From Lepas anatifera (Eukaryota; Arthropoda; Thecostraca; Lepadidae), in the NCBI GenBank assembly GCA_034440635.1, contig JAOTON010002216.1, forward strand, positions 186,001 to 250,000: 64,000 nt of DNA, given 5' to 3'. This document shows, piece after piece, positions 1 through 64,000 of this stretch; positions within the stretch are counted from its first letter, which is position 1; the number at the start of each line of letters is the position of its first letter. The notes beneath the pieces were generated by a model. It saw nothing but the letters and a program-made list of their open reading frames with translations. It had not been told where the DNA came from and did not search any database. The position numbers and the translations under genes are program-made.

Positions 1-261
1 ACCATCCACACATCTTAAGCCACTGGCAGCACCTGAAAAATTCATATAAGCATGAGGAAAGGACAGGCAAAAAATATGGAATGGAAGACTTCAATTCCCA
101 GGACTTAAATGTGAGCACAAACTTGGCTTAGGGGCCAAAATGTTTTATAAGAATGCTATCCATCACATTACTATATTTCAAGTTATTACACAAAAGTGAC
201 AGCAGAAAAAGAAGCAACAGAATCATTGTTTGCTACAAGTATGGTACTTTTGACAAGGCCT

Positions 262-908
262 AGTCAATGTGAGTGCCCCTGGAGACAGGAACAAGTGGTG
301 CAAATTTTATTAACCTGGTGCAAATTTGAGACTGGTGCAAGGGAGGTAACGCTGAAAACCAAACAAATAATGGAAAAATGGTTATAAAGACACAAGGAAA
401 ATTGCATCATGTGGGTAGGGACCTGTCTGCAAAGTATGGCAGCAGGCCAGACAAGCTGCACCAGCCATCTGAAATTCTTGCACCGACAGCCACCAAAAAT
501 TCACACTAACCTGTCATATTACCAGGGAAAAATGCTCTCATTCCTACCCACACAATGCAATGCTGTCTCTCTTATTAGTGAGATAGTTAAGGACTTTTTC
601 AAGCCCCCTCCTCAGTCTTTATAACCATTCAGTCAATATTTGTTTGGTTTTCAGTGTCACCTTTCTTGCACCAGTCTCACAAATTCACACAAGGTTGATT
701 GAATTTGCACCACTTGATCCTGTCTCCAAGTACACTCGCACCAACGAGATCTTGAAGAAAATGCCATACTTTGCACACTAGGGTAGGGATGGGTGCTTTC
801 TCCCTGGTATACTGCAGATTGGTGTGAATTTAGGTGGCTGGCTGTGCAAATTTGTGCCAGAGTTTTAGATGGCTGGTGTGACTCTTCTGACCAGCTGCCA
901 TACTTTCC
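262..908. repeat. Compound fold-back with arm order A-B-A'-B'
   Basis: Arm A (about 268-387) reappears inverted at 615-741, and arm B (about 429-550) reappears inverted at 780-908. Each pair is an imperfect match over roughly 120 bases. The 13-mer GCAAAGTATGGCA occurs at 429-441 and inverted near 763-776 and 896-908. No protein-coding signal is convincing. This looks like a fold-back or MITE-type repeat, or two interleaved inverted duplications. The pairing is read directly; the transposon interpretation is inference. Confidence 0.6.
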
Positions 909-1629
909 ACAATGGTGAATATATATAAAACATATATCATGTTTGCTACAAAGCAATGAAAAGGAGAACAGAGAAAATGGCAATTATTGATAAGCGACCT
1001 CCCCACACACCAAAATGGATATGTGCACCGGTTGGAAACAAAAGTTTCTTCTGGAAATCAAGTTTATGCCTCCAGATATATGCAGGATCTGCGCTGCCCC
1101 AAATGCCTCAAGAAACCAGCCACATTCTCCAGACAGAATATCATTGAGGACAGAAAATAGAGTTGTTGTTACCCACATCATACATCTCCAACATAGAGGA
1201 AGGATAAGACTTCTAAATTTACCCCACCTAGCATACGGGAGAAAAAAGAGATGAGCTTGCCATAGTACCTAAACATGTATAGATCAAGGCATGTTAAGGT
1301 CTAATTTGAGCTATCTGAATGCTCTGTTTAATCTTTAATTTAAAAGGTTCAAGGGCCACATAGGCTGCCAAAACCCAAAAAATGTCTTGCTTATCTTTTA
1401 AGAATGACAAATATTAAAGAACATCTATCTTTAAAAGTTAGCATACTCACAGAGTTCACTTACAGTTGGTACAAAAATATTTCATCCATCATCAACCTTA
1501 GCACAATATCATAGTTTCTCCAGAACCTACATGTATGATCGCACACCAACATCCCACAATCTCCTTCCCTTATGCTTTCTGACTAAAAACAACGTTTTAT
1601 GGCACTTGCTCAGAGTACTGTTGTAACTA
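909..1629. other. Unassigned intergenic DNA
   Basis: AT-rich sequence with short chance reading frames only. I see no repeat end, splice-supported exon or RNA motif. Confidence 0.5.
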
Positions 1630-2139
1630 GGGGCCTGTTCCAGCGCCTCCTCAAACCTGCTCCAACCTCCTCAAAGCTTCTCCAACTTCCTCTCGCCCGG
1701 TCCAGCGCCTCCTTAAACTTCCTCCAAGCTCGCCAAAGCTCATCTCAAATCTAATCCAACCTCCTCTCAAACGAAAGGTGGTTTTTCAGAGGAAGTTGGA
1801 GGAGCTCAACTGTGGCGCACGAATTTCAATTGGGAAACTAAAATAAGTTGCTTTACAGTGAGACACGACATTTGTGGGCAGCTTAAGGTTTTGATTACGT
1901 TGTTTTTCTGTATTCCACTTTCAATAAAATACATCAAATGAGTATCAGAGGCCTTAATCAAATTCGATTAGTTTCTTAGCTGCGCCACGCCCGCCATATT
2001 GGCGCTGATCAGGCGCAATCAGCTGATATCTCATCCAATCTCATCCGAAATCGGTCCAGCGGACACCGGTTTTTGCGCCTGCTCCGACTTACTCCAAACT
2101 ACTCTCATCTTTTTTCTAAGGAGGCGCTGGAACAAGCCC
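1630..2139. mobile_element. 510-bp MITE-like element with TIRs and TAACTA duplication
   Basis: The left end GGGGCCTGTTCCAGCGCCTC is mirrored by the right end, which reads GAGGCGCTGGAACAAGCCC. TAACTA flanks it on both sides (1624-1629 and 2140-2145), which supports transposition. The interior holds repeated CCTCC/CTCCAA words and no ORF. The GGGCCTGTTC-type terminus resembles PIF/Harbinger ends, but the 6-base duplication is not the usual 3-base TWA, so the superfamily stays open. Confidence 0.75.
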
Positions 2140-2145
2140 TAACTA

Positions 2146-2885
2146 TGGTGTCTCTATTGGTTTGCTAACTATGATAACACGGCGGATGGGCCGATGGGCT
2201 TTATTTTTCTGAAGCCATTCACATATACTCGGTGGTACAAAGAAAAAAGCAGGCACAAAACAGAAGATTTCTTCTGCATCAGCTCTGCAAAATGCTATTT
2301 GTACTCTTACCTGTGGAAGATAACATCAGAATACAAGAACAACTCTCACTAAAATCTTCGAAATCCCCTATATAACTATGCTTTTGTTTCCCTTGCTTCA
2401 ATGCAGCTTAAATATGTCTCTTTTCGTTCATATATGTCTCACTGCGTCCTCGGGTCTTCAATCGTTTTCTGCAATATCCCCAGAATGACGAAACTTTTGC
2501 GTCAGGAAGGTCACGTGACCCCCTTTGAGGTGGCTATGCCTTCTGATTGGTCAGTTGTGATTACTTAAAAATCCTATATTTCTATTATAATATTATTTTA
2601 GGCAGTAGATATTCTGAAATAATTTTTGTCTTTATCGGTTCAAAACTTTCAAGTCACTGCTTAGGAAAAATACGACCATTTTTTAGAGAAATTGATAGCT
2701 CTAGCCGTGTGTACGTCATATACATCGATATGAGGTGTACCGATAAAGTCGTCTAGAAATGTTGACTTTGAGAGCAATTTTAAGGCATTTGCCGGCCGAA
2801 TTCGCAAAAATGAGAATATGACTTCTGAAACAACTTTTTGTGACCTTTTGATCTAGCCAATAAAAATTTTTTCGCGTATCTCCCT
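2146..2885. other. Unassigned intergenic DNA
   Basis: No gene or element boundary seen. It contains an E-box-like GTCACGTGAC at about 2510, which may be chance. Confidence 0.45.
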
Positions 2886-3671
2886 TTAAAGGGAGTGGAC
2901 CACTTTGTGAAAATCCTAAAAAGAACATTTTAAGAACAAGAGAGGTCTGAAAAATAGGAAACATAACTTTTCCCCACTTTCATGCGCTAAAAACAGAAAT
3001 ATGTCCTCTTTTCTAACAATATGTGACGTCATCAAAATAACACTGTTGATAATCAGTGAAATCCCAAACGTTGATCATAGACTCGCTATAAGCTCCATTC
3101 AGAGCATTTCCGCACGGCAAAAAATAGCATGCAGTACAAGAAGAAGCGCTGGTGCAAAAAACTGCACGCCAGGTGTCACTACGATAGCCAAAATTATTCA
3201 ATGGTAGAAAGTTTATGCATATGTCTGATGAAAGGAAACAATTTCAGAGTTGGATTTTGACAAAAACATTTAACCCTTGTTTGCACAAGTACGGGGGAGG
3301 GAGGATATGATGTGTATTGCAGGAATTGGCCTAATTTTGACCCAAGAACGCCCTGAACTGGACAACTTTTTACCTAACATCCCGGTGGACAAGCAGTTGC
3401 ATGCTGGTTCACTCGCTAGCATGGTATTTTCAGTTTGAGGGCGAGACGTAGGGCTTACGACCAATCAGCTGACTGCAACCATATTGAAGGTATTCCTTCA
3501 GGGTTTGAAATAAGCCAATAGGCCCCTTTACTTTGAACTTTAAAGCTGGCGGAAATTTTATGCCGAAAGCTTTGGGTGAAATCAAATATTCCGATAGTGG
3601 TTTCTCAACACGCTCTACAAAACTGCTATCTCAGTTCAAAACCCATTATAAAAGTGGGACACTCCCTTTAA
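2886..3671. mobile_element. TTAA element, type G (AGGGAGTG ends)
   Basis: It is bounded by TTAA at 2886-2889 and 3668-3671. The left end continues AGGGAGTGGACCAC and the right end is the inverted GTGGGACACTCCCT. The last 60 bases share a layout with the right end of the element at 52588-53045 (CTCTACAA, then CTCAGTT, then the TIR), so these are diverged relatives. No ORF beyond short chance frames. It is probably non-autonomous; the transposase source is unknown. Confidence 0.6.
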
Positions 3672-4299
3672 CATAAGGGAAAAAAGTGGAGTTAGATAGT
3701 TAATCTCGAAGTTCCTGCTCACAACAAAATTTCGTTCTAAAACCAATAGTTGTTTGATTTGGGCCAGCTGCTACCCTGCGTTCATGTCCCTAACATAACC
3801 CGGAAACTTGTGCAGGGGCGCAGACAGAGCCTTGGTATGGGGGGGGGGCACAGCACCATGGGCCCAAAAAAGAAAGCCCACGTTTCAGCGGCCATGGGGC
3901 ACTTTCATCCGCAGAGGGCACCCGGGAACTAATGGGGGCACGTTCCCCCTCTGCCCGCTGGCTGCGTCAGAGCCAATATTTCGCCAAAAAACAACAAAGC
4001 ATGGTCCAAGTTTATGTCAGCGGCCCTGGCCCCATTGGCGGACGCAGGGGGGGGCATTTGATTGATTACACTGGTCAACAAAATTCAACTTTTGTCGTGT
4101 ATCCAATATAAAAGAGTCCGTTTCTAGAGTAATTTCTGACGCTGAACACTAATCTGGCAGCAGAAATGCCGTATCAGATCAGAATTTTGAGATCCAGTAT
4201 GTCTGTGTGTCGTCTTTGTGCAAGCCTTCTCGGCATCAGTGACATTGACAGTGCAAAACCCAAGAGGTCTAGGAAAATGAACGTTTAGGTGTTTGTGGA
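3672..4299. other. Unassigned DNA with G-rich patch
   Basis: A run of G at about 3840-3848 lies in a 250-base segment with GGGGGCAC-type words and GGGCGCAGACAG versus GCGGACGCAGGGG near its ends. This may be a degraded dispersed repeat. No gene seen. Confidence 0.4.
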
Positions 4300-4870
4300 G
4301 GCTAGGGTATTCTACCTTAAACCAGATTTTCATAGACCTAGGTCAATATATTCAAGGTAAAACGAGGCCATATAGGTCAAATTCTGTATGTGGGGCAGCA
4401 TTTGGGAAATGCCGTGATTATGCGATGAGAAGCCGGTTATGGAGAGAAAGTGGCCTAAAGTAACAGAGGAAAGGTCTTAGGCAATGTTCCCTGAAACTTT
4501 TAGGCCAAGGTCGTTCAAGGCCATTGACCTTTGGCGTTAAAATATTACATTTTGCCTATAACGTGTAGTGCAGTTAGCACTATGGCAACCGTGGGGCGGA
4601 AAATAAGGTTTGACCTTGACCCATGACCTTTGTCTTGAACCTGCGACTTTGAGCTCAAGATTGAGTGACCTAGTGTATGACGTCATAGCATGATATACGT
4701 CATATTAGGCGGCATCATCCGACCAAAGCCACTAGGGTAAATGACCTTGACCTGTGACTTTTTACTTAGACTCAACCTTCAAGGGATTATAACTTCAATT
4801 TTGAGTCGGTTATAATCAATGGGACGTACGGGATAAGGTGACTGAATAAAATCCTCATCATATAATGTTG
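4300..4870 (-). mobile_element. Degraded TTAA element, type D relic
   Basis: Read on the minus strand, it follows the order of the complete type D element at 9284-10223. Shared blocks include AAATGCCGTGATTATGCG, the CAAGGTC/TGACCTT clusters and the GACGTCAT-containing segment. Both ends are eroded and no TTAA-bounded TIR remains. Similarity was judged by eye, so the limits are approximate. Confidence 0.5.
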
Positions 4871-5429
4871 CGATGTCACCTCTCGGTTTACAATACCGGT
4901 GAGCTTGTGCGACCGAGCGCAAACCTTGTTCAATGTACAATGCTCATGTACTTGAATGCGAGGTAGTCTTTCGTTGCAATAAATTCATATATTTATTGAT
5001 AAGCTGCATTGTCTGGGTGCAGATAATCCGGATTCTCGACATCCTTGATCTATATTTTTTCACAAAAGGCTAGGCTGATGACAGTGTGTGGAAAGTGTAG
5101 GGGCTATACAACAGGTATGCTCTGGAGAAAAACCCAGGTCCGATGGCAAAAAACGGTTACTAAATTTGAAATCAGCGGTATCCAAATAGGAAGAAACAGG
5201 TGTTTACGTGTCGGATCCATTTTGGCTGTTGACCAGTGTTATTGGGTTTTAGGGGCGCGCCAACCTGCGAGGTCATATAGCGCCCATAACACTTCTCTGC
5301 AGCCAAAGCCTATAATTTTTTATGTAGGGGAAAGTAAAGTCTTGTCTAAAGCAAAATAATGTTTACATCAAAAAGTGATTCTTTCACATCGTGGTTATGA
5401 TTCTCACTGCGCGGATACGAGATCACAGA
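4871..5429. other. Unassigned DNA with one 104-codon open frame
   Basis: A plus-strand frame of 104 codons (5045-5359) has no recognisable domain, membrane segment or motif. It sits in repeat-rich DNA and is most likely chance. Confidence 0.3.
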
Positions 5430-5660
5430 TTTAAACAGGGTTGTCGCGCCGACAGGCGCCCGGCGCGGGGCGGTGGGGCGTTAATTCCGACGCCCACCCC
5501 GCACCAACGGACCCAGGGGCGCGGGGGCATCCTAGACGCCGGACCCAAGCCCGACGTCCAACGGAGGCTCCCCCATCGCCCCTGGACTCAAAAGGCCCCG
5601 GAGCGAAAGGGAGGACCCGCCAAATCGGCGCCAGGCGCCTACCAGAGCGGCTGTCTACCA
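5430..5660. other. Isolated GC-rich, CpG-rich patch
   Basis: About 230 bases far richer in G+C than the flanks, with dense CGCC/GGCG words and a near hairpin GGTGGGGCGT / ACGCCCACCC around 5470-5500. Frames stay open on both strands simply because stop codons are rare at this composition. It could be a repeat fragment, an rDNA spacer-like piece or a CpG island. I do not recognise it. Confidence 0.4.
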
Positions 5661-5857
5661 CAGCACACACATTTAATCATGATCAAATATTATCGTAAAG
5701 TCAATGTCTCTTAGATAGGACAGCACCCGCTCAACCATACTGGAGTCACAGCCGATCAATTCTAAAAGGGGAGCATTCCAGCCATGGACCCCCAAAGCAC
5801 TGGAGGGGGGCCAAACTATCTTTGGCCCCCAAACGCCGGATAAATTTTTGAAAAGAG

Positions 5858-6008
5858 GTGTTCACACTAAGTCTGTAGAGAAAAAATCTTCGCTCCCATC
5901 CCCCCGCCGAAAGCGATCATGTTCGTGGAGAGGTAGCTTATACTAGGTCTGTCGAGCACTGAAAAAGGTGTTTACACTAGGTCTGTAGAGAAAAAAATCG
6001 CTCCCACC
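5858..6008 (+). repeat. Spaced direct repeat, about 100-bp period
   Basis: The block GGTGTTCACACTAAGTCTGT followed by AGAGAAAAAA and TCGCTCCCA-like sequence at 5858 recurs at about 5959 with few changes. A shorter CTAGGTCTGTCGAG lies between them. A local duplication is the simplest reading. Confidence 0.6.
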
Positions 6009-6069
6009 CCCCCTCCAGGAGGAGAGGCAGACATGGGTTTGGCTCACCACCCCAAAACTCGGGTCTGCG

Positions 6070-7543
6070 TCCGCCCCTGCCTAACCCCCAATAATGTTAC
6101 CGCTCCTACGTCTATGGTGCCAGCATTAACCCACTCAGAACCCCCCTCCGCCCTGGATCGAGAAGGGTTCTCGAGCCCTGGTATTGATCCTACACTGAGA
6201 GAAAGTTTTATTCCTAAGTGCTCTATCTAATCCGGAATCACGGTCAGCTCGAGCATAAAATGATGCCATGAAACCTTATTAAAGGAACATTTGAGCATGC
6301 TTGCTCCTCAATAGAGCCTCTTCCCAGCATAATTCCAGCACAGGAAGTGTTTTTGTATGCCTTGACAGCTTAAAATAATTCTCGGCTTCTAAACTTGGTG
6401 GGAAGAAGCTTAATATGATACCCACATGGTATTACAAGTGGGATATTTTTACACCACAAAGCATCATTTTACCATAGGTGCTCGACCTATTCCAGCCACA
6501 AAATTCAAAGAGCTATTAATATCCTCATCAAAGTTTCATTTTATACTAGGAATCAATATATTCTGTCACCAGAAATAACCAGGAATATGGGAGCTTTAGC
6601 TGCAGAATCATTCAAAGCCCCAGTGTATTTTGATCCCACGTCAAAGCGTATCCGGAGATTGCGTGCGCGTGCTCGACCCGCGATTGAGAAAACTTACTCA
6701 CCGTTTCGCGCCATCTTCAGTATTCCTGCCATTGCACGCAGAGCTGGCCACAAAGCTTTGGCGTCGTGATCCGAGCGAAATTTGAGGGGGATAGCTGACC
6801 CTTTTCACTTTACGTTGGCACGTGCTTCTACATCGATCCAACTCAGGTTTTGACCTGAGGGGCCTGAACAAGCCTCTCTGCATTTGGCATGGTTTACGGG
6901 AGAAGCCACATCGACAGACCTAGCGGTGATAACGGATCAAGAGGAGAAGCTCAAGCTGAGTCTGATGACCGACAGACTCCGCTGAGAGCTAGCGAGAGTG
7001 AAGAAGTATACTGGGGCTGCGACGGTTCAGGCACTCATTGTACTGATGGCCAAAACCAGGAGTCCATGTGTGTCAGCTAGGGGACGACAACATGCACTGA
7101 AGCCCCAAGTTTGGCCGCGCAGAACACCCTTGCTCTGCAAAGTTGACAAAGTAATGAGAAGCATCTGTTACTGTTGGATACAGTCACCCACGGGTTCTAA
7201 AGATCGTGTTCAGCTCACTTTGAGCACATATTAGGGGCGCTTAAAAAAGATTGGAAGGATTTTCACAAGAGCCTCTGAACGCACATCCATCGCTGGACAG
7301 AGGTAAGTCTCATTCTGTACAATATCGTGCACAGAATGATATTTTTCAGCCATGACGGGATACTTTGAAGCAAACATGTCTACAATCATATCTATATATC
7401 CAAAGTAAAAGAGGGCTGCTATCTCTAACGACAGCGGCATGTGCTTGAAGTGTAAGCCTGGACCGCTCCTGGGCGATATGGTAGAGGACTGTTCATTAAA
7501 GGCATTTCATGTGTGTCCGAAAAATGGTGAACGTGATTGTTGT
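6070..7543. other. Unassigned DNA
   Basis: It holds short open frames only. A stretch near 6640-7080 is more GC-balanced and has several short frames on both strands, but none shows a domain. No RNA gene or repeat boundary was recognised. Confidence 0.35.
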
Positions 7544-7927
7544 TTAACCTTCGCCCGGGTGGGGGTCTTTTAGACCCCCCTCGGGTTTTTCCAAAGCGAC
7601 CAAAAAACGGCGGCGCGCAGCGCCGCCAAACTTGGTCTAGCTGTTCCTTCATCATATTTACATCTTTCCTGAAAATTTCAGCTCAAGGTCATATCAGGTC
7701 AGGTCACCAGGTCAGGTGAAGTGACCTCACCTAAAAAATGCTTAGAACCGCATAACTAAAAGAAGGGTTAATCGATCAAGTTCAAACTCATACCACATAT
7801 TGGGCTCACCAGGAGCTACAACATATGTTGCGGGATTTTGATATTGGTGACCTAAGGTCACCAAGGGGCCTACCAGGCCCCCCTCCAGTGCGCGTTAGTG
7901 CCAGACCCCCTCCAGTGCGGGTGTTAA
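7544..7927 (+). mobile_element. Short TTAA element, A/D hybrid
   Basis: TTAA at 7544-7547 and 7924-7927 bound 384 bases. The left part matches type A: a pyrimidine-rich CTCGGGTTTTT block, then an inverted GGCGGCGCGCAGCGCCGCC segment and the AACTTGGT block, followed by AGGTCAGGTCACCAGGTCAGG. The right end matches type D (CCCCTCCAGTGCGGGTGTTAA-like). Mixed ends suggest recombination between families or an internal deletion. No ORF. Confidence 0.65.
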
Positions 7928-8220
7928 GTAGTGTCCAAAAAAGCATGAAACCACTGTTTCTTCATGTCACTTCTTAATTCGATAGCAGGTAATGATGAGC
8001 TCTAACAGATTCTCACTCACAAACAAAGCCCTATAATATCAGATTGGTTCATACTCTAGAGGGCTTTAGAAAATAATTGAAGATAATAAGCTAACGCAAA
8101 TTTTGGAAGCAAATTTCAAGACTTTCAACAAAGTCTCTTTTAACGAAATTGATGTGGTAATTTTGTATCCAAGTCACCTAAAAAAACCCAGCCCCCAAAG
8201 GCTTAAGCTGTGCAGCTGTC

Positions 8221-8268
8221 GCCCCGGTAGCTCAGTTGGCAGAGTGTTGGGCTTCGGCCCGCTGCTCC
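8221..8268 (+). repeat. tRNA-like SINE head fragment
   Basis: CCCCGGTAGCTCAGTTGG contains an A-box-like tRNA promoter and continues AGAGTGTTGGGCT. The same head occurs at 17321, at 62585 and inverted near 19721. Only about 48 bases remain here, and the B box is missing. Confidence 0.55.
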
Positions 8269-8306
8269 ATATACTCCCTCCTCATACACTCAATGCACTA
8301 ACACTA

Positions 8307-9287
8307 TTAACACGCGCCCAGCTTGGGGGGGCAAAATTCGCCCCATCCCTCCTGGTTTTCCCCAAATAGCACAAAAACGAAAAGACGCAGAACAACAAAA
8401 CCCACAGTACTTGGTTCCTGATCCATTTTACACATCTGACTAAATTTTTGAGTTAAGGTCATGTCAGGTCTGGGAGCTATTCAAGGTCAAGTGACACGAC
8501 CTCAAAACCTAAAATCACGAGGTTTGAAGCGGCGCCCTGGGAACATCAGCAACCCGATCCGTTTGAAACTTTTACAATATCATACGATCGTTAGGGTCTA
8601 TATGTCTGCTATTTCGGAATTTTGATGTGGAGTCAATCTTTTGGTCACCCGATTATAAGTCTATAGTGAAAAATATAATCGGCTCGTTTTCAGTAAATAC
8701 TGGATAGATAAAACTGAAAATCATCAAACCGTCTATTCTTACCATGATCTTGATAAAAAGTTGAGTTTTTGAGCATATGACCTCTCAAAGGTCATGTCAG
8801 GTCACGGGAGCATAGAGCGAATTGTTTGCCAATAACTTCTCACTGAAATGAGATAAAGCTCCCATTTTGCTTGTATTGTGCTTATATTGTCACGGGAAGT
8901 CAATTGATATGCAACATGACCACACCAGGCACTCTATGTCTCTGACCTAACTCGAGGTCAGGTCATTTTCACTATTTGACCTAGCAAGGTCATATTATAC
9001 ATCATTCGATTCGCCGCGATAAGATGAATCCAATGATGCATAAATATTTTCTCTAGCTTTCTTGAGGGCAGATCTAGAGAGAGAAACGTACACTGCTCTG
9101 TTGTAAGGCTATGGAACCTTCTTTGACCTATGCTGACCTCAATATTGACCTGACATAAAAATTATACGTATAAAATATCTTTGCCTTGTCAAGAGCTTTT
9201 GAACGCCGCCCGTAATATTCCTTTAGCTTTCGTGGAGAATGAGATAAGGAGGGGGCGAAAAACGGCCCCCAGCGGGGCGCATGTTAA
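8307..9287 (-). mobile_element. TTAA element, type B, reverse copy
   Basis: It starts TTAACACGCGCCC at 8307 and ends GGGGCGCATGTTAA at 9287. The CCTCCTGGTTTTCCCC block lies at the left and the GAGGGGGCGAAAAA block at the right, which is the reverse of the copy at 10462. The interior repeats TGACCT/AGGTCA many times, and ATCATTCGATTCG sits at 9001-9013. The terminal TTAA at 9284-9287 is also the left boundary of the next element. No ORF; non-autonomous. Confidence 0.8.
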
Positions 9288-10223
9288 CACGCGCACTGGA
9301 GGGGGCCTCGGAGGCCCCCTCCTGTTTTCCGAGGTGGCCGGAGAACCGCTCGTAGCCGAAACACGATACTTCGCCACATTGATTATAATTTAATGGCGCG
9401 TCGATTGATGAAGATTTTTTTTAAATCGGTCGCAAATTTTTTGACTCATAGGCTTTTAAAGTCAGACCTGCATTTTGAGATCGCCGTAATCGCGCGGTCA
9501 GACCAGTTAGCTTGCATTGGAGACCGAGTGGTGAAGTCATAACACTATACAACCGGGATTATATGTCAAGGTCACCTCACATGAAGGTCAAGGTCAAGGT
9601 CAAAGGTCACAGGTCAAGGTCATATCTGCACTTTCAAGGTCGCTAACCACAGTGCTTCCGGTCAAATGACGTTACACGGTCTAACGTACATTATGCTACG
9701 ACGTCATCGATAAGGTACCCCAATACCAAGATCAAGGTCAAAAGGCAAGGTCAAAGGTCATTTGCAAAGGTCAATCCTCATTTCCCGCCAAACAGTGGCA
9801 TATAGTATGTAATGAGATAGTGTTATTCAAAGTGTACATTATAAGTAGTATACTATATTGTGACCTTACAGGTCAATGACCTTGAATGACCTTGACCCCA
9901 AAATGGAAGGAAAGGCTCTTTGAAACCTTCTCTATATGACCCTGGTCCACCTTTAACTGATTCCCGCCATTTTCCCGCATAATCACGGCATTTACCAGTC
10001 GGTCCCCAGCATGGCCAAGTTTTGACCTTTATGACCTCGTTTGACCTTGAAGATTTTGACGTAGGTCAATAAAAAATTGCTCATGATGTAGATAACCATA
10101 ACCTCCACCCACCTCTCAAATTTCGTTTTTCTATGCCTCTTAGTTTCCGAGATCTTAGGGGAGGGCCTACCAGGCCCCCTCCAGTGGGCGTTAGTGCCAG
10201 GCCCCCTCTAGTGCGGGTGTTAA
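9284..10223 (+). mobile_element. TTAA element, type D, complete
   Basis: It is bounded by TTAA at 9284-9287 and 10220-10223. The left end CACGCGCACTGGAGGGGGCC is mirrored by the right GGCCCCCTCTAGTGCGGGTG. A second inverted GC block lies just inside each end. The interior is the most AGGTCA-dense part of the window. It lacks an ORF. It abuts the type B element with a single shared TTAA, as expected if one inserted at the boundary of the other. Confidence 0.85.
9569..9622 (+). promoter_or_regulatory. Seven AGGTCA half-sites in 54 bases
   Basis: AGGTCA starts at 9569, 9585, 9591, 9597, 9604, 9611 and 9617. Spacings include contiguous repeats (DR0) and one-base gaps (DR1). Several read TCAAGGTCA, the extended monomer site known for ERR/FTZ-F1-type receptors, and DR1 is a known RXR/USP/HNF4 arrangement. 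The sites are seen in the sequence; any binding in vivo is inference. They belong to the transposon, not to a recognised promoter. Confidence 0.6.
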
Positions 10224-10461
10224 TGTTGAGACTGGGAGAGAAAGGGGAAAAATTATCTTACATTGATTTACGATCAGTTTTTCTATGTAGATCCAGAAAT
10301 GCTTCACAAACACATTTCCCCTAGGGTAGTTTGCGGCAAGACAGTGTGAGGGGATAGATGTCCAAAATAGTGGAAACATGCTAGTTTTTTTAGATACATA
10401 TTTATTAGCAGCGAATAAATAACCAAAATTGTAGATTATAAAACGGGGATTGCATTTTGCA

Positions 10462-11428
10462 TTAACACGCGCCCGCTTGGGTCCCTAGAATTACGCGCCC
10501 CGATGGGGGACGTATTTCGCCCCCCCCTCCCACCCTCCGTATCTTATTTCCCAGAAAAAAAACTAAATAAAAATTATGGACGGCGTTCAATAACTCTTAA
10601 CGAAAAAAAGATAAACCATTCGAAGTATTTTTATGTCAGGTCAATACTATTGAGGTCAGCATTGGTCAAAGAAGGTTCCACAGGCCTACAACAGGGCAGT
10701 GTACGTACCTACGTTTCCCTCTATGTACTCAGCGGAGCTAGAGCAAATATCCCTGCATCATTGGATTCCTCTCATCGCGGCAAATAGAATGATGCATAAT
10801 ATGACCTTGTTATGTAAAATTGTAAAAATGACCTGACATCGAGTTAGGTCAGGGTCACAGGGTGACCAGGTATGGTCATACTGCACATCAATCGACTCCC
10901 CGTGACAATTTAAGCCCAATGCAAGCAAAATAGGAGCTTTATCTCAATTCAGTAAGAAGTTATTGGCAAAACAATCACTGTATGCTCCTGTGACCTGATA
11001 TGACCTTTGAGAGGTCAGATAGTCAAAAACCCAACTTTATTGTCAAAATCGTGGTAAGAATACGCGGATTGAGGATTTCCATCTTTATATATCCAATATT
11101 TACTGAAAACGAGCCCTTTCTACTTTTCGCCATAGACTTATAATGGGGTGACCCAAATATGACCCCAACTTAGGTAAAGAATATCAAAGTTCTGAGACAA
11201 CATATCTGTAGACCCTAATGACTTAATTATATTGTGAAAATTTCAAACTGATTGATTGGCTCATGTTTCTTAGGCGTCGCTTTAAACTCGTGATTTTAGG
11301 TTTTGAGGTCGGGTCGCTTGACCTTGAATAACTGCCTGACTTGGCATGACCCGACTTTAAACATTTGATCAGGTGCGTAAAATTGATCAGAGGGCGAATT
11401 TCGCCTCCCCCAGCGGGGCACAGGTTAA
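10462..11428 (+). mobile_element. TTAA element, type B, forward copy
   Basis: TTAA at 10462-10465 and 11425-11428 bound 967 bases. The left end reads CACGCGCCCGCTTGGGTCCC, followed by a second CGCCCCGATGGGGGACG unit. The right end is CCCCCAGCGGGGCACAGG. It shares its order with the copies at 23414 and 57136 (TCTTATTTCCCAG-like block, then TATTGAGGTCAGCA, then GTTCCA). An ATTCTAT-type variant of the ATCATTCG hairpin lies near 10770-10800. No ORF. Confidence 0.8.
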
Positions 11429-12651
11429 GTACCTTAAGCCTCTGGAACCCAGAGCCCTTCCTAAAATGACGCCAGTGAACATAGGTACGAGAAAACTTCT
11501 AACATCATCACCGACTCGGTTAGAACCCTTACCTGAACTGCACACTGAGGTACGTCGTTTGCGTCTTGTATATGTATATCAATTTCAGCATGCCTATTCA
11601 TTTTACTACCAGACGACAGTATTCTTATTCTGACGTCAATATCGGGGTTATCATCATTCCTGTTCTTTAAGTGGCACCTTCATAGTCACCAGTATGCAAT
11701 TTGAGAGGGCACGGGACAGAGGCCGTGTTGTTGCTTCCTCTATATTCTCGGTAGAGGGGTCCGGGGCTTTGTACGCGCAGAGAGAATGCACTCCCCTTTA
11801 CAATTTCCGCAGTCACAGATACAAAGGAATGAGGGAGAAAGTCAAAATTAAGGTGGCCACGTGTAAAACGTCTTTTTCATGACAGGGTTACGTTCTATGC
11901 ACATCCACGAATGCATCGAATTTGCAAACATTCTAAGCCAGATGGTAACACAGTGTCAGCTTGTCAAATGTATGACACTCAGTGCACTGAACAACATGTT
12001 CTATGGATCCCCTGCAATAATGGAGGCGGCCATATTTAAGGCACATTCTCTGCACGTGATTGCTGTTTCAGCCAGCTTAATTCAGAGTAATGCCAGCTAA
12101 TGGGGAAACTTTAATGGACAGCCGACATTTAGTGGTTTTGCCTTTCAGTTGTCCAATTCTCTGCCCATGCCTCAATTACACGCCAGGCACGCCGCGGCAG
12201 ACGACGGCGCCACCGCCAATAAAAATCCCGTCTGTGCGGCACCCAGCCCGGGCCGACCGAAATAAATCAGAGACCACTCAAAACTTAGCGGAGACGTACT
12301 TCGAGTGCGCTGCTTCTCACCGCCGCACAATTAGCCACCATTAGCTGTTCTTGGTAGCGTGTGGCAGCTTGACTGAAAAGACTTTCCGTTGGTACTCTGA
12401 AATGGCAGCCGAAAAATAAAGCGGTGCACTGCTTACTGTAACCATCTTACAATCACAGTAAAATAACACAAAATCAAGTCGTCTCAATCGCTCGAAATTT
12501 GGAATCACCTCACGTCATGAGATACGATGAACCATTAAAGAAAGCATCCACGTTGTCCCTTAATGGAAATCATGCATCACAAAAGAAAAATAGTTACGCG
12601 TTAAATCTGTGAGCGGATTCACAGAAAAGCAATAATCTTGTAACTGGATCG
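11429..12651. other. Unassigned DNA
   Basis: Short frames on the plus strand (up to 86 codons) show no family features. A GC-richer patch lies at about 12170-12260. No transposon end or RNA gene recognised. Confidence 0.35.
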
Positions 12652-12669
12652 TGTATGTATGTTACAGGA

Positions 12670-12870
12670 AAGTGCGAAATCCGGGATTTCGCGAACTCCT
12701 AGGATTTCGCGAAATCACTGACCAGCCAGGGAGTTCGCGAAATCCTAGGAGTTCGCGAAATCACTGGCCGACCAGGGATTTCGCGAACTCCTAGGGATTT
12801 CGCGAACTCACTGAAACTTCAGTGATTTCGCGAACTACCTGAATGCTTTTCAGGATTTCGCGAAATCCCT
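12670..12870. repeat. Left TTCGCGAA array (8 copies)
   Basis: Eight copies of TTCGCGAA lie between 12688 and 12864, each within GGRNTTCGCGAAMTCC-like units that are themselves nearly palindromic. Spacers such as CACTGACCAGCCAGG vary. Clustering of an 8-base palindrome at this density is far from chance. Likely role: transposase or other protein binding sites (inference). Confidence 0.8.
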
Positions 12871-13574
12871 AACATGCCAATATGTCATATAGTTTGAATC
12901 CGAAGAATGATCTTTCAGTGATCTGGTTTTACACTCCCCATCCTGTTTTCTCTTTCTATGTTGTATTTTGCTTGATTTTATGTATGTCGGCCTGATATTT
13001 ATTTTTTGAAAAACATTTGAAAATTAATTTTACACCCTCAGCTCTACCTCACACAGGGTCCTTGTGCCCGCTGACGAACTATTCGAGTCACTAGCCTTCC
13101 TCGAGGTGCATGGTTTATGCAATATGAACCGTAGGTGTGGAGGGGAGGGGCTCAAAACAAACTAGAGATGCCACTTCTTTTTCATTGTCATCTGTAATGA
13201 ATATCTTAATTTCTTAACAAAGCAAACTCCTGATGGGAAGTATTGTGCCGTAAGAAACGGACAAAGAACTGATATACTTTCACAAAGGTCTATTTTAGCT
13301 ATGTCTATGTTGGAATGTACTACGGACGTCCACAAATTTTCCAATAACAATACTTTGATACAGGAGGAAGTGTCGGCCTCGAAAAAGCTCTCGGTGTAAG
13401 AAGCGGCACGCCAGTCATCGTTTGACCATTGCCAAGGCTTTCAGAAATTTTATTGTCGATTCCGGCGGGCCAGCAAATGCACTTAGCTTAGGTGCTCCAG
13501 CCACGTTCATGACAATAGGCAATGAGATTACACATTGCAAATATGCGTAACAATTGTTTTATTCCGTATCTCTG
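12871..13574. other. Unassigned interior DNA
   Basis: AT-rich interior of the candidate 3.6-kb element. No ORF with family features. Confidence 0.35.
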
Positions 13575-13622
13575 CTTATGCCGACAACTATAGTTGTCGG
13601 CTTATGTTCAGCTATAGCTGAA
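13575..13622. repeat. Two adjacent perfect palindromes sharing a CTATAG core
   Basis: CCGACAACTATAGTTGTCGG (13581-13600) is a perfect 20-base palindrome. TTCAGCTATAGCTGAA (13607-13622) is a perfect 16-base palindrome. Both are centred on CTATAG and each is preceded by CTTATG. They could extrude as cruciforms or bind a dimeric protein; neither is shown. Confidence 0.7.
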
Positions 13623-14002
13623 ACTGTATAACACTTCTGATATACTGATAAACTGAAAACAGAGATATGGTGTAAGTTAATTTGCAGAATAATTATTTCG
13701 TTGTTGCAGCTCTGAAAATTTATCTTAGTATAGCCGAACTGTACCTGTAAAGTTTGGCCAAAGTTTTGGAATACATTAATGAACTTAATGCAAAAAATAA
13801 TATAACATTATTGTATTTTCCTTACCCAGAAAGTAATACGAAATGGCCATCAGATAAGCAGCATTTCTTTTGTGTAATAATGAGGGTTGTGATATGATAA
13901 TGATCTCTCTGCAGATGCTGGATAAGTGAGTTGGAAAGAAGCGCTTCAGAATTTTGTCTCTAACGGTACTCACAGTTGGTGCACCTGACCAACTTCGTAC
14001 CG
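13623..14002. other. Unassigned interior DNA
   Basis: AT-rich; nothing recognised between the palindrome pair and the type A relic. Confidence 0.35.
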
Positions 14003-14849
14003 AGTACGTGCATGGCCGGGGCGGGGTTGGGTAACCATACCCCTTGGGTTTTTCGCACAGTCTTGAAAACGGCTACGCGCAGCGCTGCTGTACACAGTAC
14101 AGTTTTTCTGAAGCTTTTACAACTCCTGTCAACATTTTCGGCTCAGGTCATTTCAGGTCAGGACATCAGTGCAGGTCAAGTGACATAATCTCCAAAAAAG
14201 AAGAAAACATAAGCAAGGAACAGCTTAATTTATCAATCTAAGATTCGTATTGAATAAAGGGCCGACTGAGTACACACAGTTTTTTTAGGATTTCTGAAGT
14301 CGATCACCTAAGGTCAATTATGAGTCATGATGACACCGTTGGAAAAGTATCGGTAAAATGGTTTAAACATAATAATTTTGTTGGGAACGGAGCCAAATTG
14401 TATATTTTGGCATCATTAGGGTTGTCTTGTTTCTGCAATTCTAATGATATGCATTCTGACCCAATTCGATATTGACCTGATACAAGGTCAGGTCAAATCT
14501 TAGCTTTGACCTAGAATAGTCACATTATTAATCATTCGACGTCGCTTGCAGAAAAGCTTCAGACAGTGAATCCTTATATATTGTATCTCTTCTACATCAG
14601 ATGGTAGGACTGAAGAACTGCATTTCAGTTATATCACCATATCCATATTGTGACATTGTTTGGCTTCCAATGCCCTCAGATTTTACCCGACAAAAGAATG
14701 CATAGAACACTTCCTTTAAAGCTTAGGTTGTGCTACTTAACGCCATTTATTTTTTCGCTAACTAGCGTAGTTTTTAGATTTTAGGCGGGGGGCGTAGCCC
14801 AACCTCGTCAGGGTGAAGGTGGCTCAGACCCTGGCATTGCACGTCTTAA
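14003..14849 (+). mobile_element. Old TTAA element, type A relic
   Basis: The start GTGCATGGCCGGGGCGGGGT and the CCTTGGGTTTTTCGCACAG block align with the left end of the type A copies. The right end AGGTGGCTCAGACCCTGGCA then GCACGTCTTAA matches their AGGTGGCTCAGACCC...GCGTGTTAA end. The interior has AGGTCATTTCAGGTCAGG and TGACCTGATACAAGGTCAGG. The left TTAA is lost. More diverged than the copies at 26.9 and 32.8 kb, hence older. Confidence 0.65.
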
Positions 14850-15400
14850 AAATTGCATCCCGCAAAACTAGTTTGAGACTCATACCAAACGTTTTTGACT
14901 GTGATTATTTTAAAGCTATCAAAAGACATAGTCATAAGAGACTTCCGCAATTGCTCTCGGTGACCGGCACCTCATCGACACCACCAGCCAAAAGACACGT
15001 GATGAGTTTTCAAAAATGTGAGCGTCGGGCACATTCTTTTCCGGATGGCGTGGTTTGCTCAAAAGTAAGTGCGTTGCGCCATTGCCGAGCATTTATACCA
15101 TTTTTCAGTAGCGCAAATATTTTGCCATTTCTTGAACTGTGTTACACCCAGATTTATTCTAGTGATCAAGCCATGGATTTTGTACCATTTTCTTTATCGT
15201 ATCCGTAGATAAAATTCCATAATAATGCAACCTACATAAGATACCGTAACGCTATTCTGTGATGTAGATTTGACATAAAATAACCGTAGCGTACATAATT
15301 ATGAAAGTTGGTGATAGCGTAGACCACTTTTATTGAATACTTGGGTAGTTATGCTGACTCCATGCACTGCATATGTATAATATTAAATATACAGATCTAT
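14850..15400. other. Unassigned DNA
   Basis: A plus-strand frame of 131 codons (14813-15208) overlaps the end of the type A relic. It has no domain or motif and is probably chance. No other signal. Confidence 0.35.
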
Positions 15401-15649
15401 CATAGGCGGATCCAAGATTGCCGATCGGGGGGCATCCTCCGGGGGAGTGGGCGGGGCGCCATCCGGACCAGGGGAGTGCTTTTTTGACCGGAAAAACCTA
15501 TCAGGTGGGCGCAAAATCCTATCGGTGGGCGCCGATTTTACATCCCTAGGGACGGGGATGGAAAGCGACATTTCAGAGTGGCGCCGTGACCATTTCGGGC
15601 GCCGAGGGTCGATCGGGGCACCTGCCCCCTTGTCCCCTAAATCCGCTAT
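15401..15649 (+). mobile_element. Small MITE, CATAGGCGGATCC family
   Basis: It starts CATAGGCGGATCCAAG and ends TAAATCCGCTAT, an eroded inverted copy of the start. The GC-rich interior (GATCGGGGGGCA, GGCGCCATCCGGACC, GGTGGGCGC) matches, in the opposite orientation, the better preserved copy at 49663-49928. No clear TSD and no ORF. Confidence 0.7.
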
Positions 15650-16037
15650 AAAATATATCATGAATATAAAATAACCAAGTACCAAATCACAATGAAGGCG
15701 AAGTGTATTCTGCGGGGAGTGTGAGGGAACCAAATTTCAGGAGGACCGGCTTTTAACCGCCGGCCTGTCTTTTTCCCGTGATCCACATTTGCAATCAGCA
15801 GCAACTGAACTTTTACCTTGCGTACAATATTAATAAGCGAAACTCGATAAATGTATCGCTGCAACCTCAAGAATACAATTATGACCTTCCTTATATTTAG
15901 CTTAAAACCTTCCTAATATTTAGCTTAAAACCTCCCTTATACGTGATTTTCACGGAAAATGTCCGGTTACTGTTTATAATAAATCATAAGAACAATAGTC
16001 CGCAATCCTAGCTAGTCGTCCTTGAGCTGACTAAATG
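15650..16037. other. Unassigned DNA
   Basis: AT-rich, with a short near-duplication of CTTCCTTATATTTAGCTTAAAA-like words at about 15888-15940. Nothing else recognised. Confidence 0.35.
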
Positions 16038-16240
16038 TCGGAATTCGCGAACTCCTGAGTGTTTATCCGGTTTCGCGAACTCCTGACTTCTAGTCCGGAT
16101 TTCCAACTCCCTGTTTAGTCCAGGATTTCGCGAACTCCCTGTCACCCAGGATTTCCGAACTCCTGATTTCGCGAACTCCTGATGGTCAGTGATTTCGCGA
16201 AATCCCTAGGGTTCGCGAACTCCCGATTTCCCTCCTGTAA
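16038..16240. repeat. Right TTCGCGAA array (6 intact copies plus decayed ones)
   Basis: Intact TTCGCGAA occurs six times between 16044 and 16219. Two further units have lost the core (GGATTTCCAACTCC, GGATTTCCGAACTCC). Unit context GGATTTCGCGAACTCCTG is the same as in the left array. It lies directly inside the right inverted end of the candidate 3.6-kb element. Confidence 0.8.
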
Positions 16241-16383
16241 CATGTACATACATTAGGGTGCGCGTTATAACCCTTTTTCGACATCGAAACTTTTTTCATG
16301 AGGTTTTAGACAGTAGACACAAATATAAAGACAGCCCTACAAAAAAATTCGTCATTTTCTCGAGCTTAAGCAACAGATTTTGA

Positions 16384-17320
16384 CTTTTTAACTCTCCCCA
16401 GTGGGGTGGGAGGGTGCTGAATAACCCCCTACATATTTTTCGTCGTCACGGAGAAACGGCGGCACCAAGCGCCACCGTACTTGGCACAGCTTATTATTAA
16501 TCAATTCTGCAACTTCCTCTAAAAGTTTTAAGTTCGGGTCATTTCGGGTCAGGTCACCAGGCCAGGTCAAGTGACCTCACTTGAAAACATTTTCGGGATT
16601 GCATTACTCAGAGAAGGGTTAATTTATCAATGTGAAACCTATATCATATAATGGCCTCACCGAGGGCTACAAACTGTGTTTCGGCTATTTTGTATATTGT
16701 TGAACTAAGGTCAGGATCGAGTCATGACCTATTCATTGGAAATGCAGGGGGAAAGCGTAAGTTTGCCGAAAAATGTTGCTTTTTTCGTATATAAAGCTTA
16801 TATGGTCTTCTTATTCCCGGGATCGTAATATCGCAGGCTATTCGCAGGGTTAATTTTGCAATGTTTGACCTGTGACCTCTGAGAGGTCATTTGAGTCTAT
16901 CTAAGCACGTTTTGAGACTTATGTCAATAACTGCGCAGTAAATTGCAATAGAGCTCTCATTTGGATACCACTATGTTTGATTTGTCATTACAAGTCAAAT
17001 GATATGCATATTGACTATGTTTAGTTAGATGATGACCTTGACCTGACCCTAGGTCATGCCGCTTTTCTACTTTGTTCTAGTATGGTCAAATTGTACATCA
17101 TTCGAATCGCCATAAAGAGAGGCATCGAATGACGTTTAAATTTTGGCTTTAAAATAACTCAACCAAACGCTAGAGTAAAAATTCTTCTTAATTGTACTAT
17201 TTTGACCTTCAATGACCTCAATATTACTCTGAGCTAAACCTTTATGGGAAAAGTTTCTTAATCGGTTCAGTGGTCTATCAAACCATTTTTTTCGCCATCC
17301 CGCTCAGGAGCCGAATTGCT
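16384..17320 (+). mobile_element. Type E TTAA-like sequence in left palindrome arm
   Basis: TTAACTCTCCCCAGTGGGG at about 16387 resembles a TTAA element end and is followed by the GGAGAAACGGCGGCACCAAG block and many AGGTCA/TGACCT words. ATCATTCGAATCG is at 17098-17110. The matching right-arm copy is inverted at about 19722-20660. The far end is not clear; it runs into the tRNA-like head at 17321. Related to 37599-38366. Confidence 0.5.
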
Positions 17321-17605
17321 GCCCTGGTAGCTCAGTTGGTAAAGCGTTGGGCTCCGGCTTACTGCTCAGAAACATGCAGTGGCAGTGCATGTCCAGGCTT
17401 GGGATCGTTTCCCCTGAGACGCCCCGGCGCTCAATAGTTTATCCGACGTAGGTCGGCTGGCAACTGACTGGTGAGAGGGTGAATGGGGTGGCCGTCACCG
17501 TGCTTTGTGGGACGTTAAGCTTTGGCTTCTAAATCAACCCTTCATTGTGGGAGTGGCTCGTTGGGGTGGTGGGGTTGGGGTCTCCGTGACCAGTCCATTG
17601 ATGAC
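17321..17605 (+). repeat. tRNA-headed SINE-like repeat, left arm copy
   Basis: GCCCTGGTAGCTCAGTTGG carries an A-box-like motif. A GGGATCGTTTCCC segment may be a decayed B box. The 3' part CAACTGACTGGTGAGAGG and GACGTTAAGCTTT is shared with the copy at 62585-62880. It ends at the TTAA where the type C element inserted. No poly-A tail or TSD is visible. Confidence 0.6.
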
Positions 17606-18662
17606 TTAACCCGCGCCCCACCGGGGGTCCAGCGCCACCTTCGCCCCACCGGGGTCCATCGATGGCCCCCTCTAACTCCGAAAATATGGGGGTTAGCGCA
17701 AATCTGCAAAGTGAATGAGAAAGCTCGCGTGAATTCAGTAAGAAATTACTTTGCATGTTTAAGCGCTCAGGTCAATGGTTGGACCTCCAGAGGTCAAGTT
17801 AGGTCAAGATAGGCCATTTTCACTCAAATATGCAGTGCTTAAGCAAACTGGGCATAACTCTTATGCCATTAGAGATATTGAGGTCTGGTACATTTGAGGG
17901 ATATTGAGGTTTGGTACATTTGATAGGAAAATGTCAGTCCTTTTTCTGCTATGTGAAACGTAATGACCTCCTGCCAGTGGTTTGACCTCCAGAGGTCACC
18001 TCGTGATCTCATATGACCTGAGGTCACGAAAGGTTAGAAAGTGACCTTGCCGTGTATCAAATGAAAGCCAAGGACCAGACAAACACGATGGTGTTTTATC
18101 AGCGCTCTAGCTTAATTAGGTCAAAAATTATTGTCAAAATACTGTTTTTGACCCCTGGTGACCTTGGATGACCTTGCAAAAGTCAAAGGGCAAATATGAC
18201 CCCTGGGATCCGTGAAAGGGTGTCCCAAAACGCTGTTCTTAACAGTCTGAGTATTCGCAATCATTTTTGTGGCTTTTAGGTCATGAGACAGCTTTTCCCC
18301 ATGCTTTTCCATTGGGAGAGGTCGCCTCGGACCTAACCTCAGGTCACGAAATCGAAAAAAATCCCTGATATATATGTTGTAGACCCTGGAGGGGTCATGA
18401 AGTGTAGCAAGTTTCAAATCGATCGACTAAGAAATGTAGCTCTTATAGAGCTTCAAATTTGAAGTGAGGTGATCCTGGTTGACCTCGCCTGGTGACCTGA
18501 CCTTAGGTGACCCAGGGAAAAAAATTATTAGGGATAATTTGAAAATGATGAGGTGAGAGATAGAATCATCAACCGCGTTGCTGCGTTTCGTCGTTTTTCT
18601 GATATCTCGAAAAAAACCTTACGGGGGCCATCGATGCCCCTCCCCCGTGGGGCGAGGGTTAA
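17606..18662 (+). mobile_element. TTAA element, type C, in left palindrome arm
   Basis: It is bounded by TTAA at 17606-17609 and 18659-18662. Left end CCCGCGCCCCACCGGGGGTCC, right end CCCGTGGGGCGAGGG. The opposite arm keeps the uninterrupted site: GATGAC-TTAA-TTGAGACTCC (reverse of 19335-19350) against GATGAC-TTAA-element-TTAA-GTGAGACTCC here. This proves TTAA target-site duplication. It is rich in TGACCTCCAGAGGTCA-type everted pairs. No ORF. Confidence 0.92.
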
Positions 18663-18928
18663 GTGAGACTCCGAATCCAACAGCTGTTCTAGGAACAACT
18701 TGGGCAAAGTTAAAAAAATATTCGAGAAGTGGGGGTGGCAGTACTAGCCCAGCTTGTCAAAATTGGGCCCGATGTCTCTTTGCTTTTCAGCCTGAGTGAT
18801 GGAGAGCACTCTGGTTTCTTTATCTGTATTGTAATTATTTAACATTACAACAGATTCCTAGTCTGCGTTTTGGCAGAACAGGAATACGATCTTTATGTGT
18901 TGAAAAATTTCCAAGCTAAGAAGTGAAA

Positions 18929-19082
18929 ATTCCGAAATAAATGCCGCAGATGTGAGTCTGAGGGGCTGGTCCGGATGGCTCTGAGACTGCTGCAGGTGGA
19001 GAGCGCGGTGCCACGCAAACAGTGTGATGTGATGTTGGATAAAACATTACAATAAACTACCAACGTATGTATATAGATGGGT
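18929..19082. other. Loop of the giant palindrome
   Basis: Unpaired 154-base centre between the arms. It has no ORF or repeat I recognise. Confidence 0.6.
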
Positions 19083-19344
19083 TTCACTTTTTAGCTTGTA
19101 AATTGTTCAACACTTAAATATCGTATTCCTGCTCTGCCAAAACAAAGCCTACGAATCTATTGCAACACTAAATTATTACAACACAAATAAAAAACCAGAG
19201 TTCACTCCATCACTAAGGCTGAAAAACAAAGCGACATCGGAACCAATTTTGACAAGCTGGGCTAGTGTTGACACCCCCTCAATTTTCTATAAATTCTGTC
19301 CAAGTTGTTCCTAGTACGGCTGTTGGAGTCGGAGTCTCAATTAA

Positions 19345-19721
19345 GTCATCAATAGACTTGTTATGAATACCCCAACCCCACCACCCGAACGAGAAAATCC
19401 CACAATTAGGGGTTAATTTATGTCAAGGGAAATGACCTAAAGCCCTAGATGAGAAAAGTGAAGAGTAAAAGGCGAGAGGTGTGGGAGAATCCCTAAAAAT
19501 TAATTTAGAAGCCAAAGCTTAACGTCCCACAAAGCACGGGGATGGCCACCCGGCTCAGGTCACCCTCTCACCAGTCAGTTGCCAGCCGACCTTCGCCGGA
19601 TAAACTATTGAGCGCCGGAGCGTCTCAGGGGAACCGATCCCAAGCCTGGACATGCATTGCCACTGCATGTTTCTGAGCAGTGAGCCGGAGCCCAACGCTT
19701 TACCAACTGAGCTGCCGGGGC
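19345..19721 (-). repeat. tRNA-headed SINE-like repeat, right arm copy
   Basis: Reverse complement of the left-arm copy. The head reads GCCCCGGCAGCTCAGTTGG on the minus strand, ending at 19721. It contains an extra block of about 100 bases near 19390-19500 that the left arm lacks. It ends at the intact TTAA 19341-19344, the empty target site. Confidence 0.6.
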
Positions 19722-20794
19722 AGCAATTCGGCTCCTGAGCGGGGTAGCGAAAAAAATGGTTTGATAGACCACTGGACCGATTAAGAAAGTTTTCCCATAA
19801 AGTTTTAGCTCAGAGTAGCATTGAGGTCATTTAAGGTCAAAATAGTACAATTAAGAAGATTTTTTACTCCAGCGTTTGTTTGATTTATTTTAAAGTCAAA
19901 ATTTAAACGTCATTCGATGCCTCTCTTTAGGGCGATTCGAATGATGTACAATATGACCATACTAGAACAAAGTACAAAAGTGACATGGCCTAGGGTCAGT
20001 TCAAGGTCATCATCTAACTAAACATAGTCAATATGCATATCACTTGGCTTGTAATGACAAATCAAGCATAGTGGTATCCAAATGAGAGCTCTATCGAAAT
20101 TTACTGCGCAGTTATTTACATAAGTCTCAAAACGTGCTTAGATAGACTCAAATCACCTCTCAGAGGTCACAGGTCAAAAATTGCAAAATTAACCCTGCAA
20201 ATAGCCTGTGATGCCTCGATCCCGGGAATAAGAAGACCCTATAGGCTTTATATACGGAAAAGCAACATTTTTCGGTAAACTTGCGCTTTCCCCTTGCATT
20301 TTCAATGGAGAGGTCATGACTCATACCTGACCTTAGGTCAAAAATAGACAAAATAGCCGAAACACAGTTTGTAGCCCTCGGTGAGACCATTATATGATAT
20401 AGATTTTACATTGATAAATTAACCCTTCTCTGAGTAATGCAATCCCGAAAATGTTTTGAAGTGAGGTCACTGGACCTGGCCTGGTGACCTGACCCGAGAT
20501 GGCCCGAACTTGAAATTTTTAGCATAATTTGCAAACTTGATTAATGATAAGCTGCGCCAAGTACGGTGGCGCTTGGCTCTGCTGTTTCTCCGTGACAACG
20601 AAAAATCTGTAGGGATTTAGTCGGCACCCTTCCGCCCCACTGGTGGAGGGTTAAAAATTGAAAATCCGTTACTTAAACTCGAGAAAATGACAAAGTTTGT
20701 TGCAGGGTTGTCCTTATATTTGTGTCTACTGTCTAAAACCGCATGAAAAAGTTTCGATTTCGAAAAAAGTGTTATAACGCGCACCCGTACATAC

Positions 20795-21298
20795 CCATAT
20801 TCAATCATACAATATAAACGACATAAACAATTGCATCCTGGTGGGAGGGGGAAGTGACGGTGAAAGACCGAATAAAATGAACCTTAAGTGTGACAAACTA
20901 GATACAAAAACGGAGACATCATTAGACATTTCATCATTAAGAAAACAATTATACAGCACGAATTCATAATTAGGACATCATAATTAAAAACAACTAATGA
21001 TGACGCAACGTTCATATGCATATTCGAATGTATCCTCCAGAAAAGTACAATTAAATTAGGTGCATACATATATTTTGAGCCCTCTTGACTATGATGCCTT
21101 GGGACCAGTCGGCTTCGGCGGTAATTGAGACTCACTGTATTCAAATATAATATAGAACATTTTATTTTCAAATTATCTTTGCCAGCACTAATGCTTCGAC
21201 AGTAGTGGTAATGGTTTCGAGATTTTAGTAGCTGCGCCCACCTTTGGTTATTGTCTCAACTCTTATAATAGTGTCTTCTAATTATAATTATGTATCAT
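20795..21298. other. Unassigned DNA
   Basis: AT-rich, with a 95-codon minus-strand frame of no recognisable family. Nothing else seen. Confidence 0.35.
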
Positions 21299-21348
21299 TA
21301 TATACATACACACACATATATATATAAATTATATTTTATATATATATA

Positions 21349-21416
<68 letters not shown>
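21299..21416. repeat. TA microsatellite
   Basis: An almost pure TA dinucleotide tract with a few interruptions (ATACACACACA at its start, AAATTATATTTT within). It creates spurious IYIYIY reading frames. Confidence 0.95.
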
Positions 21417-21418
<2 letters not shown>

Positions 21419-21631
21419 AAAGCTGTCGCTTTTAACTTTTCAATATAAGCAATTACTAAAGCACACAGAATGCGACAAATAGTACCTACATTAATACAAA
21501 ACAACCTATCAGTACTATTCCTGAAATCGCAATGCGGCTTACTGAACATCACACACATGCATAACTCTGTCACCTATGTACAGGCTGCCAGAAACACTGC
21601 AAAAATACGCTGAAGTAAAACGAAAAAAACA

Positions 21632-21705
21632 TGACGCCCGCGAATCGAACCCTCAATATACAGATTTTTAGACCACCACCCTACAAACTGCGCTACCTGC
21701 ATTAG
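21632..21705 (-). repeat. tRNA-like relic
   Basis: On the minus strand, GGTAGCGCAGTTTGTAGGG is A-box-like and GGGTTCGATTCG is B-box-like, about 45 bases apart. The acceptor and T stems do not pair properly, so this is not a functional tRNA. It could be a SINE head or a tRNA pseudogene. Confidence 0.45.
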
Positions 21706-23413
21706 CCGACATTTGCAAAAGTACCGAATGCCTGCAGAAATGCCTGCGAATTAGTGTTTTCTAGTTTAACTGCTGGCGAGCTTTGTTCTTTTCTCCGCGG
21801 CTGCCGGAGTTCCGATTTCGTGGACGTTTTCTACCGCACTGAATATTTTAAGTAGCCAAGGTCTGTTGCAATCCCTGGTTGGCGAGTTGGCGGGTTTTTC
21901 CAACGCTGCATATCTGCAGGAAAATTATGGGAAGGGGCACCCAGGATTTGAGGCATGCGTTGGACATTTGAGTGCACACAACAACCTATAGGCGATACAC
22001 ACAGCACATTAAGGACACATTAGCTGACATTGGAGGAGGGTAGGCAGATGATTTAGAGGACACATTTTAGAGGCCCTCAGAGATACTCTCGGAGGCCCCG
22101 AAGAGTTAGTTTTGGGCGCCCAAAGTCGGTCTCAGCAGCCCCTGAATTGTTCTGGACGGTGGGGCGAGTTGGTCTCGCCCCCTCCCAGAGTTGATGTTGA
22201 AGGGCCCTAAAAAGTTTGTCTCGGAATCTGCCAGAATCTGCCAAAATTTCTGCTAGTCGAATTTAAAAAAGCATGTGAGGATATTGTTGACAAGAACATG
22301 TTGGAACATTCGGTTGGTAGATTCCGCTAAGTGTGATTTGCCCTTTAAAAGCTGCGCACTGCCGAAGTTTGCGTCTGTTGATAGTTGCTTGGGCTTTAAG
22401 CGACATACCATCTACCAAGATTATACGGCGCCAACTCCACCCTGTTGGTTTTTTTGGAGATCTGGTTGTTTAGTACTTATTCAGAGGACCCAACGGGCGT
22501 TCACCCCAGTCTGTTGAAATGGGGATACATTTTCAGAGCTATTCAGATCCAGTGACGGCGCTTCCATCAAGGCACTTTAGGCACCGCCTAACGTCATATT
22601 CTTCAACTTCTAAATCCCTAAATGGGGTTCGTATGTTGGAGAAAGGTAGCTGACTCGAAGTCAGCTATTTGCAGCAAGTTTTCACTGTTTCATTTCACTG
22701 TCGCCGAGACAAGTAGCTCGATTAGTAACAATTAACGACATGAGACGGCTTAAAAGTGTAATACATCGCCTGATGGACAATTTTTTCCGTGTTGTTTGAT
22801 TAACACCACTCAAACGCCAACTACACCATTCAAACGAACGAGGCTATTGCCCTGTGGAGCGGTGGCCTTGGCAGTCTCGCATCTGCTTTGCCTGAAGATG
22901 CATTCAAAGCTGAGTGCCTCCCTGCTACTCAAAATGGACGCGTCCGCTGCTAACATCTGGGGATAATGTTTGTTTTCGACTTCACCTCTGTCGCTTCACG
23001 GAAGTGACTTCTGTCGTTTCCGGGAAGACTATTCGCGAACGTTAGGTACATTGATCTATTTTTGAGGAGGTATAAGTCGTTATATCTGCATATTTAATCC
23101 AATACAGTTTCTGACCCTGTTTAAGGGCTTCTTAAAAATACTTGTCAATCTCCCTTGCTCGTCAAAGAGTAGAATGAAGATCGAGGCACAGATTATCAAT
23201 TTTAAATGTGATCGTTGGTAAGGATGTGCACACACTTCGTCGCTGGTGGCCGGAGGCCCTGGGGCTTGAGGGGGGGGCTAAACTCAGGTTTTGTTGAGCA
23301 AGGGTAAAAAAGGATAGAGCGTTAACTTTATTCAGTCCTTGCTTCACCTCTTCCCTCATAAAAAATTCTTGCCATTTAATTATTAAAATTTCGTTAAATC
23401 CGAACTGCTTGCC
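21706..23413. other. Unassigned DNA
   Basis: Mixed-composition sequence with only short chance frames. A GAGGCCC/GGCCCC-containing stretch at about 22070-22210 has weak internal repetition. No gene, RNA or element end found. Confidence 0.35.
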
Positions 23414-24776
23414 TTAACACGCGCTCTGCTGGCGTCTCTGTCAGGAAGCACCCCGCGGGGAGCGCATTCGCCCCCCTCCGCATCTCATTTCCCAGGAAAG
23501 CTAAATACAAATTACAGACGGTGTTTGAAAGCTCTTGACGAGACGAAGAGAAATAATAATAATTATTCTTATGTCAGGTCAATATTTAGGTCAGCACAGG
23601 TCAAAAAGGTTCCATAGGCTTACGACAGGGCAGTGTACGTGCCCCTCTCGATTTTCACTCAGCGGAGCAAGAGAAAATATTCATGCACCATTGGATTTCT
23701 CTCATTGTGACAAATCGAATGATGTATGAAATGGCCTTGCTGGGTCAATTTATGGAAATGACCTGACATCGAACTAGGTCAGGGTCACAGGGTGACCTGG
23801 TATGGTCATGTTGCATATTAATTTACTCTCCGTGACATATAAGCACAATACCAGCAAAATAGGAGCTTTATCTCGATTCAGTGAGAAGTTATTAGCAAAA
23901 CAATTACTGTATGCTCCTGCGACCTGGCATGACACTTAATAGGTCAGATGGTCAGAAACTCAACCTTATGGTCAAGACCTTGGTAGCAATACACGGTTTG
24001 AGGTTTTCAGCTTTATCTATAAGTTTTTACTGAAAACGAAACCTTTCTATTTTTCACCATAGACCTGCAATGGAGCGACCAAAAAATTGACCCCACCTTA
24101 AGTCAATAAGATGACAATTTCGAGATAGCAGGTCTGTATACCCTAACGACGTCATCATATTGTGAAAGCTTCAAACTGATCTTTTTTTAATTTTTCATGG
24201 GCTTTCTTATATTTGCACCTCTAAATACTAATCAGGCAAAACTCTCAAAAACAGTCGCAACCGCGTACAATGCTCTCGGTCAGCAATCATCACACCAACA
24301 ATAACACACCGATCCTCCTCACCTCCTGCCCTCGCCACTATGCCGGGCGGTGTTGACCGCTCGGGATTACCACATTTCGCCGTCTCTGACTGTCCGGCAC
24401 CAGCCAGCTGAGTTCCTCACGGGATGCTAGTACTCGTACATACATAGATCAATCAAGTGCGCGCTCGGTGGTGGGCGCGAGCCGGCGACTATTGCAGTAC
24501 CAGGTGATCAAACAGACGCTTCAAACTGATCGGTTGGATGGTGTTCCTTAGGCGCCGCTTCAAACTCGTGATTTTGGGTTTTGAGGTCGGGACACTTGAC
24601 CTTAAAGAACTCCTTGACCTGACATGACCTGACCTCATAAATTTGGTCATATGCATAAAATTTATCATGAATAAGGTACTGTAAGTTTCGTTATTCTGCG
24701 TCCCTTTGTTCTTTGCGTTATCTGGGGAAAACCAGGAGAAGGGGGAGAATTTCGCCCCCAGTGGGGCGCATGTTGA
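23414..24776 (+). mobile_element. TTAA element, type B, interrupted by a retro-insertion
   Basis: It starts TTAACACGCGCTCTGCTGG at 23414 and ends CCCCAGTGGGGCGCATGTTGA at 24776, where the terminal TTAA has become TTGA and is shared with the next element. Its internal order matches 10462 and 57136. A 336-bp insertion (24182-24517) splits it, so the element proper is about 1.0 kb. No ORF. Confidence 0.8.
24182..24517 (-). mobile_element. 336-bp retroposed insertion with 14-base duplication
   Basis: GCTTCAAACTGATC occurs directly on both sides (24168-24181 and 24518-24531). Seven T at 24182-24188 form an A tail on the minus strand, the signature of LINE-mediated retroposition. The type B copy at 57136-57985 reads through this point uninterrupted. 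The minus-strand 5' end reads ACCTGGTACTGCAATA, resembling the loop region of U2 snRNA stem-loop IV, but the rest is not U2. The resemblance is from memory; a SINE or processed RNA copy is possible. Confidence 0.75.
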
Positions 24777-25829
24777 CCCTCGCCCCACCGGGGCTATTGA
24801 TGGCCCCCTAATGTTTTTCGGGATAGCAGAAAAACGACGAGACGCAGCACCGCAGTTGAGGGTTCTACATCTTAATCCATCATTTTCCCAACATCCCAGA
24901 AATTTTTTACCCCGGGTCACACAAGGTCAGGTCACCAAGCAGGGTCAACCAAGGTCACCTCACTTCAAATTTTGAGCTCTGTAACAGCTATATTTCTTAG
25001 TCGAACAATTCCTAACTTCCCACACCTCATGACCCCTCCAAGGTCTATAACGTTTATATCCGGATTTTTCGATTTCGTGACCTGAGGTCAGGTCACGATG
25101 TTACCTCTCCGATTGAAAAAGCATGGGGAAAAACTGTTTTATTATCTAAAAATCATAAAAACTGCAAATGCTCAGCTTGCTCAGAAGAGCGTTATTGGAC
25201 GCCCTTTCATGGATCCCAGGGGCCATTATTGCCTTTTGACCTCTCCAAGGTCATCCAGGGTCACCAGTGGTTGAAAAAGTATCTTGACAATAACTTTTGA
25301 CCTAATTAAGCTAGAGCAATGAATCAAACATCATTGTGTATGTCTCGTCACTGGTTTTCATTTGATATACGGCATGGTCACATTCTGACCTTTCTCGACC
25401 TCAGGTCATATTAGGTCACGAGGTGACCTCTGGAGGTCAAACCACTGGCGGGAGGTCATTACTTTTTACATAGTTAAAGAAGGCCGGGCATTTTCCTATC
25501 AAATGTACTTTAGCAGATCCCAATAGCCCTAGTGGCATAAGAGCTATGCCTAATTTTCTTAAGCATTTTAGTAGTATTTTAGCAAACATTTTAGTTTACT
25601 TTATATTTTAGTGAAAAAATCCCATCGTGACCTATTTGACCTTTGGAGGTCAAACCACTGACCAGAGTGCTTAAACATGTATAGTAGGTTCTTAATGAAT
25701 TCACGCGAGCTTTCTAATGCAGTTTGTAGATTTGCGCTAACATCCATATTTTCGGAGTTAGAGGGGGCTATCGATGGCCGCCGGTGTGGGGCGAAGGTGG
25801 TGCCGGACCCCCAGTGGGGCGCGGGTTAA
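24773..25829 (-). mobile_element. TTAA element, type C, reverse copy
   Basis: It starts TTGACCCTCGCCCCACCGG and ends CCCCAGTGGGGCGCGGGTTAA (25826-25829). Internal blocks are the reverse complement of the copy at 17606, including TGACCTCTGGAGGTCA-type pairs. Its left boundary TTGA doubles as the right boundary of the type B element. No ORF. Confidence 0.85.
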
Positions 25830-26210
25830 TTTAATACACTTTTTATTGTTTTTTTCAGTAAAACAAACTAGATGATATATATTTATATTTTTTCCTATCT
25901 AGATCCATATACTTTCAATGCAAGTGGTGCCTGGGCTGTCAGTGGGGACAATCACCGCCACGGGCGTTGTTGCGAGAAGAGATGCCAATACCATACCGCA
26001 AGATGCGTGATCTGTTGATTGAAGTCTCTGGAAATATGTTCGCAGCAGAATTTTAAATGGACTGATATTGAGATAGAGCCATCTTACGTTCCATGCTGCA
26101 TAAACATTATAGAATGGGTCCCCAAAATTTGCAGCGGTGGTGGTCTGTCCTAGTAGGTACAGGTGTTTTCATGAATTTGGCAAATAATTCTATTTTTACG
26201 ACCAAGCTGA
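25830..26210. other. Unassigned DNA
   Basis: Nothing recognised. Short frames only. Confidence 0.4.
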
Positions 26211-26218
26211 CCATTCAG

Positions 26219-26391
26219 CCTGGCTCAGTGGTAGAGGACTCGCCTTCCGGGCCACAGGTCTCGGGTTCCAGGTCCGGTGGATTCTAGGAATACGTACAAC
26301 CGAATTCCCAAAAACCTATAACAGTGAGGAGCTGGCCACACCATAGGACTTTAGCAGTTAGTGCGTCGTCAATCCCCAACAACAACGACGG
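26219..26391 (+). mobile_element. tRNA-headed SINE, variant head
   Basis: The head GCCTGGCTCAGTGGTAGAGG and GGGTTCCAGGTCC provide A- and B-box-like motifs. The 3' end GCAGTTAGTGCGTCGTCAAT then CCCCAACAACAAC is nearly the tail of the SINEs at 40843 and 60597, which have a different head. CCATTCAG flanks it on both sides (26211-26218, 26392-26399), a likely TSD. Confidence 0.7.
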
Positions 26392-26399
26392 CCATTCAG

Positions 26400-26936
26400 T
26401 GAACCCGCCTTCTGGTGAGTCCCAGCCGCGCGTGCATTTTCAGAGGTCGGGCTAAAAAGCGACGTCACCTCTGGTAACCAAACAAATAAAGTGCTTAAGG
26501 CACGAGAGCAGCGCTGTGTTAGTTTCGCCCGCAGCCAGTAGCCCCGCGGCGCTGTTTGTTTTGGTCTCCCGCTTGGATTCATTGATTATTACTGGCTTCA
26601 AGCTGCGGTGGGATATTGAGAGGGGGACGAAATTTTCTGCAAACCTGGCTAAATCTGGGAGGACTAAGCCAAAACGCAGAGAAACAAGGATTTTCCAACA
26701 ATAAAAAACACTCAGGCTTGTTAAATTGCAGCAGTCGGCGCATCTGGGATGTCGGGTGAGCAGCATGATTGGCAGATAACATGCAGAAAAGTCTCGTGAG
26801 CTCCGCAGAGGGCGAAAAGGTGTGAGCTAGTAGTATGGATTTATATATTTTGGAGACGCCTGGCACCCCTTGCAATGCAATTCCCAACTGGTGCTAAACG
26901 AAGCTTTAAAAGTGTGTCACTTCCATTTTGTAGAGT
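26400..26936. other. Unassigned DNA
   Basis: Several overlapping frames of 60-104 codons on both strands, none with a recognised domain. No element boundary. Confidence 0.35.
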
Positions 26937-27802
26937 TTAACACGCGCATTGACGGGGGGCGGGTACCCACCCCCCTCGGGTTTTTCGGAGACAGCAGAAA
27001 AACGGCGGCGCGCACCGCCACCGTACTTGGTATACCTTTTCCCTCATCATTTTTGCAACTTCTGTGAAAATTTTAAGGATAGGTCATCTCAGGTCAGGTC
27101 ACCAGTACAGGTCAAGTGAACCGATCTCAAAAAAGTTTAAGATAGCATAAGTCGGAGCAGGGTGAACTTATCCAATTGAAACTTATATCACATAATGGGC
27201 TCACCGAGTTCTCTAAAATTTGTTCCGGTATTTTTGATATTGATGACCTAAGGTCAGGTACGAAGCATGACCTCTCCAATGTCATTGGTAATACAAGGGA
27301 AATATGGTTTTTACTGAATAACTCAGTAACAGATGGTGATAGAGCGTTTATTTTAGCTTCATTGGACTCGCCTTGGCTTTGCAGTTCTAATGATATGCAT
27401 TTTATATAATTTGACCCTGACCTGACCTCAGGTCAGGTCAAATCTTTGATTTGACCTAGCAAGGTCAAGTCATATATCATTCGATTCGGCTTGCTGCGAG
27501 GATTCATAGAGTTCAAGTCGTTTTGCTCTATCTTTACTTGTTCAGATGTAATGGCCGAAAAACTTAGTTTACATGTTATCCCTATGACGGCATGTGACGG
27601 CATGTTTTTGACCTCTGGTGACCTTAAATGTGACCTGACAAAAAAATGATTCAAATATTTTCAATGGAAAAGCGGATTGGCTACCCAACGCCGTTTACCG
27701 TTTTTTGCTACCTACCGTGGTTCTCGAAATCTTATGGGGGGCGTGTACCTGCCCCCTCGTCAATCCGAAGGTGGCTTAAACCCCCGTCAATGCGCGTGTT
27801 AA
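26937..27802 (+). mobile_element. TTAA element, type A, near-intact copy 1
   Basis: TTAA bounds 866 bases. The left end CACGCGCATTGACGG is exactly mirrored by CCGTCAATGCGCGTG. Internal pairs follow: GGCGGGTACCC against GGGGGGCGTGTACC, and a CCGAAGGTGGC block near the right. It is very similar to the copy at 32820. It contains AGGTCAGGTCACCAG, CTAAGGTCAGG and a doubled everted repeat. ATCATTCGATTCG is at 27476-27488. No transposase ORF. Confidence 0.9.
27418..27440. promoter_or_regulatory. Doubled everted AGGTCA repeat
   Basis: Two tandem TGACC(T) units, a single C, then two tandem AGGTCA units form a perfect 23-base inverted repeat. The identical sequence is at 33296-33318 in the sister element. 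It is suited to nuclear receptor dimers, but binding is not shown. Confidence 0.55.
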
Positions 27803-27999
27803 AATGACTGTAAACACTTTAGCAGGCCCTTGAAAGCTAGAAAAATACGGTATATTATACTATCTTCTTTTTAATGGGGTGTCTATTGACATTGCTTCTA
27901 ATTTGGGTACTCACAGTAATTTTAGAAGTCCACGTTCCTAGCGTGAGCCCCCAGGCCATTTGAAATGGTACGAGTGCCGTGAAAACCATCACAATGCCG

Positions 28000-28110
28000 G
28001 GCGAAATTGAATGGGGCAGCCTGAATTGGGAAGGGGAGGGGTTAGCCTCTGGGTAGGTATACTTTCCAAGGCGGAATGGAATGGGGCTGACTGAATGGGG
28101 ACGGGATGGT
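28000..28110 (+). repeat. Imperfect short repeats of AATGGGGC
   Basis: GAATGGGGCAGCCTGAATTG, GGAATGGGGCTGACTGAATG and similar words recur over about 110 bases. Probably a small tandem expansion, possibly older than it looks. No gene. Confidence 0.45.
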
Positions 28111-29087
28111 GCGGATGCCAAAATGCTGTTTATCCTTTCGGTTTCAGCGAAGTCTAATTGTCTGAACTGAATGGCAGGCAAGAGAAGATGAGGTAGCGCT
28201 AAAAATCCCAACAGGTATTGGCAGCATTATTCGGGTAGCAGCAGTATCCGTGAGCCTATTTCACTGCATGATAACTGTTCCGCATCATATAACTCCACGT
28301 GAGGCATACTCAACGTGTCCTTCATGGGACACTGTTCATGTCATGACAACGTGTTCATCGAAATTGCGACATATGTTGCTGAATGAGCTACTGTTGTGGA
28401 AGTTCAGGCTGGATATCCAAGTCATCCGTCTTTCTTTCTTATGATGTCTTCACTTAGTGTGAATGTGTGAGCTTAAGTGGAACGGGCAAAGTGAATATGT
28501 GAGTGAAGGTAGAACAAGCGATAGAAAATACTTTGTGTTAAGTGTCCACATTACGTAGCAGTTCACTACAGTATATTGCAACAAGGAAATGAACGAAAAT
28601 TAACACAGCAGAATTTCTGGTAAAAATATATAGTGTCCATTGCCGTCCGCCGGAAGCGTTATGAAGCAGCGATTGGCAAACTAGTGCATGCAGAGAAGAT
28701 TGGATTGCGTGATTCTATCAACCAACTGCGGTTGCAGCAGGCTGGTGTATCGTCCCTCAAAATAAACAGGGCGATAGTCCCAGGTGCTCTTGGAGGTCCG
28801 CGTTGTTGCGGAGAGCGTTGCGGTCCACTCGTCTCCTTATCTGTCATACGTCAGCTCCTTTTTTTCCAACAGATTCCAACAAAAACAGATTCCAAATGTT
28901 CAAGTGAGCCATACACAAAATTAACAGCCTTGTAGGCAAGTTGTGCAAAAGAGTAGTGGTAAAAACAGGACTTCAGGCTCCTTAAGGTGTTCTTGATGAG
29001 AATGACGGCATTATTCAGTTTGAGTAAATCTGTAGCAATGTTCTAAGCACTGATTGTATGTAAGGCATTGTTTAAAATAAATATTAG
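28111..29087. other. Unassigned DNA
   Basis: Short frames only, including a 100-codon plus-strand frame at 28633 without recognised features. No repeat end. Confidence 0.35.
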
Positions 29088-29352
29088 GTTTTGTTTGGCC
29101 TTCTCACAATACTTCAAAAATCACTAAATTCTTTTTTGTTTGAAATTCGATAATATTTCGTTCTTGGAACGTCTTCAGATCAATATTAATGGAAAAGAAG
29201 TTGAGCAAGAGAGCAGTGGTATAGAAAATTATGGTATTAATTTTTATTAGCATCGACTTAAAGACGTTGTGAAGACGAAATATTATCGAATTTCCTACAA
29301 TAAGTATTTGTTTTAGTATTTTTAGAAGTATTGTGAGGAGGCCAAACAAAAC
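29088..29352. mobile_element. 265-bp hairpin MITE
   Basis: The left end GTTTTGTTTGGCCTTCTCAC is mirrored by GTGAGGAGGCCAAACAAAAC on the right. Pairing continues inward (ACAATACTTC, GAAATTCGATAATATTTCGT, AACGTCTT) so that most of the element folds into a hairpin. No clear TSD. Typical of a non-autonomous fold-back element. Confidence 0.75.
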
Positions 29353-29499
29353 TCAAGAGCTATTGATATACTCTATACTCTAGAGTGGAACATTTTATAT
29401 ATTTCGGCCAACATTCGCAGCTTGGAAAGTACATATTTACGCATAGAAGTGAGAATATAAAAGCCATCAGTCAGTTATTATTGTAAAGCCGGAATTGCA

Positions 29500-30454
29500 T
29501 TAACACGCGCCCGCTGGGGGTGGGGGAGAAATTCCTCCCTCCTGGTTTTCCCCAGATAACGCGAAAACGAAGAAATTCGGAGTAGCGAAACTTACAGTAC
29601 CCTTATTCCTGATCAATTTTACGCATCTGACCAAATTTTTTTAGGTCAGGTCATATCAGGTCAAGGAGTTATACAAGGTCAAGTGACCCGACCTCAAAAC
29701 CTAAAATCAAGAGTTTGAAACGGTGCCTAACTGCTGTCTCGGAATTTTGATATTCTAGACCTAAGGTGGGGTCAATTTTTTGGTCACCCCATTATAAGCC
29801 TATGATGAAAAATTGAAAGGGCTCGTTTTCAGTAAATACCGGATAGATAAAGCTAAAAATCTTCAAACCGTGTATTCTTACAACGATCTTGATGATCAAG
29901 TTGAGTTTTTGACCATCTGACCTCTCAAAGGTCATTTCAGGTCACAGGAGCATACAGTGATTGTTTTGCTAATAACTTCTCATTGAATTGAGATAAAGCT
30001 CTTATTTTGTTTTCATTGTGCTTATATTGTCACGAGGAGTCGATTGATATGCAACATGACCATAACAGGTCACCCTGTGACCCTGACCTAGCTCGAGGTC
30101 AGGTCATTTTCACCATTTAGCCTAACAAGGTCATAGTATACATCACTCGATTCTTCACGATGAAAGGACTCCAATGATGCATCAATTTTTTCTCTAGCTT
30201 TGCTGACTAAATATCTAGAGGTGGAAACGTACACTGCCCTGTTGTAAGCCTATGGAACCTTCTTTGACCTATGCTGACCTCAATATGACCTAACATGAAA
30301 ATGTGTCGTATAATTTATCGTTGTCTCGTCAATAGCTTTCAATCGCCGTCCGTAATTTTTCTTTAGCTTTTCTGGGAAATGAGATACAGAGGGGGGCGAA
30401 AAACGCCCCCAGCGGGGCACGTCATGCCAGGGACCCCAGCGGGGCGCGTGTGAA
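29500..30454 (-). mobile_element. TTAA element, type B, reverse copy
   Basis: It starts TTAACACGCGCCCGCTGGGG at 29500 and ends CCCCAGCGGGGCGCGTGTGAA, where the terminal TTAA has mutated to TGAA (30451-30454). The right end keeps the doubled CCCCAGCGGGGC unit seen at the left of the 57136 copy. The interior repeats AGGTCA and the ATCACTCGATTC hairpin near 30145. No ORF. Confidence 0.85.
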
Positions 30455-31696
30455 CACACAACGTGTAAAACGGCCAAACACATGTCAAAAACACAACATA
30501 TGTTAACATGCAGGAATAAAAATATATCAGAACATGCCATTTAACATCGAAACATACTCGCAGCCTCAGGATAAGTAGATAGAGCTGGATTTACATCATG
30601 CTGAAATAAACCCAAGATCGTTCCTAGTAGACAGCAGTGAAAGAGTGCGAAATAACATGCCTAACAAACTGATCTGTAAAACAATGTCAAATTTTCACCT
30701 CTCCGTGTGCATTAGTGATCATAAAGCCTGGAGATCCGAACAAACATACTTGCTTTGACATTATTAACCCTGGCAAAAGGCACACGGAACATCCTAGGGT
30801 TCTGTAACGCTCGGGAAGAAACAGCCAATGGAAATTATTCGAGAAGATAAGACGAGTCAATTTTGTGTTTGAACAGCTTTCTAATGAATGACGCATCGTT
30901 ATGCAGCCTCCTTGCCGCCAGTGAATCTAGCCAGAAAAGATATCACCGGAATCAGTAGGTTTTACTCTTTTTGTCTCACCGGACATCGTTAATAAACTCA
31001 TCATATTTCGAAATTTATAATATTTTGTTTAGTTTATCGGACGTAGCACACCTCTCACACAAGACCAACTGGATATGGCACTATGTCAGCATCAGCATTG
31101 CTGTTAACGCTTTTTTTTCGAGCGTAGTAAAGACATTCCGAAATCGTACCGAATTCGTATCTCACTGTACAAAGTGGTTGACAGGTGTAGAATTAGCTGC
31201 AGAACAAAGTTGGGGAAACAGCGTGTTCACGAACTGGGACAGCAGCGACAGCACGCGAGCGAACCGAGCGAATTTGAGACCTCGCGAAGCCGTGGGGAAG
31301 CCGCAGCCGACGAAAGTGAAAATGCCACCGGCAGGTTAGGAGTGCCGCAAGCCAATTCGCTGGATCGAGACAAGCTTAGGCTACGTTAGGTTACGTGTAA
31401 AAACGTTGCTTCCGTCACGGTTTCAAGTTAATTGCAACAATTTACCTCGTCGATCCGACCAAGCTCGGCATTTTCCATCACTGGCTGGTGCCAGCAGAAG
31501 CATGTTAGTACGAACGTAGTGTTAGTATATACTAACCACGTGAGCAGAAGTGTGGATCATAATATTTTCATACTCGAACTTGTAAAATACATGTTTTTAC
31601 TTCCAATTTATATTTGAAATATTGTTGCAAATTGAAAATATCACCTTTACACTTTGAAAACGCCATTTCCTGGTTAATATAAATAAATGTCGTTTA
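30455..31696. other. Unassigned DNA
   Basis: A 122-codon plus-strand frame at 30971-31339 has a hydrophobic patch but no family I recognise, and an overlapping frame is also open. Not called as a gene. A CGAGCGAA-rich stretch lies at about 31245-31290. Confidence 0.35.
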
Positions 31697-32722
31697 TTAA
31701 CCCGCGCCCCACCGGGGGTCCGGCGCCTTTTTCCCCACCGGGGGCCATCGATGGCCCCTCTAACTCCGAAAATATGGGGGTTAGCGCAAACCTGCAAAGT
31801 GCATTAGAAAGCTCGCGTAAATTCAGTTATAAATTACTTCACATGTTTAGGCGCCAAGGACAATGGTTTGACCTCCAGAGGTCAATGAAAGGTCACGATA
31901 GGCTATTTTCACTCATATATGCAATGCTTAAGAAAACTGGGCATAACTCTTATGCCATTAGAACTTTTAAGATCTGGTGAAGTACATTCCATAGGAAATT
32001 GCTAGACCTTTTTCCGCTATGTGAAAAGTAAAGACCTTCCGCCGGTGGTTTGACCTCCAGAGGCCACCTCATGACCTAATATGACCTCAGGTCACGAAAG
32101 GTCAGAAAGTGACCTGACCGTATATCAAATGAAAGCCAGTGACAAGACAAACACGATGGTCTTTGTTTCAGCGCTTTAGCTTAACTAGGTCAAAAGGTAT
32201 TGTCAAATACTGTTTTGACCCCTTGTGACCTTGGATGACCTTGGAAAAGTCAAAGGGCAAATATGACCCCCTGCGATCCGTGAAAGGGTGTCCAAAACGC
32301 TGTTCTGAGCAGTCTGAGTATTTGAAATCATTTTTGTGGCTTTTAGATCATGAGACAGCTTTTACCCATGCTTTTCCAATGGGAGAGGTCGCCTTGTGAC
32401 CTGACCTCAGGTCACGAAATCGAAAAATCCCGGATATACACGTTGTAGACCCTGGAAGGGTCATAAAGTGTAGCAAGTTTCAAATCGGTCGACTAAGAAA
32501 TGTAGCTCTTATAGAGCTTTAAAGTTGAAGTGAAGTGACCTTGGTTAACCTCGCCTGGTGACCTGACCTTGGGTGACCCGGGGTAAACATTTTCAGGGAT
32601 GGTGGGAAAATGATGAGGTGAGAGATAGAGCCCTCAACCACGGTGCTGCGTTTCGTCGTTTTTCTGTTATCCCGAAAAAAACCTTAGGGGGCATCGATGG
32701 CCCCCGGTGGGGTGAGGGTTAA
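31697..32722 (+). mobile_element. TTAA element, type C, copy B
   Basis: TTAA at 31697-31700 and 32719-32722. Left end CCCGCGCCCCACCGGGGGTCC, right end GGTGGGGTGAGGG. It matches the copies at 17606 and 34793 along its length, including TGACCTCCAGAGGTCA, the ACACGATGG segment and TTTTTCTGTTATCCCGAAAA near the right end. No ORF. Confidence 0.88.
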
Positions 32723-32819
32723 GCATCTTGGAAAGTCTAATATTTGTAATATTTTCTGCATTTTCCACAGTTCCATCGTGCAAGCTAGGTCTGCATCAGT
32801 CGCCGGGATTGAAAAGTAT

Positions 32820-33677
32820 TTAACACGCGCATTGACGAAGGGGCGGGTACCCGCCCCCTCGGGTTTTTCGGAGACAGCAGAAAAACGGCGGCGCGCAGCG
32901 CCACCGTACTTGGTATACCTATTCCCTCATCATTTTTGCAACTTCTGTGAAAATTTTAAGGATAGGTCATCTCAGGTCAGGTCACCAGAACAGGTCAAGT
33001 GACCCGACCTCAAAAAAAGTTTAAGATAGCATAGGTCGGAGCAGGGTGAACTTATCCAATTGAAACTCATATCACATAATGGACTCACCGAGTTCTCTAA
33101 AATATGTTCCGGTATTTTTTATATCGATGACCTAAGGTCAGGTACGAAGCATGACCTCTCCATTGGTAATACATGTGAAATATGGTTTTTACTGAATAAC
33201 TCAGTAACAGATGGTGATAGAGCGTTTATTTTAGCTTCATTAGACTCGCCTTGGCTTTGCGGTTCTAATGGTATGCATTTCATATAATGTGACCCTGACC
33301 TGACCTCAGGTCAGGTCAAATCTTTGATTTGACCTAGCAAGGTCAAATCATATATCATTCGATTCGGCTTGCTGCGAGGATTCATAGAGTTCAAGTCGTT
33401 TTGCTCTATCTTTACTTGTTCAGATGTAATGGCCGAAAAACTTAATTTACATGTTATCCCTATGACGGCATGTGACGGCATGTTTTTGACCTCTGGTGAC
33501 CTTAAATGTGACCTGACAAAAAATGGTTCAAATATTTTCGATGGGGAAGCGGATGGGCTACCCAACGCCGTTTACCGTTTTTTGCTACCTACCGTGGTTC
33601 TCGAGATCTTAGGGGGCGGGTACCCGCCCCCTCGTCAATCCGAAGGTGGCTCAGACCCCCGTCAATGCGCGTGTTAA
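32820..33677 (+). mobile_element. TTAA element, type A, near-intact copy 2
   Basis: TTAA bounds 858 bases. Left end CACGCGCATTGACGAAGGGG, right end CCCCCGTCAATGCGCGTG. Nearly identical to 26937-27802, with a handful of substitutions and small indels such as a missing 8 bases near 33160, so one or both moved recently. No ORF. ATCATTCGATTCG at 33354-33366. Confidence 0.9.
33296..33318. promoter_or_regulatory. Doubled everted AGGTCA repeat, second copy
   Basis: Same perfect 23-base inverted repeat as at 27418-27440, retained in both recent type A copies. Confidence 0.55.
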
Positions 33678-34059
33678 AAATGCATTCTAGGTTCGCTTGG
33701 ATTATATTCGCATTTTTCCATTCTCGTGGAGGATAACACAGCCTGAAGATTAGTATGGCTTAGTTTGACGGACATAATCAGGATTTTCGCGTTTGCATTG
33801 AAATGGCCTCTGATCGTTATAATCGTTGAGTGGAGAGTGTGATAGGACAGTGGAATAGCAGTGAAGTGCATCAATCTTGATCACGTGTGAATAGGGGTCA
33901 AGTAAAAATAGCAGTGACTGGGGCTTAAATGAACAGGTTGTTACCTTATTCTACGGAGTTTTCAACCATTCAACTTTACCACACCAACGTCCACGTGTCT
34001 TATTACAGAATCATGCCAGTCCGTTTCAGGCCTTCTGAAGTTATCGATTATGGACTCTG
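33678..34059. other. Unassigned DNA
   Basis: Nothing recognised. Confidence 0.4.
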
Positions 34060-34400
34060 AGCGTGTCATATAACCCGCCGAGGAGCGGTCGAGTGGCGTC
34101 GCCACCACGTGACCCCTCCCTCGCCACCCCGCCCGCCGAACGGCCGGCGCCATCGGCGACAAATGATCTGGTGCTCAGAAAACTGGCCCACATGACTGGG
34201 CCGCCGACACGGCCACAATGTCGCCGCGCGGGCCGAGCCGCGCTGCGCCGGCTGCTGCTCTGGGGTCGAATGTCGCCCGGCGCAGTTAGGGGCCGGACGT
34301 GAACCATTGCTGGACGGGTCCCACTCGCGAATGGGCCGGCCACCGTGACACATTTCGAAGAATGGGAGGAGCTCGGACCAGCGACGCAGGTGTTTTGCAC
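34060..34400. other. CpG-rich, GC-rich island
   Basis: About 340 bases dense in CG dinucleotides (CCGCCCGCCGAACGGCCGG, GCGCGGGCCGAGCCGCG). Frames of 79, 124 and 137 codons are open together on both strands, which argues for composition rather than coding. It could be a promoter-associated island, an unmethylated patch or a decayed GC-rich repeat. No TSS evidence. Confidence 0.4.
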
Positions 34401-34792
34401 GGGACATCGACTCAAGGCGCGAGTTCACGTAAGGGGACCATAAACCATGTGGGTCACAAGCGTTTGGCCTCGGTGACATTTATGTTTCAATGAAATGCTA
34501 CCGGGAGAGTTCCCCGAAGTGGAGTGTGTCTCAAGCAAAAGACAAGCTGGTAAATGCAATGCTTATTGCCCGGCTTCAAATCGGTTCTTTGAATACCTGC
34601 TTGCATTCAGAATTGCTGTGCCCTGCGTCAAAATAAACTTTGCAGAGCGCGCAGTCTTTTTTATCCTTTTGTTCTAGCCTTACTTAGTTCTTGCCTACTA
34701 GGATATCCCATGCTATCTCTACAACTCCGTCCAATATATGTTTTCAAGGATATTGGCATTCCTGAAAACACCTGTGATATTTCCAGTCCTCT
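34401..34792. other. Unassigned DNA
   Basis: Nothing recognised between the CpG-rich patch and the next type C element. Confidence 0.4.
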
Positions 34793-35827
34793 TTAACCCG
34801 CGCCCCACCGGGGGTCCAGCGCCACCTTCGCTCCACCGGGGGCCATCGATGGCCCCCTCTAACTCCGAAAATATGGGCGTTAGCGCAAATCTGCAAAGTG
34901 CAATAGAAAGCTCGCGTGAATTCAGTAAGAAATTACTTCGTATGTTTTAGTGCTCAGGTCAACGGTTTGACCTCCAGAGGTCAAATTAGGTTGAGATCGA
35001 TTTTTTCACTCAAATATGCAATGCTTAAGCAACCTGGGCATAACTCTCATGCCATTAGAGCTATTGAAGTCTGGTAAAGTACATTTGATAGGAAATTGTC
35101 AGTCCTTTTTCCGCTATGCGAAACGTAAAGACCTCCCGCCAGTGGTTTGACCTCCAGAGGTCACCTCGTGATCTAGGATGACCTGAGGTCACAAAAGGTC
35201 AGAAAGTGACATTGCCGTATATCAAATGGAAGTCAGTGACAAGACAAACACGATGGTGTTTGTTTCAGCGCTCTAGCTTAATTGGGTCAAAAGTTATTGC
35301 CAAAATACTGTTTTTGACCCCTGGTGACCTTGGATGACCTTGGAGAGGTCAAAGGGCAAATATGGCCCATGAAATCCGTGAAAGTGTGTCCCAGAACGCT
35401 TTTCTGATCAAGCTGAGCATTTTTAATCGCTTTTGTGACTTTTAGATCATATGACAGTTTTTCCCCATGCTTTTTCAATGGGAGAGGCCACCTCGTGACC
35501 TGACCTCAGGGCACAAAATCGAAAAATCCCGGATATACATCTTGTAGACCCTGGAGGGGCCATAAAGTTTAGGAAGTTTCAAATTGATTGAATTCGAAAT
35601 GTAGCTCTTACAGAGCTCTAAAGTTGAAGTGAGGTGACCTTGGTTGACCTCGTCTGGTGACCTGACCTTGGGTGACCCAGGGTAAAAAAAATTTCAGGGA
35701 TGGTGGGAAAATGATGCAGTGAGAGGTAGAGCCCTCAACCGCGGTGCTCCTCCGCCTCTTCTTTTTTCTGCTATCCCGGAAAAACCTTAGGAGGGGCATC
35801 GATGGCCCCCGGTGGGGCGAGGGTTAA
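34793..35827 (+). mobile_element. TTAA element, type C, copy C
   Basis: TTAA at 34793-34796 and 35824-35827. Left end CCCGCGCCCCACCGGGGGTCC, right end CCCCGGTGGGGCGAGGG. Co-linear with the other type C copies. No ORF. Confidence 0.88.
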
Positions 35828-36477
35828 GGCAGTTTGCAAATTACAGTCCAGTGAATCCTGCAAATTACGTAAAAAGTTATTATTATTGCAGCTTTTGTTA
35901 TGACGATAGGTTTATGCCAACCATAATACAGCATTTCACTTGAGGAATCACATAAAAAGGCTAGACGGATAATGAAGGAAGGGGATGCTAGGGCATTTCA
36001 ATATTCAGCGAAAAGACCGAGAGGGCCGCGAGTATCGCTGCCGAAACCATTCCAGAATCCAAGATGACCCTAGGCTGCTTAAAAATCTAACTCAAAATAG
36101 ACTTGATTTATGCTGACATGCTTAAACTCGGACGTAGGCGTTTCCCATTCATTTGTACTATGTCTACTTTAGGCTGACACAAATGTAAGCTTAAATTTAA
36201 AATCATCGAAAACCGAGTTCAGCCTTACAAAATCTTAGGCTAAATTGGGTTAGCGAATACGTACAAGGATGGAAAAAGAAAAGCTTTAAATACATTATTA
36301 CAGTAAAATAGTTTGACAGAACCCTGTTTTGTTTAATCACTTCCTCCATTGACTCTTAAAACATTTCAAATAAAAAATAAACTTATTCCAGCTTATGAGA
36401 TCATCCATAAAACCATGGTAATTCGGTACTAAATCTTTGTAAACACGATTTCAGAGGTTAATTTCACCGTCCGAGCC
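35828..36477. other. Unassigned DNA
   Basis: AT-rich; nothing recognised. Confidence 0.4.
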
Positions 36478-36615
36478 GTTATGCAGTGCCCTTCGCTGCC
36501 CCACTGCACCGTCCGATCCACCAGCAGTTAGGCAGTGTTCTTCATTGTGCCCTACTGCACCATCCGGGCAGTTAGGCAGTGCTCTTCTTTGTGCCCCACT
36601 GCACCGTCGATACGC
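36478..36615 (+). repeat. Three-copy tandem repeat, 44-49 bp unit
   Basis: Units start at about 36478, 36527 and 36571, each reading GTTAGGCAGTGYTCTTC then TTGTGCCCCACTGCACCGTC. The first is the most diverged and slightly longer. No coding frame runs through all three. Confidence 0.75.
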
Positions 36616-36639
36616 GCGATCTGGCGCTCAGCCAACGGG

Positions 36640-37340
36640 CCGATGATCTATTAAGGTCAACTCACATAAAAGGGGTCAAAGTCAAGGTCAAATGTTACAG
36701 ATCAAGGTCACACCATTATTTTCAAGATCATTGGCAGAAGTGCTTCCGGTGTGATTATTTCACGCAGTAAGAAGTATGTTATGATGTGACGTTATGATGA
36801 AAGTTACTCCTGTTCAGGCGATTTTCATAGGTCACGGCTAAAGATCATGCGCTAAGGTCAGGCATTTATTTCCAGCTCAACGGCTGCTCAGTTACGATGT
36901 AACGTTCGAATTTAAGGGGGGCGGGCTTTTCAACCCATATCTTTCCAGTCGACGTCTTTAGGTAGTGCTAGAATGTATGACTGTAAAATGTACCGTGCCC
37001 CACTGACCCTCGCCCCCCCAATTCCGCCGCCAGCGCGGCTGCTGATATAGGGTTAGGTATAGCTCTACTATGAGAGATATATTACATATTGTGACTCATT
37101 GCCTTAGTCCGTTTGGAGCGTATTCTTGACTTATCTCTGCCTAATCACGGTATTTCCAAAATATCCCATCGAGGCTCATATTTTACTTGTATGGCCACAT
37201 TTCAATCTGAAGATATATAACTTGGTCAATATAAAGTGGCCGTAATGTAGACCAATAGAGCCTCCATTAAATACCAAGCGCATGTTTTCCTAACATTCTT
37301 GGTTATTTAGATCCTAGGAAGAGGGGATGGGGGCGGCGCT
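36640..37340 (+). mobile_element. Degraded TTAA element, type D relic
   Basis: The left half follows the complete type D element: clustered AAGGTCA, TGCTTCCGGTGTGA and TATGATGTGACG blocks. The right half keeps CACGGTATTTCC and GATCCTAGG-like blocks. A segment at 36915-37045, also present at 52344, interrupts it. Ends are eroded. Confidence 0.45.
36915..37045 (+). repeat. Dispersed repeat, copy 1 (partner at 52344)
   Basis: GGGCTTTTCAACCCAT, TTTCCAGTCGACG and TAGTGCTA blocks, then TTCCGCCGCCAGCGC, recur in order at 52344-52490. Nature unknown. Confidence 0.6.
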
Positions 37341-37598
37341 CAAGCTGAGCAATCAATGTAATACGCTAGTTTCAGTGCAAGGCCGGGGACGTGCAACCCG
37401 TAAGGTAGATTACATCGGTCTAACCACGCCCTACGTCAGCAGACAACTCAGCATGCATGCACGGGACGGATAACCCAAACGAGACATGCAGAAGCACCAT
37501 AGTACAGACATCATGCGACACGTGCTGACACTAGCACCACAGTCCTATCACAGTGCACTGATCACAACCGTTTTGCAACACTATAGAAAAGTTGCACA
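37341..37598. other. Unassigned DNA
   Basis: Nothing recognised. Confidence 0.4.
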
Positions 37599-39524
37599 TT
37601 AACAACCGCCCAGGTGGGCCTTCGAGCCACTCTCGCCCTGGTGGCGAGGGGGGGTTCCTACATGGGATTGCGAAAAAACACAAAGGCTATTGGATAGCTC
37701 ATACAAATTCATGAAAAAACTACATTGGGCACACTTTTTGGCTCAGGTCAATATTGAGGTCATAACAGGTCAAAGAAGCTGGCATGTTAGAGAAGAGTGT
37801 CCAGGTTCTAGAGTCTAACAGAGTGGAGTTAGAATAATTTTAGGCACTATTCACTTCCACTCCTTACGGCGAATCGAATGCTGTATAATATGACTATACT
37901 AGGTCAAAACATAAAATGGCCTGAACTAAGGTCAGGTCAGTGTCACTATCCAACCTAGTATAATCAATATGCATATCAATAGACTTGCAATAGCAATCCA
38001 AACGTAATGGCATCAAAATAAAAACTTTATCATCATTTCCTGCAACGTTATTGACCCACGTCTGAAACCTGCATCAATAACCTTAGATGACCTCTCAAAG
38101 ATCACATGTCAAAAATTCCAGCATGAATCTTGAATGGGACCCAGAATACTACGATTTTGAAAATATGAAGGTATTTTCAGATGCATCTACACAAATTTAG
38201 CCCAATTCCTGATTTCCCATGCATTTGCAATGGAGAAGTCATGATCCGTGCCTGAGCCTAGGTCGTTGATATGGAAAATCCCGGGATGTATTTTTAGTAC
38301 TCGGTACGCCCATTATGTGGTATAAGTTTAATCCGATAGATTCACGCATTTCTAACTTATGCCACCTTAACCCTGCCCCACCGGGGGGCCATCGATGCCC
38401 CTAAGGTTTTTTCCGGGATAGCAGAAAACGACGAGGCGCAGCACCGCGGTTGAAGGCTCTACCTCTCAGGCATTATTTTGCCATCATCCCTGAAATTTTT
38501 CCCCGGGTCACCCAAGGTCACGTCACCAGACGAGGTCAGCCAAGGTCACCTACTTCACCTTTAGGCTCTGTAAGAGCTACATTTCAAAGTCGATCAATTT
38601 GAAACTTCCTACACTTTATAACCCCTCCAGGGTCTACAAGGTGTATATCCGGGATTTTCGATTTCGTGCCTTGAGGTCAGGTCACGAGGCGACCTCTCCC
38701 ATTGGAAAAGCATAGGGAAAAGTTGTTTCATGATATAAAAGCCACAAAAATGATTGCAAATACTCAGACTGCTCAGAACAAGTTTTTGGACTCCTTTCAC
38801 GGATCCCAGGGGTCATATTTGCCTTTGACTTTTCCAAGGTCATCCAAGGTCACCAGAGGTCAAAACAGTATTTTGGCAATAACTTTTGACCTAATTAGCT
38901 AGAGCGGTGAAACAAACACCATCGTGTTTGTCGTGTCACTGGCTTTCATTTGATATACGGCAAGGTCACTTTTTGACCTTTCATGACCTCAGGTCTATTA
39001 GGTCACAAGGTGACCTCTGGAGGTCAAACCACTGGCGGGAGGTCTTTACGTTCCACATAGCGGAAAAATTACTGGCAATTTGCTATCAAATGTACTTAAC
39101 AGGCCTCAATAGCTCCAATGACATAAGAGTTATGCCCAGTTTGTTAATCATTGCATATTTGAGTGAAAATAGCCGATCTTGACCTAATTTGACCTCTGGA
39201 GGTCAAACCATTGACCTGAGCACTAAAACATGCAAGTAATTTCTTACTGAATTCACGCGAGCTTTCTTTGCACTTTGCAGATTTGCGCTAACGCCCATAT
39301 TTTCGGAGTTAGAGGGGGGCCATCGATGGCCCCCGGTGGGGCGAAGGTGGGCCGGACCCCGGTGGGGGGGGTTAAAAAATTGGAGGTGAGGCCACTTGGC
39401 CTGCACTGGTGACCAAACTGGCGCTTGGCACCGCCGCTTTTTTTCGTGCCGCCGCAAAAAGCCGAGGGGTTTCAAGCTACTCCTTTCCCGGGGCTAGGGC
39501 TAAATGCACGTCAACCATCGTTAA
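37599..39524 (-). mobile_element. Type E TTAA element split by a type C insertion
   Basis: The left TTAACAACCGCCCAGGTGGGCC begins at 37599. The interior parallels the right palindrome arm (about 19780-20400): AGGTCA words, ATATGCATATCAATAGACTT, then TGACCTCTCAAAG. At 38367 a type C element interrupts it, after which the host resumes with GGCGCTTGGCACCGCCG and TTTTTTTCGTG, as near 20570 in the palindrome. The right limit (TTAA 39521-39524) is uncertain because its end is not a clean TIR. Confidence 0.55.
38367..39375 (-). mobile_element. TTAA element, type C, nested reverse copy
   Basis: TTAA at 38367-38370 and 39372-39375. Left end CCCTGCCCCACCGGGGGGCC, right end GGACCCCGGTGGGGGGGG. It reads as the reverse complement of the copies at 31697 and 34793. 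It sits at a TTAA inside the type E host. No ORF. Confidence 0.85.
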
Positions 39525-39647
39525 CATGCGCATTGGCAGAGGCCTAAGCAGCATTTTCCCTGAAGAAAGGGGGCGGGTACCCCTCCCATAGATCTCGAGA
39601 ATCACACTAGTTAGCGAAAAACGGTAAACGGCGTTGGGTAGCGTGAC
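39521..39647 (-). mobile_element. Type A end fragment
   Basis: TTAACATGCGCATTGGCAG is a type A terminus. Then GGGGGCGGGTACCCCTCCC and the AAACGGCGTTGGGTAGC block follow, the reverse complement of the type A right end. The rest of the element is missing, replaced by a type D end at 39648. Confidence 0.7.
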
Positions 39648-40010
39648 TTAACACGCGCGGTGGAGAGAGGTCTGGCGTCAACGCGCAGTGGAGGGGTCCT
39701 AAAGTCCCCCCTAAGATCTTGGAAACCAAGAGGGTTAGAAAAACGCCCGTTGGTGGCTATGGGGGTGAGGTGATCTACATGATGATACTTTTTATTTACC
39801 TAGTTCAACATCTTCCTGGTCAAACGAAGTCGTAAAGGTCAAGTCTGGACCGTGCTGGAGACCTATCCGAAAATGCCGTGATTATGCGGAAATAAGCTGG
39901 GAATACACCAAAACCGGAATAAGGTCATGGGGGAAGGTTCCACACAGTTATCGAAAATTTTGAGGTCAAGGCCATTCAAGGTAAATGACCTATGACATAA
40001 AAATACGATT
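39648..40010 (-). mobile_element. Type D fragment
   Basis: TTAACACGCGCGGTGGAGAG, then a second CAACGCGCAGTGGAGGGGTC, match the right end of type D in reverse, as do TAAGATCTTGG and AAATGCCGTGATTATGCGG. It breaks off after the TGACCTATGAC words near 40000. Truncated. Confidence 0.65.
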
Positions 40011-40645
40011 AATCTTATTTTATTTTATTCATTTTTATGACCTTTTGATACATTTAAAAAAACTATACTGTTTTCCACCTGCATTGTTGAAACTCGTGCG
40101 CAGATGTCACATTTATTATTGTTTTGTGATATGGGCGACATATGGCCCTACATGTCGGTGCACCCTAAAACGCCAAATATGATGATGAGAGGTTATCTCC
40201 GATCATCTCCGATCTCCGTTCAGAGATTACAGAGATAATTTCCAGTACGTCGAAATCACCAATGGATACAGCGGAAGCACAACAACTCGGAGGACTGGAG
40301 GTACTGAACCCTACAATGTACACCTAAATCCGGTGAGCTTCAAACAGGAAATGTATCCTGCCTCATGTTCTCGGTCTTCGAGAACGACATGAACCTTTAT
40401 ATCGAGAATTCCACCGCGGTTCAATTCAGTGACAACACCCAACCGATCATATCTGGCCCAAAACAGAACCATGATACTAGGTTATCATCGCCCGCCCGAG
40501 CGCGGCATGGCTGTTCTTTTAGATTGGTTTTCCATACTGATACTGCCGGATCACGCGAGTCTCTGTAGTTTCAAAACGGCCTCCAGAGAGGACTGAAATT
40601 GCTGCTGAACGAAATTGTTGCTGAGAGAGAAATGAAAAATATGTT
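40011..40645. other. Unassigned DNA
   Basis: A short duplication GATCATCTCCGATCTCCG lies near 40200. No gene recognised. Confidence 0.4.
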
Positions 40646-40785
40646 ATGAAATCAAAGGAGGAATCAAAGGAGAATCAAAGGAATGGAATCAATTATTTAT
40701 TCAATCAAAGGAGAACCCTTATTGAGTTCCACTTATTGAGCTCCACCCTTATTGAGCTCCACTTTTATGAAATCAAAGGAGAATA
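40646..40785 (+). repeat. Interleaved short repeats
   Basis: AATCAAAGGAG-type words occur five times and TTATTGAGYTCCAC three times within 140 bases, in alternating blocks. This is a local low-complexity duplication. Confidence 0.65.
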
Positions 40786-40842
40786 ACAGGAAGCCGCAGC
40801 ATCAATCATTTTCATTTTCATATTATTTCAGTTAAGATGACC

Positions 40843-41029
40843 GGGGATGAGGTGGCTTAGTGGATAGCACCCTTGTCTTCTAAGCCACTGGTCCCGGGTT
40901 CAAGTCCCGGCGGAGCCTCTGAATAAGTCAATCTGATCCCCCAAATCCCTTCCAACAGGGTGAGAGTTGGCGACGCCGTATGACCCTGGCAGTTGGTGCG
41001 TCGTTAAACCCCAACAATTATTATTATTG
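40843..41029 (+). mobile_element. tRNA-headed SINE with 13-base TSD
   Basis: AGTTAAGATGACC flanks it exactly (40830-40842, 41030-41042). A box TGGCTTAGTGG at 40853-40863 and B box GGTTCAAGTCC at 40897-40907 give an internal RNA polymerase III promoter. The head has tRNA-Arg-like features but a poorly paired anticodon stem. Body CTGATCCCCCAAATCCCTTCC; tail CCCCAACAATTATTATTATT. Mobilised by an unidentified LINE, inferred from tail type and TSD. Confidence 0.9.
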
Positions 41030-41096
41030 AGTTAAGATGACCAAAGTAACACTTGGTAAGTTTATTGGCAATCGTGGTTGTATGTTTTATTGTAAA

Positions 41097-41310
41097 CCGG
41101 CAATCCTTGTCCTTATCCTTACTCTAGCCGGAGGATGTGAGCGCATGCGCCTGTGGCAGCATCGACTTATTCTGGTAGACACCTGCTTTAGCCTTACCTT
41201 TCCTCACTCTTACCATCTACTTCCATAGTTTTCCAATCACCTCATCCTCACCACACAACTTTAAAAACCGTCTCAATTCATAGAACTATTTGTAATACAT
41301 GAATAAACGA
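41097..41310 (+). repeat. Dispersed repeat, uninterrupted copy
   Basis: CAATCCTTGTCCTTATCCT, then a GGAGGATGTGAGCGCATGCG block and CTTACCATCTACTTCCATAG, match 49525-50030. This copy lacks the 266-bp MITE found there and so shows the empty site. Ends near an AATACATG segment. Possibly a SINE or LINE 3' end. Confidence 0.6.
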
Positions 41311-42079
41311 ACACATACGTGTAGGCGTCTGCAAGGGTGCCGATAAATCAGGACATGGTTTTGTCAACCATCTTTGAGACGAGTATGGTTCATTTTACCA
41401 CTTAGCTTGTCGATTTCCCGTGCAGTGTCCCTGTTATAACCTGAACTCAATGCCAAATTGAATGCCAGAGTTAGAGGTCGGAAAACATGTCAGGTGTCAC
41501 CAACGGAATTAACTTGTGTAGCCCCAAGAATATTGCCTTTGGCACCAAATGGGGATTTTTGCCAGACCAGCTGAGTCTTTTTAAATCTCAAATAGTGTAG
41601 TGGCAGCCTGAGCGTCAACTTTTACGCCTGGTGCAAATCCTGCCTATTCTGTCACCCACTCGATCTCTTGTCACCAGCATTGTTGGCGAGTTGTCAGATT
41701 GTTTTACCTCCACCCAGAGTTCCGCAGCAGTGCATCTGCCTCGTGTGCTGAGACTCAGCAAGTAACGCCCTCCGTGCTGAGTCCCGCTGAACTCAGCTAA
41801 ACCGTTCAGCGACTCTGCAGGACTGGTGCTCCGGGGGTTTTCCGGTTCCAGCGGAGCATCAGCGATGGCTTCTGGGTGATTTACTTCCTGAGACCCGCTG
41901 GGTGTCTGGGGAACCATGCCGGAGGCGCCAATTACTCTCTTGTCGGAGATGCAAAGTGGTGATATTTGATCCATGCTGATGAGTTTCATGTCTAGGACAT
42001 GAAACTCACTGTCACATTTGGTCCATTACTTTTCAATATAGGCTAGCTCTACTGATCGCTCGTGAATCAAACGATCTGC
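41311..42079. other. Unassigned DNA with a 124-codon minus-strand frame
   Basis: A minus-strand frame (41615-41989) starts at an ATG and has ordinary amino-acid composition, but no domain, signal peptide or family resemblance. It could be an unrecognised exon; chance is more likely in this context. Confidence 0.25.
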
Positions 42080-42310
42080 TTCAACACGCACCCTACCAGC
42101 AGGAGCAAGGAGTAAGCTCGGGCCCCTGTGTTTTTTTCCCGAATGACGCAAAAAGTACACAGATACACATTGCAGTGCTTTTTCCCTTATGAATTCACGT
42201 TCATCACCAATTTTGTTAAGCCATGTCAGGTTCAGACGCTATTGAAGGCCACGTGACCCGACGTCAAAACTCAAAACTACCCTAATTTAAAGTGGAACCG
42301 AAGGGGCAGC
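42080..42310 (-). mobile_element. Type B end fragment
   Basis: CAACACGCACCCTACCAGC and a CCCGAATGACGCAAAAA block, then CAGGTTCAGACGCTATT and GTGACCCGACGTCAAAAC, correspond to the first 230 bases of the reverse type B copies (8307, 29500). The rest is lost. Confidence 0.55.
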
Positions 42311-44420
42311 TACTTACAGATAATTTCCACAGGATCATTTACAAACATTTACAGCTTTGGCAAAAGTGCCTTTTGAAAGGGTCTGCATCTTACAAAATAA
42401 GCATTTGTATTCAAAAGCATTGTCTTCTTACATTTGCACAAGATGCATAAATGACACGCCTGTTGAATTTCACAACTTCCTCCTGTATTCATTCGGGATG
42501 GTACCTCGTGATCTCCATTCCGTAGGCGGAGTCAATGCGTCCAGACCACACCTCACGTGACCAGCTCATTTCCAGCTGTGCATTTCGATAAGCTAGAGAG
42601 TGCAAGCCTCTGCGGGGAACATTGATCTCGTTCGACCAGTCTTCCATCAATCATTCACCCTGCATTCCCCAGCAAAGTGAGACCTCGTTACGCATTCCCA
42701 TCGCCTCACTCCGCGGTTTCGACCGGCGGCTGAAAGTTCTAGCGCAGTACCTCCTTCCGTATGACGCTGGTGGGGTAGCCTACGTGACATCACATAAAGC
42801 AAAAGCACTCCAAGTGGACCGGTCGGTTTTCTGAGAAGAAATCGCGGTCGCTGAGCCTTTCCACGCGTAGTCGAATACCTGCCAGGATTTTTATGTAGGT
42901 ATGAGAAGGCGAGCGGCATTAGCTCCGATATACTTCCAGCGAGTCGACCACCGAGCCAGGCGGGGTGCCACCGCTTCCCGCCATTTACGTTAGTAGCAAC
43001 TACAGCCGCGTTTGATGGGCTGGGGCCGCTGACGCTGAGTGGGTCTCGGCCCATTGAGACAGTAGGTCACTAACAATCTGTAACTGGCTGAAAGGAATGC
43101 CGTAACGACAGAGGTTAATAATATTTGTGTCAATATGACATTTTTTGCTTTGTCTCGTGCCATCGGTATGTCACCGTCCCATGGTAAACAGTGTCCTTTC
43201 GAAAATGATTTGGGGGCCCGAATTTACAGCACTCTCAACTAAGGCCGTATTACGAAAATTTTGCATGATTCAGACTATTTAGCACTGCAAAATCTGGCTG
43301 GAATTAATCATACCCATGCGTACTGTAAAAAGGCGTGATTAGCGAAAATTTCGGAAAATGCATGGCACACACGTTCAACTTTGCATCCAGATCTAAAACA
43401 TCCCTATGCAAAATTATAGCGTTTTCTGGGAATGGGAACGGTGGGCGCATCGATCCTATTTGACCCCATGTCGATTTGGTTGAATTATGTGCTGCCAGAG
43501 CAGTGAACAGCCTGGTTAACACACACAGTGGAAGGGGAGTCCTAAAGGAATATGGGCATCTTTACTGCGCGTCATAATTTTGGTATATGTTTTCCAGAAT
43601 GCATCAAAAGTCACCAACATAGTCCTGATGATGCTGAATGTATCCATCCTTGCCGATCAGGGAGAGCGCTCAAATTGTGCATGAGACAATAATGGACCCA
43701 AACGCATATTTTGAGTGTCGCTCACAACAGTGCCACCTTATATCACTGTGTAGTCCCTAAGGAGCCATAACCAGCCAAGTTTATTGAAGTATTCTTCCTT
43801 TTGTACCAGGTTCCTTACTTTTCCATGCCGTTATTTAGTATGGAGTGTCTTCATTGGTTAGGAAACCTAATCAGGTAAGAATCCTTAACTTAAAACATCA
43901 TGTAAAGCATATCGTCGACCTAACAAGCAGATAAACATAAAAAGTCCACAAACTTTTACTGCTGCGAACTTTGATCCATGGGCGCCGCCATCTTAAACAG
44001 TACTGATTTTTCGATTCGGAGCGTTCCGCCCGAATTGGCGGGAATATATCACCCATATTTCCGCGGAAAGTGTCAAAGAATGGCTGTGACGTCACGTTCG
44101 CAGAATTTTTAGTCTGAATATTTCAAAGAACGCATCCTAAAAATGCGTGTAATAAACTTTGGCATCCGACAGCAGACAAATGGGGCACTGGTCCAGCGCC
44201 GCTTGCAGTGCCAATCCTGTAAACTGGCAGTGACGTGACCAGTTGCCACGCTCGGCAAAACCCGGCCAACGTGCACGTTGCTAGGACTGACCTTTCAGGG
44301 GCCGATTGGAAGATTGGGCTGCAGCACGCAATGACTGCTGTTTTCTTTTGGTTTCATCTTCCGTTTTACTTGACCAGCATATCCAATATTACCTTTAAAA
44401 TATTGCTCCAATATTGCTTT
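42311..44420. other. Unassigned DNA
   Basis: A 135-codon minus-strand frame (42647-43054) has no recognised domain. GGTTAACACACACAGTGGAA at 43512 looks like a decayed type D tip. A weak inverted pair CTGCGAAC / GTTCGCAG lies at about 43962 and 44096. No gene can be supported. Confidence 0.3.
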
Positions 44421-44626
44421 GGGCCGGGGTGGCCTAGTGGCTTCGTTGCCAGTCTACGGATTGGATAGCATGGATTAACGTGGGTTCAATCCCCACGGCG
44501 GGAAACCGCCTTCCGGGTCCGATCTGACCCGGTGGTGAGGATCCTTAAACACCCACGCCAATACTCCATGTAATTGGGCAAGTGTGCCTGTTTGGAGTGG
44601 CCCTAATAAAAATCCTACTTGTCTTC
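44421..44626 (+). mobile_element. Second tRNA-headed SINE type
   Basis: GGGTGGCCTAGTGGCTTCG is A-box-like and GGGTTCAATCCCCACGG contains a B box. The body CGGGTCCGATCTGACCC and an AATAAAAATCC tail follow. TTGCTT flanks it (44415-44420, 44627-44632), too short to be decisive. Different from the SINEs at 40843 and 26219. Confidence 0.6.
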
Positions 44627-45476
44627 TTGCTTGATGCGCGCTGGCAGACAAAGCAAATACGCTTCCAGCACCGTGATCAGAAGGGTTTAAAAACACAAAA
44701 TGTGGTGTTCTGAAAAATGGAGGTTGAGTCAAGAAGAAAACAATAGTTGTTCTTACTTTTGTCCAATATTCCAACTTGCCCCCAAAAAGTCACCCCATGC
44801 ACAAGTCAGTGGGCTGGCTATTGTGTGTCAGCAACACATCCGTTCCAAGTCTGCCGACGGTGACGGCAGGGTAGTCTGTTACCCGGGACCTCACCAATCA
44901 TTTAACAGCTGCCGCCACCTGACACTAAGAGGCGAATAAACTTAATTTGAACGACGTATGATTATGTATGACAGCCGTGAAGTGTTGCGGGACATTTCCG
45001 GCCTGCGCTAAATCACGCCCCTAGCCGCTGCGGCACCCTCGCTGGGTAGCTGGGTACGGTCGGCGTGCGACCATCAGGCAGCAACGCAGTAGTGCCTACA
45101 GTTTGTTTACATCTTACTGCTTCGTCCGGGCTTCACTGCAAGTATAATTTCAATGCAGCGTAATATTTTGTTTTTATGGTTGTATTTGCCTCTTCGTATT
45201 TGTGAACAAAGAGCAAGAAACTAAGTGCTTAAGTCAACAAGAGAAACAAGAGCACTATATTTCCACTATGCAATGCAGAACCAGGAACAGTACGTAGGTA
45301 ACAGGTCTGGTGCGCTAAATTCCAATGCTAAAAGTAAATTTGATTTATTTATTTCATTTTACTTTACCAGGGCCACTCTCTAGTTAGGGATAAGTTTATC
45401 AAAACGAAGAAAAATCACGATGAAAAAGAATAACACATGGAAAATTGTAAACACAACGGAAAAATTACTATTAAAA
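44627..45476. other. Unassigned DNA
   Basis: Nothing recognised. Confidence 0.4.
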
Positions 45477-45529
45477 TTACTATTGATTCCCAGTCCTGGG
45501 AATCCCCTCCTGAGGGGAACCAATAGTAA
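45477..45529. repeat. Perfect three-way-junction inverted repeat
   Basis: Outer stem TTACTATTG (45477-45485) pairs with CAATAGTAA (45521-45529). Inside are two hairpins: ATTCCC/GGGAAT around AGTCCT, and CCCC/GGGG around TCCTGA. All three stems are perfect. It could form a cloverleaf in DNA or RNA. No neighbouring gene explains it. Confidence 0.65.
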
Positions 45530-47843
45530 ATGGATTCAGGTAAAAAATCAAGCTATCAAGTACTTTCTTTTTTTGTGATTCTTTTTCATCTCGCTGCCTA
45601 GTTTTCTCATAGCCTTTGACAGACCAGTTTTTATGAGTTTCTTATTTAACCCTGAAAAGCTTTAATCCACTAATACCGACCTTAGAGTACCCAGATTTCT
45701 CTCGAATGGTACTAGTTCTTCTATTCTTTTCGAGAGAGACTTGGGGAGATACTCAGTAAACAACTTTTGTTTTCATTTGTAAAGCAAAGAATAAATGGAG
45801 CGGGGAGTGGTGCAACCTTCAAATAAGATGTTAACATACCTGTCCCAAATTTACAATTAGAAAATTTGTAGTTTGGTCGCATGGGTACAGAAGGGCACTC
45901 CTGCCTACCTTTTAAATGGGTAGTGGGTTAAAAAAACTGCAAAAGGAATACGTCACGATGAAATAAACTTTAAATGTTGATGTGGGCATTGAAACATATT
46001 TGCGTGCTTCAGCTCGGTGCTAAAGAACTGTGGGATGTTGGTGGGATGGTAGAGGAAACGAGATTTCTTAACAATGGAATTTGAACTGAGAGAGCCAGGC
46101 GATAGAGCATCTCGTAAGACCAATTGTTAAACATCTTATTCTTCTCAGAGCTCACCATCTGGGTAGACGCGTTAAGAGTGGAGTGATCCCAGCTCCGCAC
46201 CGGCAGCAGACAAGCAGGCTCGTGGGGGCAGGGGAGACGAGACGGCAGTCCGTTAGAAGAGGCATATGAGCATATAAGGGCCGGACGCGTTGTTGCTTCG
46301 TAAAAGTTGAGTTCTGAGATAAACGAAATGTGAAACCAGAGGTTTGACGTTGGGCACTTTTGGCTAGCGAGATCAGACTCCTCAGCTATGTCCTTCCCGT
46401 CCTCGCTACTTCACCGGAGAGGAAATTTGAACTCAAAGACACCTAAAACCCAAATGAAACAAACCTCAGGGAAATAACAGTGGTGTAGTATGGATTGACC
46501 TTGACTGACTTTGTTGACGCCAGCCCGTTTTGACGTGAGCTGTTTGTTCGGTACCAGAACTTACTGCGAAGCAATTCCTCAGCTACCTGCGCAGTTAAAA
46601 CTGGGGATGTCAGAGGCCCAGCGAAGAACCACACAACAGCATGGCATGAGGTGTCATCCATTGATCGCAGATTCTGGGAATTCCACAATTTTAGTAGAAA
46701 TGCATCTTTTTGTATCGTTTTAGACTCACCGAAACCCGATTTGGTCTCACTTGAAAACATATATTTTTTTCGAGGACGAACCGAACCGTGCATAATTCTC
46801 TCCTCGCTGATGTTATTCCACCCCGCCGTGAATTAAACTTCACGACACGAAATAGAGCCACCGCTGCAAGGCGCAAAATGAATGACCCAGTAGGGGTATG
46901 ATCACATTCCACGACTGAAATACAGCAATAAAAATTGCCCAATCACATTTCCCTCCTGGCCTCTTGCTATGATTAAATTATCGTTCTTACTTCTGACAAA
47001 AGCCGAATATTCGGCCTTGGAAATATAAAACAATGGTCCTCGATACTAAAATGCTTTTCTGCAATTGATCAAATACTGCAGCAAACGTGCAAATTTCACG
47101 CTTACTTTGTTTGCTACATATTATTGAAAGAAAAGAAGGCTCTAACTGAGTGTTTTCAAGAGAGGTTTAATGTGTTCGAGACAGGCTGGTTTTCGTCCAC
47201 ATTTAATTTTCAGAAAGTATTCGTGTTACGATGGAATGTTTCTTGTATTTGAAGGATTCAGCATGGAATGTCTGGTACCTTCTCACATATATTTAGTCAA
47301 CAAATGGCAACAAATCTACCTATTAGCAGCCTTGTCTTAATCACCGAATTACATCACGGAGCTAATTCATCGGCCTTGGAGTTATTGTTCGGTGGATAAG
47401 CTTGTTATTATCATTTTATCAGTTCCTTTAGCTTGCTGGTTTGGTTTTACTTTCGTATATTGCTTTTCGGCCATTTTTGAAATCATAACCTTCTTCCGTT
47501 GGTATTTTGAACATGTTATATATAAACATGCCATCTTGATCGCTCTTCCTCAAGTGTACAAGTTTTACTGGCTTTTAACTTTGTGTAGGCATTAGTGGAC
47601 ACTGGACAGACCCAGGATAAACTGCAGGACATGAAGCTTATTAACCTGAAAATTTAATATGAAACGATTTGAGCTCATAATGAAAGAAACTGATTTTGGA
47701 CTCGCTCTCGTTCAGACATTCTACCATTTACCCTATGGCGTTGTCCAGAAAGAAAGGGCCTAAATGTACCCTTTTCCGCCGACGGTCTGGAGGTCCTTAC
47801 GGTTATGGAAGGAAAGATCGGAACCACTGGACGCGTGATGAAT
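45530..47843. other. Unassigned DNA
   Basis: Several frames of 60-116 codons on both strands (for example 46443-46793 minus) overlap one another and show no family features. A 67-codon plus-strand frame at 47392 is hydrophobic, but no conserved protein is recognised. Confidence 0.3.
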
Positions 47844-47935
47844 GTCTTAATTTCTTGGAACTTGCTAGAGTCGCTAAGAACGACGCTTAGTTTTTCAAGA
47901 TATTCTTCTAATGCTTATTTCCAAGAAATTAAGAC
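47844..47935. repeat. 17-base perfect inverted repeat
   Basis: GTCTTAATTTCTTGGAA (47844-47860) and its exact reverse complement (47919-47935) are separated by 58 bases. Possible hairpin; role unknown. Confidence 0.6.
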
Positions 47936-47993
47936 AGAGCCAATGAAGAAACTCAAAGCTAAGGTGAACCGTGTAATTAAGAGTGCTAATGCA

Positions 47994-48515
47994 TTAACAC
48001 GCGCATTGACGGGAGGCGGGTACCCGCCCCCTCGGGTTTTTCGGAGACAGCAGAAAAACGGCGGCGCGTAGCGCCGCCATACTTGGCATACCTTTTCCTC
48101 ATCATTTTTACAACTTCTGGGAAAATTGTAAGGTAAGGTCATCTAAGGTCAGGTCACCAGTACAAGTCCAGTGACCTGACCTCAAATTTTTTTTAAGATA
48201 GCATAAGTCAGAGCAGGGTGAACTTATCCGATTTAAACTCATATCACATAATGGTCCCACCGAGTTCTCTAAAATATCTTGAAAACATTAATTTACATGT
48301 TATCCCTATGACGGCATGTTTTGACCTCACGTGACCTTAAATGTCACCTGACAAAAAAAGGTTCAAATATTTTTGATGGAGAAGGGAATGGGCTACCCAA
48401 CGCCGCTTACCGTTTTTCGCTACCTACCGTGGTTCTCGAGATCTTAGGGGAGGCGGTTACCCGCCCCCCTCGTCAAAGCGAAGGTGGCTCAGACCCCCGT
48501 CAATGCGCGTGTTAA
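47994..48515 (+). mobile_element. TTAA element, type A, internal-deletion derivative
   Basis: It keeps both termini (CACGCGCATTGACGG and CCGTCAATGCGCGTG) and TTAA at 47994-47997 and 48512-48515, but is 522 bases instead of about 860. The break is near 48280: sequence passes from the TTCTCTAAAATAT block straight to TTTACATGTTATCCC, dropping the TAAGGTCAGG, everted repeat and ATCATTCGATTCG parts. Typical of a mobilisable deletion derivative. Confidence 0.88.
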
Positions 48516-49524
48516 GTGGTGGTGTCCATTTCTGAAAAATAGTGGGTGAATTTACACCTGGTTACGTTTACGGAACTGTAAAGACTAATGAAGTTAGAAA
48601 CCCATTGCACCCCATAATTTCGCAAGTAACTACTGCTACCTATAAGCTCGCAAAGCGTCTCAAAACAATTCTTAAACCATTCGTGTCCTCAAAACATTGC
48701 ATTTAGTCTACTGATGAATTTCTAGATATCTTGCGAGCAAAAAAACATCAGGGAATTTTGGCCTCTATCGAAGTGGAAATTGTCTCTATATATCAATGAA
48801 TGAATGAAGTTATTGTCTTTTAAAGGGATTGGACGTGTTTCTGACGCTCCTAAGAAGTGGTGTTTTTTTCAGTAGCATTGAGCTTTTATTGGTCGTGAGT
48901 ATATGCAATCAAAATATTAATCAATTTCCTATGAAATGGCAATAATCGCAGAATGGTGCAAGCAATTCTTTGTGACAAATGAATGCAAAACAGATTCGAA
49001 ATTTTGTGAAGATTTTGAAATCTTGAAATTTTTCACAGCAGGCAAGTTCTTCTGAAGCTACTTGATTTTTCCTCCAAGTCGCGTGACAATCCTTTGTCCG
49101 AGTTACTCCTAATTTGGATGGTTGTCAAATAAACCAAATACATATATAATGGACATGAGAGGACGTTGCAATGTCTGCATGTTTACTGCATATACTTCAA
49201 AAGACAAGTGAAAGAATTGCCTAATTACAACTCAATAAATATCAGGCCTAATATAAGTCCTTAAAATCCAGGAGTGAGTGACAGAAACATCGAATAGGAA
49301 AAATGAAAATCGATGACATAAACATAGCGAAGTGCAGTGGGATAAATTTGCCAAGTACGAAGATTAAGTTCAAGAAAATAAAATCCTGAACTGGAAACCG
49401 ACAGTGATGTCTACGAAACCAAAACGAATACGATGCCGAACACCGCCGATTTTATCTTCATCTTCTTCATTTTATTTTTGTGTTATCAATTTATGTGTGA
49501 GTGTGTGTGTATGTGTGGAACAAC
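48516..49524. other. Unassigned DNA
   Basis: TTAAAGGGATTGGACGTG at about 48820 resembles a left type G tip without a visible partner. Otherwise nothing recognised. Confidence 0.4.
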
Positions 49525-50030
49525 AATCCTATCCTTATCCTCCTTGTTATCCTTAAACTGCCTGGAGGCAGCGAGCGCATGTGCTTTGGGCAGCAGCGAC
49601 CCCTCCAGGTAGTACCCCACCTTCCTTTACCCTCATCCATCCTAATCCTTACCGTCTCCTTTCATAGGCGGATCCAGGGGGCAAGGGGGCACGTGCCCCC
49701 CGATCGACCCTCGGCGCCCCCTGAAAGGTCGATGGCGCCCCCTGAAATGTCGCTTCCCACCCCCCCCAGGATGCGAAAGTCGGCGCCCACCGATAGGATT
49801 TGGCGCCCACCTGATAGCTTTTGCCGGTCATAAGTGGCGCCCCCTGGTCCGGATGGCGCCCCCCCTCCGGTCCGGATGGCGCCCCCGGGAAGGTGCCCCC
49901 CCGATCGGCAATCCTGGATCCGCCTATGTCTCCTTTCATAGTCTTCATCACTTCACGTTCATTACGACGGCGCTTGAAAAGCCACCGTATGTTTGGAAGT
50001 GTTCTTAACTAATACAATATAATACAATAC
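49525..50030 (+). repeat. Dispersed repeat, copy interrupted by a MITE
   Basis: Matches 41097-41310 on both sides of the MITE at 49663-49928 and ends in an AATACAATATAATACAAT-type tail, suggesting a retroposon 3' end. A Penelope-like fragment follows directly. Confidence 0.6.
49663..49928 (-). mobile_element. 266-bp MITE with TIRs and 8-base TSD
   Basis: CATAGGCGGATCC is exactly inverted at the right end (GGATCCGCCTATG). TCTCCTTT flanks it at 49655-49662 and 49929-49936. The paralogous repeat at 41097 has one TCTACTTC at this point, the empty site. GC-rich interior with CGCCCCC / GGCGCC words. An 8-base TSD fits hAT or P-like transposases, but the superfamily is unproven. No ORF. Confidence 0.85.
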
Positions 50031-50040
50031 AATAATTCAA

Positions 50041-50860
50041 AGCCTCTTCACCAAGTGCCCATTGAAAAACAATTGAAATCATTGTTCATGAAGTGTATCA
50101 TACAAAGATCAATGACTGGCAACCCCTTTAGCTCTCCACCACTATACTATCCAACCTGCTTAGAGCATGTAGGTACAGAAGATCTACCGTTCAGGGCACC
50201 AGATGGAGAACTTTACACTCAAAAAGAGGGTGTGTCTATGGGGTCACCACTTGGGCCCCTGTTTGCCAACTTCTATATGTCACACATCGAAAGTATTGTC
50301 CTAAACCATAGTGACATAGCTCCATACACCTACCCCCGTTATGTTGATGACTGCTTTCTTGACGTCAAAGACACTCAACAATTTCAGAAACTTATCAGCG
50401 AGCTAGAGAGAAACTCAGTTCTAAACTTCACCTATGAACTTAGTAATGACAACACCCATCCATTTTTAGATGTTCTAGTCGAACGGGGGGACAGAGCGTT
50501 CATAACTAGCGTCTACCGAAAGCCCACACACACTGGACAAACACTCATTCCCAACAGTGAGTGCCCTGAAAGATGCAAAATTAGCGTAATCCGTTCATTT
50601 GTAAGAAGAGCCATCCGCACAAGCTCCACACATCAGGCCATGCACTTAGAATTTTCCAGACTGAAACAGCTGCTAGTCAACAATGGTTTCGCAAAACAGG
50701 GTATCGACACAGAAGTAGACAACAGCTGGAAAACACATACGGCAAAAGCACACCTAAACCTGACCAAACACCAGTAACACATCACCTCTTCTACCGCAAC
50801 TTCATGAACTCAGCATATCAGACATATGAAAAAATACATTCGAGATTTGTACTAGGCAGT
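50041..50860 (+). pseudogene. Penelope-like element reverse transcriptase fragment
   Basis: The encoded enzyme copies element RNA into DNA at the insertion site. The main frame (50055-50777, 240 codons) has GVSMGSPLGPLFANFYM at residues 59-75, the catalytic YVDD at 96-99 (50340-50351), FLDV at 137-140 and YRKPTHTG at 154-161, all in the order of Penelope-like RTs. Just upstream, SLFTK in another frame (50041) continues as PIE in the main frame, so a base is missing there and GTG at 50055 is an internal Val codon, not a start. After the stop, FYRNFMNSAYQTYEK is found in a third frame near 50789, a second frameshift. The N-terminal RT, the linker and the GIY-YIG endonuclease are absent. 5'-truncated and dead. 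Confidence 0.88.
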
Positions 50861-51185
50861 GATTGGATTGGAAGTGTTCTATGTATTTATAGCTCATGAA
50901 TTTAATTTAAGAAAATGTTTCTTTTTGGAACTAGATTCACAGAGAAGAAAAACAAACTGAGCATCATTGTATCATATTTCTTGATAATGAATGTGTAAGA
51001 TATTCGAAACGCGTTGAAACAAGTCTATGACCATTTATAATTGTTTTTTTCGATTCAATACCAAATAACGTTAAGCAAATAGTGGACAAGATCCAGAAAA
51101 CAACGAAAAAGTTAATTAATTGCAAACACGCATTAGAATTCAATTGTATTTGTCTAAAAGAAGATATCCTGCCCCAAATATACAA
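50861..51185. other. Unassigned DNA after the Penelope fragment
   Basis: AT-rich, possibly Penelope 3' UTR. No GIY-YIG-like frame detected. Confidence 0.4.
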
Positions 51186-51210
51186 ACACACACACACACA
51201 CACACCCCCC

Positions 51211-51280
<70 letters not shown>
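51186..51280. repeat. CA then TA microsatellite
   Basis: CA repeat at 51186-51206, a short C run, then a pure TA tract at 51214-51280. It generates spurious IYIY and THTH frames. Confidence 0.95.
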
Positions 51281-51282
<2 letters not shown>

Positions 51283-52343
51283 ACCTGGAAGTTCCTGTGT
51301 TGGCTTTTACCTGACGTATCGCAGTGTCCATGCCGAACCTACCCAGCAGTAGTTTGCAAGTAGAGTTGATGGCATCAGAACAATCAATGGGCAACGACGG
51401 TGTATATTTATAAGCAAAAAGCAGCATTCGAAGTTAGTGCTCCTTTCATAAGTTGCACTCATGATCATATAAATAGGAAACTGAATCGCATTTACTTCGT
51501 TCAAACATTCACGACTATCGCCGGTCGAGGATCCTTCAGGCCCTGAGAAGTCCATAAGAATATATGTATGCATATCGGCGCACTCTAAAGCGAAATGTTT
51601 GAGGATGCTATTGGTGATTCAGCACGCTCCCGTTCTCTGTTAATTGTCTTTAGAATTGTTTTAACCTGCCTTCTTGATTCTGATAAGACACCCTTCACCG
51701 CGGTATCTGGACAACGTGCAGTGCGCGTGGGAGTAACCCTGCGCGTTTAGAAACAATTTATAATGTTTATTATTGGGGAAGCCTTAAATAGATTCCAAAA
51801 TCCTAATACACAGCTAAACCCTCGAAACACCATATGTGGGGTTCATCATCATTGGTTGTGTCTCCATGCTGTTACAAATAGTATACCTACAGCTAACGGT
51901 AGTAACAACGTCGAAAAGTAAAAATATACGCCTGGTTCACTTCTCCTTCGATCCAGGTGTTTGCATGACCACAGCCTCTGGTGCATCATAAAACCACAAG
52001 GAACGAACCGGTAAGTACAATTTTTATCGCTACTCCTGAAAGCATTAGCCATTCCCATGCTTAGAACTTTTTCTTTCATAAGGCCCTCGGTTTTTCTAAG
52101 AATAGAAGAAGGTCCGCTGTCTCCGACTAAATCTAGCAGCCTGTCAACAAAAGCAGCTTTAGAGCTTTACGGCACACCGACTGTTGAGGTTATATGGCGT
52201 CGCCAGCTCCCGCCCTGTTGGGAGGGCATTATGGGATCGGAGAGACTTATGCCCGGGGATTTGAGTCCGGGTCAGCGACGTGGCAATCGAGCACTCCTCC
52301 TCCACACCACCTTATCCCCTCGCCACTGACAGCGGAACGTCCG
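51281..52343. other. Unassigned DNA
   Basis: Short frames only. No gene or element end recognised. Confidence 0.4.
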
Positions 52344-52490
52344 AATTTAGGAAGGGGGGCACCATGGGCTTTTCAACCCATTTTTTTCCAGTCAACGCCA
52401 TAGGGTTAGTGCTAAAATTTCTTATTCAAGGGGGAGCACAGTGCCCCGGTTCCCCTCCCCCCAGTTTCGCCGCCAGTGCCCCTAGCAGCT
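52344..52490 (+). repeat. Dispersed repeat, copy 2
   Basis: GGGCTTTTCAACCCATTTTT, TTCCAGTCAACGCC, TTAGTGCTA and TTTCGCCGCCAGTGCCCC match 36915-37045 in order, with about 20 extra bases. Confidence 0.6.
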
Positions 52491-52587
52491 TGGCGTCAAA
52501 GCACCATTGGTGCAGCATCGACCACACTTTGCCAGAGGTTTGTGAGTAAATAGAAGTTCTCAGTGAAGGGTGCAATTTTCATCAGCA

Positions 52588-53045
52588 TTAAAGGGAATGT
52601 GGCACCTTGGTCGAATCCTGGAATTTAGTGTAGTTAGAGGAATTTTTAGCCGAAAATCAAGGAGGCGTCCATGATTTCTCTGAAAAATGTACAATAAGCT
52701 CGATATTTTTATTTCTAAAATTCTCCTCTAGGGAAAGAAAGAAATATCTGCCTGTGGATGATGTCATGATCTGGCAATCACTACCATATTCAATACGCTT
52801 CAAGGGTTTCGATTGGCTGATACTCACCGTGACGTCAGCATATGTCGTCACACCAACAGCCATGACAACTGTGGCCTGCTGCTAAGGGTACATGAGGGGT
52901 ACATTTCAAGTAGGTTTTAGCTTTTTTCTACGGAAATCTCGAGTTCCAAGACAAATGATAAATTGTGTACCGGGTTTTCCGACTTGCTCTACAACTTGGC
53001 TGTCTCAGTTAAAATCACGTTATGAAGGTGCCACATTCCCTTTAA
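52588..53045. mobile_element. TTAA element, type G, 458 bp
   Basis: TTAA at 52588-52591 and 53042-53045. The ends AGGGAATGTGGCACCTT and AAGGTGCCACATTCCCT are exact inverses. The interior includes GACGTCAGCATATG and a CTCTACAAC...CTCAGTT block shared with 2886-3671. Unlike types A-F it is not rich in AGGTCA. No ORF. Confidence 0.8.
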
Positions 53046-53620
53046 AAGAGTGGAGTGGGGACGCAGGCCTTGCTCTACGCGGAGCACGGAGGCCATCCTG
53101 AGAATAGTGACAATGAAGAACGTAAAGGGTGGAATATTATCTTCAGTCCTTTGACGGGCGTCATATTGCCGAAACAACTTGATACGATATATTTGATGTC
53201 CATATTGCCTGTTATGTAAGCCAAACAGGCTTCATTTAGGGTAAATTCTTGGACGTTTGAGTCAATCTAGCTTATTGTGTATGCAACCATGCATCTGGAT
53301 TATCGCGAGGAATAATCACTCTTGGTGCAGGACGAGTGACGACCAACCGCTGAACGCTGGCGTTACACGGTGTGTCAGTATCCAATCAAAGAAGATGGCT
53401 ACGCAAATCATGAACCCTTATTCACTGGACCCACCACCAAATATATTTTGGACAGTTAGGTATTCAATTGGAACTTCTGAGTAGGTTGCTCATAATGTTC
53501 AGACAAATGAGGCTTGCGTGTAAACAAGTGCGCTGACACCATAGCTGGCTCCTTGCAGACTGGTACTTGGCGGGTTTACTCTGTATGCTGCAATGTGTCA
53601 ACTGTAAGGCAATAAATGCA
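53046..53620. other. Unassigned DNA
   Basis: Short frames only; nothing recognised. Confidence 0.4.
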
Positions 53621-53850
53621 CTTTAAAGACTGTGTCCCACTTGTATAATGAGTTACGAACTGAGATAGGAGGTCTGTATAACGTGTCTAGAAACCTCTGT
53701 CGACATATTTCAGCTCTCCCAAAGCTCTCCGTAATAAGTTTCCGCAAACTTTAAAGTTATAAATAAAGGGTCTGAAGACCCGAATTCAAAACACAAAGTT
53801 TGACCTTCAAACAAAGGCGTTTCCATCTGGCAACGCGTGCCACGTGATTA
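53621..53850 (-). mobile_element. Type G fragment
   Basis: TTAAAGACTGTGTCCCACTT, then TATAATGAGTTACGAACTGA and the AAACTTTAAAGTT block, match the right 200 bases of 2886-3671 in reverse complement. The other end is not identifiable. Confidence 0.6.
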
Positions 53851-54509
53851 AACTTAACAAACAAATGGCATGGCTTTGGCATATTCAACGTTACATAACG
53901 CAAGCAGCCAGCTCCGCTGAGCTTTGTAATTACACGCGATGATTAGGTAAACCCAGGGCAACAGGGGAAAGGGGCGATACTTTTGTTTCAAGCAATTGAA
54001 GATGGGAGCAAAATGCTGTTTTATAACTTGCAGGCCTAGTTTGTCCAAAGATAGTCCGTTTTAGAATTCGGGCATATTGGTCCATTCCTTTGCATGGCTA
54101 GTGTTAACACTATAAATATAAGGGCAAGAAGTAAGACATCGATCGAAACTTCTTGTCACGAGGATTAAAAAAGAGCCTATATGATAAGTTTATCATAACA
54201 GATTATAAGTGTGAAATTGCTACTTTGTCACAGACATTTCATTTTTGGCGTTTTTGTGCAACTTGTAAATATTCACCAGCTTTGCTAAAAACTACTCAGA
54301 AAACTATAAGTCAAATCATGGGACTAATTTTATATCAAGGACCAATATCAAATCATGGGATAAAGGCAGCCCACCTAAAAATTTATAAAATCGTCAAAAT
54401 CTGTGCGCCCTTACTGAACGGCAGATCCACGCAACTTTAGTTTTTACACTACTTTCTTAACTTTTACTCCAAACATTTTGTGCCTTTTTTAACTGTTATC
54501 CCTCTGACT
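53851..54509. other. Unassigned DNA
   Basis: Short frames only; nothing recognised. Confidence 0.4.
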
Positions 54510-54800
54510 CGTAAAATGGCGCCAGCACAGAAGCGCCCCATTCTGAGAAACCCCTTTGTTGGGGTCCAGCACTTGGCTGGGGGAGGGAGAGGCGCGTTGG
54601 CTGCTGGGTCAGCCACTCGCCTTGGGCAGTGAGCCGCAGTAAAGTACCGCCGGCGCCGTAGCTCCATCGAGGCGCGCTGCCGTACCGTCGGGGGGTATCA
54701 GGCGGTCCATCTCTGGCCGTGCCGCGCTGGCACCGACCGGCGGGCACACGTGGCCGTGTTACCGCATCGCCGCCGATAAAACACCGCCAGGCCACCGTTT
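54510..54800. other. CpG-rich, GC-rich island
   Basis: About 290 bases with dense CG (ACCGCCGGCGCCGTAGC, GGCGCGCTGCCGTACCGTCG). A 105-codon minus-strand frame is open here but has low-complexity composition. Possible promoter island or decayed repeat; undecided. Confidence 0.4.
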
Positions 54801-57135
54801 GCCACGTCATCAAGCTTTGATTGAGGCGAGAGGCTGCGAGAAATGTTTCTGGATATGCACCCGAACCAGACCAGCTTTCACAATCTTCCAGATAAAAAAC
54901 AGAGAATACTCATTGCGTATCAGTTTTTGTTTAGGTGTATGGAAAACATAAGTAATATTTTTCATCCGAATGCCAACGCAAAATATAGTTTTACAAACAA
55001 TAAAATATTTTAAAAAGTTTAGTAAATGTGTTAGAATAAGCTAAATACGCATCTGAACTGAATCCCTGTGGTGCAAACGTAAGTGTAGAAAGAACCAGAA
55101 AATTTGGAGGGTGAGGGTTTTTCGGTTATTTCTATTCCATATAGCATATAATATATACGTATATATATATATATATATATAATCTTCTCATTATTTCATT
55201 TACCATTACAACGTTATTAAAAATCGCACTACCATCTGGGAAAGCCTTCAACGGGTACAAGCCGGTGTTAGAGTAGAAATATGAAACGAATGGGTCAAAA
55301 CAGAGGTCAAGCATTAAAAACAAATGTTACATTGACGGGAAGTTGATTTCGTCCTAAACCAAATGCACACTAGGCTGCATCAAACGCCACAAATTTTGAA
55401 ATCGCCTACCCTTGTAGTCACATTTTGCTATCTGGGACCCAGTTAGTTCAAATAAGAAATATTTTGAAAATTGAAGGAGCGCTAACTTTGTGACCTATTG
55501 GCTAAATAACCAGTTTAAACATTTATTTATTTTGGATTGCCAGCAGAAGTCGTCCCTTCTTTAAATTTGACACAGTTGTGATTGCATGCTATTGTACTGG
55601 AAACAGCCGCATGACGAGTTTCATACGTTTTGGACATCACATAGGGGGGTTTAAACTAGCGGCAAAACTTCTCACTATTTACGTTTTTGTGACGAGTTTG
55701 TACTCATAAGAATCTTTTGATAACTGGGAATATTATGAGATTCCTTTGAGAATCCTTTGAGAATTTGGCCTAGCTATAACCAATTTGCGTTAGATGTATC
55801 GCAAAGCACCCTCATCATAAAAGTTATGCATTTTGGATACCTTCTAGAGCTAAAACCTAGCGACTAAATATTCCGATTTCAGCCATTTCTAGGCATATTT
55901 TTTTAAAGCTACCGAAGCCAACCCCCTTGGAATTTGAATCAGTTTCAATGGGAGTACTAAAGCACCTACATCTTATTTATTTGTCTCCATTTAATAACAA
56001 TATTTTTGGGGACTTATCGACGCGCTAACTGCTAGAATCATATTTTGTTGCCAACTCTTCCCTTAAGCGTAAGCGAATTAAGCGTAATTACTATCTTTCT
56101 ACTATGGCTACCGACCGGACGGTTTCTGAAACTTGTCGTTTAAATCTCAACAAGAATTTTGCAGCTTTTCTTGATTCAAGCACTGATTTCACTCATTCAA
56201 ATTTGCTGGAACTGGAACCTTAGAGCAATAACTTAGGAACTGATATCCCCTGTAAAGGGAATATCAGTGGGGATATAGGGGATATCCCCTACTACTTTCG
56301 CATTATCTCGCGTACATTTTGCATATTGATCAGCTTGCCTGAGTTTTCAGTCCAAACATTTTAAGCTAGATGAGAAGAAGAAAAGGGAGCATTCGGTAAA
56401 CTGGAAGATTTATGTCACCTGCTTATAGAAGATGTCGATAACGGCGTATTGCGGATATTCGCATGGCATCATTGGTAACTGCAGAAATGGCCTCTCTGGC
56501 TGCTCTGCATCAACACTGGAGTCTGAATTAGGTAAGATGTCGTGAGGTGACATTGAGATGAATCCGGAAAGCCACCCATCCCCAATATTCCGACCTAGTG
56601 GCTGATTGGCAGGACGGGCTGGACTAGACACATGGTCCATACAGAGACTTCTTACTGGATATGCCATTGATGGAGCTGGATGTAACCGATTGGCCTGATT
56701 CGTTTGTGTACCAGTAATTTAGGACATATATTGCTGCCATGAATATAATAAAAGACCCTGCGGAAGGGGAGGACTAAAATTGTATCAGATCCCCTGTCAG
56801 CAGTGAGGTATAAGCGACATTTTTAGCACATCCTTCAGGTAGTAAGAAAAGTTTAACCGAACGTCTAACCTGGCCATAACTTAAGGAAACTCAAACAAGT
56901 TTTGCTGTGATTAGAGGAGTCTTCGATAGTGGCGACGCGGCATAAGTGGGTCCAATTAGAATACTGATGTGTGCTTACTAGTTGCGAGTAAAACCCGCAG
57001 CTTTATGTGACATTGAACACCAGCCATGGAGCTGTGTGGTTAGACCCTTCGGCTAAGGCCCTGATTTTATGGACAAAACTCGGTAAAACAACAGGGCTAC
57101 TTTTTCAAACTTTGCAGCACTTGACGCTCACTCGT
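54801..57135. other. Unassigned DNA with a short TA tract
   Basis: TA tract at 55150-55182. A hairpin-prone segment at about 56240-56290 repeats GATATCCCC and its inverse. A short minus-strand frame of 85 codons at 56410 shows no family. No gene supported. Confidence 0.4.
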
Positions 57136-57985
57136 TTAACACGCGCCCCGCTGGGGTCCCTGGCATGACGCGCCCCGCTGGGGACGTTTATCGCCCCCTC
57201 CGTATCTCGTTCCCCACGAAAGCTAAAGGAATATTACGGGCGGCGTTCGAAAGCTCTTGACAAGACAAAGTTATTCTAAATGAATTTTTTTATGTCAGGT
57301 CAATATTGAGGTCAGCCTAGGTCAAAGAAGGTTCCATAGCCTTACAACAGAGCAGCGTACGTTTCCGGGATGTTGGGTTGCATGTCAATCAACTCCCCGT
57401 GACAATATTGGCACAATAAAAGCAAATGGAAGCTTTATCTCAATTTCATGAGAAGTTATTGGCAAATAAATCACTGCTCCGTGACCTGATTTGACTTTTG
57501 AGAGGTCAGATGCTCAAAACTCAACTTTATGGTCAATATCGTGGTAAGAATAGACGGTTTGGGGATTTTCAGCTTAATCTATGCAGTATTTACTGAAAAC
57601 GAGCCTATTTTATTTTTCACCATATACTTATAATGAGGTGACCAGAAAATTGACCCCACCTTAAGTCAACAATATAAAAATTCCGAGATAACAGACTTGT
57701 AGACCCTAATGACTTTATCATATTGTGGAAGTTTCAAACTGATCGGTTCGCTGATGTTCCCTGGGCGCCGCTTCAAACTCGTGATTCTAGGTTTTGAGTT
57801 CGGGTCACTTGACTTTAAATAGCTCTTTAACCTGACATTATCTTAACTAAAAAAATTGGTCAGATATGTAAATTGATGAGGGATAAGATACTGTAAGTTT
57901 CGTTGTTTTGCGTTTATTTGTTTTTAAGCTATCTGGGAAAAACCAGGAGGGGGCCAATTTCGCCCTCTAGCGGGGCGCGTGTTAA
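57136..57985 (+). mobile_element. TTAA element, type B, 850 bp
   Basis: TTAA at 57136-57139 and 57982-57985. The left end carries two GCGCCCCGCTGGGG units; the right end is CTAGCGGGGCGCGTG. Shorter than other B copies because the segment holding the ATCATTCG hairpin is missing after the GTACGTTTCC block near 57360. It reads uninterrupted where the copy at 23414 has its retro-insertion. No ORF. Confidence 0.88.
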
Positions 57986-59093
57986 GTGAAAACCACACTT
58001 AGCGTCAACGATGCTTCAACTCCCACAGAAACATTAAAGAAGCCCTTCCAAAAACAGCAGAGTACACAAAGAGTGTAACGTTTTCCTCAGGTGGGAAAAT
58101 ATCAAAATTATTTCATGAAAGCTGAATTTGGTGCTCAAGTTGAAGGCAAATTGGCAGCCTGGAGTTCAGGAGGATCTTAGCTATGTCAGCTTTCTGGGGG
58201 GAATTTTGCCGAAAATCGATGACAGTATCAACACTGAGTCAAATCGAACTTCAGTCGTTGTTTCAATTACACAACAGACTATTTCTAAGCCCTTTTTACA
58301 GACTGAACATGTTTTCCCGGCAAGCACATCCCTACGTAGTCCAGAAGAGAACACCGTGAGCATCTTTCAGGTAAAAGTATCAACCAGAGTCAGTAATGAA
58401 CTGCTCACATTGCCCGAAACAATCACAAAAATCATAAAGCAATTATGTGATATTGTTTGGTAGTGCATGTTCGCCAAGGAGTTGCATACATTCAACAACT
58501 TAGAGCTGGTTCTCCTCAAATAATCCGACTCGAAATAGAAACGGAGTTGCAGTGGGTTATCTGAAGAAGCAAAGTTAATGCTACAGCCCAAGACAGCTGC
58601 AGCAAGTTATGGTAGCACATAAACCAGCAGTTTCAGAAGCTCGCCGCTAGGTGGAAATAGTAGAAGAGACATATGAATGATGTATTTAAGGTTGATGATA
58701 TTTTAGTAAACTTTGACACTAGAAACACTGTTGCCGCAAACCCAAACCCATCTAGGGGCTCTTCATTAATGACGTCACTTTTAAGGGAGAATTTCCAGAC
58801 CCACTCCCCTCCCAAAGCCATTGTGTCACTTTTGGGCAGATATCTCTCGTCCATGTCATGGCGTCATTTTTGGGTGAACCTTCACGTCAAGGCATCATTT
58901 TTGGCGGATTCAAATATCATGACGCTACTTTTGGTGAACCCCTCCAGCTAACGGTATTCCTCTCCGCTTGCCCTGACATTGACGGTGTCAAGCGGGGTCG
59001 AAGATCAATCGTTTTGTGTTTAACGTTCGGCCTCAGTCCAATTTCTAGGTAGCTCCACCTTCTCCGTCAGATAAAATGACGGCTTACCCTCGC
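57986..59093. other. Unassigned DNA with a 111-codon plus-strand frame
   Basis: The frame at 58128-58463 has ordinary composition (Ser, Thr and Val rich) and starts at ATG or GTG. No domain or membrane segment is recognised. It is the most protein-like unassigned frame in the window, but still weak. Confidence 0.25.
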
Positions 59094-60360
59094 CCTACCG
59101 GGGGTAGTTTACACCCCTGCCCTACCGGGGGTCCCTATAGGGTTATAGGGTCCCTATGGACCCCCGTAACCGTTTGAAAAGTAAGATATATAGAAAGATA
59201 CCGTAAATTGCAGCGTGTTGCCCGTGACCTAAATTGTTGATGGTACACACGCTTTTGACCCTAGGTGAATTGGTGACCTTGAGAGGTCACATATATGTCC
59301 TGGTCAAGCTAAAATCAAATGAAATACAATCACGCCGTGACTTTGTAACACGTTTTGGTAGCCAAACATTGCAGTCATGTTTTTAGACATTTGCAATCTT
59401 CCGCACTTATCATAAAATTGAAAACATTGCAAAAGTTCAACAAGTGTTCCGAACCCAATATAGCCTACTGAGGTTTGACCTCTTCCGCAGCGTGGTAAAC
59501 TGCACTGTCTGTAAAAAAACAACTTGAAATAATATCAGTAAAGCGCACTTGACTGCTTCAGCATATACTGTTGCATGCCAAACTTGGTAATTGTAAGTGA
59601 CTCACCTTGAATGACCTTGGAAGATCAAACATCAATAAACCCAGCGATCTTCATTCAGAAAGTGGCGAAAAATCTTGCTAAAAACATTGGAAAATATGCA
59701 TGTTAGATCATACCGGTAAAGGTCATTGGAGGTCAGTGACCATGTTTGACCTGTGGCGTGGCTAATGACTTCAGATGTCCTTTTCTACCAAACAGTGTAG
59801 GGCATGGCAGCTCTGTAGCTTACTATTTATATTTCCAAAATTTTACGGAAGTAGATTACACTGGGTCATGACCTTGGTTGTCCACGTGACGATCAGACAT
59901 AGGAAGCCACAAAGGTAAGTGCTAGATACCAATCAAAGTATAGGGGCCCCAACATCGGCCATTTTCTCATTGAACGACCAGGCATATTGACATGGCCTCG
60001 CCTGGGTCAGATGAGGTCACCTGGCGTCTCTTTCACATTGCATGTGCTCAGGAGGTCAAGGGTCATCAAGGCAACTGCATTGAAGCTTGGAGCCTGTATA
60101 AGCAACCAGCTCAAGCCATATTGAGGTTCCTAGATCAAGAACAGTGAGAAAGACGGCGAATATATCGTGCAGGCCTTTGAGAATGACCTCATATCTCCAT
60201 GGCTTGAGATGACTTAGACTTGAACATTTTTTCCAAACGTGTAACATTAAATTTCGTTCCAACATATTGGACGGCATTGCTCTAAGCCGAGCCATTCATC
60301 TGCCATCGTGAAAATACGACGATGAGGGTCCAGATTGGCCCCCGGTAGAGCGAGGGTTAA
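59094..60360 (+). mobile_element. TTAA element, type F, 1267 bp
   Basis: The left end TTACCCTCGCCCTACCGGGG (one A lost from TTAA) is mirrored by CCCCCGGTAGAGCGAGGG then TTAA at 60357-60360. A second CCCTACCGGGGGTCCC unit lies just inside the left end. The interior has AGGTCA, TGACCTTG and GAGGTCACCTGG words like the other types. It is the longest member; no ORF. Confidence 0.75.
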
Positions 60361-60596
60361 GATTGAACAGTAGAATACCAAAAATAAAAAATCACCGGTG
60401 GCCAAAGTCCACCAGTGTCATAACACGTCACATTTTAACCGTCACGCCCCCCCCACCCCGGGGCCACGTCACGGTGCCTCACTTTTTGACCAGCCTCCTC
60501 CCTCTGGCTCGGGGAGTGATGCTATATATGAACAGCCCTTTATACGTTACCATCCAATGCCATCATATTTATTCCTTCATTCACAAACCGTGAATA

Positions 60597-60779
60597 GAGG
60601 ATGAGGTGGCTTAGTGGATAGCACCCTTGTATTCTAAGCCACCGGTCCCGGGTTCAAGTCCCGGCAGAGCCTCTGAATAAGTCGATCTGATCCCCAAAAT
60701 CCCTTCCAACAGGGTGAGAGTTGGCGACGTCGTATGACCCTGCAGTTGGTGCGTCATTAAACCCCAACAATTATCATTA
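60597..60779 (+). mobile_element. tRNA-headed SINE with 15-base TSD
   Basis: CACAAACCGTGAATA flanks it exactly (60582-60596, 60780-60794). A box TGGCTTAGTGG at 60607-60617, B box GGTTCAAGTCC at 60651-60661. Same family as 40843-41029, with few differences (ATTC for CTTC in the anticodon region). Tail CCCCAACAATTATCATTA. Confidence 0.92.
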
Positions 60780-60794
60780 CACAAACCGTGAATA

Positions 60795-61156
60795 AAGTTG
60801 ACTGCAGCCACCAGCCGGCATCACAAGCCGTTTTCTTAAATGCATAATAAGTGTTTTACATGTGATTTGGGGCCGATGCCACTGAATGTAATCACAACTG
60901 AGTCTAATTTGAAAAAAATACATTTCTACAAAAAACTACTCACCAGAACAGACAAAATCAATCATTTTGGCTGCTAGATGGCACTCCTAGATAATGTCTC
61001 AAATTCTTGAAACTGGTCATGCGGGCGGTTTGGGACTAGTGCAACAGGCCGTTATGAAATATTGATCCTATTTAAGATGAGGCGATTTCTATGGGAAATC
61101 CAAAAGCTCGCCAAAAAATAAAAAGCGATAAAATTGGGCGCTAGGTGACACTTTTA
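60795..61156. other. Unassigned DNA
   Basis: Nothing recognised. Confidence 0.4.
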
Positions 61157-61266
61157 GCCCACCATCGATTTTCAAAATATTTTGGAACTGGACTCGAGAT
61201 AAAATTTTGCCGTTATGTGTCACATTTAGCCCACCATCGAGTTCAAAATATTCTGGAACTTGACTT
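61157..61266 (+). repeat. Two-copy tandem duplication, 71-bp period
   Basis: TTAGCCCACCATCGA then TTCAAAATATTYTGGAACT at about 61157 recurs at about 61226, with GATAAAATTTTGCC-type sequence between. Recent local duplication. Confidence 0.7.
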
Positions 61267-62584
61267 TTGTGCCTGAGGCAACAACATGTGACAATAAGCG
61301 AAGCCAGTTTATCAAAAGCATAAAAATAACGGGGCGTTTGATGCACCCTAATGATGGACCCACCCACAATTATGCACGCAAAAGGTCTGCATAGGTCAGA
61401 ATACAGCATGGGCAGGAACAATCATTGGATACAAGATATGTGACAAGATTGCATGGGAAGGTTCGATCGGGTCTAAACAGCATGGTTTTTGCTTTGTTGT
61501 GCAGTACTGATCTCTATTAGAAACGGTCATCGATAAATCCAGATTCAAACATACTGGAAGTTGATATGCTTGCTGGCAAGCTATGTAGAAAGACACCTTT
61601 AATCATTTTGATATTATTTCATCGCTGTAGAATGCTAAAGCCTGCATTAAAATGTATGCAATACGTACATACTCAGGTATAGCTGATATTCATGTCGCGA
61701 GCAGTAGGTATGCAAGTTACACAGCAAATACCCACCCCTGACCTCGTCCAGTCTATGCCGGATGGTCTGGATGAGAGCTGACCAAAAGATGATTACTGTG
61801 AAGATACACCTTCGCTATTATAACGAAGGAAGCGATCACTCAAAGCATCAATGCTTACTCTTCTGTGGCGCTCCAGCTTGCCTTGCCTTGATAAAAAGGG
61901 GACTTATACCTATTTGGCAAGGAGGTCATGACCTTTTTCCTGACACCGAGAACAAATACTGCAGGCTCGACCAGCAATTTTCCATCCCGGATTCAATAAA
62001 TTTTGCAACTTGTTAAAGAGCATTAAGACCTTATATTACCTTAAAATTATAAGTATCACCTTTCGGAAATCAAATGAACTCTCTGACCCCCATTTCAAGG
62101 AATAGTGCAGACGACTGCGACTTACTCATGCATAGCACTGGCATCAACTGGAGCAAGCATGGCGCGAAAATCCATACTGTTTCCACCGACGCCACAACGC
62201 CCGCGGCATCACCTGAGAAAAGCGCGGGTAAGCATTTGCACCTGGCGTCTAACGAGTGTACCTGACATGTTGATTCTTGCGGCAAGAGGTGGTCGAGTGA
62301 TATCTAAAGGTGCGGCTTGAAATCCCGACCGATCCACTGGAATACTTTTAGTACATCAGAAAAAGTATTTGCATCACACTGTGTTATCTTACACGGCAAT
62401 CATATCGGCATCGCACATATTATCTCGAAGCCATGAGATTGATTACATTGATCTATAATAAATGTATTGCGGTAATTAGCAATGACTTCGAAATGAACAA
62501 TTCTTCATTGTAATGAATTCAATGCTGTTGTACAATCTCCATAAAGATTATTCTAAATAGCGATCTCCAAGTGTTTTTCGACGT
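61267..62584. other. Unassigned DNA
   Basis: Short frames only (up to 84 codons). No gene, RNA or repeat end recognised. Confidence 0.4.
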
Positions 62585-62880
62585 GCCGCCCAGGTAGCTC
62601 CGTCGGTAGAGTGTTGGGCTCCGGCCCGCCCGGAAAACCGTGCAGTGGCAGTGCGCTGATAAGGCGGATCGGTTACCCTGAGACGCTTCGGCGCTTAATA
62701 TTTACTTGACTTCAGTCGACTGGCAACTGACTGGTGAGAGGATGACCTGAGCGGGTCAGCCGTCTCTGTGCTCTGTAGGACGTTAACCTTTAGTTCATAG
62801 ATTACACCGTCTTTGTGGGAATTGCTCGCTCGGATGGTGAAATCGGAGTTTCCGTGACAAGTCCCTGGATGACTTCAGTG
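62585..62880 (+). repeat. tRNA-headed SINE-like repeat
   Basis: Head GCCGCCCAGGTAGCTCCGTC with GGTAGAGTGTTGGGCTCCGG, then CGGATCGGTTACCC where a B box would lie, CAACTGACTGGTGAGAGG and GGACGTTAACCTTT. Matches the copies in the palindrome arms (17321-17605 and 19345-19721). It has no clear TSD or tail. Confidence 0.6.
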
Positions 62881-64000
62881 AGGTTTCGATCCGAAAAGCC
62901 GAACCTGCCATAACTTGGGAAACTTTTATATAAGCAAGTACGAAAATCACTAACCCTTAAGGGGAATTGACAGCTCGCAGGGTTGGCAAAAACGTTGAAA
63001 AATTCACGTAGCCGGACTTGCCCTCGTGGAAACGAAAAGACAGGATGAGTAGGGTGAAGTGCCCTCTGGTGTCGAAAGTGGCATTGCAAGGTTCAGAAAG
63101 CCATCCCAGTCCGCTTATGTTGAATACGACACTCTCTGTGTAATGGTTTCCGGCGCTGCTTAGTGTCCAGAGCTGCCCCAGCTCTCCCTACAACCGAGTG
63201 TCACACCCCAGCTCTGGGCTCTCTCCCCACTTGTGTGTGTATCCTGCAATGCCCTGTATCTCCTATGGAATTATACTTTTGTCGCAGACTTTAGGGACCA
63301 TAAATGGAGATTATTAATTTGTAAAACCCATTAGCTAACTTCCCAATGTCTTGGTGTTCAAAGCGTAGATAAATGGTCCAGTTGGTTGTGCCCCGATATG
63401 AAGGAAAAACGCGTAAACCCGTTAAAGGGTTCTCAATTTGAATATCGTTCACATTTCATTACAGTCTTGAAAATTCATTTATTCGTAATCTACTTTTTCT
63501 CACACATACCGACTAAACATTTTCCATATTTCCTCGAACACTCGAGAGATAATGTGCGTAGTCATTTCTTCTGCAATCAGTCCTGAGTAGTTGCCAACCA
63601 GCCTTTTCATCCAGTATTTGGTCCTGGTTCACCTCCATTAGTCTCCAATTCGGCGCGCCGCCGGCGCAGCCTCGGCACTCTGACCCTGCGATGCCAGATG
63701 AAAAATGATGCCACCCTCCAGATACAATAAGCAGTCTCATCGCTCGCTGCAGCCGCCTTCTCAGGCAGAATCGCCCTGAATTCGCCGAGATTGCCACGTC
63801 CAACAGTCAGCGCGCGACGCGATTCAAAGTATTAATACTGCTGTGAGTACCGTCGCTTATGAAATGGTGTTGTGTGAAGCTACCGGACCTAGTGTTAAAC
63901 AATGGACTGCATGACATGTATTTTTCAGAGAGGCTTCGATATCCCCTTTGAAAAGGATAGTGTTGTAGACTAGATACCCCGATGAGTGTCGTAACGCACG
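62881..64000. other. Unassigned DNA, GC-rich patch near 63640-63830
   Basis: A minus-strand 96-codon frame over the GC-rich patch (63513-63803) has no recognised domain. The window ends without any gene boundary. Confidence 0.35.

Follow-up and report, generated by a model that had tools for sequence, protein, structure and literature searches.

TTAA-bounded, piggyBac-type non-autonomous elements in Lepas anatifera carry arrays of AGGTCA, a candidate binding site for a nuclear receptor-like host protein

Within 64,000 bp of Lepas anatifera DNA (the window) lie families of TTAA-bounded elements whose interiors are crowded with the hexamer AGGTCA (or its complement, TGACCT). Judging from the sequence, these may be non-autonomous elements of the piggyBac superfamily in which the arrays serve as a selected cis-acting site for a putative host binder of the nuclear receptor type that aids mobilisation, a reading to which we give about an even chance.

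Results

The window holds 293 copies of AGGTCA/TGACCT, against 30 expected from its dinucleotides, the greatest excess of any hexamer that occurs in it more than 40 times. The 20,053 bp that make up 16 complete elements and nine fragments (Table 1) account for 275 of these, and the remaining 43,947 bp carry 18, where 30 shuffles average 19.0. In every complete element the count, 5 to 19 hexamers, is higher than in any of 200 dinucleotide shuffles of that element (means 0.2–0.7). Seven of the nine fragments carry 5–13 hexamers; none occurs in the remaining two, which at 129 and 127 bp are the shortest. The preliminary description, which spoke of a superfamily of at least fifteen ORF-less TTAA elements or large fragments with interiors crowded with AGGTCA, is upheld as to the single superfamily and as to the hexamer: the hexamer is at shuffle level outside the elements, and the comparison with shuffles that it proposed puts the density far above that of composition-matched sequence in every complete element.

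Table 1. Elements and fragments in the window, with their hexamer (AGGTCA/TGACCT) counts
Element	Description	Position	Strand	Hexamers	Boundaries and remarks
A1	Complete, family A	17606..18662	+	17	Both TTAA; empty site at 19420-19205
A2	Complete, family A	24773..25829	-	18	TTGA/TTAA; adjoins B5
A3	Complete, family A	31697..32722	+	18	Both TTAA
A4	Complete, family A	34793..35827	+	17	Both TTAA
A5	Complete, family A, inside G	38367..39375	-	19	Empty site in C1, C2, C3
B1	Complete, family B	8307..9287	+	13	Both TTAA; lacks longer piggyBac-like end
B2	Complete, family B	10462..11428	-	9	Both TTAA
B3	Complete, family B	29500..30455	+	15	Right TTAA degenerate
B4	Complete, family B, internal gap	57136..57985	-	5	Both TTAA
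B5	Family B, unrelated sequence ~24203-24519	23414..24776	-	11	TTAA/TTGA
C1	Complete, family C	26937..27802	+	16	Both TTAA
C2	Complete, family C	32820..33677	+	16	Both TTAA
C3	Family C, interior shortened	47994..48515	+	7	Both TTAA
D1	Complete, family D	9284..10223	+	19	Left TTAA common to B1
H1	Hybrid: left end C/F-like, right end D-type	7544..7927	+	7	Both TTAA
X	Divergent element	59084..60360	+	12	Left TTA(C), right TTAA
C4	Old copy, ~65% like C1	14006..14858	+	8	Degenerate ends
F	Left part of element, in left arm of inverted duplication	16388..17312	+	13	
F'	Right-arm copy of F	19728..20654	-	10	
G	Interrupted by A5	37599..38370	-	7	Further piece 39372-39500
C end piece	Short end piece, family C	39521..39647	-	0	
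D2	Fragment resembling D1 right part	39648..40045	-	5	
D4	Fragment resembling D1 interior	36640..36920	+	5	
D3	Fragment resembling D1 interior	4257..4760	-	8	

The TTAA boundaries claimed for these elements are present at both ends in 11 of the 16 complete copies. One copy of the tetramer is degenerate in A2, B3, B5 and X, and both are in A5 (the left at 38367). Pairs of TTAA with at least 11 of 16 tip bases matching number 34, compared with 3–9 in five random sequences, some of the 34 belonging to a genomic inverted duplication rather than to elements. Among 13 joined flanks tested, those of A5 and A1 match empty sites that show insertion at TTAA, and the other 11 have no spanning match within the window. 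The left tip of X, the last element, had been placed at 59020 and actually lies near 59084. An inverted repeat at 18659-19344 was considered as a separate foldback element and rejected: it is the continuation of a longer inverted duplication, the site of the A1 insertion.

Eight stop-to-stop ORFs of at least 130 aa occur in the window. Six were scanned with Pfam, and only that at 50013-50777 matched at E 0.01, to reverse transcriptase, with a score (27.7 bits) under the curated cut-off of 29.6; a match to a DUF was weak. Among the ORFs scanned, Pfam recognised none of at least 130 aa in the elements, in agreement with their description as ORF-less. Nor was a transposase remnant found in the window by tblastn with 120 piggyBac proteins (best E 0.15, against 2e-99 for a reverse-transcriptase control); the queries were the top-ranking relatives of the T. 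ni protein, and a piggyBac lineage distant from it could have escaped them. Inverted tips and the lack of a Pfam-recognised product among the ORFs scanned recall MITEs, which are small non-coding elements with terminal inverted repeats, but most of the present elements, at ~0.9–1.4 kb, are over the usual MITE size. Of the exact patterns searched, two had no match in viral_contigs and one had none in genome_contigs; an alignment of piggyBac protein against viral_contigs also gave no relative. A looser triple-hexamer pattern hit 15 viral loci, which were judged to be chance, having 0.4–2.5 hexamers per kb. Among the literature matches listed, none describes TTAA elements with AGGTCA arrays.

Each end consists of a tip and a GC-rich palindrome specific to the family. 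In 14 of the 15 elements measured, which are all the complete ones but X, palindrome centres lie 22–28 bp from one tip and 47–53 bp from the other (the palindrome chosen was the second-ranked one for B5 and a tied one for H1). The offset between the two depths is 22.5–31 bp, with B1 the one exception among the 15, and the inner tip motif is repeated at these ends. Tips start with CCCG in family A, CACG in B, C and D, CCCT in X, and CCTT at the left end of H1. The tip of piggyBat begins with CAC. The CC[C/T]T start that is said to be general, if not invariable, for piggyBac (PMC2872659) fits only X and the left end of H1, and the tips of A, B, C and D do not conform to it, which for B, C and D counts against the piggyBac reading.

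PMC7351741 describes T. ni piggyBac as having ends of 35 and 63 bp, with the left palindrome centred near bp 25. Insertion is at TTAA, a palindrome stands near one tip and ~28 bp deeper at the other, and the longer end includes an insertion and repeats the inner motif, all as in the present elements. The ends had been thought unlike piggyBac termini, and the elements the best candidate for an undescribed system; the measured palindrome depths and the repeated inner motif match the T. ni architecture instead, and there is therefore probably no undescribed transposition system here but rather a piggyBac-type non-autonomous variant. Judged against the published descriptions listed, that variant appears to be new. 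It differs from T. ni piggyBac in having no transposase gene, in the sequences of its tips and palindromes, and in its AGGTCA arrays, none being described for piggyBac in the account used here (PMC7351741). The CMITEs of Acropora corals are likewise non-coding TTAA elements linked to piggyBac, in families that differ in their tips and share internal sequence, and their interior is suspected of aiding transposition. According to the same account (PMC2872659), however, they are ~100 bp long, against 0.4–1.4 kb here, and have CC[C/T]T tips and a common 75-bp internal region in place of a repeated hexamer. MER85 is another non-autonomous piggyBac element whose internal palindrome lies close to one end; it is smaller as well, at 140 bp (PMC3459987).

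The hexamers are arranged with respect to the tips. From 131 to 200 bp inward, 80 point towards the interior and 10 towards the tip (28 of 32 ends), whereas between 251 and 450 bp there is no polarity (49 against 50). Inward hexamers are absent from the 131–200 bp zone at the left end of D1, and at the left end of X most hexamers point outward. Direct pairs spaced by 10 bp (DR4) number 15, compared with 2.9 in a jitter null that never reached 15 in 2000 trials, and the preference is present in all nine representatives. It is not the sole arrangement: spacings of 5, 13 and 28 bp are frequent too, as are everted and converging pairs. D1 contains a tandem run of the hexamer motif. GGGTCA is the commonest variant, with 48 copies in elements against 8–26 for five other transition variants, and AGGTCG, AGGTCT, AGGTGA, AAGTCA and TGGTCA are also enriched there, at 2.2–2.9 times their level outside. 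Helical phasing of the hexamers is unsupported (P 0.38). At the level of sequence, RGGTCA half-sites at dimer spacing correspond to a predicted nuclear receptor response element array.

Repeated subterminal sites for transposase are known from several transposons, such as Tol2 and Ac. It is possible, if on the unlikely side, that the hexamers too are sites for a transposase or another element-encoded protein, with their likeness to receptor sites being a coincidence or the work of a zinc finger in the enzyme. Such sites would account for the position and inward polarity of the hexamers relative to the tips, though not readily for the lack of polarity of most deeper ones, nor for a hexamer that stays constant where tips and palindromes are family-specific. 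The left end of piggyBat has repeated motifs over ~120 bp (PMC11707139), yet the present array begins deeper than the piggyBac and piggyBat ends as delimited in PMC7351741 and PMC11707139. The resemblance of RGGTCA and DR4 to receptor sites likewise argues for an outside binder, and EcR-USP is able to drive DR4 reporters in yeast (PMC5494300).

How far the hexamers have outlasted the rest of the sequence bears on whether they have a function. The end types had been said to share the hexamer while the rest of their sequence differs widely. This is so for tips and palindromes, which diverge while the hexamer is kept, but outside the hexamers A, B, C, F, G and H are still ~48–71% identical in the comparisons made. 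These families are homologous, and so part of their common hexamer content is simple descent. In a masked test over 14 comparisons, 64 of 162 hexamers are in register between families where ~29 are expected, a rough neutral expectation with counts that are not independent, the families being homologous. Three comparisons have no excess (A3/C1, 2 of 15; G1/C1, 1 of 5; H1/A4, 0 of 7). Hexamer columns in A and in B deviate less than under every circular shift. Shared variants are depleted in hexamers (Fisher P 0.003 and 0.03) and single-copy variants less clearly so (P 0.06 and 0.08), all on small counts. When only 6-mers invariant across a family's copies are considered, hexamers are kept in 5 of 5, 2 of 5, 3 of 3 and 1 of 3 cases, against 3–30% for others, which with 3–5 hexamers per comparison is no more than suggestive. 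Conservation in unmasked alignments (64 of 99 between B and C, against 340 of 6418 for other 6-mers) was set aside as an overstatement, because a hexamer seen in one copy is likelier to be ancestral than a random 6-mer and because arrays attract the aligner.

There are signs that selection, rather than composition, maintains the hexamer. An ancestor that was rich in AGGTCA by chance could instead have passed on functionless repeats. This we consider improbable: the homology of the families and the three masked comparisons without excess fit it, and the tandem run in D1 could have arisen by slippage, but overall retention is about twice the rough neutral expectation, hexamer columns in A and B resist every shift, and chance inheritance leaves zone polarity and preferred spacing to be explained. 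The suggestion that the retained hexamer is functional is accordingly sustained by the in-register excess, the inward zone and DR4, and weakened by the comparisons in which excess is absent.

Discussion

According to the model favoured here, transposases encoded elsewhere in the genome, predicted to be of the PF13843 type, would act in trans, directing insertion to TTAA, and the palindrome of each family would, as in piggyBac, be contacted by the C-terminal zinc-binding domain of that family's transposase. Some 131–200 bp inside each tip, inward arrays of RGGTCA half-sites, with DR4 preferred, would be bound by dimers of a nuclear receptor-type host protein that evolves slowly. That protein would help mobilisation, perhaps by opening chromatin in the germ line or embryo, perhaps by tethering the transposase or by bringing the ends together. 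Tethering of a piggyBac-derived protein to host transcription factors has a precedent in CSB-PGBD3, although there the motifs are those of AP-1, TEAD1 and CTCF, with no tie to transposition in the account given (PMC3459987). The putative binder is probably a host nuclear receptor, because tips and palindromes have diverged and the hexamer has not.

A more specific form of this model would make a host nuclear receptor, bound as DR4 dimers to both subterminal arrays, a cofactor of transposition, so that jumping would be under the control of a hormone or of a receptor of germ line or embryo, and families whose transposase sites have diverged would share one host factor. In that form the proposal is doubtful.

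The arrays might instead matter after insertion, to host or element, acting as enhancers that respond to a receptor or holding transposition back. Repeats that carry receptor sites have a precedent in the HNF4alpha sites of Alu (PMC3252374), and piggyBat reportedly has inhibitory subterminal DNA (PMC11707139). Single-copy variants are also somewhat rarer in hexamers (shift-control fractions 0.04 and 0.03), which speaks for such a role; shared variants, however, are more clearly depleted than single-copy ones, again with small counts, and no gene was identified adjoining the elements in the window. A role of this kind seems very improbable. Alu, a high-copy repeat, resembles the present elements in carrying nuclear receptor binding sites (here predicted), but it is a retrotransposon, and its sites, as presented in PMC3252374, have no arrangement relative to transposon ends; the present elements hold up to 19 hexamers each.

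The widely used gene-transfer tool piggyBac is treated as if transposase and short ends were all it needs. If natural relatives have kept dense, polarised arrays for a host factor through deep divergence, that would suggest that such a factor joins in transposition or times it. If the favoured reading is true, these elements would also have seeded an animal genome with ready-made receptor response elements, giving transposon spread a direct path to hormone-responsive gene control.

Hexamer content and extent of the elements

The 64-kb window contains 293 copies of the hexamer AGGTCA/TGACCT, the nuclear receptor half-site, where dinucleotide content predicts 30; no other hexamer with more than 40 occurrences shows so strong an excess. 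The limits of the TTAA-bounded elements were set by comparing the window with itself and by scanning pairs of TTAA. Where the preliminary description counted at least fifteen elements or large fragments, 16 complete elements (five of family A, five of B, three of C, one of D, a hybrid, H1, and a divergent element, X) and nine fragments could be delimited. Of the hexamers, 275 fall within the 20,053 bp that these elements and fragments occupy. Since the remaining 43,947 bp have only 18, and shuffles average 19.0, the hexamer outside the elements is at background level. The suspected density also held up against shuffled controls, for each of the 16 complete elements exceeds all 200 of its own shuffles; the hexamer is absent from two of the nine fragments, namely the two shortest. 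AGGTCA is absent from two further elements that are bounded by TTAA, have AGGGAGTG/AGGGAATG at their tips, and served as controls; TTAA insertion per se is therefore not the source of the hexamer. Among the matches listed in a search of the full-text literature, there was no earlier account of AGGTCA arrays in TTAA elements.

Positions of features within the window
Feature	Position	Strand	Remarks
Control elements	2886-3671; 52588-53045		no AGGTCA
H1	7544-7927		hybrid
tRNA-like stretches	8222-8264; 17318-17540; 19500-19730; 62579-62800		GGTAGCTCAGTTGG...
D1	9284-10223	+	complete, family D
B1+D1 common target site	9284-9287		back-to-back pair
Tandem arrays	12683-12869; 16039-16227		GATTTCGCGAACTCC-based
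C4	14006-14858		old C-like copy
Inverted duplication	16256-20786		arms 16256-17537 and 19500-20786; centre 18659-19344
F	16388-17312	+	F copy
A1	17606-18662	+	complete, family A
F'	19728-20654	-	F copy
B5	23414-24776	-	complete, family B
B5+A2 common target site	24773-24776		back-to-back pair
G	37599-38370	-	interrupted by A5
A5	38367-39375	-	complete, family A
Reverse-transcriptase ORF	50013-50777
X	59084-60360		divergent element

Among other features of the window, the reverse-transcriptase ORF has 884 relatives at E 0.001. In the 120 of these that were listed, the closest is 91% identical over 63%, and those named to species are all crustacean (Oratosquilla, Procambarus, Macrobrachium, Amphibalanus), from which a crustacean host is likely. 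The tRNA-like stretches look like tRNA-derived SINEs; ARAGORN called no tRNA gene there. The two tandem arrays are related (about 75% alike) and lie in inverted orientation.

Transposition and kinship of the families

The elements are transposons. A5 sits inside element G. It was excised in script over one TTAA and the joined sequence was compared with the window: at C1, C2, and C3, each with a single TTAA at the site, the alignment of G runs through the junction, as it does at the F copies, H1, and C4, where TTAA is absent. A1 has inserted into one of the two arms of an inverted duplication, and the opposite arm is uninterrupted, with a single TTAA (82% over 222 bp). Thirteen sites were joined in this way, and for the 11 besides these two the window contains no spanning match. 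The arms of this duplication are about 91% alike and its centre less so, A1 being a later insertion into the left arm. Two pairs of elements lie back to back, each pair with a target site in common.

Identity within families is 79-89% in A and in B and 88-95% among C1, C2, and C3, with C4 at about 65% to these. Identity between families outside the hexamers is 48-71% (14 comparisons), so the families are homologous, and the impression that the hexamer was the only sequence common to them was wrong. H1 joins a C/F-like left end to a D-type right end, its right 62 bp being 93.5% like D1, and would have arisen either by cross-mobilisation or by internal deletion between neighbours.

The ends and their relation to piggyBac

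At each end, the short tip leads into a palindrome that is rich in GC and has a family-specific core: ATCGAT in A, GGTACC in C, and different ones in B and D. The palindrome is placed asymmetrically in 14 of the 15 elements measured, all but B1, its centre being 22-28 bp inside one tip and 47-53 bp inside the other, an offset of 22.5-31 bp (median near 27); for B5 and H1 the palindrome chosen was the second-ranked or a tied one. The inner portion of the tip is repeated at the longer end. In T. ni piggyBac, the ends are described as 35 and 63 bp, the longer with an insertion and duplication, and the left-end palindrome occupies bp 17-33 (PMC7351741). The likeness lies in the asymmetric placement of the palindrome, the repeated inner part of the tip, and insertion at TTAA, and on this anatomy the elements are placed in the piggyBac superfamily. 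However, a CC[C/T]T tip has been called general for piggyBac (PMC2872659), and the tips of B, C, and D begin with CACG. A search of the window with 120 piggyBac proteins as queries found no transposase remnant (best E 0.15; control 2e-99). The elements are very probably piggyBac-type and non-autonomous.

Arrangement of the hexamers

Measured from the tips of 32 ends, only three hexamers in all fall within the first 130 bp. From 131 to 200 bp there are 80 that point inward and 10 that point outward, and 28 of the 32 ends have at least one of the former, while from 251 to 450 bp the two orientations are balanced (49 and 50). Direct repeats with a 4-bp gap (DR4, 10-bp spacing) number 15 in nine representatives, each of which has at least one, against 2.9 when positions were jittered by no more than 12 bp (none of 2000 runs reaches 15), though the representatives are mutually related and the occurrences not independent events. 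An excess is also seen for spacings of 5, 13, and 28 bp, and everted and converging pairs are present; helical periodicity of the hexamers was tested and found unsupported (P 0.38). The commonest of the six transition variants inside the elements is GGGTCA (48, against 8-26 for the others), several further variants are up 2.2-2.9 times, and AGTTCA is not enriched. The preferred motif is RGGTCA, with some looseness.

Probable selection on the hexamer

Because unmasked alignments exaggerate retention, the alignments were made with the hexamers masked, and the hexamers were scored only then. Summed over 14 comparisons, 64 of 162 are in register with a hexamer of the same orientation, against about 29 expected by a rough neutral measure, the cube of identity, and 11 of the 14 exceed the maximum of their own shifted controls. 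Retention is highest in B1/C1 (10/13) and low in A3/C1 (2/15), G1/C1 (1/5), and H1/A4 (0/7). Hexamer columns deviate less from the family consensus than columns elsewhere, in A (3.7% against 8.3%) and in B (6.1% against 10.9%), in both cases below all circular shifts. The depletion in A and B is clearer for variants common to at least two copies (Fisher P 0.003 and 0.03) than for single-copy variants (P 0.06 and 0.08; shift-control fractions 0.04 and 0.03), a pattern that, with small counts, fits selection on mobile source copies and weaker or no protection after insertion. We put the probability that the hexamer is under selection at about 0.8.

A possible role for a host protein

If the hexamer acted in cis in the spreading of the elements, this would account for its retention, distance, and polarity. 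Subterminal DNA can also inhibit, as in piggyBat (PMC11707139). Tips and palindromes would be expected to track the transposase; both have diverged and the hexamer has not, so a slowly evolving host protein would be a better candidate than an enzyme that co-evolves. There is a precedent for the tethering of a piggyBac-derived protein to a host transcription factor, that of CSB-PGBD3 to AP-1 (PMC3459987). As to the binder, RGGTCA and the DR4 spacing would fit nuclear receptors: in yeast, DR4 reporters reportedly respond to insect EcR-USP pairs, and for one such pair DR4 was the most efficient element (PMC5494300). Judged from sequence, the chances are perhaps even that the putative binder of these elements is a nuclear receptor of the host.
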